This document shows positions 1 through 64,000 of a stretch of 64,000 nucleotides of DNA, one piece after another (position 1 is the first letter of the stretch; every line of letters starts with the position of its first letter). Source of the stretch: Telopea speciosissima (taxonomy: Eukaryota; Streptophyta; Magnoliopsida; Proteales; Proteaceae); the NCBI RefSeq assembly GCF_018873765.1, contig NC_057923.1:12102413-12166412 (forward strand), written 5' to 3'. The position numbers and the translations under genes are program-made. Below the pieces are notes generated by a model. The model did no database searches, was not told where the DNA came from, and saw nothing but the letters and a program-made list of their open reading frames with translations.

Positions 1-112
1 GGTTTTTGGTTCTTCAAATTTCACTAATGGTCGTGGTTTTATATTACTATGTCCATATGTTGATTTACGTGTTCGTCTTTAATTGGTTAGTTAACCCCAG
101 ATTTTGTTGCAA

Positions 113-175
113 TTACCGTAAACCGCGGCTATAGACTAGTATATTGTCACGGTTATGTCCTAACCGCAGCTATAT
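113..175. repeat. CACTA-type subterminal repeats, left side
   Basis: Two short GC-bearing motifs (AACCGCGGCTATAGA and AACCGCAGCTATA) stand out from AT-rich DNA. They match the motif family repeated many times at 13800-14110 beside the CACTA terminus at 14187. Such motifs are typical of the subterminal regions of plant En/Spm elements. No left terminus is visible, so it may lie before the window. Confidence 0.5.
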
Positions 176-1592
176 ACATAAATCTTTATTAATATATACT
201 AAAAATAAATAAATAGATTAAAAAACATAAATAATATATATAGTTATATTTATAAGGTAAAGCTCTTTGTAACCAAGCTGGTTACAATAGATTTTGTAAC
301 CACTTTTTCATACCCTTGCATATAGGAGAGTACAATATTTTGAGATGGGGATTGTTTTGTAATTGAACTTTAAAGTTTGAGATCATTTCCAAAAATTAGA
401 TTCTATCTTAAAATGGAAAGAAGGTTAGTTACGTACAGTGATGAGCTTCTCTGATCTGATATGAGAGGGAGATCTGGCATGTTCCTCCGTCTCTCTCTCT
501 CCGCCCAAAATTCGTCCGTCAATCATCTATCTGTGATCGTACAAGGGCGACCGAAAAAAATTCAGATGAATCCCTAATAGTCGAAATTTCAAAGTCTTGC
601 TAATAGCAGAATAAATTCGATCCTAACACTTGAATGATCTTAACAGTGATTCTTAAAAGTTGATAGAGGGGAAATTTTTGTCAATGGTAGGTCTAAAACC
701 TTACCTATTCTCCTAATGCTTTCTTGTGATTGATAATTTGTTAGGGTTTTTGGAGAATACAAGTTAGATGATCGGATTTTTTGGGAGGAGAAGTTGGAGG
801 GTTTAGGTTTGGAGAATAAATAGAAGGTGAAGAAGAAGATGACGAAAAAGTATTTTTGGGGGAAGAGAGATACATGGCCTGCTCTATTTATCCATGGCCT
901 TTCCCTTCACTATCCGTCTTTGTTTTAACTCATTGCAACTTGCTCGAACTTCGTACGATTGAAAACAAAGTTCGAACAGAAGTTGCGAAAGCTAAACAGA
1001 TCTGTTTCACGAAGGAGAATGGCCTTGGTAGAATTCTTCATATTAACCCCACAAATACCACCGTCACATGTTTGTCAGCCTCTTTGGGAGAGATGACGGT
1101 CTACAATTTACAATTTTGGACCTAATAATTCATTGACACGTCTGTTTTAGGGTAAAAATATGATTACAAAATCTGTCTTGGTTACAAACAGACACCCATA
1201 TTTATAAGTGTATATGTATCTAGATTTTCTACCAAAAATATATATATCTAGATTTATATAAAATTCTCTCTCTCTCATAATATAAATAAGTATTATAAAA
1301 TATTTTTCTTTCCTCTCTCTCTCTCTATATATATATATATACAGAGTTATATTTATAAGTGTACATATATAAACTATATCTATATAAATATATAGATTTA
1401 TATAAAATTCCAACTAACACTAAAATAATTTTTATTAAATATTTGTAAAAACAAATACATAATATAAATACATATTATATATATAATTTTTTTGGTAATA
1501 TATATATATATACTAGTAAAATTGACAAGAATGTGTGTGTGACCGTAAGAAAGAGAAATAGAGAGAGAGAGAGAGAGAGAGAGAATGGAAGG
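176..1592. other. AT-rich stretch without a recognisable gene
   Basis: Holds TA-rich low-complexity sequence, short CT/GA runs (about 480-500, 1265-1330, 1558-1583) and small chance open frames. The 89-codon frame at 856-1125 has no family signature. Nothing further can be supported. Confidence 0.6.
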
Positions 1593-1766
1593 GGTGTAAG
1601 AGAGAGGAATGGGGGGAAATGAGAGATGGCCTCAACAAAAATACAATTTTTTTAACCATTATGAAAAAAATATGGAAGGGGTGAAAGAGAGAGGAATGGA
1701 GGGAAATGAGAGATGGCCTCAACAAAAATACAATTTTTTTAACCATTATGAAAAAAATTTCACCCA
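1593..1766. repeat. Two-copy tandem repeat, period 87 bp
   Basis: The unit containing GAGGAATGG.GGGAAATGAG followed by GATGGCCTCAACAAAAATAC occurs twice in a row, with the GAGGAAT marker at 1604 and 1691. Overlapping frames on both strands translate it as a repeated peptide, but nothing suggests that it is a gene. Confidence 0.85.
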
Positions 1767-3636
1767 CATACGAAAGATTTCTTCAATGTCAAATTCGATT
1801 TCAAGAACTCGACAAAGCTTAAATTCACTGATGTATTATACAATGTAAAGGAAAACAATTTCTTTTCAATACCCCATTCCATTAGCCAGATTGAAGTGGT
1901 CCATGGTTTAGTTAGTGGTTCCCTTTATCTTCAATTAACACTAAATATAGGCTATTATGCTGTTATTGGTGAAGTTTGTTCCAATGGAATTCACGGGTTC
2001 AAATGCTTTTATTGGGAGGAGTGAAAGATTAACCCAAAAGATTGAGAGGGCAGGACATGGTAGCCAAATTTGATCTACAAGAAAGAGCTGGAAACGGGAA
2101 GCAGCAACTCTACATAAAAGGGGACTGGTTTCAGATTTCAGTCACAAACAACTTTAAAGAGACTGTATCAAGTTAGAGCACAATGCTACTACAGAGGGAA
2201 TTGGGAAAATGTAGGTACTGGAGTTTTGATTGTTTTGATTCTGGCTTGTGACACGTTAATTGGATCATTTGGTGTCAAAAGTAAAGAACATAACTATGTA
2301 AGGTTACTTTTGTTTGGTTTGAGAAAAAAGTGAGCAGATCATTCCATTTGCACTCATATTTTCTCCATTACTACATCAATCAAAATGTTGAAAAAAAGAA
2401 TTTCTCAGTTTTGCCAAGATAAAGGAAAAAAGACAAATCTTCTCTATGAGAATATGAATACAAGTACAACCCGTTAATCATAAAAAAGAACTAAAATTTT
2501 TTACAACTTATAGAAATGAGAACAACTTTGTGACTATTTATTACTCTTCTTTACAAAGAATATATCATTGAAGACATAACAACCCATGAAGCCAGAGTGT
2601 TCAATTCTATTACTGAAAATAAGAGGGGCCAACGGATCTTTAGAGTTCAAAAGAATTGCAGCACTTTCAGCAAAAGATGTTCTCAGTACCATAGCTAATG
2701 GCTTGGAGACTTACAACCAGACATATCTATCATCCAACTCTGAGGGGCCCTCAGATTTCCCCAAAAAATAGAGAACGAGAAAGAGAAAGTAAAAGAGAGT
2801 TAGCTATAAAAAGAGGTGGTCTGTCGATGGAGAGAGATTTTCTAATTGATAGGTAAGTACTGAATTTAGATTTATTTCCTATCTCTCTCTCTCTCTCTTT
2901 CCTTTATGAGAAATTGAACGGAGCTATTGAAGTGTTAGTATATCAATTATTTCCTTTTGTAAGTTCAATTGAGACAAAATCTATAATTGATAGGTAAGTA
3001 TTAACTTGAGATTTATTTCATATCTTCTTCAACCATCTTACCTTTTTTTTCTTTTTTTTTTGTGTAACTAATGGCCAAAGGTATCCTATCACTTTGTGAG
3101 GTGACAAACAAGAGTTTAAGAAAGAGAAGGCACATGGGGGAGAGTAAAACAACGTGAGAATTAGGGGAGTGGAGAGAGAGAGATAGGCATTGAAAGAAAC
3201 CAAGATTTTTGGAAACTCTGAAAAACATAAAAACAAAAGAGTGGAAAGATCGATGGCCTCTTTCATTTTCATTTTCATCATTCAATTGGAAAGCAGATCC
3301 AGTGGGGAAATTTTGGAAGAAAAAGATTGAGGAAGATGGATGGCATGCACCCATCATTGTTAACTTAATTAGTGGGATTATCAACAACGTCCATCAATCA
3401 AATCCCCTAGGATTTTCAGTGGATCCTCGCGGTATTATGTCTATATTCTCGAAATGAAAATTTTCAAAAGCGATGGAGTCCCATGGGTCGGTGGCTCATC
3501 ACATCTGCTACCCTTATCCTAGAATTTGTACCTATATGTATATATGACCGTTTTCTTTAATAAACTTCAAAACTCCTTTTACATATGTACCATTTCTCTC
3601 TGTTCTCGCAGTATTTAGTCTCTCTCATCCACACAT

Positions 3637-3682
<46 letters not shown>

Positions 3683-4375
3683 GTGACTGAGTGAGTGTGT
3701 GTGTGTGCCATTGCCCTTTGGGAGCGCAATAGCGCACGAAAATGACCGAACTCTGACCGACTTCCTCTGCATTTGCACTGCCTTATGTTTATGTAATGGA
3801 AGTTGATACTTGCTCTTTTCATTATGCTGGATCAAAATACCAACTCTTTGAACATATAACATAGCTCTGTTATTAATTTTTTAAGCTTAATTGTGTATGG
3901 AGAATTATCCACTTTGTCCAAGATACAAATAGTAACCAATAGAATCAACCAGAGAAGGAAATGCCTCTAGCAATACATTTCCACATTTCAGTCAGATGAT
4001 AATGCTGCTGAGTTTTGCTGATAACAATACAAACAGTATTTCTATCATAGAATAATGGATAATTCCTCATTTTAGTTATCACCTGTTCATAATCTCTCTT
4101 TTATATAAAACATGGTGTCTATCTAAAGTGAACCAACATTAACATGGTGTTGGTTGGCATCCCTTCAGTCAATGTGTGATTAGATACAAGCCCATTGGAA
4201 AAGAAGAAATCGAGCATAGTTTTTGATTGATACATGAAATGACAGAGATACATCAACTGCTCATATTGTTCATTTAAAACAACCTTCTTGCATCTTAGTT
4301 TATAGACAATCTGTTGCCCCTACATTCCAATCATATTGCTCGTCCAGTTTCAGGTATCATTTTTCTCTTTTACCT
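1767..4375. other. Non-coding stretch, no recognised gene
   Basis: Only short frames are present (2586-2771; 3013-3387 minus; 3209-3457), with no domain that I recognise. There is a GA microsatellite at about 3641-3680 next to a GT run. Short pieces may be diverged exons, but no splice structure can be defended. Confidence 0.5.
3641..3680. repeat. (GA)n microsatellite
   Basis: About twenty GA dinucleotides in a row, followed by a GT-rich run to about 3708. It creates low-complexity Ser/Leu frames on the minus strand that are not genes. Confidence 0.95.
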
Positions 4376-4535
4376 GCATAAGAATGTCCCATGACAAGGT
4401 TAGCTGCTATTTTTTTGTTGGAACTGGCATATATACGTCCACAAGTGATCCCTATCTCTAGACCATGCATGTAGCCTCTATCAATTCATGAAGAGTTCAG
4501 TTATATTTCAACTCTTCAGTGACCCTAATTTCTGA
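4376..4535. repeat. Segment duplicated at 6132-6290
   Basis: About 160 bp, beginning ACCTGCATAAGAATGTCCCA and ending near TTCAACTCTTCAGTGACCCT, recurs at 6132-6290 with a few differences. At the second site it is fused directly to a copy of 5391-5480. This shows a local copy-and-join event around the ARGONAUTE fragment. Confidence 0.85.
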
Positions 4536-5798
4536 AAACCATAGCTGACACTGATCCATTAGGACTCAGTTTCTCTCCCTCAACCCATGGGGAAGAGAAG
4601 TATCTCTTCATCAACCCGATCTGACTCTCTCTCTCTTATTGGATTGGAGAAGGGTATTTCAGACCATGAACAATAGGGTAGCAGTTAATGAACCCAGAGT
4701 CCAATCACAAGGGAAATCTTCGTCCAATCCAGCATAGTTCCGCATTTTTCAGTTTTTCTCTTTCTGAGTTTGACCAAGAACTCTTCTTGATCCCCAGCTT
4801 CTTGCTCAAATAATTGTTCCAATGGTTCTTCAGTTGGTTGTCTGTTCGACCCGTTCACCGACCCACAATTAGTGACCGCCTTACAAAGATACCATCATCA
4901 GAACTGGGACTGGTAGCCTATTCTTATCACAATTCACAACCAGACAAGAAAATGGACAAGACTTCAGTAAGGACACCAAGAAATCTTTTTCTCTTATCAA
5001 CAGTTAGATTATTTAATTGGGATCCACTCACCAATATGCAGGGTTAGGCCCATCTGGGTAGGCCTTATCCTGTGATAAAATCCACACCTTCTCCAAGCCG
5101 CTGTGGTGTTCTTATGTTAGGAGAAAAGAAAGATCTCCCAACAGGACAATACCTTTAAATTACAGAAATTGTTGGACAAATAAGAATGGCTGCTACCATA
5201 GATTGGTAAAACCAGACACACAATTCAATGAAATCATACCTTTTAGAGGAGAGTTCTCTCATTACAATGTCAAGAATCTGAAGAGCTTCCTGTGGAGCAT
5301 CTGCTCGCTTACCACCAAGAAACTGGCCCAAGTGGTGCAAGTCTGCTCGAGCAACAAACTTGATCACCACCTTATATTCTCTTTCCCTTCTGAAAAATTG
5401 TTTAAGGACAGAAGAAGTAATTACATTATGATGCTAAGAAAGGAAAGCAAAAAAACAAACCACCAAAAGCCATTGAAACATTATCCAGAAGAGATATTTG
5501 ATAGGGGAGGGTCGCTTGTTATAATATTTTCTTCTTGCTGAAGTTTGGTACCGATTCATGTGATTAGAATAACAGAATAAACATTAACAAATAACAAATA
5601 ATTTTCCATGGGTGGGGTGTGATTAGTAGTGATTTAAATAATTAAGCTTTGGTTAATTTTATCATTTATATTGTCAACCTAAAAGCTTGGATCCTCTTAA
5701 GCAATGGGTACATGGGTGGTGATAATTTTCTTTATAAATGGCTTTTCAATATTCAAAGTTGTAATATTATTCTTCCTTCTTTTCATGAGAAAGCAACA

Positions 5799-5984
5799 AT
5801 CCAGATCTTCTACGGCACGGGCTGCCCCAACGGCCACACTACACAAACACAAGGCGGTGTGTAATGATCACCTTACCCCTGTCTGAGCAACTTGCTAGAG
5901 TGGGGGTAAGGCGGTCATTGCGTACCACCTTCTATCTGCGCAGCACGGCTGTTGGGACAGCCCGCCCCGTAGAAGATCTGGATA
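5799..5984. mobile_element. MITE, family with AGATCTTCTACGG termini
   Basis: A 186-bp element with terminal inverted repeats ATCCAGATCTTCTACGG and CCGTAGAAGATCTGGAT. Its GC-rich centre contains GGGGTAAGGCGGTCATTGCG. Related copies lie at 18451-18637, 40704-41630 and 52673-53427. It sits inside the ARGONAUTE fragment's intron. Confidence 0.85.
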
Positions 5985-6109
5985 TTCTATTAATGAGGAG
6001 TGAATTTGAAACCTATCATACTCTCTAAACCCTAAAACATTTATAAATAATTTTAAGGGATTATCTTGGAGAAATTAAAGAAATGTTACAACTTCCAACC
6101 CACTGTAGC

Positions 6110-6376
6110 CAGGTTAGCTGCTATTTTTTTACCTGCATAAGAATGTCCCATGACAAGGTTAGCTGCTATTTTTTTGTTGGAACTTGCATATATAAGTCCA
6201 CAAGTGATCCCTATCTCTAGACCATGCATGCCTCTATCAATTCATGAAGAATTCAGTTATATTTCAACTCTTCAGTTACCCTAAAAATTGTGTAAGGATA
6301 GAAGAAGTAATTACATTATGATGCTAAGAAAGGAAAGCAAAAAAACAAACCACCAGAAGCCATTGAAACATTTCTT
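6110..6376. repeat. Chimeric local duplication
   Basis: Positions 6132-6290 copy 4376-4535, and 6297-6376 copy 5391-5480 (GAAGAAGTAATTACATTATG and onward). The two are joined although their sources lie about 0.9 kb apart. A shorter direct repeat (GGTTAGCTGCTATTTTTTT) also occurs twice at 6113 and 6158. Confidence 0.8.
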
Positions 6377-6921
6377 TCGTGTCTAATGAAATCCATCTTG
6401 GTTCCAAGACGTCAAAGGATAGAGAGTCCCCAGCAAAGATACGAATAAAGTGAAGGGGATAGGAACAGCTGAGTCAATAAACTTACTTGGGACCACTGAT
6501 TCCATCATCTTGTTCCACAAGTTTAATGTTGAACTCCTTCAAAGTAAACGGAAGTTCCCCAGCAGTGTATAAGCTCTTTCTTCCATCATAAGCGAGCAAT
6601 CTCATTCCCAGATCAGAACCTTTGTACAGTTTCACAAGCTCTGCTATAATAGCTCTATTCATAGTTCTGGATATCAATGAGATCACAAATTGATATCAAT
6701 GAGATCAATAACAGTCATCATAGTTCAAATAATCGATCAAGATTTAGAATATTCAAAGAACTAATATGAGATCTGGGGAAGGGATCATGCTATAATAAGA
6801 TGTGGATCAAGAAACAGGGATTGTAGGGATATTAATGAGGATCATAATATGTTTTCCACATGCAAATCAAAAACGGAAAAATTGCAGAGATGACAATGGC
6901 ATAAAATTTATCTAGAAGTAC

Positions 6922-8870
6922 CTTCCTATATTGCATATAAGCAACTCGCCCCATCAACTCCTGTCCACTTTTATTGACATAAACCTGATGATCAAGAGAT
7001 AATGTCAGTATAACATAAACTCTGAACCAAAAAGAAGACACATTAAGGCACTTAGGCATTAAGGAAAAAAGGAACCTTTCCTACACTTTAATTTCAATCA
7101 TGCTGCCATTCCTCTTACCCACCACCCAGAACCCAAATGCAGGTGTCCAGGGTCCTAGCTAGGCAAAATGCCCAGGGATTATCCAGTTGATGCTCAGACT
7201 ATGTTACATAATAGATGAAAATTCGTAATCACAATTGCATGTGTTTTATCCAAAATAATATGGCAGAAAAACATTTATACAAGAAACATGTCTTTTTGTA
7301 ATATATATTAACTGTTTTTAAGCTATCTAGTTTAAAACAGAAAAAGACAACTTATCAAGCCATATTCCAAATATTTGGGGCCAAGGCGGCCGGACAACAC
7401 AGGGTTTCAGTTGCAAATATCATGGCATGGAACCTGGAGGGATATAAGGTTACTGGGTTGTGAAGCTGGAGGTTCTAATAAAACAAGGTCAGAGCTCTTG
7501 GTTGCAGTGTTCAAGAATGCTAAAGGTCTGAGAAATTAATGAAATTGAGGTCTATAAGATTAATTGAAACAAACAGTTGGCAACTTATCAAAGGTGATTC
7601 AAAAAGGCTTGATGATTGCCGGATCACCTCCAAACAAGTAGACAAGTTTCAGACTTTCAGTCATAAAGAGCCCTTATATGTAACCAAACAACCCTCCTTC
7701 CTCTTATTCTATTTATAATAAAAGGGGATTTACATGTAAGCCAGTTAACGGATTTACATGTAAGCCAGTTAACACCCATTGCCATGGTTTTAAGTATAAA
7801 GATGGATAAGTGGAATACAATGTAGCAATCCAATACCGATAACAATATTATTTCATAAACTTTCATCCTGGATCAGGATGGATTGGCTAATCCTGATCAG
7901 GAATGCCATGGCTGATCCGAGTCACATTCCCGAGTTTTAAAATTTTTCCCATTGGCCCTCGTACTATGCATTTGAAAAATATTTAGGAGTGTTGAACTCC
8001 GACAAACAAAAATACAAATACCAAGATTTTACACAAAGTTTGAAGATGGCTGTACTCACGAAACAAATCAATTGCAGCCTACATGATTTTTCGGAAACAA
8101 TCAAAACAGCATTTCTCTTTGTTCTCACACGAAAATCAATGGGTTGAAAAAATATTGTTGGTTTTTGGTGCCTAACATAGATGGTGTTAACAATATTACT
8201 GGCCTATTAGCTCTCTACTAAAGAACTTATAGAAGAGATCATGCGTACCTGCAGATACCAAAACAGAATGGCAATCAAAAGGACTCATAAAATAAAAAAT
8301 AAAAAAAAAGACTGCCCAATCAGATAGTTATCAAGCCTGAAGACCACAATGGATAGCTATAAACCTATAACCCACAATGCCCCTAACTTTAATGAGGGTT
8401 CACAACAGGACCTGAAGCAGAATGGTGTTAAGAATCAGATATATCATTCCATCTTATATGAGAGAGTAGAGAACATCATTAAACATCATCAGATCAAAAT
8501 ATTTAATGACTAAAATAAATCCTATTCATTTTCCATAAGTCCTAAATTATAATACAAAGATTCTTCACTTCCTTCACAGGTATGATAGTTTAGAGGTGTG
8601 GTATCATGTTGATATATAAAGTGTTAGAACTACATACGTAAAAGAAAATATAGCATTTCTAGTTACCCTTTTCCCATCCTGGCCTATATACCACTGACCA
8701 ATGGACTGGCCTTCCGCATGAACTGGTCTTTTGCCAGCATTTTTTGGCATGCAGGCACTGCTATTGGGGTTAACCCAATCCTCAGAAGGCTGTGACTTGT
8801 GAGACCTCTTTAGCATTAGAACTTTTGACCTTCTTTTGACCTCTTTTTGAGCTTCCTACAAGAGCCTTGT
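6922..8870 (-). other. Unrecognised two-exon gene fragment (candidate)
   Basis: On the minus strand, an open stretch from about 8870 down to 8667 ends at an AAAAGG|GTAACT donor. It encodes a basic segment with SQPSEDWVNPNSSACMPKN and QSIGQWYIGQDGKR. A second stretch (6984-6922) starts after a CATCAG acceptor, encodes VYVNKSGQELMGRVAYMQYR plus K, and ends at a GTACTT donor. Both junctions are phase 0, so GKR|VYVNKSG joins in frame across a 1.7-kb intron. I do not recognise the family. The phase does not fit the ARGONAUTE exon at 6666, so the two are probably unrelated pieces. The upstream end of the first exon is not resolved. Confidence 0.4.
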
Positions 8871-10070
8871 TTCCTGCTCTATCAGGCTGTGGACAGACTC
8901 TCTGACCAAATTGACTCCTGAGGTGATAACAGTATACAATGTCAGAAAAAAAAAATTGAAAATGTTGTCAAACATCACAGGACAACATTAGAAGTAAAAT
9001 ATCCTATAACTTGGTGGTGTATTTTATTTTAGTGTAATGCTTTGTTATATATTCTATTTGTGCCAAGGAAATTGGTTTTTGATGGAAGGTTTGCCTCCAA
9101 ATGGATCTATACACAACCCATACATGTATGTTAATTGTCTTTTAAGTTCCATGTATCATGGCCAAAATGTATATTTGTTACTTGCAATATTAGTAATGAG
9201 AGGAATTAAATTACCCTTTTGTGAGCCTGTGGCCTCTTATATTACCTAAATCCACATGTGAAAATTGATTATCAAAAACTTCATTTTTGTGCCATCACAA
9301 ATACCTTAATGCAACAATTAAATGTTCTATATGGATTCTGTGCCATCAGAAAAAACCTGATCAGAACAAACTCATCAGGCACAATATGGACTTAATTCCA
9401 TGTTGCTCCCTCTGTAATTAACATAACCTAGAGAGTCCTTGGTTTGGTAATATTCCTTCACCCACCAAGTCTTGCTCCCCCTAAAACTCTCATATGTTCA
9501 GGATCATACCCCTTCGATGAGTGCCTGACCCAAAACCTTCTTAACCCAATTACTCTGCTTAAATCAACTCTAATAGCCTTTAAATGTATAATTCACCACC
9601 CAGTTCAAAGTGCTGGTTTGGATAGATCCAAACCCATCTGGAGTGGGTCAATGCTAATGTTCATTGGTATGATCAAGCAAAAGTCAGGCATAGCCGCGTT
9701 TGGAAGATGGCACAAAACCACCCATTCAGTATACTGGTGAAATCTTTATCGACATAACCGAGTTATGGTCTGCAAAGTAAGGTCCCAAACAAGCCTAGGA
9801 TGAAGAATTTTGCAGTCATGAAATGGCAAAAGTAGAGATCAGACGCCCTTAGTCCTTCAGAAATGGAAACAAAACAAGTTTATGGAAATCAACAACCACC
9901 TTGGGGGAAACTGTGTGGCAGACTATGAGCCTAATTAGCTTTTAATTTGCATATTTATTTTCATTCTTTTTCATCCAATTCTCATGGATCATGAAATTTT
10001 ACTCCACTGGGGTCTCTAGACATTACTTGCAGAAACTATACTCTTCCGAGCTATTAGTTTCCTTGAATTC
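8871..10070. other. No gene recognised
   Basis: Contains chance frames of 70-98 codons (9037-9249, 9444-9740) without family signature and no clear repeat structure. Confidence 0.5.
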
Positions 10071-10802
10071 AGTGAATGAAAGCCAGGTCCTGCAATGGCA
10101 GTATGGAAGTCTTGCTGCTCACCTGTCTACATAATCTAAACAGACTTCAAAAGGTCCGAATAAGGGTTTGGAAAAGTTCAAAAAAAAAAAAAAAAAAAAA
10201 AAATCAAACAAAAATATAACTGCTCAAGATACAGGGGAAGGGACCATTAAATGGTGGTGCCGGACAATTTGAAGAACATAACTGCGTCATGTCGAAAGAG
10301 GGAAGGAGGGAGAGATACTTACAGAGAGGAGGGGCCGCTGTAATCCACTGGGAGAATCGGAGAGATATTTCGTTGCAATCCACTGAGAAGGGAGAAGACA
10401 CGCTGCAATCCAATACCCTTAGATGGAGAGTGGAGACTCGTCAGTGAATGAAATCCAGGTCCTGCAATGGCAGTATGGAAGTCTTGCTGCTCACCTGTCT
10501 ACATAATCTAAACAGACTTCAAAAGGTCCGAATAAGGGTTTGGAAAAGTTTAAAAAAAAAAAAAAAATCAAACAAAAATATAACTGCTCAAGATACAGGG
10601 GAAGGGACCATTAAATGGTGGTGCCGGACAATTTGAAGAACATAACTGCGTCATGTCGACAGAGGGAAGGAGGGAGAGATATTTACAGAGAGGAGGGGCC
10701 GCTGTAATCCACTGAAGAGTCGGAGAGATATTTCGTTGCAATCCACTGAGAAAGGAGAAGACACGCTGCAATCCAATACCCTTAGATGGAGAGTGGAGAC
10801 TC
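10071..10802. repeat. Tandem duplication, about 365-bp unit
   Basis: Unit 1 (10071-10440) and unit 2 (10441-10802) both begin CAGTGAATGAAA.CCAGGTCC and end GGAGAGTGGAGACTCG. They differ by a few bases, the length of an internal A run (about 26 versus 16) and small indels. High identity implies a recent duplication. No coding function is apparent. Confidence 0.95.
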
Positions 10803-11259
10803 GCCAGACTCGCCGCTGCAAGCCTGCATCCGTTGCCGGAAGGTATAAAATCCCCAGGTTTCTTCGGTTACAAACATTTACAAAAGGGATTTAGGGTTCG
10901 AGCTTGGTTTGGGAGAAGAGGAGGAATCGAGATTGGCATTGGTCGATGGAGAGAACGTAATCGAAAGACCGAGGAAGAGAGGGGGTGAGAGGGTCGACGA
11001 TGTGAAGTGGGGAAAATACTATTTGATATAAAATAAAAATGAAAATAAATAAAAAGGTACCGATAAATTATGAAAATACCTAATAAAAGACAAATACATT
11101 TGTAAAAAAAAAATGTAGTTAAATCAAGAATGAAGGATTGACCCAAAAAAAAAAAAAAAAAATCAAGAACGAAGGATAAAATAGTCAAGTAAAAAAGTAG
11201 CCATGAAGCATGAGTTGGTGCACTTATATAATAGTATATAGTATGATATATATTTTAAA
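10803..11259. other. Spacer with A-rich runs
   Basis: Follows the tandem duplication. It holds GTATAAAAT at about 10841 and a moderately GC-rich stretch to about 11010 that could be an old promoter or leader, then AT-rich DNA with two A runs (11108, 11143). No gene can be supported. Confidence 0.4.
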
Positions 11260-12530
11260 GGGTTTTTTTTTCCCCTTCCCTTTTCTTTCCGCCGCAGCCG
11301 TGATTGCTTCCGTCCGCCACTGTGCATGTTGTATCTCCGCCCTTGTGCGTGTTTTCTTCTCTATTTACTCCTCAGCCTTGTCAATGATGAAGACGGCGAT
11401 GCTGACGCCGACGACAACGACGATGCCGACGCCGCCGCCGCTGACGATGCCGACGATGGAAATCCCTCTGTGGCCATCTCCTTTCCGTCAACGATGGAAG
11501 CGTAGCGTCAACGACAACTCCCTTGCGACGAAGATGGTATTTGCCTGTTGTGCGAGATGCAGCCTGCAGACGATGATGCACTCATCTGCAACACTGTCGC
11601 AAGTCCTTGGCAGCTTAGGTGTCTACCCTTTCGCCTTGAAACACTTGCCTATGCTTCTTATTGGGACTTTCCAGATTGTGTTCCGATTGTCGGCGATTTT
11701 TCGGCACCGACCGTTGGAATGGCCAGCGATATCGTCTGGGACGACGTCTGCGGCAAGGACTGTGATGTCGATTCCCCTGCTTGTAGCATGAATGACCTCG
11801 CCCAACCCAGCGCTTGGCCCCCCATTTTATTCTTAGATCTGCTGAACAATCGGTCTGCGCTAGTGGTTCTCAGCTGTTCTTCATTTATGGATGGTGGTGG
11901 AAGCCTCATAGGCAGGGGGACATGGCTGATGCTGCTGGAGTTTCAGTCCTTGCAGTTGTTGGAAGTATCGGCAATGCTAGCTGTGAGCAACGCCGAGGTG
12001 TTTGATGTGGAAGGTTTTTCTTTTTTAGTTGGGTGGTGCCGAGTTCCACCACCTTCTTTTTCTTTTTTAGGTTTTGGTTTTGCAGGTTACGTCGGTTATG
12101 GCGTTGGTGTTGCCATGGAAATGGCCGGCTCCATTACCCCTCTCGCCGTACAGATCTTGTGGCCCGGTCACCGTTCACCGAAGCTCCTCTCGGCGCGGCA
12201 GCGTGCCAGCTTGCATGGGCATGATGGCGCGGATCTTTTCGACACTTTTGGGGTCCTTTCTTTTGGCACGAAATTGCATGCTTATCAGTTGCTATGTTGA
12301 CAGCACTTTATCTGGGGCAATGGTTTTCACCCATCCCCTTCTCCGGATGACTCAATCTTTGGCATGCGAGACTGGGTCACTTTCCGCTCCGTCGATCTGG
12401 GTTCTATATACCCAAACCTTCTGTTGGTCATGCTACCTATCTTTTTTTAGTATCTTTTTATGTAGCCTGTTTTTCTGTTGGCGTGGGGCGCGCGTGAATG
12501 AATAGCCCTGTTATCTACCAAAAATAAAAA
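11260..12530 (+). mobile_element. LINE-like retroposon with target duplication
   Basis: A GC-rich 1.27-kb insert flanked by a 14-15-bp direct repeat, GATATATATTTTAAA (11245-11259) and GATATATATTTAAA (12531-12544). It ends in TTATCTACCAAAAATAAAAA, the A-rich 3' end typical of plant L1 elements. Two overlapping plus-strand frames (11210-11791 and 11548-12300, 193 and 250 codons) cover most of it, but neither shows endonuclease or reverse transcriptase motifs. It could be an internally deleted L1 or a retroposed cellular RNA. The flanking duplication and tail support retroposition; the L1 identity is inferred from the 3' end alone. Confidence 0.65.
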
Positions 12531-12544
12531 GATATATATTTAAA

Positions 12545-12799
12545 CATATTCAAGAATAGTCATAAAATTATATTTGAAAAAATATATTATAAATAAATTT
12601 TCAGTATAAAAAATCATAAAATTAGATAATTTATTGTCAAAATATTGCATAAAATTTATAATATATTACAATAAAATTGTGAAAATAAAAAAATGTAAAT
12701 AATCCAGAAAACCGCATACACTATTAAAATTAAAATTGGGAACTGAAAATAAGTTCATTTTCACACAACATATTTAAAAAATGATGAAATATTAAAATC
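12545..12799. other. AT-rich spacer
   Basis: Low-complexity AT-rich DNA with several AAAATTATA-like words. Nothing else is seen. Confidence 0.6.
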
Positions 12800-13500
12800 G
12801 ACTAGAATCAACCCAAACCCTAGAAACAAAACCATATACCTCATTGGTCAACAACAATGCGAGGTAGAAAATTGTAAGGGAGCATGAAAATGAAAATATT
12901 AGGTATAAACTACTAAATTTTGAAAGGGAGATCCGATGAAATTGAAATCAGATTAGTTGGAGTTCCAGGGAAGAAGTTTTTATTTCTAGGGCCCTCATTG
13001 GACGACAATGATGGGTCCGGAAAATTGTGAGGGGACCATGGAAAATAAAATTGTAGGTCTAAATTACCTAATTTTGAAAGGGGGATACAATAGTATTGAA
13101 ATCAAGTCAATCAAAGTTCCGAGGAAAAAGCCTCATTGGCCGACAATGATGTGAGCTAGACAGTTATAAGGGGAGCACGAATATTTTAAAATATTAGGTC
13201 TAAACTACTGAATTTTAATAGGGGGATTCGATGACATTGAAATCCGATCCATTGGAGTTCCAGAGAAAAGATTCTGTTTCAAGAGCCTTCATTGGCCAAA
13301 AATGATTAGAGCCATAAAATTATAAGGTGAGCACGAAAATTGAAGATCGTAGGTCTAAGTTTCTGAATTTTGATAGGGGGATACGATGACATTGAAAGCA
13401 GATCAATCGAAGTTTTAGGGAAAAAGATTTTGATTCGAGGGCCATCATTGGCTGACAATGATGCAAGCCAAAAAATTGTGAGTAGAGCATGGAAAATTGA
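12800..13500. repeat. Degenerate tandem array, about 140-160-bp period, five units
   Basis: The phrase ACAATGATG (or close variants), followed by AAAATTGTGAGGGGAGCA-like and GGTCTAAACTAC-like words, recurs near 12848, 13007, 13145, 13300 and 13457. Each unit also holds a GGGGGATACGATGACATTGA-like word. Units are strongly diverged. The array lies 0.7 kb inside the CACTA end, so it may belong to that element. Confidence 0.75.
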
Positions 13501-13799
13501 AAATTATTAATAATATGTGTGTATGTATGTATGTATATATATATATAATTCTACCAAAAAAAAGTATACATATAATTTATATGTATGTATATTTTTTATT
13601 TGGTAAAGTATTGATATATCTATAAAACAAGAAGATAAATATTTTTGGTAAAATATTTTTCATATATAAATATATATGTATATAAAAGTACATATATTTA
13701 TATAAAATATTATTTCATATATATTTAAAATATTTTTTCATATAACTATATAAATATATAGTTTTGTTTTGGGTAAAATATATAAATATATAGTTATAG

Positions 13800-14187
13800 T
13801 TATTATAAACCACAATTATGTATCAATATATGACCACAGTTTTTAGAAAGTCTGGCTACAAGAGTGGTAGTTTAACATGGTTTATAGAAACCGTGTCTAA
13901 GGAACTAGTCAATGACTACGGTTACCAATAACCGCGGCTAAAGAATAGTATGTTACCGCAGTTCTTAAAAACCACGGCTAAATATTGGTATATTACCACA
14001 GTTCCTAAAAAATTGCGGTTAAAAAATGATATATGACCACGGTTATGTAAAACCTTAGTATATTTGCAACCCCAAAGTACATTTTGCCGTGTTTGTTGGA
14101 AACCGTGGCTAAATAGTATCTTTCGCCACGATTCTCGGCATAAAGACCTCCACCCAAGTGTGGTTTTTGAGCACTTTTTTCATAGTG
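13800..14187. mobile_element. CACTA (En/Spm) element, right end
   Basis: The stretch ends GAGCACTTTTTTCATAGTG, which is the inverted form of a terminus starting CACTATGAAAAAAGTGC. Inside it are at least eight ACCGCGGCTA/ACCGCAGTT-like subterminal motifs between 13850 and 14110. This pairing of a CACTA terminus with clustered short motifs is diagnostic of plant En/Spm elements. The matching left end is not seen; similar motifs at 113-175 suggest that the element may span most of the first 14 kb. No transposase frame was found. Confidence 0.75.
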
Positions 14188-14284
14188 ATATCTTCCTTAT
14201 CGAAATTTGTATCTTTACACAAGGACATGACTTTGCAATAGGATATGTCTCTTTACCATATGTGGAGGCATGGTTCAGTCACTG

Positions 14285-14430
14285 ATACCGTATCGGTAGC
14301 ATGGTACGAACAAGGGGTAAAATGGTCAGAAAACTCATTTTTTAAAGAATTTCAGGGATAATTTTGTCTGATACAGCCGATCTAAGCCGATACCATATCA
14401 ATATCGTATCAGTTTTGCGTATTGCCAATA
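14285..14430. repeat. Dispersed repeat shared with 28370-28510
   Basis: Contains ACGAACAAGGGGTAAAATGG and GATACAGCCGATC-like words flanked by GATACCGTATCGG-like palindromic words. A diverged copy lies in intron 4 of the second CYP72A gene. Probably a MITE-type repeat. Confidence 0.75.
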
Positions 14431-15276
14431 CAAGTGTATCTAAAGAGTACTTCCCCTTCTTTTTTTTTTTCAGAAATGATGCAACTCACTTTTCTCTACT
14501 ATCTTGTTTTTTTCTCTTACTCTCTCAAAACGTCTTCTTTCTTTCTTTTTTTTTAGCTTTACATGCTTTGAGTTTTCCCTCTTTATTTTGAGTATTTTTG
14601 TATGTAGTGTGTACAACCGTTGGGTCCCATTGTCCCAACGTGGCCTAATTGTTTGAAAGCATATCAACTAGATGGCCTTCCAAGGGCCTGTTTCATCTTG
14701 GAGGACGTGTTGCAAGGACTTTTTGCATCATAGAAGGCAACAATGTTCTTCAGGAGAGCGGCATTAACACGATTCAACTCTTACTTGTTCATGACGTTGT
14801 TACAATATTTCTTACCATGTTGGTGGTGTTACATTGGGGACCATTTATATATTTGAAGTTTTTGAGTTCTCATATTGTAAGAGTTTCTTTTTCTATTTGA
14901 GATTTATTTTACTATAGTGCTCAACACCTATTCCACTCACTGTCATTAAGTATTGAGCGTTAACAATACATGTGGTGGAACCGGACTCAAGAGAACCCTA
15001 TTACCCAAAAGCCATTTTAGGACGCATAGAATAATCATCAGTATGGAGTGTAAGGCCCGGTTTTTGTACCCTTACCAAGAAATGCATTTTTCAAACTGTA
15101 TTCCAAACATAGACAATTCTAAGGAATTTAATGTCAAAAGGAGCATGACTCAGAAATGCACTCCTTGCTTCTGATGTCGGCTTTCCTGATGGGAATACTT
15201 TTTTGTTTTTTTGGTCAGATCCTGATGGAAATACATGTAACTATTTTTATGGATATGGATTTTGTTCCAATAGACG
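14431..15276. other. No gene recognised
   Basis: Pyrimidine-rich tracts (14460-14560) and short chance frames only. Confidence 0.5.
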
Positions 15277-15290
15277 TTTTCAATTGTAGA

Positions 15291-15467
15291 GGGTGGGCTT
15301 TGATGCAATGATAAATGTTGCTTCATTGTGTTCAAGTAATCATGGGTTCGAGTCTAAAAACAATCTTTCTGTGAAAGCAGGGGTAAGGTTGTGTAGATTA
15401 TGAATCTCCCCATACCCCACAGTGGTGAGAACCTCGTGCATTGGATACACTATACACCTTTTTTTAA
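15291..15467 (+). mobile_element. Au-type SINE
   Basis: A tRNA-derived SINE: box A region near GATGCAATGATAAATGTTGC, box B GGGTTCGAGTC at about 15343, then AGCAGGGGTAAGGTTGTG and CCCCACAGTGGTGAGAACCT, which are hallmark words of the Au family. It ends in a T run (CCTTTTTTT). The flanks TTTTCAATTGTAGA (15277-15290) and TTCTCAATTGTAAGA (about 15471-15485) look like the target duplication. Confidence 0.9.
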
Positions 15468-15485
15468 ACATTCTCAATTGTAAGA

Positions 15486-16052
15486 AATTTGAAAATGATG
15501 ATATAACAGTACATTTTTAGGCAGTTATCAACATAGTACGTAATTGGACTCTCATTCGGGATGGGCTAAAAAAAAAAAAAATCTTTATTTATATTCCGAT
15601 TTCCTTAGTAGGAAGTGTCATTCTGAACTGAAATTCATAAGTCATCTTCCACTAGTAGCCCGTTACAATAAAAAACGGGAGGGATCTATACGTCACACCA
15701 ATTAGTGTTCTGAAAAAGACATCATCTATGTGGATCCCATATTTTCAAAATAAATGAAAAAAAAAAAAATACATGTATGCGACCTTCACTTTTTGTGAGA
15801 GGGCATGTATAATCACGTCCTGGGGTTTCTTGGGGTCCAAGAAATGAACCTAGTTAGATAGACAGACAATTTATGGGGGAGAATGTTTCCTTTGCACATA
15901 TGTTTGCTTGCAAATACATGTTAGGTGACTATGCATGTCCCTTTTCCATAAAAGATAAAATGGAAGAAGGTCTACGGGGATATAAAAAAAATATAGATTA
16001 AGATATTGGAATATAATAGATGATGAGAATGGAAGGCTATAAAAAAATGGTA
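15486..16052. other. No gene recognised
   Basis: AT-rich spacer with A runs at about 15569 and 15757. Nothing else is supported. Confidence 0.5.
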
Positions 16053-16450
16053 GAATAAAACCATAAAATAAGGCCTTTGTGTTGCCCCAATAGAGTGTTG
16101 CCAGCCTCGATTGGGTTAGTAAATCGAATCCAAATCCTCTCCAATGACATTTAATCACCATAGTTAATCTCCCACCATCCTCCCCACACCCCATGGATGG
16201 TGTCTCATGACGTTTGACTATCCATCCCCAAAAGGCATGATCCCGGCCATGGTTTCCCATGGTAGAAAAAAACCATAAAATAAGGCCTTTGTGTTGCCAC
16301 AATAGAGTGCTGCCGGCCTCGATTGGATTAGTAAAATGAATCCAGATCCTCTCCAATGACATTTAACCACCAGAGTCAATCTCCCATCATCCTCCCCACA
16401 CCCCCAAAGATGGTCCCCATACCCCATGGATGGTGTCTCATAACGTTTTT
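16053..16450 (+). repeat. Duplicated CYP72A upstream block
   Basis: A roughly 200-bp segment beginning ACCATAAAATAAGGCCTTTG occurs at about 16060-16262 and again from about 16268. It carries the AAGGCCTTTGTGTTGCCACA word found upstream of the other CYP72A copies (22465, 23471, and diverged at 37765, 46970, 49745, 54745). The AAATACGTCAT element kept by the other copies is missing here. Confidence 0.85.
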
Positions 16451-16518
16451 CATCCAGCACCTTTTCTGCTTCCCCGAACCACACCTTTCTGTTCCTTATT
16501 ATCTATTAAATGCGCCCC

Positions 16519-17143
16519 CAACCTCCCTCCCCTCTCAAGGAGCTCCTGTAGTTCACTCACACTCTCTCTCTCTCTTTCTCTCTCTTGTGTATGTGTGTGT
16601 GCGTGTGAAAGAAGTGATGGGAGAAAGTGGGTTCATTTTAATGGTGATATTATGCATTTTGAATGTATTATGGTGGGGATGGAAGATGTTGGATTGGATA
16701 TGGTGGAGACCCAAGAAGCTGGAGAGACTTCTCAAGGACAAGGTATCAAAGTCACTCCTTACAAGTTACTGTTGGGTGACCTGAAAGACAACATGAGGTT
16801 GTTCAAGGAAGCTCGGTCCAAGCCCATGAACAACCTCCCTCCCCTCTCAAGGAGCTCCTGTAGTTCACTCACACTCTCTCTCTCTCTTTCTCTCTCTTGT
16901 GTATGTGTGTGTGCGTGTGAAAGAAGTGATGGGAGAAAGTGGGTTCATTTTAATGGTGATATTATGCATTTTGAATGTATTATGGTGGGGATGGAAGATG
17001 TTGGATTGGATATGGTGGAGACCCAAGAAGCTGGAGAGACTTCTCAAGGAACAAGGTATCAAAGTCACTCCTTACAAGTTACTGTTGGGTGACCTGAAAG
17101 ACAACATGAGGTTGTTCAAGGAAGCTCGGTCCAAGCCCATGAA
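16519..17143 (+). repeat. Tandem duplication of leader plus exon 1 (312/313 bp)
   Basis: Unit 1 is 16519-16830 and unit 2 is 16831-17143. Both start CAACCTCCCTCCCCTCTCAA and end AAGCCCATGAA. The only difference seen is one base: GGACAAGG in unit 1, GGAACAAGG in unit 2. Each unit holds the start codon and most of exon 1 of the CYP72A pseudogene (ATG at 16617 and 16929). The near identity marks a very recent event. Confidence 0.97.
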
Positions 17144-19603
17144 CCTATCCCATGATATTGCTCCACGTGTGTTGCCCTTTGATCTTCAAACCATCCAGAA
17201 ATACGGTATGTTTTGCCTCTAATTTTCACTGTGCAATCGTTCTTTCTTTGGATAATTATCTATGTAACAATGGAAGGTGATGTTTCCAAAAATCACAAGT
17301 CATCGTAACGCCCAAGGGTTGCAAGCCTTAAAAGCCCTTATTTTTTTATGGGTACATGAGAATTGATTGTTGATATATGATTGAAATTTGAAAATGCAGG
17401 TAAAACTCTGCATTTTGGTTTGGAACAACTCCAAGATTGTATATTATGGATCCTAACCTCATAAGGGACATTATGAGCAACAAGTTCGGTCACTATGCGA
17501 AGGTCCAAGGAAATCGACTCTTCCGCCTTATTTTGAGTGGACTTGTAACCTATGAGGGTGAGAAATGGGTCAAACACAGAAGGATTATAAACCCTGCATT
17601 TCATATCGAAAAACTAAAAGTTGCTTCTATATCTTTAACATTTCTATCTAATTCTTTTGAATGCATATAATATAATAGATTTACCTCATTTCCTTGGAAA
17701 AAAGGATGGGGACCCAGGGAAGAGAGAGAAAGGCATTCCTTTCTTCACTATTTTTAAGGTCATTTTAGGTCTACCTTTGGCTCTTTTAGTTCCTTCAATT
17801 CTAAATCAAATCACTCTTTCATATTGAAACATCAAATTAAAGACCTCCGTTGAACATGATCATTCCACTTCAAACAACTTTCTAGTAGCTAAGCATATCT
17901 TTCCTCACCACTTCTCCTATAGTCATTTTGGGTTTGGCACTGGCTCTTTTAGTTTATTTTCTCCAATTGGAATATTAAAATAACTCATCCGTTCTAATAA
18001 CTAGAGCATCCAAAGGCCTTCGTTAAACATGGGCATTCCATATTACATATTTTGTGGTAATGCGCTTTTCCATGTTATTGTGATGGTGATAGATTGTATA
18101 TCTTCTTCTTTCTTTGTTAAACTGTCAAAGCGAATGTTATCGGCATTTTATACAAGTCTAATGAGATGGTCAGCAAATGGGAAAAATTAGTTACATCAGA
18201 AGGGTCTTGTGAATTGGATGTGTGGCCAGAACTCTAAAATTTATCAGGGGATGTCATCTCTAGGGCAGCTTTTGGTAGCTCCTACGAAGAAGGTAAACAG
18301 ATATTCAAATTACAAGATGAGCAAAGTGAGCTCTTCATCCAGTCTTTTTCGACAGGATTCATCCCTGGTTTTAGGTACAATTCATCTTAATTCCTTCCTG
18401 CATCCTTTTTCCTATTGAGCATTACTAACAACAAACCAATATCCATTTTTTCGGATCAATATCTTCTATGGCGTGGGCTGCCCCTCCTGCTGTGCTGTGC
18501 AGATACAGAATGGCGCGCATTGACCGCCTTAGCCCTGCCCGAACACTTTGCCCGAGTGAGGGTAAGGCGGTCATTGCATGCAGCCCTGTGTCTGCGCAGC
18601 ACAGGCAGGACAGTGCAACGCGCCATAGAAGATCTGTGTTGTTTTCAATTGCCCTCACCAATGTTTGTTATTATGTATATAGTTTGTTGCCAACGAAAAG
18701 GAACAGAAGAATGAAAGAAATTAACAGAGAAGTGCGAGCCCTTTTAATGGGTATCATCAACAAAAGACAGAAAACTATGAAGGTTGCAGAAGCCAATAAC
18801 GATGACTTGTTAATGACTTGTTAGGGTTGTTACTTGAATCCAATGATAAAGAAATTCAAGAAAATAAAAACAAGAAAAATGTTGGGATGGACATCGAAGA
18901 GGTCATCCAAGAATGTAAGCTATTCTACTTTGCAGGGCAGGAAACCACATCTGTTCTTCTTGTTTGGACAATGGTTGTATTAAGTATGCATTCAGAATGG
19001 CAAGTGCGTGCGAGGGAAGAAGTTTTACAAGTCTTTGGGAAGAACAAACCGGATTTTGATGGACTAAATCACCTCAAAATTGTAAGGACTTGCTTTCCCA
19101 TCAGTTTCAGATACATACAGAGTTTATTAAATTTAAAACAGAGTTTTTCTGAACTTTCCCTAATCCTCCATTGCAGGTTACCATGATTTTGTATGAGGTT
19201 CTTAGATTATATCCACCAGTGTTATTTCTTAATCGGTGTACATACAAGAACATAAAACTAGGAGAAATATCTCTACCCCCTGGAATACAACTAATTTTAC
19301 CAATACTCCATTCTTCACCATGATCAAGAAGTATGGGGTGAAGATGCAAAAGAATTCAAACCAGAGAGATTTGCAGAAGGAATCTGAAAAGCCACAAAGA
19401 ATCAAGTCTCATTTTTCCCATTTGGTTGGGGCCCTCGAATATGCATTGGGCAACAATTTGCAATGACAGAAGCAAAGATGGCTTTAGCAATGATTCTACA
19501 AAGATTTACTTTTGAACTTTCTCCATCATATGCTCATGCTCCTACCATTGTACTCGCTCTTCATCCACAGTATGGTGCTCAAATCATATTACATAAACTG
19601 TAG
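16929..19603 (+). pseudogene. CYP72A pseudogene (copy 1)
   Basis: Exons by homology to the intact copies: 16929-17205, 17400-17619, 18131-18374, 18683-19081, 19177-19603. The P450 landmarks are still readable: AGQETTS in exon 4, YEVLRLYPP and [10 protein letters not shown] in exon 5. Lesions seen against the paralogues: exon 2 lacks one base near its start (GGTAAAACTCTGC); exon 3 lacks one base in ACAAGTCTAATGAG and has CTC TAA for CTC CAA; exon 4 carries an 11-bp duplication (GACTTGTTAATGACTTGTTAG) that gives a stop; exon 5 has an extra base near 19305 and ATC TGA for ATC TCA near 19384. An extra partial exon 1 precedes it (16617-16830), out of frame after a one-base loss. Intron 3 holds a MITE. 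Introns 3 and 4 and exon 5 resemble copy 6 most. Confidence 0.95.
18451..18637. mobile_element. MITE, AGATCTTCTACGG family, in intron 3 of copy 1
   Basis: The ends ATCTTCTATGGCGTGGGCTG and CGCCATAGAAGAT are inverted repeats. The centre has GGGTAAGGCGGTCATTGCAT like the 5799 element. The paralogous intron of copy 6 lacks it. Confidence 0.85.
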
Positions 19604-20379
19604 AATCATATCTTCATAATCATCATTTCTTGGTGATTTAATTTATCATTCGAAAATTTCATTGTGAGTTAGTTACTTTGATTGTTGAATGTGTTTTGTG
19701 TGGAATGTTAATATCCATATAAATAGAAACAAGATTTGTCTATGCATTCATGAATCACAAATAATACAGGCGGGAACTCGATACATAGCGTTCACCAACG
19801 CATGAGAAGAATCCGCGGCTTAATTTGAACTGGCCATGGTTTATTCATCTTTGCAATGGGAAATGGAATCTCTAGCTTTCTCCCTCTAGCTCCCCTTTAA
19901 GCCTCTTTAGCAATGGGTGCTTGCAATTATGATAACCAAGTAGGGTAGAGAGAGAGAGAGAGAGAGGACCTAGCCAGAGTCCTATATATAGATAATAGTT
20001 CGGATAAGGCAAGATTATAGTTTGAGCCTATCCAAGCCCGACCCGATTAGCTAAATGAGTGATCATGGTGCAGGGCTTGAATTGGTTAAGCCTGGTTAGG
20101 CCCAATCGAAATCGACCGAACCCAATTGGTTAACACCCCTAATGACAGCTATACATCATGTACCGACATACTCCCTTCCATGATCACAATACTTATAACA
20201 ACTCTATTCAAACAAATGTATACGTAGGGAATAAGCTTAAAGGCTACAACTAATTAAATGATCCAAAATAATATCCTACTCTATTAAATAAGTAAAAGTG
20301 TCTAACACAATATAGCCATTACATTAAACTTAAAAAAAATCCATATCTATTACAAGATCTGTAAACTATGTAAGCGCTG
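19604..20379. other. 3' flank of copy 1
   Basis: The first 100 bp (ATCATTTCTTGGTGATTTAA and similar) match the 3' flanks of the other copies. After that nothing is recognised except a short GA run at about 19948-19965. Confidence 0.6.
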
Positions 20380-21060
20380 ATGCCTTGGTCATGTGGCGGA
20401 AATTCGTCCCGCACTGATCGGTAAGTACGAAGCCGAAGCGTTTAACAAAGATTCACGAAAAAGTAAAAGATGCAAAGACACAGGATTTACGTGATTCGGC
20501 ACGGTGGCCTACGTCCACGGGGTAATAACACGGAATTCACTTCACTAGTACAAGAAAAATTACAACACACACCTCTCATTCACAATACTATATGTGGGAC
20601 CACTCAACAAGGAAACTCACTCACAATATAACTCTCACTAATTCCCCAAAGGAATTATACACAGAAAACAATACCCAAAGTTCCCTACAAGTGAAACCCA
20701 AACCCAACTCAAGAACACCTCTCAAAGCTCTCTGAGATTACCGTTCTCAGTTCCTGTCTTGTATCTTGAACGCATCCCCCTACCCCTATTTATAGGAGAA
20801 TGGAATAAGAGAGACAGAGGAGAGAAAACCAACTCCTTGGTTTCTTCGTCCGAATCGGCTTCTGCGTCAATGGCGTAGCCGCTTCAAATCCTCCATTTTC
20901 AAATGTAGCCAGCGTAACAGGTGGAGGACGGCGTCGATCATGGCAGGCGCCCTCCTCCTATTCTCCAATTCATACCTGTTTTCTTCTTCATAAATTGCAT
21001 TGCCATTCAATGCATTAATAACCCTTTGAATTCAAAACTACCGACCACATGAGATGGGTA
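20380..21060 (-). mobile_element. Probable LTR fragment (solo)
   Basis: Read on the minus strand, it holds CTATAAATAGGGGTAGGGGG (TATA-like, at about 20795) followed by a leader. On the plus strand it holds GATTTACGTGATTCGGCACG and GGCCTACGTCCACGGGG, words common in plant LTRs. No partner LTR or coding part is seen, and the ends are approximate. Confidence 0.5.
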
Positions 21061-22205
21061 AGAAATGAGGTGAATATACATTTGCATCTACTATTTATGC
21101 ATTTGTTGTTTCACTATTCATGACATCATTGATTTATTTTTATTATTCATGACATCATTTTCATCACAGGTCATAGGATCATGAATCATCAGACTTGTCT
21201 TGATGTGTATAATAGACACTTCTTGTTTCTGAACAATTTCCTTCACAAAATTATATTCACTCTAATATGCTTTCCTCTAATGAAAGCGAGAATGAGTGGA
21301 ATCCAAGTATCGGCCTAAAGGATGTAAATAAAGCGGACTCTCCCTTCATTTACGTCTAGATTCAATGGACTCAAAATAAGGTAAAACGGGCGGAGAAGGT
21401 GGACAGGGGTGTAGAAAGAAAGATGAAGATATTTGGAACGTAAATTGGTTCACACTGATCCAAGATATTCTCTTGGACCAATTGTCTCAACTATCGACTC
21501 CCGCTCTTATATATGCTTATTCTTCCCTACCTTGATAAGTAGAAGTGACAAGATAAGAAAGAGATAGACATGGTTATTCGAGTGAACCAAACTCCCAAGT
21601 TTTAAGCAAATGCTTGATTAGTTAATTCATCATAATCCGTTACAAATTGAAAGCATATAAATAGCAAAGTAGCACAAAAACTGACGCCTTCTAACAGTCT
21701 TACCTTTCCACAACTACATCCCATATCCTATAGATAAACTGCCACCTCACCTCATCTCATCTCAACCGTAACCGTACACCTCCTACTACTTGCCAAAGAC
21801 TACGGTAACACTACCATTACAATTCAAACACTAGGACTCCACTTGGACTTCGTTAATCATTCAATGACTTGTTCAATCTAACGGACTTGGCTCTTGTGCA
21901 ACCGTGGCGAGAGCTACATAGGTGCAGCACAAAAACCACCCCAAATACAGCGGGGTGGTCATTTCACATATGGGGCCCATGTGAGACCCACTTGTGAAAT
22001 GACTACCTTACCCCTATTTTTTGCTGTCATTTAGCGGTGTTGCACTTGTGCAGCTCCCACCACGGCTGCTTAAGATCTTTTTCCCAAATCTAACACCCCC
22101 AATAACTAACTTCCTATTTTTACTAAGATAGCCACTATGTGGCTCACGTAACAGAAACATGTCTTCATGATTCAAGGACATGATCCCAAGCGTTCCTAGC
22201 TCCAT
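21061..22205. other. Intergenic spacer
   Basis: No gene seen. The last 60 bp (CATGATCCCAAGCGTTCCTA and onward) match the distal upstream block of the other CYP72A genes and form the left flank of the copia relic. Confidence 0.6.
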
Positions 22206-23458
22206 AGTATCAGACCATGGTCTTTCTATATTTGCTCTATCTTGAGCACCAAGCATGCAATCTCTCTCATTCTCTCTTAGTATAGTATATGATCTCTCTC
22301 CATATAGTAATAGATATATTCTGGAATTAGGAGATTGAGTTTTCAAAAAGTGGAATTCTCTCTCCTATGTAATCCTCTCTTCTATATATACTCAAAGATG
22401 TAATCTCTTTTCTAAGGCAATAATAATATTTCATTCTAATGCATAATAACCCTATCATTATCCTTGGAAATAAGGCCTTTGTGTTGCCACAATGGAGTGT
22501 TACAGGCCTGGAATGGGTTGGCATAAACATGTGGAATGGGACATTATGAACAAGTATTACCCTCACCAATCTAGATGTGGCTTTTTCTGTGAATCGTGAT
22601 TGTCAGTACATGCATTGCCCTATTGAAGATCATTGGTCCATGGTGATGCGTATTCTACGCTACCTCAAATATATGATTGTATATGGGTTACACATCACCA
22701 AGTCCCCCTCTCAGGACCTACAAGCTTTCTCAGATGCCGATTGGATTAGTGATGGTGATGATCGAAAGTCGACCGGTGGATATGCCATCTACATGGGACA
22801 AAATTTAATCTCTTGGGTGTCCAAGAAGCAAAAGACCGTTGCACGGTCCTCCACTGAATCAGAATATAAGGCCCTCACCGATGCCTGCACTGAACTGACC
22901 TGGTTCCAGTCTCTGTTTGGTGAGTTTGGTCTCTCTACATGTCAAGCCCCCGTGTTATGGTGTGACAATATTGGTGCTATGTATCTCTCGGCCAATCCGA
23001 TCTTTCACGCACGTACCAAGCAAGTGGAAATTGATTTCCACTTTGTGCGAGATAAAATTGCCAAACGCGATCTTCAAGTCCGCTTTATTTCCACAAAAGA
23101 TCAAATTGCGGATATTTTGACCAAGGAACTTGGTAGGACAAGATTTTCTTTCCTTCGGGATAAGCTGAAGATTAGATCCCTTGAATCTTCACCTTGAGGG
23201 GGTGTATTAGACCATATCCGGTCTTTCTATATTTGCTCTATCTTGAGTACCAACCATGCAATCTCTCTCAATCTCTCTTAGTATAATATATGATCTCTTT
23301 CCATATAGTAATAGATATATTTTGGAATTAAGAGATTGAGTTTCCAAAACATGGAATCCTCTTTCCTATGTAATCCTCTTTTCTATATATACTCAAAGAT
23401 GTAATCTCTTCTCTAAGGCAATAATAATATTTCATTCCAATACATAGTAACCCTATCA
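22206..23458 (+). mobile_element. Ty1/copia relic with two LTRs
   Basis: Two similar LTRs (about 22206-22457 and 23204-23458, sharing GGTCTTTCTATATTTGCTCT and CTATATATACTCAAAGATGT) bracket the last part of a copia pol frame (22577-23197). That frame shows RNase H features: SDADW, STGGYAIYMG, SSTESEYKALTDA, HARTKQVEIDFHFVRD and KDQIADILTK. A purine-rich GAGGGGG precedes the right LTR. The element is broken and only this end of pol remains. The LTRs differ by several percent, so it is fairly old. CYP72A upstream sequence lies both between the left LTR and the pol part and beyond the right LTR. Confidence 0.9.
22459..22550 (+). repeat. CYP72A upstream block inside the copia relic
   Basis: TATCCTTGGAAATAAGGCCT through GGCATAAACATGTGG is repeated at 23460-23542. 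The same block precedes exon 1 of the other copies. Its presence after both LTRs indicates that the host region was duplicated together with the insertion and later rearranged. Confidence 0.85.
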
Positions 23459-23565
23459 CTATCCTTGGAAATAAGGCCTTTGTGTTGCAACAATAGTAGA
23501 GTGTTGCAGGCCGGCCTGGAATGGGTTGGCATAAACATGTGGAGATCTCATGAGGTTTGACTATA

Positions 23566-24484
23566 GGGAAAATTTCTTAGATCTACTAGATTAAAAAAAG
23601 AATTACAAAATAAGTGTATTTTAAATTTGTTTTACATCCATAAAATTATATTTTAAAAAGATTTACCCAATCCCCAAATCAGTTAGTTTCCGTCCTGCCC
23701 AAACTACAAACTTCCTAATATACCCTTTGACTCAATTTTTCCCAAAAAAGCTAAAGCTAAAGCTAATGCGTGTAACCGTTTGTAATTAAAAAAAAAAAAA
23801 ACCAAAGCACAACTTATTGAACCACTGTTCTTCTTGGACTCTCTTCTTCTTATCTCTAGTTGTCTATGAATGCATCCCTCTCCCCAAACATCTACAACGA
23901 AGAAAACTCTTATCTCTAGTTGTCTATGAATGCATCCCTCTCCCCGCAACCTCTACAACGAAAAAAAAAAGAAAAAAAGAAATTGCAACAGGGACAAACA
24001 AAGTGAGAAAGAACCAATACTCATCGGGACTAATGAAGATGATTAACGAGTGGAAGACGGATAACGAGATAGAGATAAGTGAAGATGATTAGTGAAAGAG
24101 GGATAAGGAGATCGATAGAGATAAAGAAGCATCTAACCGACTTCTATTAATCTTTCAAGTTTCTCTATAGAAAAGGGAATTCAATAAGTTGTGCAAACGG
24201 TGGTTTTTTTTTTTTTTTTTTTTTTTTTTAAATGCAAACGATTTGGTTTTTCTTTTTTGTTTTTAATGCAAACGGTTACACTATTAAGGCATTATCTTTA
24301 GCTTTTTTTTAAGGAAAAAATTGAGTCAAAGGGTATATTAGGAAGTTTATAGTTCGAGTGGGATGGAAACTAACCGATTAGGAGATTGGGTAAATCTTTT
24401 TAATATTTAACTATGTAAAACAAATTTAAAATACACTTATTTTGTAATTCTTTTTTTAATCTAGTAGATCTAAGAAATTTTCCC
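23566..24484. mobile_element. Non-autonomous MULE with long inverted ends
   Basis: A 919-bp element. Its first roughly 260 bp (GGGAAAATTTCTTAGATCTA and onward) are the inverse of its last roughly 260 bp (ending TAGATCTAAGAAATTTTCCC). The flanks TTGACTATA (23557-23565) and TTTACTATA (24485-24493) are a 9-bp target duplication with one mismatch, as expected for Mutator. Other copies have an uninterrupted GTTTGACTATATCC at this site. A 58-bp tandem repeat (CTTATCTCTAGTTGTCTATG) fills the core at about 23849-23960. It sits about 190 bp upstream of the copy 2 start codon. Confidence 0.93.
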
Positions 24485-24493
24485 TTTACTATA

Positions 24494-24677
24494 TCCCTCC
24501 CCATAAAGGCATGATCTCGTGGGTTTGTAGCGGTCGACGCAGTCAAATACGTCATGAACATGATCGAGATACAGATTCCGCCCGTTACCTTTTCTGCTTC
24601 CCTCCACCCCCACGACACCAATCCGCACCCTTTTCCTTTAAATTCCCCTACCTCCCTCTTCTTTCCCAAGGGAAGAG
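24494..24677 (+). promoter_or_regulatory. Proximal upstream region of CYP72A copy 2
   Basis: Holds the block shared by copies 2-6: CATAAAGGCATGATC, then GTCAAATACGTCATGAACAT at about 24542 (reverse complement contains TGACG, the core of TGA-bZIP sites), then TCCTTTAAATTCC, a possible TATA-type element. Function is inferred from conservation among paralogues only. Confidence 0.5.
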
Positions 24678-27600
24678 ATGGGAGAAAGTGGGTACTTTTC
24701 AATGGTGATATTAAGCATTTTGGTTGTATTATGGTGGGGATGGAAGGTGTTGGATTGGATATGGTGGAGACCCAAGAAGATGGAGAGGCTTCTCAAGGAA
24801 CAAGGCATCAAAATCACTCCTTACAATTTGCTGGTGGGTGACCTGATAGAGAACCTGAAGTTGTTCAAGGAAGCTCGGTCCAAGCCCATGAACCTATCCC
24901 ATGATATTGTTCCACGTGTATTGCCCTTTCATCTTCAAACCATACAGAAGTTAGGTATGTTTTGCCTCCAATTTTCTCTGCAATTGTTTTCCACTTTGCA
25001 CATTTGGTGGGGGCATATACGGATTCCCCCCCCCCCCCCCCACTTTTCTTGTGATTTGCTGATTTTAATGACATAATCTGATAGGATAAAGCTTCTTTGT
25101 CTCTTGTCGAACTCTCAAAAGTAGGATGCAATCGGATATTCGAAAATCTGAAGTTGGTTTGCAATCCTATTTATTTAGGGGCATCCATATCAGTTTAGAG
25201 ATATCCAGAAAAAAAATTTATGTTATTCAAATAGATATCTAATTAATAATAAAAAATTATATAAGTAATGATCTTGAGGATTATTGAAGATTGAACAAAT
25301 TCTAAGGACTGAGGAAATGAGAATCATGAGACTATGAAAACTAAGAGACATGGACTGAGAGTGAATCGTATTTGTCGGGGGAGGAAGATCTGGGTTACCC
25401 AAGTCAGAGATGTCAAAGGATAGTTAAAAATCCAAATTCGGTTTGCAGTATCTGGGATATTCGTATTCGATCATGAAATATCCAGATCCGATGACAGCCG
25501 ATCCATATTCAATCTGTTTACATCTCTGCTCATAAGGTATCTAATACAGGGATAAAAAATGATTTTCAAAAAGTTCAAAGTTATTTAACGCAGTATTTAA
25601 TACAACTATTATGTGAAATGACATAATTTACCTTCATAGAAATTTAGAAGGGCAAAAAAGTATGGTTATAAGTTCGAAGTTCACTACTTTGGTTACAAGA
25701 AGATTTTCCCTACTTTATAATATATAATAAGAAACTGTCAAGGTTATAAGTTCTTAGTCCACTCGCTTTTATATAGGGATGTAAACAGATCGGATTCGGC
25801 TCAGATAGTGCTATATCTGCATCCGCATCCGATTAGCTTTCAGACGGATTTGGATTGTGCGAAACGGATACGGATTGGATATTTTATCCGTTTACATGTA
25901 AATATATCTTTTCGGATAGCTATAGCTTATCCGTATCCGCATCCATTTAGCTTTCGAATGGATTCGAATAGTGCTAAACGGATATGGACACGGATACGGA
26001 TACGGATTTTGACTATTCATTTACACACCTATTTTTTATTTCTTTTAAGGTCTGAAATAAAAATTCAAATTTTCATGGTAAAAAGAAAATTAATTGTTGA
26101 TAATTGAAATTGGAAAATGCAGGTAAAAACTCTGCCTTTTGGTTTGGAACAACTCCAAGATTATATATTATGGATCCTCACCTTATAAAGGACGTTATGA
26201 ACAAGCATGATCACTTTCAAAAGATCAAAGGAAATCAATTCTTGCGGTTTTTTTTGAGCGGAGTTGTACTCTATGAGGGTGAGAAATGGGCCAAACACAG
26301 AAGGATTCTAAACCCTGCCTTTCATATGGAAAAACTAAAGGTTGCTTCTATAACTTTGATATTTCCTTCTACTCCTTTAAATGCATAAATAATATTCGGG
26401 GTGCTGTTTTCTGTGCCGCAGCACAGGCTGCTCACAGGCACATGGGGGTGGGCGCAATGACTACCCTGTCGCCCTGAGTGGCAGGCCGATGTCCTTGGGC
26501 ACAGCCTGCGTTGCGACACAGAGAACATTATCCCATAACATTCTATGGTAGCTTTTCAATCCATTTTATTGTGATACTAATGGATTGTATCTTCTTCTTT
26601 TTTATTAACTGTTAAAGCGAATGGTATCGGCATTTTATACAAGTTCTAATGAGATGGTCAGCAAATGGGAGAAATTAGTTACATCAAACGGGTCTTGTGA
26701 ATTGGATGTGTGGCCAGAATTCCAAAACTTAACTGGCGATGTCATCTCTAGGGCAGCATTTGGTAGCTCCTATGAAGAAGGTAAACGGATATTCAAATTG
26801 CAAGATGAACAAGCCGAGCACTTCATCCAATCTTTTCTAACTGCATACATCCCTGGTTTTAGGTACAATTCATCTTTCTTATTTATTTCTGTTAATTTTT
26901 AAATGGGCAAGACTTCTTTGTAGGGGAGCATGGACCCTATGTGTGCACGGGGGCCAATAGGAGTATGTGCGATGGCATCAATAGGGCGGTCATTATCGTA
27001 TTTTGGGCAAGAATTCGTTGCGGGAGAGTATGACCACTGTTGATGTCGTCGTACACATTCCTATTGGCTCTCGTGCACGGGTAGGGACCACACTCCTCCA
27101 TTGAGAACATTTCTCTTTTTTGGACAACAGTTTTCTATGGGGGGAGTGTTGCCCCTATACGTACGTGATTGCCAATGGGAGTGCGTGCAACGGCATTAAT
27201 AGGGAGGTCATTACCGTCTTTCTTGGGGGCGAATTGATCAGACAATCATTTGTCCCTCATGTGTCTGGGCATAGGTGGTATACTCCCCAACTGATAATTT
27301 CCCGACTCAAACCCAGGAAGACTAGGTTTCAATGGAGCAACCTTTCCATCGGGCCGAGGTCCACTACCCACTGGCAACAAACCAGTATCCATTATAAATA
27401 ATGTAGCAAAAGGTTTTTTCTTAGATATCCCAGCTTCTTCAAAAAAAAATGGCTAATGTGTTCATGAAGTATTGCATTGATAACTCATAAATCATGACGT
27501 AAAATGCTGGTCATGACTTTTGACCCATTGTTCAAGCTCTCACTCATTTAAATTTTGGGTTAAAGAACGCTCACCGTGTGCAAGGTGTGGACCTTGCGCT

Positions 27601-29372
27601 TAGACACAACTGAGTATGGAATGACCACCCAACCCCCTAGAAAGGTGAAAATTCCAGGCGCCATGATGGGGCCGGGTGATGTTCTTTAACCCTTAAATTA
27701 ATTTATTTTTGCACAAGAAAAGTTGATGGAAGGTGCGAAGATTAAATAGTTTTATCCATGCCCTCACCAATGTTATTATGTATACAGTTTGCTGCCTACA
27801 AAAAGGAACAGGCGTATGAAAGAAATTTATAGAGAAGTGCGAACCCTTTTAATGGGGATCATCAACAAAAGACAGAAGGTTATGGAGGTTGCAGAAGCTG
27901 CCAACAACAATGACTTGTTAGGGTTGTTACTTGAATCCAACAATAACGAAATTCAAGAAAATAAAAACAAGAAGAACGTTGGGATGACCATCGACGAGGT
28001 CATCGAAGAATGTAAACTATTTTACTTTGCAGGCCAAGAAACCACATCTGTTCTTCTTGTTTGGACAATGGTTACATTAAGTATGCATTCAGAATGGCAA
28101 GTTCGTGCAAGGGAAGAAGTCATACAAGTCTTTGGAAAGAACAAACCGGATTTTGATGGACTAAATCACCTCAAAATTGTAAGGATTTGTTTTTCCCATC
28201 AGTCTTAGATACTATATATACCATGCAATAACTTATAGATTCTATTAAATTTAAAACATAGTTTTTCTTAACTCTCTTCTCTTTCTTAATCCTCTATTGC
28301 ATGCTTCTAAGTATCGGTAGCATATCGGGCGATACGTACCGATTTTTCTAGTCATCGATACTGATACTGTGCTGATACTGTATTGGTAGCACGGTACGAA
28401 CAAGGGGTAAAATGGTCCGAAAACTAATTTTTTTTAAGGAAATCAAGGGGTAATTTTGTTCGATACAGTTGATCCCGGCCAATACCGTACTGGTATCGTT
28501 TCAGTTTTCCATGTTGCTGATAACCATTCCGATACTGTGCACTAAAACCATGCATGCTCCATTGCATTTGCATGTGTTAGCTAGGTATTATACTATTATG
28601 TCTTGTATTTGTTTTACCTAGGGATATATGGGTATTTCGATAAATTACATGTATATGGTTTCGTTATAATATAGCGAGGGTTTTTTCTTTGTATTCAATT
28701 TGAGAGAGGTGTGAGGACGAGCGGCTATAACTGTATTCTCTATTGATGGAGAAGCAGATCTCATCTCACTGTGGACATAGACAATCTTGCCGAACCACGT
28801 AAATCCTTGTGTGCATATTATGACTGTTGTTTGCGATTTCATTCTTTTCTGCATCATTTTAGATTCTCAATTTTCTACAATATGTTACCATAATAGTTTT
28901 TTTTTTTTTTCTAAATTTTCTTCCCTTTGTTAATCTTACATTGCAGGTTACCATGATTATGTATGAGGTTCTTAGATTATATCCACCTTTGTTATTTTTT
29001 GATCGTTGTACATACAAGAACATGAAACTAGGAGAATTATCTCTGCCAGCTGGAACACAACTAATGATACCAACAGTCCTAGTTCACCGTGATCGTGAAT
29101 TATGGGGTGAAGATGCTGAAGAATTCAATCCAGGGAGATTTGCAGAAGGAATCTCAAAGGCCACAAAGAATCAAGTCTCATTTTTCCCATTTAGTTGGGG
29201 CCCACGAATATGCATTGGGCAGCAATTTGCGACGATAGAAGTAAAGATGGCTTTAGCAATGATTCTACAAAGATTTTCTTTTGAACTTTCTCCATCGTAT
29301 GCTCATGCTCCCACCACTGTAATAACTCTTCATCCCCAGTATGGTGCTCAAATCATATTACATAAATTGTAG
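24678..29372 (+). CDS. CYP72A: Cytochrome P450, CYP72A family (copy 2), intact
   Basis: Exons 24678-24954, 26123-26340, 26618-26862, 27788-28178 and 28947-29372, all with GT-AG borders; together 1557 nt, 518 aa. An ER-anchored haem monooxygenase. It has an N-terminal membrane segment (about residues 6-27, [16 protein letters not shown]...), the I-helix AGQETTS (about 328-334), the ExxR motif EVLR (384-387) and haem loop [10 protein letters not shown] with Cys466. The usual PERF is PGRF here, and FGWG is FSWG, so two normally conserved positions differ. CYP72A members act on triterpenoids, loganin or gibberellins; the substrate cannot be deduced. Introns 1, 3 and 4 are swollen by repeats. It is the most diverged intact copy of the cluster. 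Confidence 0.93.
25750..26025. repeat. Dispersed repeat in intron 1 of copy 2
   Basis: GGGATGTAAACAGATCGGAT and repeated CGGATACGGAT/CGCATCCGATTAGCTTTC words, some inverted, form a palindromic repeat of a kind common in plant introns (probably a hAT-type MITE). Confidence 0.55.
26398..26534. mobile_element. MITE in intron 2 of copy 2
   Basis: Inverted ends GTGCTGTTTTCTGTGCCGCA and GCGACACAGAGAACAT enclose a GC-rich centre. The short intron 2 of the other copies lacks it. Confidence 0.75.
26905..27410. repeat. Related GC-rich repeats in intron 3 of copy 2
   Basis: Two similar segments (about 26930-27115 and 27130-27300) share TGTGCACGGGGGCCAATAGG-like and GGCATCAATAGGGCGGTCAT-like words, the first with an inverted partner near 27057. 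They look like MITEs of one family. Confidence 0.55.
27557..27692. mobile_element. Mutator-type MITE in intron 3 of copy 2
   Basis: Ends GGGTTAAAGAAC and GTTCTTTAACCC. The flanks TTAAATTTT and TTAAATTAA suggest a 9-bp target duplication. Same family as 59831-60034. Confidence 0.8.
28560..28860 (+). repeat. LTR-like fragment in intron 4 of copy 2
   Basis: Contains GGACATAGACAATCTTGCCG and AACCACGTAAATCCTTGTGT, typical of the R-U5 region of plant copia LTRs. Similar pieces lie in intron 3 of copies 3 (39820-40110) and 5 (51830-52100). Fossil fragments only. Confidence 0.55.
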
Positions 29373-29734
29373 AATCATCTTCATAATTCATCATTTCTTG
29401 GTGATCTATCATTACAAACTTTCATTGTGAGTTATTTTGATAGTTGAATGTATTTGAAATAAAAGAGAGAATATAGTTATTGGTGTAACAATTGATTGTG
29501 ATGTTCCTAGAAGTTACAAGATAGATTTGAGCCATTCGTTTTCATGGTTTTTTAAACCTGAAACAAGAGACCAAAATTCAACTTCAAGATTCGTTCTTAT
29601 ACCTTGGAATTGACTGAAGGAGAAGATCACAATGACGCAATTATCACGAAACACACTACCTGCACCAGCCCTACCTGGATTTCCCAGGGAACAACCATCT
29701 ATATTGAGTTTCAACCAAGGATCAAGAACTCGGC

Positions 29735-30065
29735 TTTCGACCTGGTTGAAACCGAGTTTTGGTCGAAACCCCAACCAAAACCAGATCAAAACCTGGTACT
29801 TTCTCCCATACATGGGGAAACCTTGGTTGTAGGGGTTTCTGTCGAAACATGGTCAAAACTGGTCGAAATATGGTCGAAACTGTTTAAATGAGGTATTATA
29901 TAGGCCTGGTTCAAGGTGGTTCAACCATGTTTCGACCGAAACATGGTCGAAACCACCGAGTTTTCATCGAAACCTTGGATTTTTTAAAGTCATCCTTCAA
30001 CTCGTCTCGAAAACTTGTGAAACCGAGTTAACTCGGTGGTTTCGACATGTTTTGATCGAGTTCTT
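29735..30065. mobile_element. TTTCGACC-rich insertion in the LINE relic
   Basis: About 330 bp composed of many GGTCGAAAC/GTTTCGACC words on both strands, so it is strongly palindromic. It separates the two halves of the LINE linker and RNase H region. The family is not identified. Confidence 0.65.
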
Positions 30066-30451
30066 CTTCCATGGATTCAACTAGCTCAGGGGATAGTATA
30101 AGTCCAAAATATCTCCAGCATTGTTAGAGGCCTACGGAGTTGATAGGTTCAATTTTCGAGTCTGAGAAAAATCATTGATCGATGAAATACAGTGATTGAA
30201 AGCTGAGGATATAGCACTAAGCTCCCTTCTTACCATATTCCAAATTTGATTTTGGCTTTTCAAACAATCATCAAAATGCCTTTGATTCCTCTCCAGCCAT
30301 ACAAAATAAGGGATTAGAACCCACCCATCTAGCCAAGCTTCCTTCAGGGATACAATAGCTGCTTTTCTGTTCCACCACCTTGCAACATTAGAGAAAGAAG
30401 TGTGTTGCTGCCAACTCACACGTAAGGCAACAGAAAAAGAGGGCCAGCTAG

Positions 30452-30590
30452 CAATTCGACTCCTCTACTTTCGTCTGTTTCTATTGCCATATGCACCCCA
30501 CACACAAGCAAGGCGGAATGTTCCACCACACTTATGCGTGTGGAGATGCTTGACAGTACCAAGCAGGCGGAAGTAGAGGAGTCGGATCCG
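30452..30590. mobile_element. MITE, CGACTCCTCTACTT family
   Basis: Ends CGACTCCTCTACTTTCG and GGAAGTAGAGGAGTCG are inverted repeats. It interrupts the LINE relic. Related copies: 55490-55672 (complete) and 47874-47934 (half). Confidence 0.85.
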
Positions 30591-30839
30591 CCAGGTAGAG
30601 CGAGAAAAAGCAGAGTCCACAAATAGATGATTAAGAGATTCCTCAGATCTAAGACAGAGGTCGCACCTAGAAGGAAGAAAAACCCCTTTGGATAGGACTT
30701 TTTATTGTCAATAGGAATCTTGCCTTGGAGATGTTTCCAGGTAAAGATCGATTGCCTGGGCTGAAGGTCTTTAAGCGAAACCAATGAGTTACCAAGCAAC
30801 TTTTGGATTTCTTTTTCTAATGGCTTCTCACGCTGACTT

Positions 30840-31259
30840 CACTGAAAGCATACGAGAGGGATAGGGATTCCTAATCCCTACGGCCCTACCTGCCAAGTGT
30901 CCATCTCTTAGGAAACTTCCTCTGTTCCTAGGTTGCTACTCAAGGGAGGGAAAAGGTCGAATAAAAATTTTATAAAAATAAAGGTAGAATAAAGAAAGAG
31001 ATTTAATACCTAATATTATTAATTACCTTATCATATCTTTAATAAAATTAAAGATATTGTTAGTAAAGATTTACAATTAATCTAATTAATTGCAAATCGA
31101 TCTCTTCACCAAACAACATCACATAATGGATTATAGACATGAATTTAATTACTGTCAAATCCAGTTCATTGTATTTGTCCATACTGAGATTAATTTATTA
31201 TCATGACCGGACCTAAAAACATTTTAAAAACATTTTTGTGTTAAAATAATAATATTAAG
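30840..31259. other. Spacer left of the segmental duplication
   Basis: No gene or repeat recognised. Sequence similarity to 47935 onward begins at 31260. Confidence 0.5.
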
Positions 31260-32073
31260 TAAAAAATGACTTTGTAATCTTTTTACAAAACATTACATTG
31301 GATCTAGATTTGTTTTCGATCATACACAGGCACTCTCGTTCCTCGATATCCCCAAGAGGATAGTGGATTCCATGTTGAGCACTATTTGATTCACTATACG
31401 ATACCATGAATCCAATACACCAATATGTAGTCTGAGAGATATTAGTCATTGGTGTGCCAAAACCTATGATATATTACGGCAACAATAAAGACCTCTTAGG
31501 TCAAAGGGCCAATCAAATTCTTAAAAAGAAAATATATTTTCTCAATTGCTGGCAATAACACATCTGAGACTCTCAAGTGATTTAGTTCAATACACATACA
31601 CGTATGAGTACTCACAATTGAGGAGTATGATGTAGGCCCATCCTGCAACGTAAAACTAATTGAAACCCAAATTGATCTGAATCAAAATTCCACCATAGAA
31701 TTATTTTATTCTCATCATGGATTAGTATTCCAATGCTTCAAGAAATACATCAATCCGAGGTCAGATGAAGAAGATATGACCTAAATGACAGAGGTTGTGC
31801 ATTGTGTTCAAAATATTGTTTCTACACAAGCAGTGAATTTACGTACATCTTAAGATATGGTACATTTAGAATTTTCAAAGACCAATTCATGAAAGTCGTA
31901 GATCATTGAGTGTTCTTTTCAACTCCACCAGAATCAGATTAATCCGACATCGAGAGCATGAGATATGTGTTTTCTATCGAGACTGCACAGTCCAGTCCAC
32001 CCAAACGAATTCAAGCCTAAGATCAAGAACTTGCCTAAGAAAGGCTGGCCCTTAACTAAGTCGAACTCGAGTC
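31260..32073. repeat. Left edge of duplication unit I, first part
   Basis: From TAAAAAATGAC (31260) this stretch matches 47935-48716 closely, for example GATGTAGGCCCATCCTGCAA in both. The match resumes at 36384 after the LTR-flanked element. The repeated sequence itself has LTR-like character but no defined ends. Confidence 0.9.
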
Positions 32074-35000
32074 TGTTGGATTTTTAATTATTTTAAAATT
32101 AAAGATTCAAAATACGGTTTTGTTGGAGTGTTGATTGCTTCCCTAATAGACACCTAAATAGCCAATAGGTGCCTATTGGAAGACTTGTTTGAGTGGCTAA
32201 CAAACAAGCCTTATGGGAAAATACATGAGTTGGGACATATCTCTTGGAGACATCCCTTAGGGGTGTCTCTTCCTCTCTTATATAAAGAGAGGAGGTCTTG
32301 CTCATTCTCTAACAATTGTTTTTGAAACACATTTTTTCCTTCCCCACCGTAGTCATTCAAATGTCGTTGAATTAGTGAATATAGCCTTTGGACGCCCTTT
32401 GTAATCACATTTGGAACCGCAACCTATGTGATTAGAGAGTTGTTTTATCTTGGGGGTATAGATGCATGGTCAACCCAGTGAATTGGGGCATCTAAAAACC
32501 TTAAGGAGAGCATTGTTTGATGCGACTCAACTCTACCATTTATTGTTCGGGTTATACAAGAGGACGTGTATTGTTGATGCGGTGCGATACTATCTCGCCA
32601 TACCAATCGGATAAGTCTTGTATGTACTATTTGTTTATAGTATTTCTAGTCTTATACTTGCTGCCCATGATATTTTACTCTTACAATCTTAAGGTTTTTA
32701 TATTGAGTATAAGACTATAGAATTGTCTTTTGTTTGCAATTCTGATTATTACGACAAACCGATAAAGATTTATGGGTAAGGCTGTTGAATTTCTTAGTTA
32801 TTAGAAATTCTCGCATCACAATCGTTCATGGCAGTGGGCCATCAATTTTTGTTGTGCCTTATATCATTGTGAGGGTTTGCAACGGTCGGGTTTGGAACCC
32901 ACACATTCTCTTCCCAAACATGTAGTTGTTGGTTGATAGTGGTTGATGGGTATTCATGATGATTGATATAGATTGCATGTATGTATAGTTGTTTGTGAGT
33001 TTTACATCATCAAAACAAAGAGTTTGGGCTTTGTTGTTTGTGAACCATCATACCGTTTAAATAGTTTTTTAATAGTTTGCCGTGTTTCGTTTTTCTGTTT
33101 AATAAACCGTTCAAGGTTTATTCGGATTGAAGAGTATGTCTCTCTTGCATAATGTGTTAACATGTATACAACTTGATTTTTGGTCACTCGGGAGAAAGGA
33201 TTGAGTACAAGATCTCAATGAGAAAACAATGACTAACAACATGTGTCAATCACTTATCAACAAGAGAGCAATTTTTTTTTTTTTTTTTCAATGTCTTGGT
33301 CTGTCTGTATATCGAGCATGAAGAAGAATTGCTTGCTTAATCGTGGGGCTGGTGAGATCAAGGGTCTATGTGCAAAGCAAAGCCGTTTCATCATGTGCAG
33401 GCATGCATCGGTTCAACATAGTGGCTGGAACAATTAGTGGAGAAGAATCTACGGATGAAATCATGTGCAACTATTCGGAAAGTTGCGGTTGGTTATAGGA
33501 AATTAAAGTGGGATTTTTTATAATCTTATAACCGTTAGTGGCAACTTGCATTTTCTTTCATTTCCTCTTATGTTGAAGTGATGTCTCTCTACTTATGAAT
33601 GAAACTTGTTTTAAAAATCAGTTCCAAAATTTGTCTTTATTAGACATGGGTTTTATATTATATGTATATTTCAGTTTGCTTTTGAATGGATGGAATTGTC
33701 AAAGAGACCATTTCATTCCTATTTTCGCAATGATTAGTTGATGAATGGTGATCACTAGAAATTATGATCGTTTAAAAAGACTCGTGTGACATATAAGTTG
33801 TTGGAAACTTTACATGACTTCTCATGAGAACAATACATAAAGCCGCGAACTTGACAGATACATATGGGAAGTATCACATTGGTTCCGATCCGATACATTT
33901 GGGAAACGTATATAAACTAAAGGAGACAAGTGTCTCTCAATTGTGCACGTTGGAATGGTTGTCATATATTGTGAACCATCGTGTCGTTTCTTTTAAAGCA
34001 TAATGGGGTTGTGAGGGCTATGAGAATCGGGTGAGTGTGGATCGATGGATTCCATAAGAACTCATTAGGTGCCTCTTCGGATGAGGTGTGATTCAAAAGA
34101 TTCGGAGATGGCCTCTTGACCGATACACCTTTTAATAAGAGGTGCATTGTGTTAGAGAAACAATGTTATCATGCATACGGTTATTGGTGAATGGGTATTT
34201 TATAATTCCATTTTGATGCTTGGGTCATGATAGTATCCGATTTTGGCTTTTTCTTTCAGTCTATTTCAACTAGCTTTTTTGTGTATACATTATACATATA
34301 ATAAATGATAGCGTTGTATGCTCCATGATTTTGTTGAAAGTCATGATCTTGAAATTGGTGGATATATCCATGTATTGTATTGGCTAATAAAGCCATGTAC
34401 CAAATTTGCTAGCTTAATTGATTATCAAATAAGTCAAGTGGCATTATATGATACATATTGGTCGAATGCTTAATCTATTAAGTATTTGTACATGTAATTA
34501 TGGATATATAAAATTGCATGGGAGCATAAATTTCATTTTATTATCATACTATTTTTGATATGCAAGTAAAGTTGCATGGGTAAGTTAGTATGGAAGTGTG
34601 GGAACTACAGTTTTCTCATGAGGGCATTCTCACATTAATTTGGCTTATATCTCTGAAAGTGATAAACCCGAAATGTGGGGGTTATTATGAGAATGTGTAT
34701 ATTTACATGTTGAGTCTCTTTTAAGAGATATATAAAGCCAAGTAGAATGATAATCTCTACTTGGAAATTGAATCTAGTAAATATGTTTAGATTCAATTAT
34801 GCAAATATTTGAACGATTACCTTGGTTCAAAGGTAGCATGTAAAAACATGTGTTGGTGGGGATGGTTCATGGAATTGGTAATATAAAGCCTAAGTTATAG
34901 GTTCCACCATGGTTTTATTTTTATGGCTTCGTAAGAAAGCCGGATCTGGAGCCATAAGGCTATGAATATAAATGATAGATATATGGTGATGACCAAAGCC

Positions 35001-36383
35001 AAATTGTGTTACGAAATACAAAGGGTATGGTCAGCAGAGAAATAAAGACTACTATGTCTTGATTACATATATCTGGTGAGGCTAAGTAACGTTACCGACT
35101 CAATATAGTCGGGACAAGAATGACTAATACTATTATATAGCCTCGACCATTATTTTGGTATACATTTAAGGAATGAGTTTAAAGCTCTTGTCATAGGTCA
35201 TGTGATGGACACCCAACCTATGTGAAGAGGTTTAACTCCCTGAATTAGGTTCAAAGGGTACAAACGAAGTCACCGGATGACCCGACTAGTACTACTAAAA
35301 TTTACTCATTCGGTTACTTGGGAAAGTAGTACCACCACAATGAAATGAGGATGAGTTAGATACTCTTAATCAAGCTAAATCCTACGAAATGTGGGGTGTG
35401 TTAAGCTGTGGTGCACACTGGCGACCTTAGTGGATGTAGGAGGTGTGGCCGCCTACCAATGAGAGTTTTAAAGGCGAACTCTTTAAACTTCCATGAGACC
35501 AAGATAAGGGACAAGGCCGGTTAAAAATGTCCAATTTTGTCATGAACGGGTTAAGTCACGTAAGGTCGATGGTAGGATATGGATGATGAGCTTGTCGGCC
35601 ACGCCAATGAGGAAAGGTTCAAAAGTCCGACTTCACCCATACTGTAGCGAAGTTCATCGACCTAGTGTAGGTTCAAGTCCGAAAGACACCCGTAACGATG
35701 TTTCCTACTATGTTTAATATATTCACTAATTCTGTTTTGTTTTATCGGTATTTTGAATCTGTGGGGGATTGTTGGATTTTTAATTATTTTAAAATTAAAG
35801 ATTCAAAATACGGTTTTGTTGGAGTGTTGATTGCTTCCCTAATAGACACCTAAATAGCCAATAGGTGCCTATTGGAAGACTTGTTTGAGTGGCTAACAAA
35901 CAAGCCTTATGGGAAAATACATGAGTTGGGACATATCTCTTGGAGACATCCCTTAGGGGTGTCTCTTCCTCTCTTATATAAAGAGAGGAGGTCTTGCTCA
36001 TTCTCTAACAATTGTTTTTGAAACACATTTTTTCTTCCCCACCGTAGTCATTCAGTGTCGTTGAATTAGTGAATATAGCCTTTGGACGCCCTTTGTAATC
36101 ACATTTGGAACTGCAACCTATGTGATTAGAGAGTTGTTTTATCTTGGGGGTATAGATGCATGGTCAACCCAGATTGCAGAATTGGGGCATCTAAAAACCT
36201 TAAGGAGAGCATTGTTTGATGCGACTCAACTCTACCATTTATTGTTCGGGTTATACAAGAGGACGTGTATTGTTGATGCGGTGCGATACTATCTGCCATA
36301 CCAATCAGATAAGTCTTGTATGTACTATTTGTTTATAGTATTTCTAGTCTTATACTTGCTGCCCATGATATTTTACTCTTACA
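32074..36383 (+). mobile_element. LTR-flanked non-coding element (LARD-like), young
   Basis: LTRs at 32074-32685 and 35770-36383 both start TGTTGGATTTTTAATT and end ACTCTTACA. They differ by about three substitutions and four small indels over 612 bp. The 5-bp target duplication GAGTC flanks the whole (32069-32073 and 36384-36388). The purine tract GTGGGGGAT precedes the right LTR. The 3.1-kb interior has no frame above about 65 codons and no gag or pol motif, which fits a large retrotransposon derivative dependent on a partner. It looks structurally whole. LTR divergence near 0.5% suggests insertion within the last few hundred thousand years at usual plant rates. The empty site is visible at about 48716. 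Confidence 0.92.
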
Positions 36384-36760
36384 GAGTCCAAGACCACCAT
36401 TCAGAAAAGGAACCAGCTCAAAATCAACAAAAGTCTTACTAGTGGAGAATCGCTACAATGCCTTAAACTACCCTAGTAGATTGATGATGTGGAGAGATTC
36501 TTAGTGGATGATGATGATGTGGCACTCTCTTTCAATACACTCTCTTAAAGATTGCATCAAAGCACCTTGAAACAATCTACCATGTCATGAGAGTCGAGAC
36601 TAGACCTTATGTCTTGAAACAATCTCTCATATGTCTTGATCGAGACTAGTCCCTATGTCTTAAGTATCTGTTTTCATCTATTTCTTTCTAAAGTCTTCTA
36701 TGTAATTTCAGTCCTTAGATCTCATGAGCATGTTAGTTTTTGCACTAGCTATGTGCCACT
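36384..36760. repeat. Left edge of duplication unit I, second part
   Basis: Continues the match to unit II (48717-49083), for example GTGGATGATGATGATGTGGC in both. With the LTR-flanked element and one copy of GAGTC removed, 31260-36760 and 47935-49083 align along their whole length. Confidence 0.9.
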
Positions 36761-38034
36761 AATTTCTGTACTTGGAATAGGGAATTTTGTGAATAAAAGT
36801 TGCTATAAGCACTCCATTGAACCAACATGTGTTCTTCTCTGTTAAACCTATAAGAGTTCAACAGTGAAGACCTTGTAGAGTTTTCTCATCTAACCTAGAA
36901 AAGTTAGGTGTTTTTCTTTGTGTTCCTTGCATTCTAAAAGAGTTGTAATAATACTCTTGGAGCTATTATACATCTTAGAAGAGAGGTGTTTTTATCCTAT
37001 ACATAATATCCCTTTACATAATAAAGAAGGGGTGGAAAAATATACACATAGGAGCATGCATACAAAATCACAAGTGAATTATTGCGAAAAGAGAGATACA
37101 GAGAGGTTAAAAAACGTAGAGGAAAAAGGTAAAATGCATGGGAGAAGGTGGGGTGTAGAAAGATGAAAATGAAAGAAATGGGAATCACATTTTTATTTTG
37201 TTTTCATAAATACCCATCTTCCCCTTGTAATCACCACATCCTCAAACATGCAAACTTGTCTTCATGATGCGAGGGCAAGATCTCAAGCGTTCATTGTTCC
37301 CTATTAGGGACTTGGGTCTCATCTTCCATGCGATAGTTGACGTGAAACCTGAGATCAAATCCTGAGAACCCTCGATTAAACGAAAATTTTCACGTCCCGA
37401 TTTTAATACCACTTGTTAAGAACTTGGGTCTCACCCTCAAAAATTAATCGTTAAGGACAGGGAGCCCAAATACCGATTAACCCACCTATATCTCTTTTCA
37501 TATTTAATGTGAGATTATTTTTTTTTTGTTTAATGCATAGGTAGCCCAACAATCTCTTCACTAACACTTCGTATAATGTATAATATGAATAGAACGAAAG
37601 AGGGAAAGACAATTCTACACCCACAATTGTTTTTAACGCAAAATATATTTGTATGTAAAATTTATCAAAGCAAACCGGTGACTTAGGTGTTAAGAAACCG
37701 ATTCAAGTTTGAGTGGGCCCCCTGCCCTTTTTCCCGTGAAGAGGAACCCATCAATCACTACCCTTGGAAATTAGGCTTTTTTATTGCCACAATATATAGT
37801 GTTGCAGGCCTAGATTGGGTTAGCGTAAACATGTGGAGGTCTCATGTCGTTTGACTATATCCCTCCTCATAAAGGCATGATCCCATCGTTTTTGTAGCGC
37901 TCTACGCAGTCAAATACGTCATAAACATGATAGAGACACACATTCCGCCGCGCACCACACCGTTCTGCTCTTTATTCTTTAAATACCCCCACCTCCCTCT
38001 TCTCTCTCGTATGTGTGTGTGAGTGAAAGAAGAG
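36761..38034 (+). promoter_or_regulatory. Upstream region of CYP72A copy 3
   Basis: From about 37180 (AATCACATTTTTATTTTGTT) it matches 49190-50030 upstream of copy 5. The proximal part keeps CATAAAGGCATGATCCCAT, GTCAAATACGTCATAAACAT (about 37910) and CTTTAAAT at 37977-37984. The region 36761-37180 has no counterpart in unit II, and no gene is seen in it. Confidence 0.6.
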
Positions 38035-41000
38035 ATGGGAGAAACTGGGTTCTTTTCAATGGTGATATTATGCATTTTGGTTGTATTATGGGGGGAATGG
38101 AAGGTGTTGGAATGGATATGGTGGAGACCCAAGAAGCTGGAGAGGCATCTCATGGTACAAGGCATCAAAGTCACTCCTTACAAGTTACTGTTGGGTGACC
38201 TGAAAGAGTTTCTGAGTCTGTTCAAGGAAGCGAAGTCCAAGCCCATGAACCTATCCCATGATATTGTTCCGCGTGTATTTCTCTTTCATCTTCAAATCAT
38301 ACAGAAATATGGTATGTTTTAATTCCAATTTTATTTTCACTGCAATTGTTCTTTCTTTGGGTAACAATGGAAGGTGATGTTTCCAAAAATCACTAGGCTT
38401 TTATGTTCTTTTAAGCCCTGAAAATACATTATATTTAGGATAAATTACACGTCACCTCCTGATTTTCGAACGAAACTCAGATCACCCATTGGTTTTGAAA
38501 AAACTCAAATCACTCCCTTAGCAGTAACGGTGTTAGTTTGTTGCTAGTTATTGGTGTGAAAGGACTATTTTACTCTTGTACTAAAACATTATAATTAAAT
38601 TCACAATACACTACTAAAGGGTAGTTTAGGGATTTAAATTTATTTAACTGGATGACATCATCACTTAACAGCATAAAACTAACGTTAGGGATGCTTTCAC
38701 ATTGGGTGTGTGAGTATAGTGTGTGTTGTGTATATCCGCCATTCCACGGTCCTAAAAGTCAGTTAACCTTTTGGGATTGGTGTGTGGTTTGTGTGATTAC
38801 ATTTTCATCAAATTAAAAAAAAGAAAAACCTAACATTAGGGACTAATTTGTCATATTGGGGTTTAAACCAGCGGGTGATTTGAGTTTATTCAAAAATCGA
38901 AGGGTGATCTGAGTTTCGTTTAAAAACTAGGGGGTGACGTGTAATTTACCCTTATACTTTATATGGGTAAAATTAAAAGAGAATTAATTGTTGATAATTG
39001 AAATTTGAAAATGTCAGGTAAACTCTCTGCCTTTTGGTTAGGAACAACTCCAGTATTGTATATAATGGATCCAAACCTAATTAGGGAGATAATGAGCAAC
39101 AAGTTTGGTCACTTTGAGAAGATCAAAGGTTTTGGACTCGCACGATATTTTATAGGCGGAGTTGCAGTCTATGAGGGTGAGAAATGGGCAAAACATAGAC
39201 GGATTATAAACCCAGCCTTTCATGTGGAAAAACTAAAGGTTTCTTCTATATCTTCGACATTTCCTTCTAATCCTTTTAAATGGATACATTTTCTGTAGTA
39301 GCTTTTCCATGCTATTGTGATAACATTGCTGATAGATTGTATATCTTCTTCTTTCTTTGTTAACTATCAAAGCGAATGTTATCGGCATTTTATACAAGCT
39401 CTAATGAGATGGTCAGCAAATGGGAAAAATTGGTTACATCAGCAGGGTCTTTTGAATTGGATGTGTGGCCAGAACTCCAATATTTAACAGGGGATGTCAT
39501 CTCTAGGGCAGCATTTGGTAGCTCTTATGAAGAAGGTAAACGGATTTTCAAATTACAAGATGAGCAAGGCCAGCTCATCATCCAAGCTTTGCAAACTGCA
39601 TTCATCCCTGGTTTTAGGTATAATTCATTTTTCTTATCTACTTGAGTTAGTTTTTACATTTTCTAGAATCAATTCAAATAATCAATATCCATTTTCAATA
39701 GCTACACAGAAAGCAAAATTTTTTCTTAGATACCTTAGCTTTTTTTGAACAAAAATGATAAAACTCATAAATAACCAATATATAATTCAAATCATGACAT
39801 AAAATGTTGTTGGGGTGCGATGTCTTGTATTTCATTGCTTGTATTAGTGGGCTGATTCCAAATGACCGTTAATAGACCATAGAGCTTGAAAATGTACCTA
39901 TTTAGGGTTTCGTTATATATTTATATTTGTAGTGAGACGGCTTTCTCTATAATTAATCTGAGAGAGCTTATTCTCCAATATTGATAGTAAAGTGAAATCA
40001 CCACTCATGGACATAGGCAATCTTACCAAACCACCAAAATCCTTATGCGTATTGTGTGATTGTTTATTTGTAATTTTTTCATTCTTTTCTGCATCGTTTA
40101 AGGTTCTCGTCTTTTCACAAATGCTAGCCATGAGTCATGACTTGTGACTTGATCCATAGTCAAGCTCACTCATGTTTAAATTTATTCATTTTGTGTCAAA
40201 AGAAAATGTGACAGATGTAAAGATATATATATCATTTTTTAATTCTTGCCCTCACCAATGTTATTATGTATATAGTTTGCTGCCAACGAAAAGAAACAGA
40301 AGAATAAAAGAAATTCACAAAGAAGTGCGAGCCCTTTTAATGGGTATCATCAACAAAAGACAACAGACCATGAGGGTTACAGAAGCCAGCAATGATGACT
40401 TGTTAGGGTTGTTACTTGAATCCAACGATAAGGAAATTCAAGAAAATAAAAACAAGAATGTTGGGATGAGCATAGAAGAGGTCATCGAAGAATGTAAACT
40501 ATTCTACTTTGCAGGGCAAGAAACCACCTCTGTTCTCCTTGTTTGGACAATGGTTGTATTAAGTATGCATTTAGAATGGCAAGTGCGTGCTAGGGAAGAA
40601 GTCTTACAAGTCTTTGGAAAGAACCACCCGGATTATGATGGACTAAATCACCTCAAAATTGTAAGGACTTGCTTTCAATTCCTATATGTTTTAGATATAT
40701 ATAGGGATCGTGATTTTTTATGGTGCGCTGCCCGTAGCGGCCTGTGCGGCCTAGATAGAGTGCTGTGCGTAATGTCCATCTTACCCCTGCCCAAGCACCT
40801 TGCTCGAGTAGGGGTAAGGCGGACATTGCATGCGGCACTCTGTCTGGGCCGCATAGGCCGCTATTAGGGGTACAAGTTTAACCCTGTCGGCCCGAACCCG
40901 CCCTGAGCCTGAACAAGGTCTGGGTTGAGATATTTGGCCCTAAGGACGGGTCAGGGCTGAAAATTTCTAACACTAAATCAGGGTTTGGTCGGGTTAGGGT

Positions 41001-42140
41001 TGAGGCCTGAGGCTAAGCTTGGCCCGGCCCAGCTCAAGCCTGATTTAAGTTATAGTATAAAATATGGGAAAAAGTTCTTTGTCTGGGAGTGTGGCCTACG
41101 CCAGCACTCCTATGAGTCTATCTCTCTCCTCCCCATGTGAAAAGACACCTCTGCTCTCTTGTTTTAAGGAGGAGAGAGATAGACACATGGAAGTGCTGGC
41201 GTAGGCCACACTCCCGTACAAAAAACTGCTTCCCATAAAATATATATTGGTATAATATATACATTATAAACTTTAAATGTCACCCATATTTTTGTATATA
41301 ATATATTATATATGAAGACAATAAGTGATATAATACCGTTTATTATAGTGTTATTTTATATAAAATTGATAATATTCTCCCCAGCCCATTCCAGCCCATG
41401 TATTTCTTTCCCTTTCCCCATGATCAGGGCCAATCAAGGTTACCCCAGCCCGACCCTATGGGCGGGTCAAGGTTGGATTTTTCTTGCCCTGAGTCAGGGT
41501 CGGGTCGGGTCGGGTCGGACCTGGGCCCAGCTAAGGAGACTTAGGGTTGGGCTAGGGTTCTATAAAACCCAGCCCATCCCGACCCTGTTGTAGCCCTAGC
41601 CGCTATGGGCAGTGCGCCATTGAGGATCTGTATTGTATATATAGACTCTATTAAATTTAGAACATAGTCTTTCTAACCTTTTCTTTTCATAATTAATCCT
41701 CCATTAATGCACAGGTTACCATGATTTTATACGAGGTTCTTAGATTATATCCACCAGTTTTATATCTTAGTCGGTGTACAAACAAGAACATAAAACTAGG
41801 AGAAATATCTCTTCCCCCTGGAATACAAGTAATGTTACCAATAGTCCTTCTTCACCATGATCAAGAAGTATGGGGTGAAGATGCAAAAGAGTTCAAACCA
41901 GAGAGATTTGCAGAAGGAATCTCAAAAGCCACAAAGAATCAAGTTTCATTTTTACCATTTGGTTGGGGTCCTCGAATATGCATTGGACAACAATTTGCGT
42001 TGACAGAAGCAAAGATGGCTTTAGCAATGATTTTACAAAGATTTGCTTTTGAACTTTCTCCATCCTATGCTCATGCTCCTGCCACTATAATAACTCTTCA
42101 TCCACAGCATGGTGCTCAAATCATATTACATAAACTATAG
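38035..42140 (+). CDS. CYP72A: Cytochrome P450, CYP72A family (copy 3), intact
   Basis: Exons 38035-38311, 39018-39238, 39373-39617, 40276-40660 and 41715-42140; 1554 nt, 517 aa, with consensus splice borders and no break seen. The start is the second ATG of the open stretch (38035), which matches the MGE start of all paralogues. Landmarks: N-terminal membrane segment ([16 protein letters not shown]), AGQETTS I-helix, EVLR (383-386), KPERF, haem loop [10 protein letters not shown] with Cys465. Exon 4 is two codons shorter than in copy 2 in the polar NKNKKN stretch. It is the sister of copy 5: both share TIR-element insertions in intron 1 and the nested hAT-in-MITE in intron 4. Predicted ER membrane monooxygenase; substrate unknown. 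Confidence 0.95.
38437..38952. mobile_element. Inverted-repeat element in intron 1 of copy 3
   Basis: Ends TAAATTACACGTCACC and GGTGACGTGTAATTTA are inverted repeats of about 60 bp, including words like GAAACTCAGATCACCC. The same element is in intron 1 of copy 5 (50439-50779), so it predates the duplication. Here it holds an extra roughly 130-bp insert (about 38690-38822) flanked by CTAACGTTAGGG and CTAACATTAGGG. That insert ends A-rich and resembles sequence at 47300-47395. Confidence 0.85.
39820..40110 (+). repeat. LTR-like fragment in intron 3 of copy 3
   Basis: Contains GGACATAGGCAATCTTACCA and related words shared with intron 3 of copy 5 (51830-52100) and intron 4 of copy 2. Copia LTR-like remnant present before copies 3 and 5 separated. 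Confidence 0.6.
40865..41598. mobile_element. hAT-type non-autonomous element with nested MITE
   Basis: Ends TAGGGGTACAA and TTGTAGCCCTA are inverted repeats. The 8-bp duplication GCCGCTAT flanks it (40857-40864 and 41599-41606), the hAT signature. Its subterminal parts are rich in GGGTCAGG/GCCCGACC words. A Mutator-type MITE (41066-41234) is nested inside and flanked by a 9-bp duplication ATAAAATAT. The paralogue in copy 5 (52834-53394) lacks that inner MITE. Confidence 0.93.
41066..41234. mobile_element. Mutator-type MITE nested in the hAT element
   Basis: 169 bp starting GGGAAAAAGTTCTTTGTCTG and ending AAAAACTGCTTCCC, with inner inverted words AGTGTGGCCTACGCCAGCAC / AGTGCTGGCGTAGGCCACAC. 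9-bp duplication ATAAAATAT on both sides. A relative lies at 55794-56148. Confidence 0.93.
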
Positions 42141-42328
42141 AATCATCATTTCTGGGTGATTACTATCATGAGAATCTTTCTTTGTAACTTATTTTGATAG
42201 TTTAATGTGTTTTGTACCAAATATATAATGTTTACATGTATTTGAAAAGGGATTTTCTTATTAACATTCTATCAAATAATTTGTTACTTTACTTTTTAAC
42301 CTTTTTCTTCTTAATACATTAAATATTT

Positions 42329-44338
42329 GGGAAAATATCACGTATCTCCCCTGAAGTATGACTTATGTACATTTTCACCCGTGAGGTTTGAAAAATTCCA
42401 CGTACTTCCCCTGCTTTTCAAACTAAATAATAAAAACACCCACTTCGTTAATTGTAGACGTTAAACGTTAGAATTTCGATTTAAATGGCCAAACTGCCCT
42501 CATCTTCTTCCCCAAATCGTTTCTCAAAACATAAAACCCTAAACCCATTTTAAGGTTTCAAAACCCCAGTGCCGCCTTTAGCAGCGGCCAAACCAAAGGG
42601 CCAGCCGCCAAACAGTGTTGATCTCAGGTAGCATTTCACTAGGATTTCGCCCAAAGATGAAACGAAATCCACAAACCTTAATTAAGAATACAAATCTGCA
42701 GCACCTGCAGATCTTTCCTTAGTCCTAAGAGTAGACGAGGCTGGTAAGAATCTTAAGCCGCCGTTATCGCTTAAGGAAAGAGTTAGGGTTCTAGATGCGC
42801 ATGCAAAAATCAAACCATGAGTGTCTTTCAAGAAAACATAATTGTAGAAGGGAAACTGTAGAAAAGAATGGAGTAAAAAGTATACCTGATGCTTAGCCTG
42901 CAAGACGTCCCAAACCTCAAAACTGAAAAGGGAATCAGTTTTACGGAAACTCGGAAAGAACACAAATAAAAAATTTTAGAGCTCAAAGAAACAGAGAAAG
43001 GAAACAAATAAGAACGAAGTGTACGATCCTTCTCTGGTTCCCCAAATTTCAAAGTTCAAATTGAGCTTCGCTCACCCTCTCTCTGCTTGTCTTCACTTCA
43101 GTCGTCGTATGGTCATGGACGACGAATTGTGTGATGGACAAACCACAGATCGTTTTCTTACAAAATTGAAAATCCGAAACTCACAGTTGGCTTCACTCTC
43201 CAAAACCCTAACTTTGCCCGCCTGAAACCCTTCTCCTCTTCTTTCATTCCTCGATTTCAACCTCCGTCGCAGGCCAAGCTCGCGAATTGAGAAACGGTGA
43301 GGGTTTGGTGTTGAAAATTTAAATTCATTTAAAATATTTGATTCAAAATATTTGTATTCTTTATTAAAAGGTTTATTAGAGGGTTTTGTCGCTTTCTAAT
43401 AGACACCTAAATGACCAATGAGTGTACCTATTAGAAGATTTGTTTGACTGGTCAACAAACAATTCTTACGGAAAAATGCATGTTTTATGGGCATATCCTT
43501 TGGAGACATCCCTTTGGGGTGCATTTTCTTCTCCTATATAAAGAGAAGAGTCTTGTCCATTTCTCTAATAATTTTTGAGAAAACTTTTTTGTTTTTCTCT
43601 CAGTTTTGTTTCTCCGCTGTTTATATCCAATTGAATGCAACTCTCCGTGCCTTTAGTAGCCTAGTATTTGAAGTGCATCGTTACTAGTTAGCTTTTAACC
43701 GGAGCGCTATTTTATCTTAGAGGCTGATTCGCAAGGGCCCGGCTACACTATAGGGGGCGTCTACAGTCTTAAGGAGAGTGACTTTTGTCACAACTCAGCT
43801 CCACTGTTTGTTTTATTTTTTTCATGTTTTTCAGGCTTATGATGCGTTATATGGTGCTTGAGATTGTCGTCATTGAACTCGGTTTGTCTACATTAAGATA
43901 AGTAATCTAACCCCTTAGTTACATATATATTGATATGTATGTTTTAGAAGATTGTTTCCAACATTTGGGAGATGGAGCGAATAGGTTGCTAGAAAATTTG
44001 GGGAAGTCGGAGAGATCTTTGAGATGGGTGGTGAGGCACCATGGTCGTGGCTGGCGCCGATAAGCAAACGATCAAAGGGGATTTTCCCCTATTTTCCTTT
44101 CTGGTTTCTTATTTCACGTTTAGGATTGAAGGGTTTCAAACCCTAAACAATTTGGGGAAGAAGATGAGGGCAATTTGGTCATTTAAATCAAAATTCTAAC
44201 GTTTAACGTCTACAATTAATGAAGTGGGTGTTTTTGTTACTTAGTTTGGAAAGCAGGGGAGGTACGTGGAATTTCCCAAACCTCACGGGTGAAAGTGTAT
44301 ATAAGTCATATCTCAGGGGAGGTACATGATATTTTTCC
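42329..44338. mobile_element. Mutator-like element (candidate Pack-MULE), 2.0 kb
   Basis: Inverted ends of about 200 bp: GGGAAAATATCACGTATCTC at the left and GGAGGTACATGATATTTTTCC at the right. The 9-bp duplication TAAATATTT flanks it (42320-42328 and 44339-44347). The same site downstream of copy 5 is empty (ATTAAATATTTTCTAATGAG, about 54115). No transposase is seen. The interior has a moderately GC-rich, gene-like part (42690-43250), including a minus-strand exon-like piece reading SFEVWDVLQAKHQ before a GTATAC donor. This may be a captured host fragment that I cannot identify. A solo LTR (43309-43963) is inserted in it. Confidence 0.93.
43309..43963 (+). mobile_element. Solo LTR, distant relative of the LARD-like LTR
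   Basis: Starts TGTTGAAAATTTAAATTC and ends TTGTTTCCAACA. The 5-bp duplication TTTGG flanks it (43304-43308 and 43964-43968). It shares the order of words with the 32074 LTR: CTAATAGACACCTAAAT, TTTGGAGACATCCC, TATATAAAGAGA and TTAAGGAGAG. Clearly diverged, so it is an older insertion of a related family. A solo LTR forms by recombination between the two LTRs of a full element. Confidence 0.92.
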
Positions 44339-44574
44339 TAAATATTTTTCAATGAGTGTAAATATTGTCATTTAACCTATGTACGTACTTGAAATCTATG
44401 TATTACAACGACACATTTTATAATGATCTAATGATATGTCACTTTCAAATTATTTTTGAATTAAACCATCCATGCAAATAATTGCGAGGGATAGAGAGAG
44501 AGAGAGAGAAGTTTAAAAACAAGGAGAAAAATAGGTAAATATGCATGATAGAAGTAGGTGGACGGGATCTGGCT

Positions 44575-44757
44575 TCTCTCCACGGAGCTCAGCGTCCAGG
44601 GAATGCCCAGGTGGGCATCCAACGGTTGGGCTGTGCCACACACATCCCGACATATATACAGTAAACCATCGAGATGTATGTGACACAGCCCAATAGCTGA
44701 ATACCCCCTGGACACTCTCTGGCACTGGGCCATTTGGAGAGGAGCTAAATCCAGGTG
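44575..44757. mobile_element. Palindromic MITE downstream of copy 3
   Basis: Inverted ends CTCTCCACGGAGCT / GGAGAGGAGCTAAATCC and inner words GGGCTGTGCCACACACATCC / ATGTATGTGACACAGCCCAA. A paralogous copy is at 54350-54537 downstream of copy 5, so the insertion predates the duplication. The 1-kb tandem repeat begins inside it. Confidence 0.75.
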
Positions 44758-46960
44758 GACGGAGGTGTGGAAAGAAAAATAAAGATAGAAATTTGAGATG
44801 TAAAAGATGCAGATGAAATAGGTGGGAATCCTAGATACTTTAGAATGGGAAGATAGTTAAAAGGGGTAAAAGAAAAACCATTCAAACATTTCTTCATATG
44901 ATTTGAGAAAAAAGATCCCAAGCGTTCCTAGCTCCATCGCGCGTATCCCTATTGTGTGAAAACCTTCGGTGCTTGGTTCGCCCGTGGATGAACCTGCAAG
45001 AACCAAGCAATGAGCGCAAGAGGGCCGGTGTGGCTCCGGCCTAGGACTCTCCGATGCTCAAGTCGGGTCTCCAACACGACAGCGTAATCGCGTAGTAGAA
45101 AGCAAGATGCGGAATAGTGCTCCATACACAGGTATTTATAGGGTAAGGAGGAGATGAGACGGTTTGGAAGAGTCCTAGTATGGTAGGAGTCCTTCTTTCG
45201 GAAGGTTCTCTCGCGTAGAGCGGAGTGGAGAGTTATTTTCGGGTCGGACTCTTATTAAGGTAAGAGTCCATGTGTGGTGCGATTCCGTGTCGCTCCGGAT
45301 CGTGGTTCGGTCCTTATCCCGTGATTCTCGGGATGTCGACGTGGCCTGGAGATCCCGGTGGGGGCTATGAGAGCTTCAATGGAGGAGGGCTCGGCCTACG
45401 AGGTCGGCCCATGGGGTCGGCAATGGAGGTCGAGCTCGGGAGGTTGGTCTCGGCCATGAGCTCGGCTAGGTGTCTATGGCTGACCCGTATAATCTCGGCC
45501 TCAGCCACCGGCTAGCTCGCTCAAAACAGGCTTTGTCAGGTGACTTATTGGATATGGGGTCGGCCCAATTTCCTGCTCGGCCCAACTCGGTTCTCGGACT
45601 GAAGTCGGGTCGGCCACATGGTAGCCTCTGATAGGTGGGGTGTTTTATGCCTCATCACAGGCCCCCCCACTCATCAGGTGTCGACTCGACGTTGATGAGT
45701 GAAGTTTCCTGGACACTCTCTGGCACTGGGCCATTTGGAGAGGAGCTAAATCCAGGTGGACGGAGGTGTGGAAAGAAAAATAAAGATAGAAATTTGAGAT
45801 GTAAAAGATGCAGATGAAATAGGTGGGAATCCTAGATACTTTAGAATGGGAAGATAGTTAAAAGGGGTAAAAGAAAAACCATTCAAACATTTCTTCATAT
45901 GATTTGAGAAAAAAGATCCCAAGCGTTCCTAGCTCCATCGCGCGTATCCCTATTGTGTGAAAACCTTCGGTGCTTGGTTCGCCCGTGGATGAACCTGCAA
46001 GAACCAAGCAATGAGCGCAAGAGGGCCGGTGTGGCTCCGGCCTAGGACTCTCCGATGCTCAAGTCAGGTCTCCAACACGACAGCGTAACTGCGTAGTAGA
46101 AAGCAAGATGCGGAATAGTGCTCCATACCTGGGTATTTATAGGGTAAGGAGGAGATGAGACGGTTTGGAAGAGTCCTAGTATGGTAGGAGTCCTTCTTTC
46201 GGAAGGTTCTCTCGCGTAGAGCGGAGTGGAGAGTTATTTTCGGGGTCGGACTCTTATTAAGGTAAGAGTCCATGTGTGGTGCGATTCCGTGTCGCGCTGG
46301 GATCGTGGCTCGGTCCTTATCCCGTGATTCTCGGGATGTGCTGACGTGGCCTGGAGATCCCCGGTGGGGGGCTATGAGAGCTTCAATGGAGGAGGGCTCG
46401 GCCTACGAGGTCGGCCCATGGGGTCGGCAATGGAGGTCGAGCTCGGGAGGTTGGTCTCGGCCATGAGCTCGGCTAGGTGTCTATGGCTGACCCGTATAAT
46501 CTCGGCCTCAGCCACCGGCTAGCTCGCTCAAAACAGGCTTTGTCAGGTGACTTATTGGATATGGGGTCGGCCCAATTTCCTGCTCGGCCCAACTCGGTTC
46601 TCGGACTGAGGTCGGATCGGCCACGTGGTAGCCTCTGATAGGTGGGGTGTTTTATGCCTCATCACAGGCCCCCCCACTCATCAGGTGTCGACTCGACGTT
46701 GATGAGTGAAGTTTCCTGGACACTCTCTGGCACTGGGCCATTTGGAGAGGAGCTAAATCCAGGTGGACGGAGGTGTGGAAAGAAAAATAAAGATAGAAAT
46801 TTGAGATGTAAAAGATGCAGATGAAATAGGTGGGAATCCTAGATACTTTAGAATGGGAAGATAGTTAAAAGGGGTAAAAGAAAAACCATTCAAACATTTC
46901 TTCATATGATTTGAAAAAAAGATCCCAAGCGTTCCTAGCTCCATCGCGCTTATCCCTATT
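44708..46960. repeat. Recent 1-kb tandem amplification, two units plus a partial third
   Basis: Units start at CTGGACACTCTCTGGCAC: 44708, 45709 (period 1001) and 46716 (period 1007). Each unit is about 250 bp of CYP72A distal upstream DNA (H) followed by about 750 bp of LTR-like DNA (E). The third copy has only H and then continues into the copy 4 upstream region. The two full units are nearly identical, so this is either a very recent amplification or an assembly effect. Unit II has a single H and no E (about 54480-54740). Confidence 0.95.
44958..45676 (-). mobile_element. LTR-like segment (E) of the tandem unit
   Basis: On the minus strand it runs from TGATGAGTGGGGGGGCC through CTATAAATACC (TATA-like) to ACCGAAGGTTTTCACA, so it has TG...CA ends and an LTR-like promoter layout. 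A second copy is at 45959-46683. No internal coding part is seen. It lies between CCCTATTG and GGTGTCGACTCGACG; no matching target duplication was found, probably because of the tandem rearrangement. Confidence 0.6.
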
Positions 46961-47586
46961 GCTACCCTTTGGAAATTAATAAGGCCTTGCCACAATAGTA
47001 AAACGGCCTACATGTGGAGGTCCCATGACGTTTGACACTTTTGACTATATCCTTCCCCACTGTTTTGTAGTGCTCGACACAGTCAAATACGTCATAAATA
47101 TTGTGGTGTGTGTTGTGAGGGATCTTTTATCTTCTCAATTTGCCAATCCGTATTTGACGGCAAGTACATCTAATAGAGGGAGATGGAAATGACTATCTTA
47201 CCCTTTGTTCAAATACACTATCCGAGGTGAGATCCATCTTCCTTTATTAGATGTACTTAATGTCAAGTATGATCCGGCAAATTGAGAGGATAAAAATTCT
47301 GTGTATATCCGCCATTTTGTAATCCTAAAAGTCAATTAATCATTTGGGATTAATGTGTGGTTTGTGTGATTACACTTTCATTAAAAAAAAATGTACGTCA
47401 TAAATATGATAGGATTGAGATAGACATTCCACCCAGTACTACCTTTGCTTCTTTCTTCACCACACCATTTCGCTTCTTATCCTTTAAATGCCCACCACCA
47501 CCTCCCTCTTCTCTGTCAAGTAGCTCCTGTAGTTGAGGTGTTCCAAATATTCTCTCTCTCTCTTTTGTGTGTTTGTGAAAGAAGTG
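46961..47586 (+). promoter_or_regulatory. Upstream region of the orphan exon 1 (copy 4)
   Basis: Matches 54735-55201 upstream of copy 6, including AGTCAAATACGTCATAAATA (about 47081) and TATCCTTTAAATGCCC (about 47478). A roughly 190-bp inverted-repeat MITE (about 47116-47305, ends GGGATCTTTTATCTTCTCAA / TTGAGAGGATAAAAATTC) is inserted here but not at copy 6. Confidence 0.65.
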
Positions 47587-47863
47587 ATGAGAGAAAGTGG
47601 GTTCATTTCAATTGTGATATTGTGCATTTTGGTTGTATTATGGTGGGGATGGAAAGTGTTGGAATCGATATGGTGGAGACCCAAGAAGCTGGAGAGGCTT
47701 CTCAAGGAACAAGGCATAAAGGTCACTCCTTACAATTTACTGTTTGGTGATTTGAAAGAGAACATGAGGCTGCTCGAGGAAGCTCGGTCCAAGCCCATGA
47801 ACCTATCCCATGATATTGTTCCACGTGTGTTGCCCTTTCATCTTCAAACCATACATAAGTTAG
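47587..47863 (+). pseudogene. Orphan first exon of a CYP72A gene (copy 4)
   Basis: A complete, open exon 1 (277 nt, the same length as in every copy), reading [20 protein letters not shown] then [20 protein letters not shown], and ending HKLG at a GTATGT donor. It encodes only the membrane anchor and the proline-rich entry region. No exons 2-5 follow: intron 1 stops in the middle of a MITE at 47934 and the left edge of duplication unit II begins. Closest relative is exon 1 of copy 6, which has the same MITE at the same intron position. It lost its remainder by lying at the duplication breakpoint (inference). If still transcribed it could give only a truncated anchor. Confidence 0.93.
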
Positions 47864-47873
47864 GTATGTTTTG

Positions 47874-47934
47874 CCGGATCCGACTCCTCTTCTTTCGCCT
47901 GCCCGGTACTACCGTGCACCCCCACACACAAGTG
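47874..47934. mobile_element. Half MITE at the duplication junction
   Basis: GGATCCGACTCCTCTTCTTT through CACCCCCACACACAAG equals the first third of the complete MITE at 55490-55672, then stops and continues as TGTAAAAAATAAC. No right half is present. Confidence 0.92.
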
Positions 47935-49083
47935 TAAAAAATAACTTTGTAAACTTTTTACAAAACATTACACTGGATTCAGATTTGTTTTTAATCATAC
48001 ACAGACTCTCGTTCATCGATTTCTCCAAGAGGGTAGTGAATTCCATGTTGAGCAGTCTTTTATTCACTATACGATACCATGAATCCAAGACACCGATATG
48101 TAGTTCGAGAGACATCAACCATTGGTGTGCCGAAACCTGTGATACATTATGGCAACGACAAAGACCTCTTAGATCAAAGGGCCAATCAAATTCTTAAAAA
48201 GAAAATATCTTTTCTCAACTGCTGTCAGTAACATATTCGAAACTCTTCAAGTGATTCATACTCACAATTAAGGAGTATGATGTAGGCCCATCCTGCAACG
48301 TAAAACTAATTGAAGCCCAAATTGATCCGAATCAAAATTCCACCATAGAATTATTTTGTTCTCATCATGGATTAGTGTTCCAATGCTTCAAGAAATACAT
48401 CAATCCGGGTTCAGACGAAAGAGATATGACCTAAATGACGGAGGTTGTGCATTGTGTTCAAAATCTTGTTTCTACACAAGCAGTGAGTTTACGTACATTT
48501 TAAAATATATTACATTTAGAATTTGCAAAGACCAATTCATGAAAGTCATAGATCATTGAGTGCTCTTTTCAACTCCACCATAATCAGATTAATCCGACAT
48601 CGAGAGCATGAGATATCCGTTTTGTATCGAGACTGCACAGTTCAATCCGCCCAAATGAATTCAAACCTAAGATCAAGAACTTGCCCAAGAAAGGCTGGCC
48701 CTTAACTAAGTCCAACTCAAGCCCACGACCACCATGCAGAAAAGGAACCTGCTCAAGATCAACAAGAGTCTTGCTAGTGGAGATTCGCTACAATGCCTTA
48801 AACTACCCTAGTGGATTGATGATGTGGAGAGATTCCTTAGTGGATGATGATGATGTGGCACTCTCCTTCAATACACTCTCTTGCAAATTGCATCAAAGAA
48901 CCTTGAAACAATCTACCATTTCTTGAGAGTCGAGACTAGTCCTTATGTCTTAAAACAATCTCTCATATGTCTTGAGACTAGTTCCTATGTCTTAAGTATT
49001 TGTTTTCATTTATTTCTTTCTAAAGTCTTCTATGTAATTTCAGTCCTTAGATCTCATGGGCATGTTAGTTTTTGCACTAGCTA
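47935..49083. repeat. Left edge of duplication unit II
   Basis: Matches 31260-32073 plus 36384-36760 without the LTR-flanked element. The uninterrupted sequence AACTCAAGCCCACGACCACC at about 48715 is the empty site for that element. Confidence 0.92.
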
Positions 49084-49734
49084 TTGTAAGCTTATAAAAT
49101 GCCACTAATTAATCATGGGAATCCTAGATATTTTAGAAAATACAGAAATTGGATCATTTGCACGTATTTGAACGTACATCTCATAGCCAATCACATTTTT
49201 ATTTTGTTTCCATAAATACCCCTCTTCCCCTTATAATCACCACTTGTTCAAACATACAAACTTGTCTTCATGATGCGAGGACAAGATCTCAAGCGTTCCT
49301 TGCTCCATCGATCGTATCCCTATCACTGTTAGGGATTTAGGTATCATCGTCAAAAGCTAGTCATCGGTCAAACAAAAATTTCTACGCCTCGATTCGAATA
49401 CCACTTTTTAGGGACTGGGGTCTCATCTTTAAAAGCTAGCCGTTAAGGAGAGGGTGTCCAAGTACCTATTAACCCACCCATATCCCCTTTCATATTCAAT
49501 GTGAGACTATTTTTTTTACTTTATGCGTGGATATCCCAACAATCTCTTCACTAGTACTTCGTATAATGAATAGAACCAAAGAGGAAAAGAAAATTCTACA
49601 CCCACCTTTTTTTTAACGCAACATATATTTTTAGGTAAATTTATCAAAACAAGCCGGTGACTTGGGTACCAAGAAACCGATTCAAGTTTGAGTGGGGCCT
49701 CCACCCTTTTTCACGTGAGGAGGAACCCATCAAT
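49084..49734. other. Spacer upstream of copy 5
   Basis: From about 49190 it parallels 37180-37740 (AATCACATTTTTATTTTGTT; ACTTGTCTTCATGATGCGAG). No gene seen. Confidence 0.6.
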
Positions 49735-50030
49735 CACTACCCTTGGAAATTAGGCTTTTTTGTTGCCACAATAAATAGTGTGTTGCAGGCAGGCCTGGAT
49801 TGGGTTAGCGTAAACATGTGGAGGTCTCATGTCGTTTGACTATATCCTTCCCCATAAAGGCATGATCCCATGGTTTTTGTAGCGCTCGACGCAGTCAAAT
49901 ACGTCATAAACATATTAGAGATACACATTCCGCCCGGCACGTACCACACCATTCTGCTCTTTATCCTTTAAATGCCCCTTACCTCCCTCTTCTCTCTCGT
50001 ATGTGTGTGTGTGAGAGCGTGAAAGAAGAG
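49735..50030 (+). promoter_or_regulatory. Proximal upstream region of CYP72A copy 5
   Basis: Contains CATAAAGGCATGATCCCATG, GTCAAATACGTCATAAACAT (about 49894, TGACG core on the minus strand) and CTTTAAAT at 49966-49973, in the same order as in copy 3. Role inferred from conservation among paralogues. Confidence 0.55.
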
Positions 50031-53000
50031 ATGGGAGAAACTGTGTTCTTTTCAATGGTGACATTATGCATTTTAGTTGTATTATGGTGGGGATGGAAGG
50101 TGTTGGAATGGATATGGTGGAGACCCAAGAAGCTGGAGAGGCATCTCAAGGAACAAGGCATCAAAGTCACTCCTTACAAGTTACTGGTGGGTGACCTGAA
50201 AGAGTTTCTGAGTCTGTTCAAAGAAGCGAAGTCCAAGCCCATGAACCTATCCCATGATATTGTTCCACGTGTATTTCCCTTTCATCTTCAAACCATACTG
50301 AAATATGGTATGTTTTAACTCCAATTTTATTTTCTCTGCAATTGTTCTTTCTTTGGGTAACAATGGAAGGTGATGTTTTCGAAAATCACAAGACTTTTAA
50401 TTATGTTCTTTTAAGCCCTGAAAATACATTATATGCCTAAGGTAAATTACACATCACCCTTTGGTTTTCAAACGAAACTCAGATCATCCCCTGGTTTTTG
50501 AAAAAACTCAAATCACCCCCTATGCAGTAACGGTGTTAGTCTGCTGTTAGTTATTGGTGTGAAAGGATTATTTTGCCCTTGTACTGAAACATTATAATTA
50601 AATTTACAATACATTGCTAAAGGGTAGTTTAGAGATTTAAATTTATTTAATTGGGTGACATCATCACTTAATTAACGACATAAAACTAACGTTAAGGACT
50701 AATTTGTCATATTGGGGTCTAAACCAGGGGGTGATTTGAGTTTCATTTGAAAACTACGAGGTGACGTGTAATTTACCCTTATATTTATATGAGTAAAATT
50801 AAGAGAATTAATTGTTGATAATTGAAATTTGAAAATGCAGGTAAAAACTCTGCCTTTTGGTTTGGAACAACTCCAAGATTGTATATAATGGATCCTAACC
50901 TAATTAGGGAGATTATGAGCAACAAGTTTGGTCACTTTGCGAAGATCAAAGGTTTTCGACTTGCACGGTATTTTATAGGTGGAGTTGCAGTCTATGAGGG
51001 TGAGAAATGGGCAAAACATAGACGGATTATAAACCCTGCCTTTCATGTGGAAAAACTAAAGGTTTCTTCTATATCTTTGACATTTCCTTCTAATCCTTTT
51101 AAATGGATACATTTTCTGTAGTAGCTTTTCCATGCTATTGTGAAATTGTTGATAGATTGTATCTTTTTCTTCTTTGTTAATTATTAAAGCGAATGTTATC
51201 GGCATTTTATACAAGTTCGAATGAGATGGTCAACAAATGGGAGAAATTGGTTACATTAGAAGGGTCTTGTGAATTGGATGTGTGGCCAGAACTCCAAAAT
51301 TTAACAGGGGATGTCATCTCTAGGGCAGCATTTGGTAGCTCCTACGAAGAAGGTAAACGGATTTTCAAATTACAAGATGAGCAAGGCGAACTCATCATCA
51401 GGGCTTTTCAAACTGCATTCATCCCTGGTTTTAGGTATAATTCATCTTTCTTATCTACTTGAATTTGTTTGCACATTTTCTAGATTCAAATCAAATAACC
51501 AATATCCATTTTCAATAGCTACATATATAGGAAGGAGGGGGAGAATTATTACCTCAATTTGCCTGCCCGTCAATTTCCTCAATTCCCTCTAATAAAGGGA
51601 GGTGGATCCCACCCGGGCAGTGTGTTCGGGCAGGGGGTAAGGTGATCATTTCCACCCGTTATTAGATGGAATTCAGGAAATTGAGGGGGCAGGTAAATTG
51701 AGGGAATAAAGATCCATACCCTAGCTCTTTTGAACAAAAATGATAAATGTGTTCTTGAAGTATGACATTGATAACTCATACATAAACAATATATAATTCA
51801 AATCATGACATAAAATGTTGTTGGGGTGCAATGTCTTGTATTTCGTTACTTGTATTAGTGGACTTATTCTAAATGACCGTTAAGAGGCCGTAGGGTCTGA
51901 AAGTGTACCTATTTAGGGTTTCACTATATATTTGTAGCGAGACAGTTTTCTCTATAATCAATCTGAGAGAGCTAGGTATGAGGACAAGAGATTGTAATGT
52001 TATTTTCCAATATTGATAGTGAAGCAAACTCATCTCTCGTGGACATAGGCAATCTTGCCGAACCACTTACATCTTTGTGCACATCGTTTACAAATGCTAA
52101 GTCATGAGTCACGACTTGACCCACGGTCAAGCTCATTCATGTTTAAATTTATTCCTTTTGTGCCAAAAGAAAAGGTGACAGGTGTCAAGATAATTTCTTT
52201 TTTCTATTGTTGCCCTCACCAATATAATTATGTTTGTAGTTTGCTGCCAACGAAAAAGAACAGAAGAATAAAAGAAATTGACAGAGAAGTTCGAACCCTT
52301 TTAATGGGTATCATCAACAAAAGACAACAGACTATGAAGGTTGCAGAAGCCAGCAATGATGACTTGTTAGGGTTGTTACTTGAATCCAACGATAAAGAAA
52401 TTCAAGAAAATAAAAACAAGAAGAATGTTGGGATGAGCATCGAAGAGGTCATCCAAGAATGTAAACTATTCTACTTTGCAGGGCAAGAAACCACATCTGT
52501 TCTCCTTGTTTGGACAATGGTTGTATTAAGTATGCATTCAGAATGGCAAGTGCGTGCTAGGGAAGAAGTCTTACAAGTCTTTGGGAAGAACAAACCGGAT
52601 TATGATGGATTAAATCACCTCAAAATTGTAAGGACTTGCTTTCAGTTCCCATCTGTTTTAGATATATATATAGGGATCGTGATCTTTTACGGCGCGCTGT
52701 CCGTAGCGGCATGTGCAGCACAGACAAAGCATCGCGCGCAATGTTCACCTTACCTCTGCCCGAGCGCCTTGCCCAAGCAGGGGTAAGGCGGACATTGCGC
52801 GTGACACTCTGTCTCGGTCGCATAGGCCGCTACTAGTGGTGCAAGTGTGGCCCTATCGACCCGAACCCGCCCTAGCCCACCCTGAGCCCGAATAGGGCCT
52901 GGGTTGAAATATTTGGCCCTAAGGACGGGCCAGGGATGAAAATTTATGACCCTGAGTCAGGGTCCGGTCGGGTTAGGGTTGAGGCCTCAGGCTAAGCTTG

Positions 53001-53934
53001 GCCCGGCCTAGCCCGGCCCGACCCTGATTTAAGTTATATTATAAAATATATATTGGTATAATATATACATTATAAACTTTAAATGTCACCTATATTTTTT
53101 TATATAATATATTATATATGAAGACAATAAGTGATATAATATATTTTATTATAGTGTTATTTTATGTAAAATTGATAATATTCTTCCCGGCCCATTCCAG
53201 TCCATGCATTTCTTTCCCCTGCCCCATGATCAAGGTCAATCAAGGTCAGCCCAGCCCGACCCTGAGGGTTGGTCAGGGTTGGAATTTTTTGGCCCTGAGT
53301 CAGGGTCAGGTTGGGCCTGGGCCCAACTAAGGGGACTCAGGGTCAGGCTAGGGTTGTATAAAGCCCGACCCAACCCGACCCTGATGTAGACCTAACTGCT
53401 ACGAGTAGCGTGCCGTAGAGGATCTGTATTGTATATATGGACTCTATTAAATTTAGAACATAGTTTTTCTAACCTTTTCTTTTCTTAATTAATCCTCCAT
53501 TAATGCAGGTTACCATGATTTTGTATGAGGTTCTTAGATTATATCCACCAGTTTTATCTCTTGATCGGTGTACATACAAGAACATAAAACTAGGAGAAAT
53601 ATCTCTTCCCCCTGGAATACAACTAATGTTACCAATAGTCCTTCTTCACCATGATCAAGAAGTATGGGGTGAAGATGCAAAAGAATTCAAACCAGAGAGA
53701 TTTGCAGAAGGAATCTCAAAAGCCACAAAGAATCAAGTCTCATTTTTCCCATTTGGTTGGGGTCCTCGAATATGCATTGGACAACAATTTGCGTTGACAG
53801 AAGCAAAAATGGCTTTAGCAATGATTTTACAGAGATTTGCTTTTGAACTTTCTCCATCCTATGCTCATGCTCCTACCACTATAATAACTCTTCATCCACA
53901 GCATGGTGCTCAAATCATATTACATAAACTATAG
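50031..53934 (+). CDS. CYP72A: Cytochrome P450, CYP72A family (copy 5), intact
   Basis: Exons 50031-50307, 50841-51061, 51190-51434, 52240-52627 and 53509-53934; 1557 nt, 518 aa, with standard splice borders and no break seen. N-terminal anchor ([20 protein letters not shown]), AGQETTS I-helix (about 328-334), EVLR (384-387), KPERF (438-442) and [10 protein letters not shown] with Cys466. Every P450 signature is in consensus form. It is the duplicate partner of copy 3, from which it differs by scattered substitutions, for example SLDRCTYKN for YLSRCTNKN in exon 5, inside the variable region after the K-helix that often affects substrate fit. Expected to work in the ER membrane with NADPH-P450 reductase. 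Substrate class not deducible. Confidence 0.95.
50439..50779. mobile_element. Inverted-repeat element in intron 1 of copy 5
   Basis: Paralogue of 38437-38952 (TAAATTACAC...GTGACGTGTAATTTA ends) without the extra 130-bp insert: here the interior reads ACTAACGTTAAGGACTAA straight through. Confidence 0.85.
51537..51715. mobile_element. MITE in intron 3 of copy 5
   Basis: Ends ACCTCAATTTGCCTGCCC and GGGCAGGTAAATTGAGGG are inverted. The centre CACCCGGGCAGTGTGTTCGG is shared with the insert at 55888-56058. Absent from intron 3 of copy 3, so it arrived after the duplication. Confidence 0.85.
52673..53427. mobile_element. MITE split by a hAT element, intron 4 of copy 5
   Basis: Same arrangement as 40704-41630: outer MITE with GGGGTAAGGCGGACATTGCG, and a hAT element at 52834-53394 flanked by GCCGCTAC and the diverged ACTGCTAC. 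Lacks the inner Mutator-type MITE. Confidence 0.85.
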
Positions 53935-54349
53935 AATCATCGTTTCTTGGTGATCTCAATCATTGGAATCTTTCATTGTAACTTATTTTGATAGTTTAAT
54001 GTGTTTTGTACCAAATATATAATGTTTACATGTATTTGAAAAGGGATTTTCTTATTAACATTACGTCAAATAATTTGTTAATTACTTACTTTTTAACCCT
54101 TTTCTTCATATTACATTAAATATTTTCTAATGAGTGTAAATATTGTCATTTAACCTATGTACGTACTTGAAATCTGTGTATTACAACGACCCATTTTATA
54201 GTGATATAATGATATGTCATTTTCAAATTATTTTTGAATTGAACCATCCATGCAAATAATTGTGAAGGATAGAGAGAGAGAGAGAAGGGCTAAAAAATAT
54301 GGAGAAAAAAAAAGATAAATATGCATGATAGAAGTAGGTGAACGGGATC
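53935..54349. other. 3' flank of copy 5
   Basis: Parallels 42141-42328 and 44348-44570 downstream of copy 3 and shows the empty MULE site. A short GA run lies at 54271-54285. No gene. Confidence 0.75.
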
Positions 54350-54537
54350 TGACTTCTCTCCAGGGAGCTAAGCATCCAGAGAGTGCCTAAGTGGGTATCT
54401 AACGGCTGGACTATACCGTACACATCTTGGCATATGTACAGTAAACCATCAGGATGTGTGTGGCACAGTCCAATGGCGAAATAACCCCCTTGGGCACTCC
54501 TTGCCACTGGGCCGCCTAGAGAGGAGCTCAATCCAGG
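54350..54537. mobile_element. Palindromic MITE downstream of copy 5
   Basis: Paralogue of 44575-44757 (CTTCTCTCCAGGGAGCTAAG / AGAGAGGAGCTCAATCC). Confidence 0.75.
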
Positions 54538-54734
54538 TGGGTGAGGGTGTGGAATGAAAGATAAATATAAAAATTTGGGATGCAAAAGATGAAGATGAAA
54601 TAGGTGGGAATCCTAGATATTTTAGAATGGGAAGATAATTAAAAGGGGTAACAGAAAAACCATTCAAACATTTCTTCATATGATGTGAGAAAAAGATCCC
54701 AAGCGTTCCTAGCTCCATCGCGCGTATCCCTATC

Positions 54735-55140
54735 ACTACCCTTGGAAATTAATAAGGCCTTGCCACAATAGTAAAACGGCCAACATGTGGAGGTCCCATG
54801 ACATTTGACACTTTTGACTATATATCCTTCCCCACTGTTTTGTAGCGCTCGATGTATTTAAATACGTCATTAATATTGTGATGTGTGTTGTGTATATTCA
54901 TCATTTTACGGTCTTAAAAATTGATTAACTTTTTGAAATTGATGTGTAATTTGTGTGAGTACATTTTTATTAAAATTTAATGAAAAAATACGTCATAAAT
55001 TTGATAGGATAGGGATGCAGATTCCACCCAGTACCTTTGCTTCTTTCCTCACCACACCATTTCGCTTCTTATCCTTTAAATGCCCACTTCTCACTTCTCT
55101 CTTCTCTCTGAAATAGCTCCTGTAGTTGAGGTGTTCCTAG

Positions 55141-55176
<36 letters not shown>

Positions 55177-55201
55177 CTTGTGTGTGTTTGTTAAAGAAGT
55201 G
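54735..55201 (+). promoter_or_regulatory. Upstream region of CYP72A copy 6
   Basis: Shares with copy 4 the blocks ACCCTTGGAAATTAATAAGG, AAATACGTCATTAATATTGT (about 54859), a second TACGTCATAAATTTGATAGG (about 54988) and TATCCTTTAAATGCCC. A CT microsatellite (55143-55172) lies 30 bp before the start codon, in the likely leader. Confidence 0.55.
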
Positions 55202-58200
55202 ATGCAAGAAAGTGGGTTCAGTTTAATGGTGATATTGTGCATTTTGGTTGTATTATGGTGGGGATGGAAGGTGTTAGAATCGATATGGTGGAGACCCAAG
55301 AAGCTGGAGAGGCTTCTCAAGGAACAAGGCGTGAAGGTCACTCCGTACAATTTACTGTTTGGTGATTTGAAAGAGAACATGAGACTGCTCAAGGAAGCTC
55401 GGTCCAAGCCCATGAACCTATCCCATGATATCGTTCCACGTGTGTTGCCCTTTCATCTTCAAACTGTACGCAAGTTAGGTATGTTTTGCCAGATCCGATT
55501 CTTCTACTTCTACCTACCCGGTACTACTATGCGTCCCTACACGCAAGCATGGCGGCAAGTACTGCCTTACCGTCGCTCGGATAGGGGTAAGGCGGTACAT
55601 TCCGCCTTGCTTTTGTGTGGGGGGCGCACACGATAGTAGGGATAGGCGAAAGTAGAGGAGTCGAATTGATCTGCTTCCGATTTAAAATTTTCTTTGCAAT
55701 TTTTTTTTTTGGTTTTATGAATAGTTATGTAACAATGGAAGGTGATCACAAGCCAAATCTTAGCGATCTATTTTTACTATTTTTTTTTTTTTTTGGAAAA
55801 AAGAACTCTGTGCAGGAGTGTGGCCTACACCAACACTCCCATGACTCCATCTCCCTCCTCCCCATTTGAAATAAATTCATTTTTTTTTTCTCCCAGGTTC
55901 CTTGCCCGGTATGGTTGTTCGGTTCTTCTCATAGGGGAGCCGAAAATGACGACTTCACCCCACCCGGGCAGTGTGTTCGGGCAGGGGGTTAGGTCGTCAT
56001 TTCAGATCCCCTATAAGAGCAACTGGACAACCGTACCGGGTAGGGAACCCGAGAGGATAATGAACCTTATTTTGAGGAGGAGAGAGATAGACACTTAGAC
56101 ACATGGGAGTGCTGGCGTAAGCCATACTCTCGGGCAGGAAACTATTTTTCTTCTTTTTTTAATCTAGAACGTTTGTTCCCAATCTGAGTTGGAAGAGTAC
56201 ACAAATAATGTCATAAAGTATTGGTACACATGTATGGACATACACGGAATGTGTGCAAAAAATAAGAAATCATCAATAGTATAAGTAATGGATCTGGTAC
56301 GGATTTGGTTCTTCTCTTTTTCACTCGCTTTTAAGTTCTTTTAAACCCTAAAAGAACTTATATTATTATGGGTGAAAGAAAATTAGTTGTTGATAATTGA
56401 AATTTGAAACTGCAGGTAAAACCTCTGCATTTTGGTTTGGAACAAATCCAAGATTGTATATTATGGATCCTAACCTAATAAGGGACATTATGAACAAGTT
56501 TGATCAGTTTGTGAAGATCAAAGGAAATCGACTAACGCGGCTTTTTATTGGTGGACTTGCTACCTATGATGGTGAGAAATGGGCCAAACACAGAAGGATT
56601 ATAAACCCAGCCTTTCATGTGGAAAAACTAAAGGTTTCTTCTATATGTTTGACATTTCCTTCTATTCCTTTTAAATGGATACATTTTCTGTGGTAGCTTT
56701 TCCATGCTTTTGTGATATTGCTGATAGATTGTATCTTCTTCTTCTTTGTTAATTGTTAAAGCGAATGTTATCAGCATTTTATACAACTTCTAATGAGATG
56801 GTCAGCAAATGGGAGAAATTGGTTGCCTCAGAAGGGTCTTGTGAATTGGATGTGTGGCCAGAACTCCAAAATTTAACTGGGGATGTCATCTCTAGGGCAG
56901 CATTTGGTAGCTCCTATGAAGAAGGTAAACGGATATTCAAATTGCAAGGTGAGCAAGCTGAGCTCTTCATCCAGTCTTTTCAGACAGCATTCATCCCTGG
57001 TTTTAGGTACAATTTATGTTTCTTATCTCTTTTCCTATTGGGTATTACTAGTGTTGCACAAAGAAAGGTGCCCGAGGGTGTTCCTCAAACACTACAACCT
57101 TAAAACTAGATCAGACTAGAAACGATTATGAAAAACGAAGATCACTCTTTAGGGCTTCTTGATTTCTCTATTGATGAAATATTTCAATCGAATTACATGG
57201 GTGCAAGGACCCCTATTTATACAAGTTTCTCTTTTCAGCCCTCTTTCTCTGAACCTTTCTTGGATCCGCCAGATGGCTTTCCTTCTTTGTAAGGTGATTC
57301 CCCTGTGCTTGGATTAGGAAACCCTTCAAGAAAGGGAGATCCTCTCCTCAGATCCCAGGATCCGGAATCTTCTCGTACGCGGATTACGTTTACCAGCCTC
57401 CATCCACTAGGGCGCTCCAAACAGATCTTGTTGACGTATCTAGACCAATACAACGGTTTCGCTAGTGGTCCGATCTATTCTACACGTGGTCTAGTGGCTT
57501 GGACTCCAAGCCACTCCACGTGCCATCCTCGGATTGGGTAGATAAAATATGGTGTATCAACTAGCAATAAACCAATATCCATTTTCAATTGCTTCATTTG
57601 ATCCTTGTCCTCACCAATGTTATTGTGTGTACAGTTTTCTGCCAACGAAAAGGAACAGAAGAATGAAAGAAATTGACAGAGAAGTTCGAACCCTTTTAAT
57701 GGGTATCATCAACAAAAGACAGAAGACTATGAAAGTCGCAGAAGCCAACAACGATGACTTGTTAGGGTTGTTACTTGAATCCAATGATACAGAGATTCAA
57801 GAAAATAAAAACAAGAAGAATGTTGGGATGACCATAGAAGAGGTGATACAAGAATGTAAACTATTCTACTTTGCAGGGCAAGAAACCACTTCTGTTCTTC
57901 TTGTTTGGACAATGGTTGTATTAAGTATGCATTCTGAATGGCAAGTGCGTGCGAGGGAAGAAGTTTTACAAGTCTTTGGGAAGAACAAACCGGGTTTTGA
58001 TGGACTAAATCACCTCAAAATTGTAAGGACTTGCTTTCCCATCAGTTTCAGATACATATAGAGTTTATTAAATTTAAAACAGAGTTTTTTCTGAACTTTC
58101 CCTAATCCTCCATTGCAGGTTACCATGATTTTATATGAGGTTCTTAGATTATATCCACCATTGTTATTTCTTGATCGGTGTACATACAAGAACATAAAAC

Positions 58201-58544
58201 TTGGAGAAATATCTCTACCCCCTGGAATACAAGTCATGTTACCTATAGTCCTTCTTCACCATGATCATGAGGTATGGGGTGAAGATGCAGAAGAATTCAA
58301 GCCAGAGAGATTTGCAGAAGGAATTTCAAAGGCCACAAATAATCAAGTTTCATTTTTCCCATTTGGTTGGGGCCCTCGAATATGCATTGGGCAACAATTT
58401 GCGATGACTGAAGCAAAGATGGCCCTAGCAATGGTTCTACAAAGATTTGCTTTTGAACTTTCTCCATCCTATGCTCATGCTCCTACCACTGTAGTAACTC
58501 TTCATCCACAGTATGGTGCTCAAATCATATTACATAAACTGTAG
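55202..58544 (+). CDS. CYP72A: Cytochrome P450, CYP72A family (copy 6), intact
   Basis: Exons 55202-55478, 56416-56633, 56762-57006, 57635-58022 and 58119-58544; 1554 nt, 517 aa, with standard splice borders and no break seen. The ATG at 55202 (MQESGFSL) matches the start of the paralogues; the upstream in-frame codons are leader. Landmarks: anchor ([20 protein letters not shown]), AGQETTS, EVLR (383-386), [15 protein letters not shown] with Cys465. Intron 1 holds two MITEs (one nested) and intron 3 a solo LTR. Exon 1 is nearly the same as the orphan copy 4, and exon 5 is closest to pseudogene copy 1. It is the complete version of the second gene of the duplicated unit. ER membrane monooxygenase by family; substrate unknown. 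Confidence 0.95.
55490..55672. mobile_element. MITE, CGACTCCTCTACTT family, complete
   Basis: Ends AGATCCGATTCTTCTACTTC and GAAAGTAGAGGAGTCGAATT are inverted. The centre GGGGTAAGGCGGTACATTCC gives a near-perfect hairpin. It sits 12 bp after the exon 1 donor, exactly as the half MITE does in copy 4. Confidence 0.9.
55794..56148. mobile_element. Nested MITE pair in intron 1 of copy 6
   Basis: The outer element (GGAGTGTGGCCTACACCAAC ... GTGCTGGCGTAAGCCATACT) is related to 41066-41234. An inner element (about 55888-56058, GGTTCCTTGCCCGGTATGGT ... ACCGTACCGGGTAGGGAACC) splits it and shares its centre with 51537-51715. Confidence 0.85.
57052..57559 (-). mobile_element. Solo LTR in intron 3 of copy 6
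   Basis: Starts TGTTGCACAAAG and ends ATGGTGTATCA. The 5-bp duplication ACTAG lies on both sides (57047-57051 and 57560-57564). Minus-strand reading gives TGTATAAATAGGGGTCCTTG, a TATA-like promoter, so the LTR is inverted relative to the gene. Copy 1, with otherwise similar intron 3 sequence, lacks it. Confidence 0.92.
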
Positions 58545-59055
58545 AATCATATCTTCATAATCATCATTTCTTGGTGATCTATCAATTGAAACTTTCATTG
58601 TGTTTTATTTTTATAGTTTAATGGGTTTTGTACCAAATTAATATACCAAGTTTACATGTATTTGAAAAGGGATTTTCTTATCGATACCCTTCAAGGTGTC
58701 AAATAATTTGTTACCATACTTTTTAACCTTTTTTGGTATTACATACAATATTTTTCAAATAGGGTTAAATATTGTCATTTAACCTATGTACTCAAAATAT
58801 GTGTATGACAACAACGCTATTTGATAATGACATAATAATATGTCGTTTTCAAATTATTTCAAAAAACCCTTTGTACCTTTTAATTTAAAGAACTTCTAAG
58901 AATAAAATACGGGGTAATTAAAAGGTGTCAAGTTCTAAATACACTTATAGAGGTGTTACTGTTAGCAACAAAAGAAAGAATATAGTTATTGTTGTAACAA
59001 TTATTTGTGACGTGTCCAAAAGTCACAAGATAGAGAGAATTGCCAAATAACTTGA
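58545..59055. other. 3' flank of copy 6
   Basis: Shares TTACATGTATTTGAAAAGGG and ACCTATGTACTCAAAATATG with the 3' flanks of copies 3 and 5. No gene seen. Confidence 0.7.
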
Positions 59056-59755
59056 AGTCATCCAAGTTTCGCAAGGAGGCTGTTTCCAAACTTGAATCCG
59101 TGACTACTTGGTCACAAAGGAGCAACCTTACCATTGCAACAAAATCCAACCTTTTTGTAGGATTTTCTACATACCCACTTTAAATATTGTCACATGAACA
59201 AATAATGTGGCTATTCTAGGTTGGATAGAAAGTACATAATCTAGATTAATGACGAATAAAAATCCTCTATAGTGCAACATCTTGCTGTGCGGCCTCCATA
59301 GGGTGCCATGTGGAGATAGGGAATCGTGTGGTTGAGAAATACTTAGATGAAATACCCATAGCTATGACCCGGTTGAGATTTTACCTGCCCGAACCCTGAA
59401 GAGAAATCGTGTTGAAAACGAGAACAAGGTTTTAATGGAAAATAGAATCCAAACCCCGTCTCTCAAGTTCGATGAGAAGGCCTGAATTGAATCCAAGCTC
59501 AATGGTTTCAATGGGTTTCATGGTGTTTTTTATGCAATGAGAAACATGAGCTCAATGGGTTCAAGTTTTGCAAGGAGGCTGTTTCCAAACTCGAATCCAT
59601 GACCATTTGGTCACGAGGGAGCAACCGTACCATTGCAACAAGACCTAACCTTTTTGTAGGATTTTCTACATACCCACTTTAAATATTGTCACATGAACAA
59701 ATAATGTGGCTATTCTAATGTTGGATAGAAAGTACATAATCTAGATTAATCACAC
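59056..59755. repeat. Direct repeat carrying Au-type SINE fragments
   Basis: A roughly 195-bp segment (CAAGGAGGCTGTTTCCAAAC through GTACATAATCTAGATTAAT) occurs at about 59068-59252 and 59571-59751. Its first half, read on the minus strand, is the 5' half of an Au-type SINE (GTTGCAATGGTA...GGTTGCTCC...GGATTCGAG). The rest is adjoining DNA, so one SINE insertion was duplicated with its flank. Confidence 0.85.
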
Positions 59756-59830
59756 GTTAATGTTCAAAGCTTAATTCAATCAAGGGAAGGGGTTCTCTAA
59801 GCAAACAACAAATTTTGTTAATATATTTTA

Positions 59831-60034
59831 GGGTAGAACACCACTGGATCATGTCCAAGGCGTGGACACTACGCCTACACACAACCAGGCATGTAATGAC
59901 CGCCCAGCCCCAACCCCTGCCGTGGCGCGTGGAATTTCTGCCTTGGATTGGGGGTTGGGCGGTCATTCCATGCCCAGCTGTGTCTTGGAGTAGTATCCAT
60001 GCCTTGGACACATCCGATTAGTGTTCTTTATCCC
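59831..60034. mobile_element. Mutator-type MITE
   Basis: 204 bp, ends GGGTAGAACACCACTGGATC and GATTAGTGTTCTTTATCCC, with inner words TGTCCAAGGCGTGGACACTA / TAGTATCCATGCCTTGGACA. Exact 9-bp duplication TATATTTTA at 59822-59830 and 60035-60043. Same family as 27557-27692. Confidence 0.95.
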
Positions 60035-60043
60035 TATATTTTA

Positions 60044-60899
60044 TTTCTATTTTAAATCTATTATCTAAAAAAAAAAAAAAAATTTCACGAACACCCCCTA
60101 TAAGTATATATCGTATATCACGGATACCTAAAAAATGTCAAAATATCATAGACACCCCTTACTTTATGACTTTGTTTCAACTTAGTCCACTCTCTTAGGT
60201 GTGTGCAGTTATACAAGTCAAAAAATAAAATTCAACAAGACGAAGTTAATGTAGGCCAGGCAGCGTCAGCAACCACAACAACAAAAAACAACATCACACT
60301 GATAATTCATTAAAATTGTATTAAACAGTAAAATTGAAAACAAATCTTCCAGAACAAACCCCTTCCCCAACCAAAAGAAAAGGATCTTTTGCAGAAGCCT
60401 ACGTCGTGAGTCTTTAAACTTAAAACCAAACCTGATAAATGACCATGCATTTGTAGCTCTCGCAACTCATCTCTTCTTCTCTGCTACATCCTGTCCTGCA
60501 GTCTTCTTCCGTCTTCAGAGCATGGAAATTGAAGAAAAAATAGCGTTGATTGCAGAAGTCCCGTTCCCTGTTCTTGCTTCTTCCGCCTTTAGAACAACGA
60601 AGACAATGAAGAGAATGATTTGTAATTTGGGGTTTTGATCCTTAAGGGTGTTATGGAAAATTCACCTTGTGATAAGGTTATTTTCGTCATTATAAGTAGG
60701 TTGGTATCCCACTCTGGCCAAAAGAAAATCCAAATGAGGGTAGTAGATTGATTTGATTGACTCAGGTCGAATTTAGAACATTCCTCTCATTAAAACTATG
60801 TTAAGATTAATGTTCATCTTTTAACACCATTGAAAAAGAAAAAGAGAAATCATTAATCATCAATACATTGGGTTTTTTTTGGTAAGAATCAATACTTTT
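60044..60899. other. Spacer
   Basis: No gene recognised; A run at about 60067 and AT-rich DNA. Confidence 0.5.
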
Positions 60900-62602
60900 G
60901 GGGTTTTCTTCAAATGCCCTCTCTCAAATTATCTAAATATACAAATGCCCCCTGACCTTTCACTAATTTTTAATGCATCTCTACGTTCCAAACTATATAA
61001 CACTCTAGTCCTCCCCGTTAATTTGGGACGCTATGTTTTAACGTTTGGCATTTTTTAAATACGGTTAGACCATTCTACCCTTGATAGGGTAAGGAGACAA
61101 AAATACCTTTACCTGAAAAGAAAAAAAAACCTTCAACTCTTTTCCTCAAATCGTTTAGGGTTTGAAAAAAGAGGGAAAAATTGTTGTGGGCGTTTTGTTC
61201 CTCGCACTGTTCTGATGGACCTGGAGCCTGGGACGATGGACAGCCTCCAATCAGGCCCTTACGGTCAGATCTTTAGGCCTGATAACTTTGTCTTCGGGCA
61301 GTTCGGCATCGAAAATAGCTGGGCGAAGGGACACTACATGGAGGGTGCAAAACTCATCGATTCTGTTCTTGACGTTGTTCGAAAGGAAGCCGAGAACTGC
61401 AACTGCCTGCAAGATGATCCCCAAAGTACTACAATGATTCAATCTTGAGATTGAGCACAACAACCCAAACAGTAAACTCTAAACTTGAAAAATCAGAATT
61501 TAGGAGATTTTCAGTCACCGTAAAACAAAGGCTCTGATGAGCCTCAAAACCTGGTCCGAATCCTCTTGGGTGGCCCTTAGATGCCCCAAAACATGGGAGA
61601 AATCTGATGTCAAATTCTCCGATACAGCCAATCTACAAAAGTGTTCCAAAAAAGGGCTGCCATCAGGTTTATCTTGGTGATCTCTGTTAGAATAAATCGA
61701 TCTGAATGGGAACAAAATCCCAAAAGCCAGGATCTCTATAAGGCGTTCAATAACACAATCAAATAAATAATAAAAAACAGGGATAAAACCACCAACCTTG
61801 TTTCGCATCCATTGTGATGATGATTGTAACGAAAAATAAAGAACAAAGATCTAGGTGCTTCCCCTCTATTCCCAAAGTAACTGGCTTGATGAAAATACCG
61901 AATGCGCAGGGACGACGATCACTGAATATCTCATTTCTTTCAAGAATGCCCTCCTCAATAGCAATTGAGAATAATAAGTTGTGATCGATAGAGGGGGATC
62001 CTAGTTCTCCTTATATAGTAATCTCTATAGGGTCTGACTCATCACAGTCACAATCTCTTGTTGTGAGTTTGACTCCAGCAGTAGTAACAACACAATATTC
62101 AAAGGAGATGAAAATCCCTCTCTATCTCAAGTTAAATCGAATTTTAGTAAGCACACAAATAATAGATGATAACAATACTTACTTGAGAAGGAAAACTGAA
62201 CATAGAGAGGAAGGACAGCTTAGGCTTTCCAATGATCAGGAGGACCATGTGGTGGATTCTGATGCCTCAACCGATGATGAGCACGGTTCAGGTCTTTCCC
62301 ATACACTGTTTAAGAAGAACATGATTTTTCCTCTACGTCTTTTAATCTGGTTAAGATGTTTCTTTGGATATCCTGTTTCTTGTGTAAAAATCTGTAGTTT
62401 TCTCCTCTTTTTTTGAACTCTGATTTGGGAAGGATGAATAGCAGGTTTTTCTTTTACTTTCAAATAAGGGTATTTTTGTCAGTTTTCCTTATCAATTAGA
62501 GTGTCATGTAGTTTGGACAGTAGGGGTGTATTTAGAATTAATAAAAATTCAGGGGGGCATTTGTACGTTTGGATAATATGAAGGGGGTATTTGAAGAAAA
62601 CC
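60900..62602. mobile_element. Pack-MULE with captured host fragments
   Basis: Inverted ends of about 115 bp: GGGGTTTTCTTCAAATGCCC at the left and GGGGGTATTTGAAGAAAACC at the right, with matching inner words (CAAACTATATAACACTCTAG / TAGAGTGTCATGTAGTTTGG). The interior contains an exon-like beta-tubulin piece (61197-61412) and other gene-like stretches (61515-61808 minus; 62150-62310 plus) that I do not recognise. No transposase is seen. A clear 9-bp target duplication was not found, so the exact ends are uncertain by a few bases. It ends about 170 bp before the start codon of the PTST-like gene. Confidence 0.85.
61197..61412 (+). pseudogene. Beta-tubulin exon fragment inside the Pack-MULE
   Basis: Reads [16 protein letters not shown], then [18 protein letters not shown], then [20 protein letters not shown] and Q, matching beta-tubulin from about residue 61 to residue 131. 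Codon 131 is, to my knowledge, where the first intron of plant beta-tubulin genes lies, so the captured piece appears to stop at an exon end. Differences such as GIENSW for GAGNNW and HYMEGAK for HYTEGAE show relaxed constraint. It can run on to a stop at 61448 through non-tubulin codons. Not a functional tubulin. Confidence 0.93.
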
Positions 62603-62769
62603 ATCTTGATTCGCCTGGAGAAATGCGACTTCGCTTTTCAAGACGGTAGTTGTTCGTTGCTTCACTCGACTTTTATAGTTCATTCCTCCTGCACCACCGC
62701 CTTCTTCTCTTTCGTTGTTCGATCCAATTGTTTCTTTGAGCTCCAATTGTTTGAGGAAATGCGGAAGAG

Positions 62770-64000
62770 ATGATTTCGTTCATGCCGACTTCGAATTACT
62801 TCATCTTATCTTCTTTTTCCGTCGAACATTGCCCTAACTTCCGCTCTCTCTCTTTCTTGAACCACCCAAGAAGATTACCACCTTGTGTTTCTTTTGGTCT
62901 CTCTCCGGCGAAGGAATGCTGTTCTGCAGTGTCTTTTGGTCTGGAAAGGAGCAGTTTCGGGACTCCTGTTCTCTTTTTCCAGAGGAACTCTCCCTCTGGT
63001 TTAGTCCGGCGGTGCAAGAGTTTTGAGACTGAGGGGGGATTCTGATATAGAGACAGAGATTTTGGATTTCATGGTAAAATCTGATAACCCAGTCGTTTTT
63101 CCGACCAAGAAAGATTTGACTAATGCTGGGAGAATGGATTTGGTGGAGGCCATTGCCAAGCAAGGCGGTTGGCTTAAATTTGGCTGGGACTCGGAGGAGG
63201 AGGACGAGGAGACAGTTCAAGAGGATGAGTTTCAAGGTTCAATTCTAATAATGGCAAAAGAAGTTGAGGATGGTTCAGTTCATAGAGCTACAAGAAGCTT
63301 GAAACAGAGGTTTGAGGGCGTTCAAGTTGGAAGTTCTGAGATTGAACTGTCCTATGCCTGTCTTTCTTATCTGGCTTCTGCTTCTGATGAATTATCGTGG
63401 GGCTTCTATTTTCATATTTCCTTTTCTGTTTCTTTATGCTTCTGAAGATTCTTGATTTTCTTTCTGGGGCAATTGATTCAGAGAATTCTTTTATTTCATC
63501 CTCTGGTAAAGGCAGGCTGGGGTGGATTCTGGGATCGAGGGTATCTTGAGCCGCCTGGAGAAAGAGAGAAGTCTGCAATTTGGTGTTGGCTCTAGAACAA
63601 AAGAAAGTACCTCTTCTGACACGAGGAATGAGGAAGAAGATGACTGTCAACCGAAAGTCCAAGCAGAAGCGGGTATGTTAGATCTACAAGTCACTATGAA
63701 TTGGGGTAGTGTTCATAGCACCATAATAAATGACAGAAAGTCCATGGATGAAAGATATACTCCCTGTCCCTATTTTGGTTCAGTACTTAAAGTGTTTTTA
63801 AAGTGAATTTGAAGGCAATACTCTCAGCAGCCTTAGTGTTTATTGTCCAGTATGTATTGACTTCAAAATGTAACCATTCCATTTTTTATTATTCCAATAA
63901 ATACTTCTGGTCATTATTGTTTAATCTTCTTAAGGATTGCTACTCTTCTATTGAGTATTGAATGTATATGCCCCATAAAGAGAGGTTGTTAAGTGTGTAC
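62770..64000 (+). CDS. PTST2/PTST3 (FLO6)-like gene, 5' part, runs off the window
   Basis: From the ATG at 62770 the frame reads MISFMPTSNYFILSSFSVEH, a Ser-rich, basic start like a chloroplast transit peptide. Then, in the next frame, it reads SDIETEILDFMVKSDNPVVF...KDLTNAGRMDLVEAIAKQGG and WLKFGWDSEEED, the conserved N-terminal block of PROTEIN TARGETING TO STARCH 2/3. Those proteins bind glucans through a C-terminal CBM48 and help start starch granules in plastids. A later exon (from about 63516 to 63671, ending GAAGCGG|GTATGT) reads SGIEGILSRLEKERSLQFGV. The two frames join only if the run of six G at 63033-63038 had five (ETEG|DSDIETE), so there is a one-base break or a sequence error. 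The first donor is not resolved. CBM48 would lie beyond the window. Confidence 0.85.

What the first reader, a model, noticed from the sequence alone, without database searches (positions are those of the whole stretch)
31260..55549. Orphan P450 exon 1 is the scar of a segmental duplication breakpoint
Unit I (31260-47934) and unit II (47935 to about 55549) align from the same left edge (TAAAAAATGAC / TAAAAAATAAC), through the upstream flanks and a complete CYP72A gene (copies 3 and 5), into exon 1 and intron 1 of a second gene (copies 4 and 6). Unit I stops in the middle of a MITE that is complete in copy 6, and the next base starts unit II. The shared AAG plus a TG filler at the join suggests microhomology-mediated joining. 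The roughly 9.1-kb length difference is nearly all explained: LTR-flanked element 4.3 kb, MULE 2.0 kb, tandem units 2.0 kb, three small inserts, and about 0.3 kb near 36.8-37.2 kb.
Basis: partly seen in the sequence, partly recalled or inferred. Interest (0 to 1): 0.85.

Follow-up and report, generated by a model that had tools for sequence, protein, structure and literature searches.

The report
Half-copied P450 gene at duplication joint
In what looks like a plant cytochrome P450 gene cluster, a stretch of roughly 7.6 kb was copied side by side and one copy stops inside the next gene, leaving a lone first exon; this is an ordinary but unusually readable scar of how such clusters grow.

Summary
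Nine collinear blocks align 31260-47934 with 47935-55549 and cover 7260 of 7615 bases of unit II; 50 shuffles gave no match. Copy 4 is exon 1 only (47587-47863). Trees pair copies 4+6 and 3+5. The join lies in the left arm of a foldback element that is whole in copy 6 intron 1. Of a net length difference of 9060 bp, 8986 is accounted for.
Best reading: a tandem duplication of about 7.6 kb whose right break fell in copy 6 intron 1, so copy 4 was born truncated; an LTR element, a MULE-like element and an A-X-A-X-A array were added to unit I later.
Corrections: the microhomology is weak (three bases; chance 0.019, or 0.054 with filler). A same-family foldback element 0.7 kb left of unit I is the one homology found near both break points. 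A larger duplication later trimmed by a deletion cannot be excluded without an outgroup; copy 4 exon 1 has changed less than noncoding DNA, which mildly favours that, gene conversion or residual use.
New member of a known kind: a P450 detritus exon with a readable origin.

The parts
31260..47934 (+). Unit I of the tandem duplication (left edge possibly 31259)
47935..55549 (+). Unit II of the tandem duplication (left edge possibly 47934)
47932..47937 (.). Junction: end of foldback-element arm (CACACACAAG), two ambiguous bases TG, then the left edge TAAAAAATAAC
38035..42140 (+). P450 copy 3, five exons: 38035-38311, 39018-39238, 39373-39617, 40276-40660, 41715-42140; open frame
47587..47863 (+). 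P450 copy 4: orphan exon 1, open frame with ATG and GT donor; exons 2-5 not found
50031..53934 (+). P450 copy 5, five exons: 50031-50307, 50841-51061, 51190-51434, 52240-52627, 53509-53934; open frame
55202..58544 (+). P450 copy 6, five exons: 55202-55478, 56416-56633, 56762-57006, 57635-58022, 58119-58544; open frame; sister of copy 4
55491..55673 (.). Palindromic foldback (MITE-like) element in intron 1 of copy 6 (outer edges set by eye)
   Evidence: 55481-55700 folds as DNA at -48.4 kcal/mol, z -6.08
47876..47934 (.). Left arm of the same element in copy 4 intron 1, ending at the junction
32074..36383 (.). LTR-flanked element only in unit I: LTRs 32074-32685 and 35770-36383, GAGTC on both sides (by eye), single site in unit II
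   Evidence: LTR K2P 0.0066 over 609 sites
42321..44347 (.). MULE-like element only in unit I: about 203-bp terminal inverted repeats, TAAATATTT at both ends (by eye), single site in unit II
44707..46961 (.). A-X-A-X-A array in unit I: A about 248 bp (single copy in unit II, 54491-54733), X about 753 bp with no match in unit II

Best explanation
An ancestor carried the left flank, the copy 3/5 gene, and the copy 6 gene with a palindromic foldback element in its intron 1. A stretch of about 7.6 kb, from the present 31260 to the middle of that element, was duplicated head to tail by joining ends without long homology (end joining or template switching, perhaps helped by the palindrome). The left unit therefore ended inside intron 1 of the second gene and the next base began the second unit, so copy 4 was born as exon 1 alone while copy 6 stayed whole. 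Shown: collinearity, edges, sister pairs, cut versus whole element. Inferred: one step rather than two, the joining pathway, the role of the palindrome.
For: Nine-block collinear chain over 7260 of 7615 bases of unit II, none in 50 shuffles. Exon 1 tree pairs 4+6 and 3+5 (both starred, 100/99), also with 120 bp of upstream DNA; exons 2-5 pair 3+5 (100/100). Copy 4 follows copy 6 through exon 1 into the left arm of a foldback element both of whose arms are present in copy 6 (z -6.08). On the plus strand at 1e-5, 29373-31259 has no match to 45900-47934, and 55550-57500 none to 47935-50000. Elements found only in unit I have near-identical repeats (LTR pair K2P 0.0066, A-X units 0.015) against 0.128 for noncoding DNA between units, so they came later.
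Against: A more permissive search does find one homology near both break points: the same-family foldback element at 30452-30593 matches the copy 4 arm on both strands (30528-30593 inverted, 30454-30508 direct). Divergence between units is uneven: noncoding K2P from 0.063 to 0.186, and 0.294 in 71 bases at the junction. Copy 4 exon 1 has a short branch (0.012 against 0.053 for copy 6); relative-rate counts 3-4 against 9-11, p 0.057-0.18 with four outgroups. A hand count from the codon table gives six changes, at most seven, on the copy 4 branch against 13.7-17.7 expected if neutral since the duplication (P of seven or fewer 0.038 and 0.004). Its frame is still open.
Confidence: 0.75

Rival explanations
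1. A larger tandem duplication first made a complete copy 4 and a longer left flank for unit II; a later deletion ran from intron 1 of copy 4 to the present left edge of unit II and left the orphan exon.
For: Gives the same junction. Would explain why copy 4 exon 1 kept an open frame and changed less than expected for neutral DNA.
Against: Needs two events, and no trace of extra duplicated DNA was seen in the window self-comparison. The copy 4 branch omega (0.49) differs neither from 1 (p 0.66) nor from the other branches (p 0.82), so selection on copy 4 is not shown.
Confidence: 0.15
2. Unequal crossing over between two same-family foldback elements (30.45 kb and copy 6 intron 1), followed by a deletion of about 0.7 kb to the present left edge.
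For: Same-family element at 30452-30593; the last bases of the copy 4 arm (CACACACAAG) also occur there.
Against: The join goes straight to 31260; of 30594-31259 nothing matched at the junction. By eye, the middle of the copy 4 arm matches copy 6 rather than the 30.45-kb element.
Confidence: 0.05
3. Assembly artefact: two paralogous stretches wrongly joined at 47934/47935.
For: The junction rests on one assembled sequence; no reads were available.
Against: The units differ by K2P 0.128 in noncoding DNA and carry different insertions, so they are not one stretch assembled twice.
Confidence: 0.05

Closest known systems
Detritus exons of P450 gene clusters (term seen in one passage of PMC4365919, which cites Nelson et al. 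2004 among others; those not read)
   Same: A lone P450 exon left beside full genes in a cluster grown by duplication.
   Different: Here the sister copy, the cut point and the element that was cut are still readable.
Tandem duplications from error-prone double-strand-break repair (passages of PMC7407515, a review; the rice study it cites, Vaughn and Bennetzen 2014, not read)
   Same: Head-to-tail copy joined with little homology. The review also notes cancer tandem duplications of 3 kb to 1 Mb, often with microhomology, and hairpins at palindromes as a possible source.
   Different: The rice insertions in that passage are 10-1000 bp; this one is about 7.6 kb, old, and truncates a gene.
Hybrid CYP3A transcripts in which CYP3A43 exon 1 is joined to CYP3A4 or CYP3A5 exons (one passage of PMC1890557)
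   Same: A P450 first exon near a paralogue with compatible splice phase.
   Different: No RNA evidence here, and copy 4 has no exons of its own beyond exon 1.

Membership tests
Cytochrome P450 | Matches the P450 profile | tested here: met
   Pfam p450 for copy 6 exon 4 (6.6e-21) and exon 5 (2.1e-37); copy 6 protein against CYP3A4 chain 5vcd_A 9e-42
Cytochrome P450 | ExxR, PERF and haem-binding F..G.R.C.G motifs (motifs from recall) | tested here: met
   Present in copies 3, 5 and 6; copy 2 lacks exact PERF
CYP72A | Closest relatives are named CYP72A proteins | not tested
Tandem duplication | Adjacent, same-orientation, collinear copies beyond the genes | tested here: met
Tandem duplication by non-homologous joining | No homology between the joined end points | tested here: met
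   No plus-strand match at 1e-5; the only homology found by the permissive search is a foldback element 0.7 kb from the left end point
Tandem duplication by non-homologous joining | Single-unit ancestral state in an outgroup | not testable with these tools
   No genome held for the window
Microhomology-mediated joining | Shared bases beyond chance at the join | tested here: inconclusive
   Three bases, chance 0.019, or 0.054 with 0-2 filler bases
Foldback MITE | Short element with long inverted repeats, more than one copy | tested here: met
Foldback MITE | Target-site duplication and a transposon superfamily | tested here: inconclusive
   Only a possible 3-bp repeat (GCC/GCT) by eye; superfamily not assigned
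LTR retrotransposon | LTR pair and 5-bp target duplication | tested here: met
   (target duplication by eye)
LTR retrotransposon | Coding region | tested here: not met
   No stop-to-stop frame of 120 aa or more between the LTRs; at most a non-autonomous element
MULE | Long terminal inverted repeats and 9-bp target duplication | tested here: met
   203-bp inverted repeats at 90.6%, TAAATATTT at both ends by eye
MULE | Transposase or relation to a known MULE | not tested
   Not searched; hence called MULE-like

The most novel reading that the evidence does not exclude
The orphan exon 1 is kept as an alternative first exon: transcripts starting at copy 4 splice from its intact GT donor to exon 2 of copy 5, 2977 bases downstream, giving a P450 with a different membrane anchor. 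The joined frame is open over 518 residues, and copy 4 exon 1 has changed less than expected for neutral DNA.
Probability: 0.06. Interest if true: 0.5.

Novelty: new member of a known kind. Interest (0 to 1): 0.25.

Why it matters
Stray P450 exons are known in clusters (passage of PMC4365919). Here one join gives the edges, the broken gene and the order of later insertions, so it is a clean case for testing how tandem gene arrays grow and whether palindromic elements mark break points. It does not change what is known about the process.

Tried and rejected
Own-genome search: no genome is held for this window. Rfam (gathering threshold) and tRNA scans found nothing. Left edge as a strong hairpin: weak, z -1.33. 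The A-X-A-X-A array as an LTR or TRIM array: A does not begin TG or end CA, so not adopted. Selection tests on copy 4 exon 1: neither omega 1 nor the shared omega rejected (my own codon-model script, tree fixed, 92 codons). Microhomology as proof of a pathway: dropped. Paper searches, of which I saw listings: 25 papers, 15 listed; 7; 3; 1; 2; 1; 4; 13, 8 listed. Passages only were seen of PMC1890557, PMC4365919, PMC3017797 and PMC7407515; PMC3017797, on a banana resistance-gene cluster, gave general background that I do not rely on. None of the listings named this locus, but the species is unknown to me and the searches were by topic. Public sequence collections were not searched for relatives: none offered holds plant genomes.

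Full report
What was checked. The window holds six loci of one P450 family; that it is a plant is my inference. Exon peptides of copy 6, searched against the window, place copy 1 at 16617-19600 (broken), copy 2 from 24678, copy 3 from 38035, copy 4 at 47587-47865 (exon 1 only; 47863 after setting the splice site), copy 5 from 50031 and copy 6 from 55202. With GT/AG introns, copies 2, 3, 5 and 6 read through as proteins of 518, 517, 518 and 517 residues without internal stops. Pfam assigns P450 to copy 6 exons 4 and 5. The subfamily name CYP72A was not tested.

The two units. Blastn of 31260-47934 against 47935-60000 gives 31 rows, nine of which form a chain in one order and strand. The chain covers 7260 of the 7615 bases of unit II. 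Fifty shuffles of unit II (in 2-base blocks) and its reversed sequence give no plus-strand match at 1e-5. The chain runs through intergenic DNA, introns and exons. The left edge is sharp and may lie one base earlier than reported. On the right, copy 4 follows copy 6 through exon 1 and the first bases of intron 1 and stops at about 55547. On the plus strand, 29373-31259 does not match 45900-47934, and 55550-57500 does not match 47935-50000. A more permissive search finds one exception: the foldback element at 30452-30593 matches the copy 4 arm on both strands.

The element at the break. Intron 1 of copy 6 carries a foldback element with arms 55493-55519/55640-55666 and 55535-55571/55586-55622. 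The stretch 55481-55700 folds as single-stranded DNA at -48.4 kcal/mol against a shuffle mean of -26.2, z -6.08, with 0 of 200 shuffles as good. Copy 4 has only the left arm. In 56 compared bases of the arm, copies 4 and 6 differ at 14, of which 10 read C>T or G>A from copy 4 to copy 6; this would explain part of the high divergence at the edge (K2P 0.294 over 71 bases). Methylation as the cause is inference.

Relationships and order of events. The exon 1 tree pairs copies 4 with 6 and 3 with 5 (starred, 100/99); the third inner branch is open. With 120 bp upstream the same pairs appear, and exons 2-5 pair 3 with 5 at 100/100 (six and five rows, small trees). Noncoding K2P between units is 0.128 over 5266 sites in the 13 noncoding blocks taken together, with single blocks from 0.063 to 0.294, so the divergence is uneven. 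Coding dS between copies 3 and 5 is 0.099 (NG86). The LTR pair of the element found only in unit I differs by 0.0066 and the A-X tandem units by 0.015, so these are later than the duplication. The net length difference of 9060 bp is assigned to within 74 bp (8986), counting one interval where unit II is longer by 194 bp.

The join. It reads CACACACAAG, TG, TAAAAAATAAC. The left flank of unit I ends in AAG, so three bases are shared. Two random points of the window share three or more bases with probability 0.019, or 0.054 when 0-2 filler bases are allowed. Relatives of the element have CA where the join has TG, so TG may be mutated element sequence rather than filler. I describe the join as lacking long homology, with the pathway unresolved.

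Is copy 4 dead? It keeps an ATG, an open frame and a GT donor. Its branch is shorter than that of copy 6 (0.012 against 0.053). Changes at sites where all other copies agree: 3 (2 N, 1 S) in copy 4, 8 (4 N, 4 S) in copy 6. Relative-rate counts are 3-4 against 9-11 with four outgroups, p 0.057-0.18. By hand from the codon table I count six changes on the copy 4 branch, seven with an ambiguous one, against 13.7 (from dS 0.099) or 17.7 (from noncoding 0.128) expected if neutral since the duplication: P of seven or fewer 0.038 and 0.004. Against a slow exon, silent divergence between copies 4 and 6 in exon 1 is not low (dS 0.152, dN 0.042). A codon model gives omega 0.49 on the copy 4 branch, not different from 1 (p 0.66) or from the other branches (p 0.82). 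Different mutation rates, gene conversion, a late truncation or residual use could each explain this; the data do not choose. Spliced to exon 2 of copy 5, 2977 bases away, it would give an open 518-residue frame; that follows from the family's shared intron phase and is no evidence of use.

Comparison with known things. Detritus exons in P450 clusters are in print (passage of PMC4365919), as are tandem duplications from inaccurate break repair and hairpins at palindromes as a possible source (passages of PMC7407515). A P450 exon 1 spliced to a neighbour's exons is reported for human CYP3A43 (passage of PMC1890557). None of the eight paper listings named this locus, but the species is unknown to me, so this says little.

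Verdict. It is a new member of a known kind, of modest interest.

Noticed in passing
16519-17144: A second, much younger tandem duplication in copy 1: about 312 bp holding most of exon 1, 311 of 311 aligned bases identical, leaving a truncated exon 1 (residues 1-72, frameshifted) upstream of a full one.
   Followed up: partly
38035-42140 against 50031-53934: Copy 3 has changed faster than its sister copy 5, mostly at replacement sites: 30 N and 16 S against 8 N and 13 S with copy 6 as outgroup, p 0.003; 31 and 16 against 9 and 14 with copy 2, p 0.006.
   Followed up: partly
44707-46961: A-X-A-X-A array: the 753-bp GC-rich X has no match in unit II while A is single copy there; units are 98-99% alike, suggesting recent unequal exchange. 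X was not identified.
   Followed up: partly
5799-5980, 18455-18636, 40705-40858, 52704-52833: Further foldback-like elements with weak similarity to each other; the last three lie in P450 introns, two of them at matching places in copies 3 and 5.
   Followed up: no
22207-23543: A 215-residue frame that looks like a copia-type RNase H end (from recall; no Pfam match at 0.01) between repeats 22207-22535 and 23204-23543, 90% alike.
   Followed up: no
61059-61445: A tubulin exon (Pfam Tubulin 1.3e-13) just beyond the P450 cluster.
   Followed up: no
1585-1758, 10069-10807, 59063-59753: Other short direct duplications at 93-98% identity.
   Followed up: no
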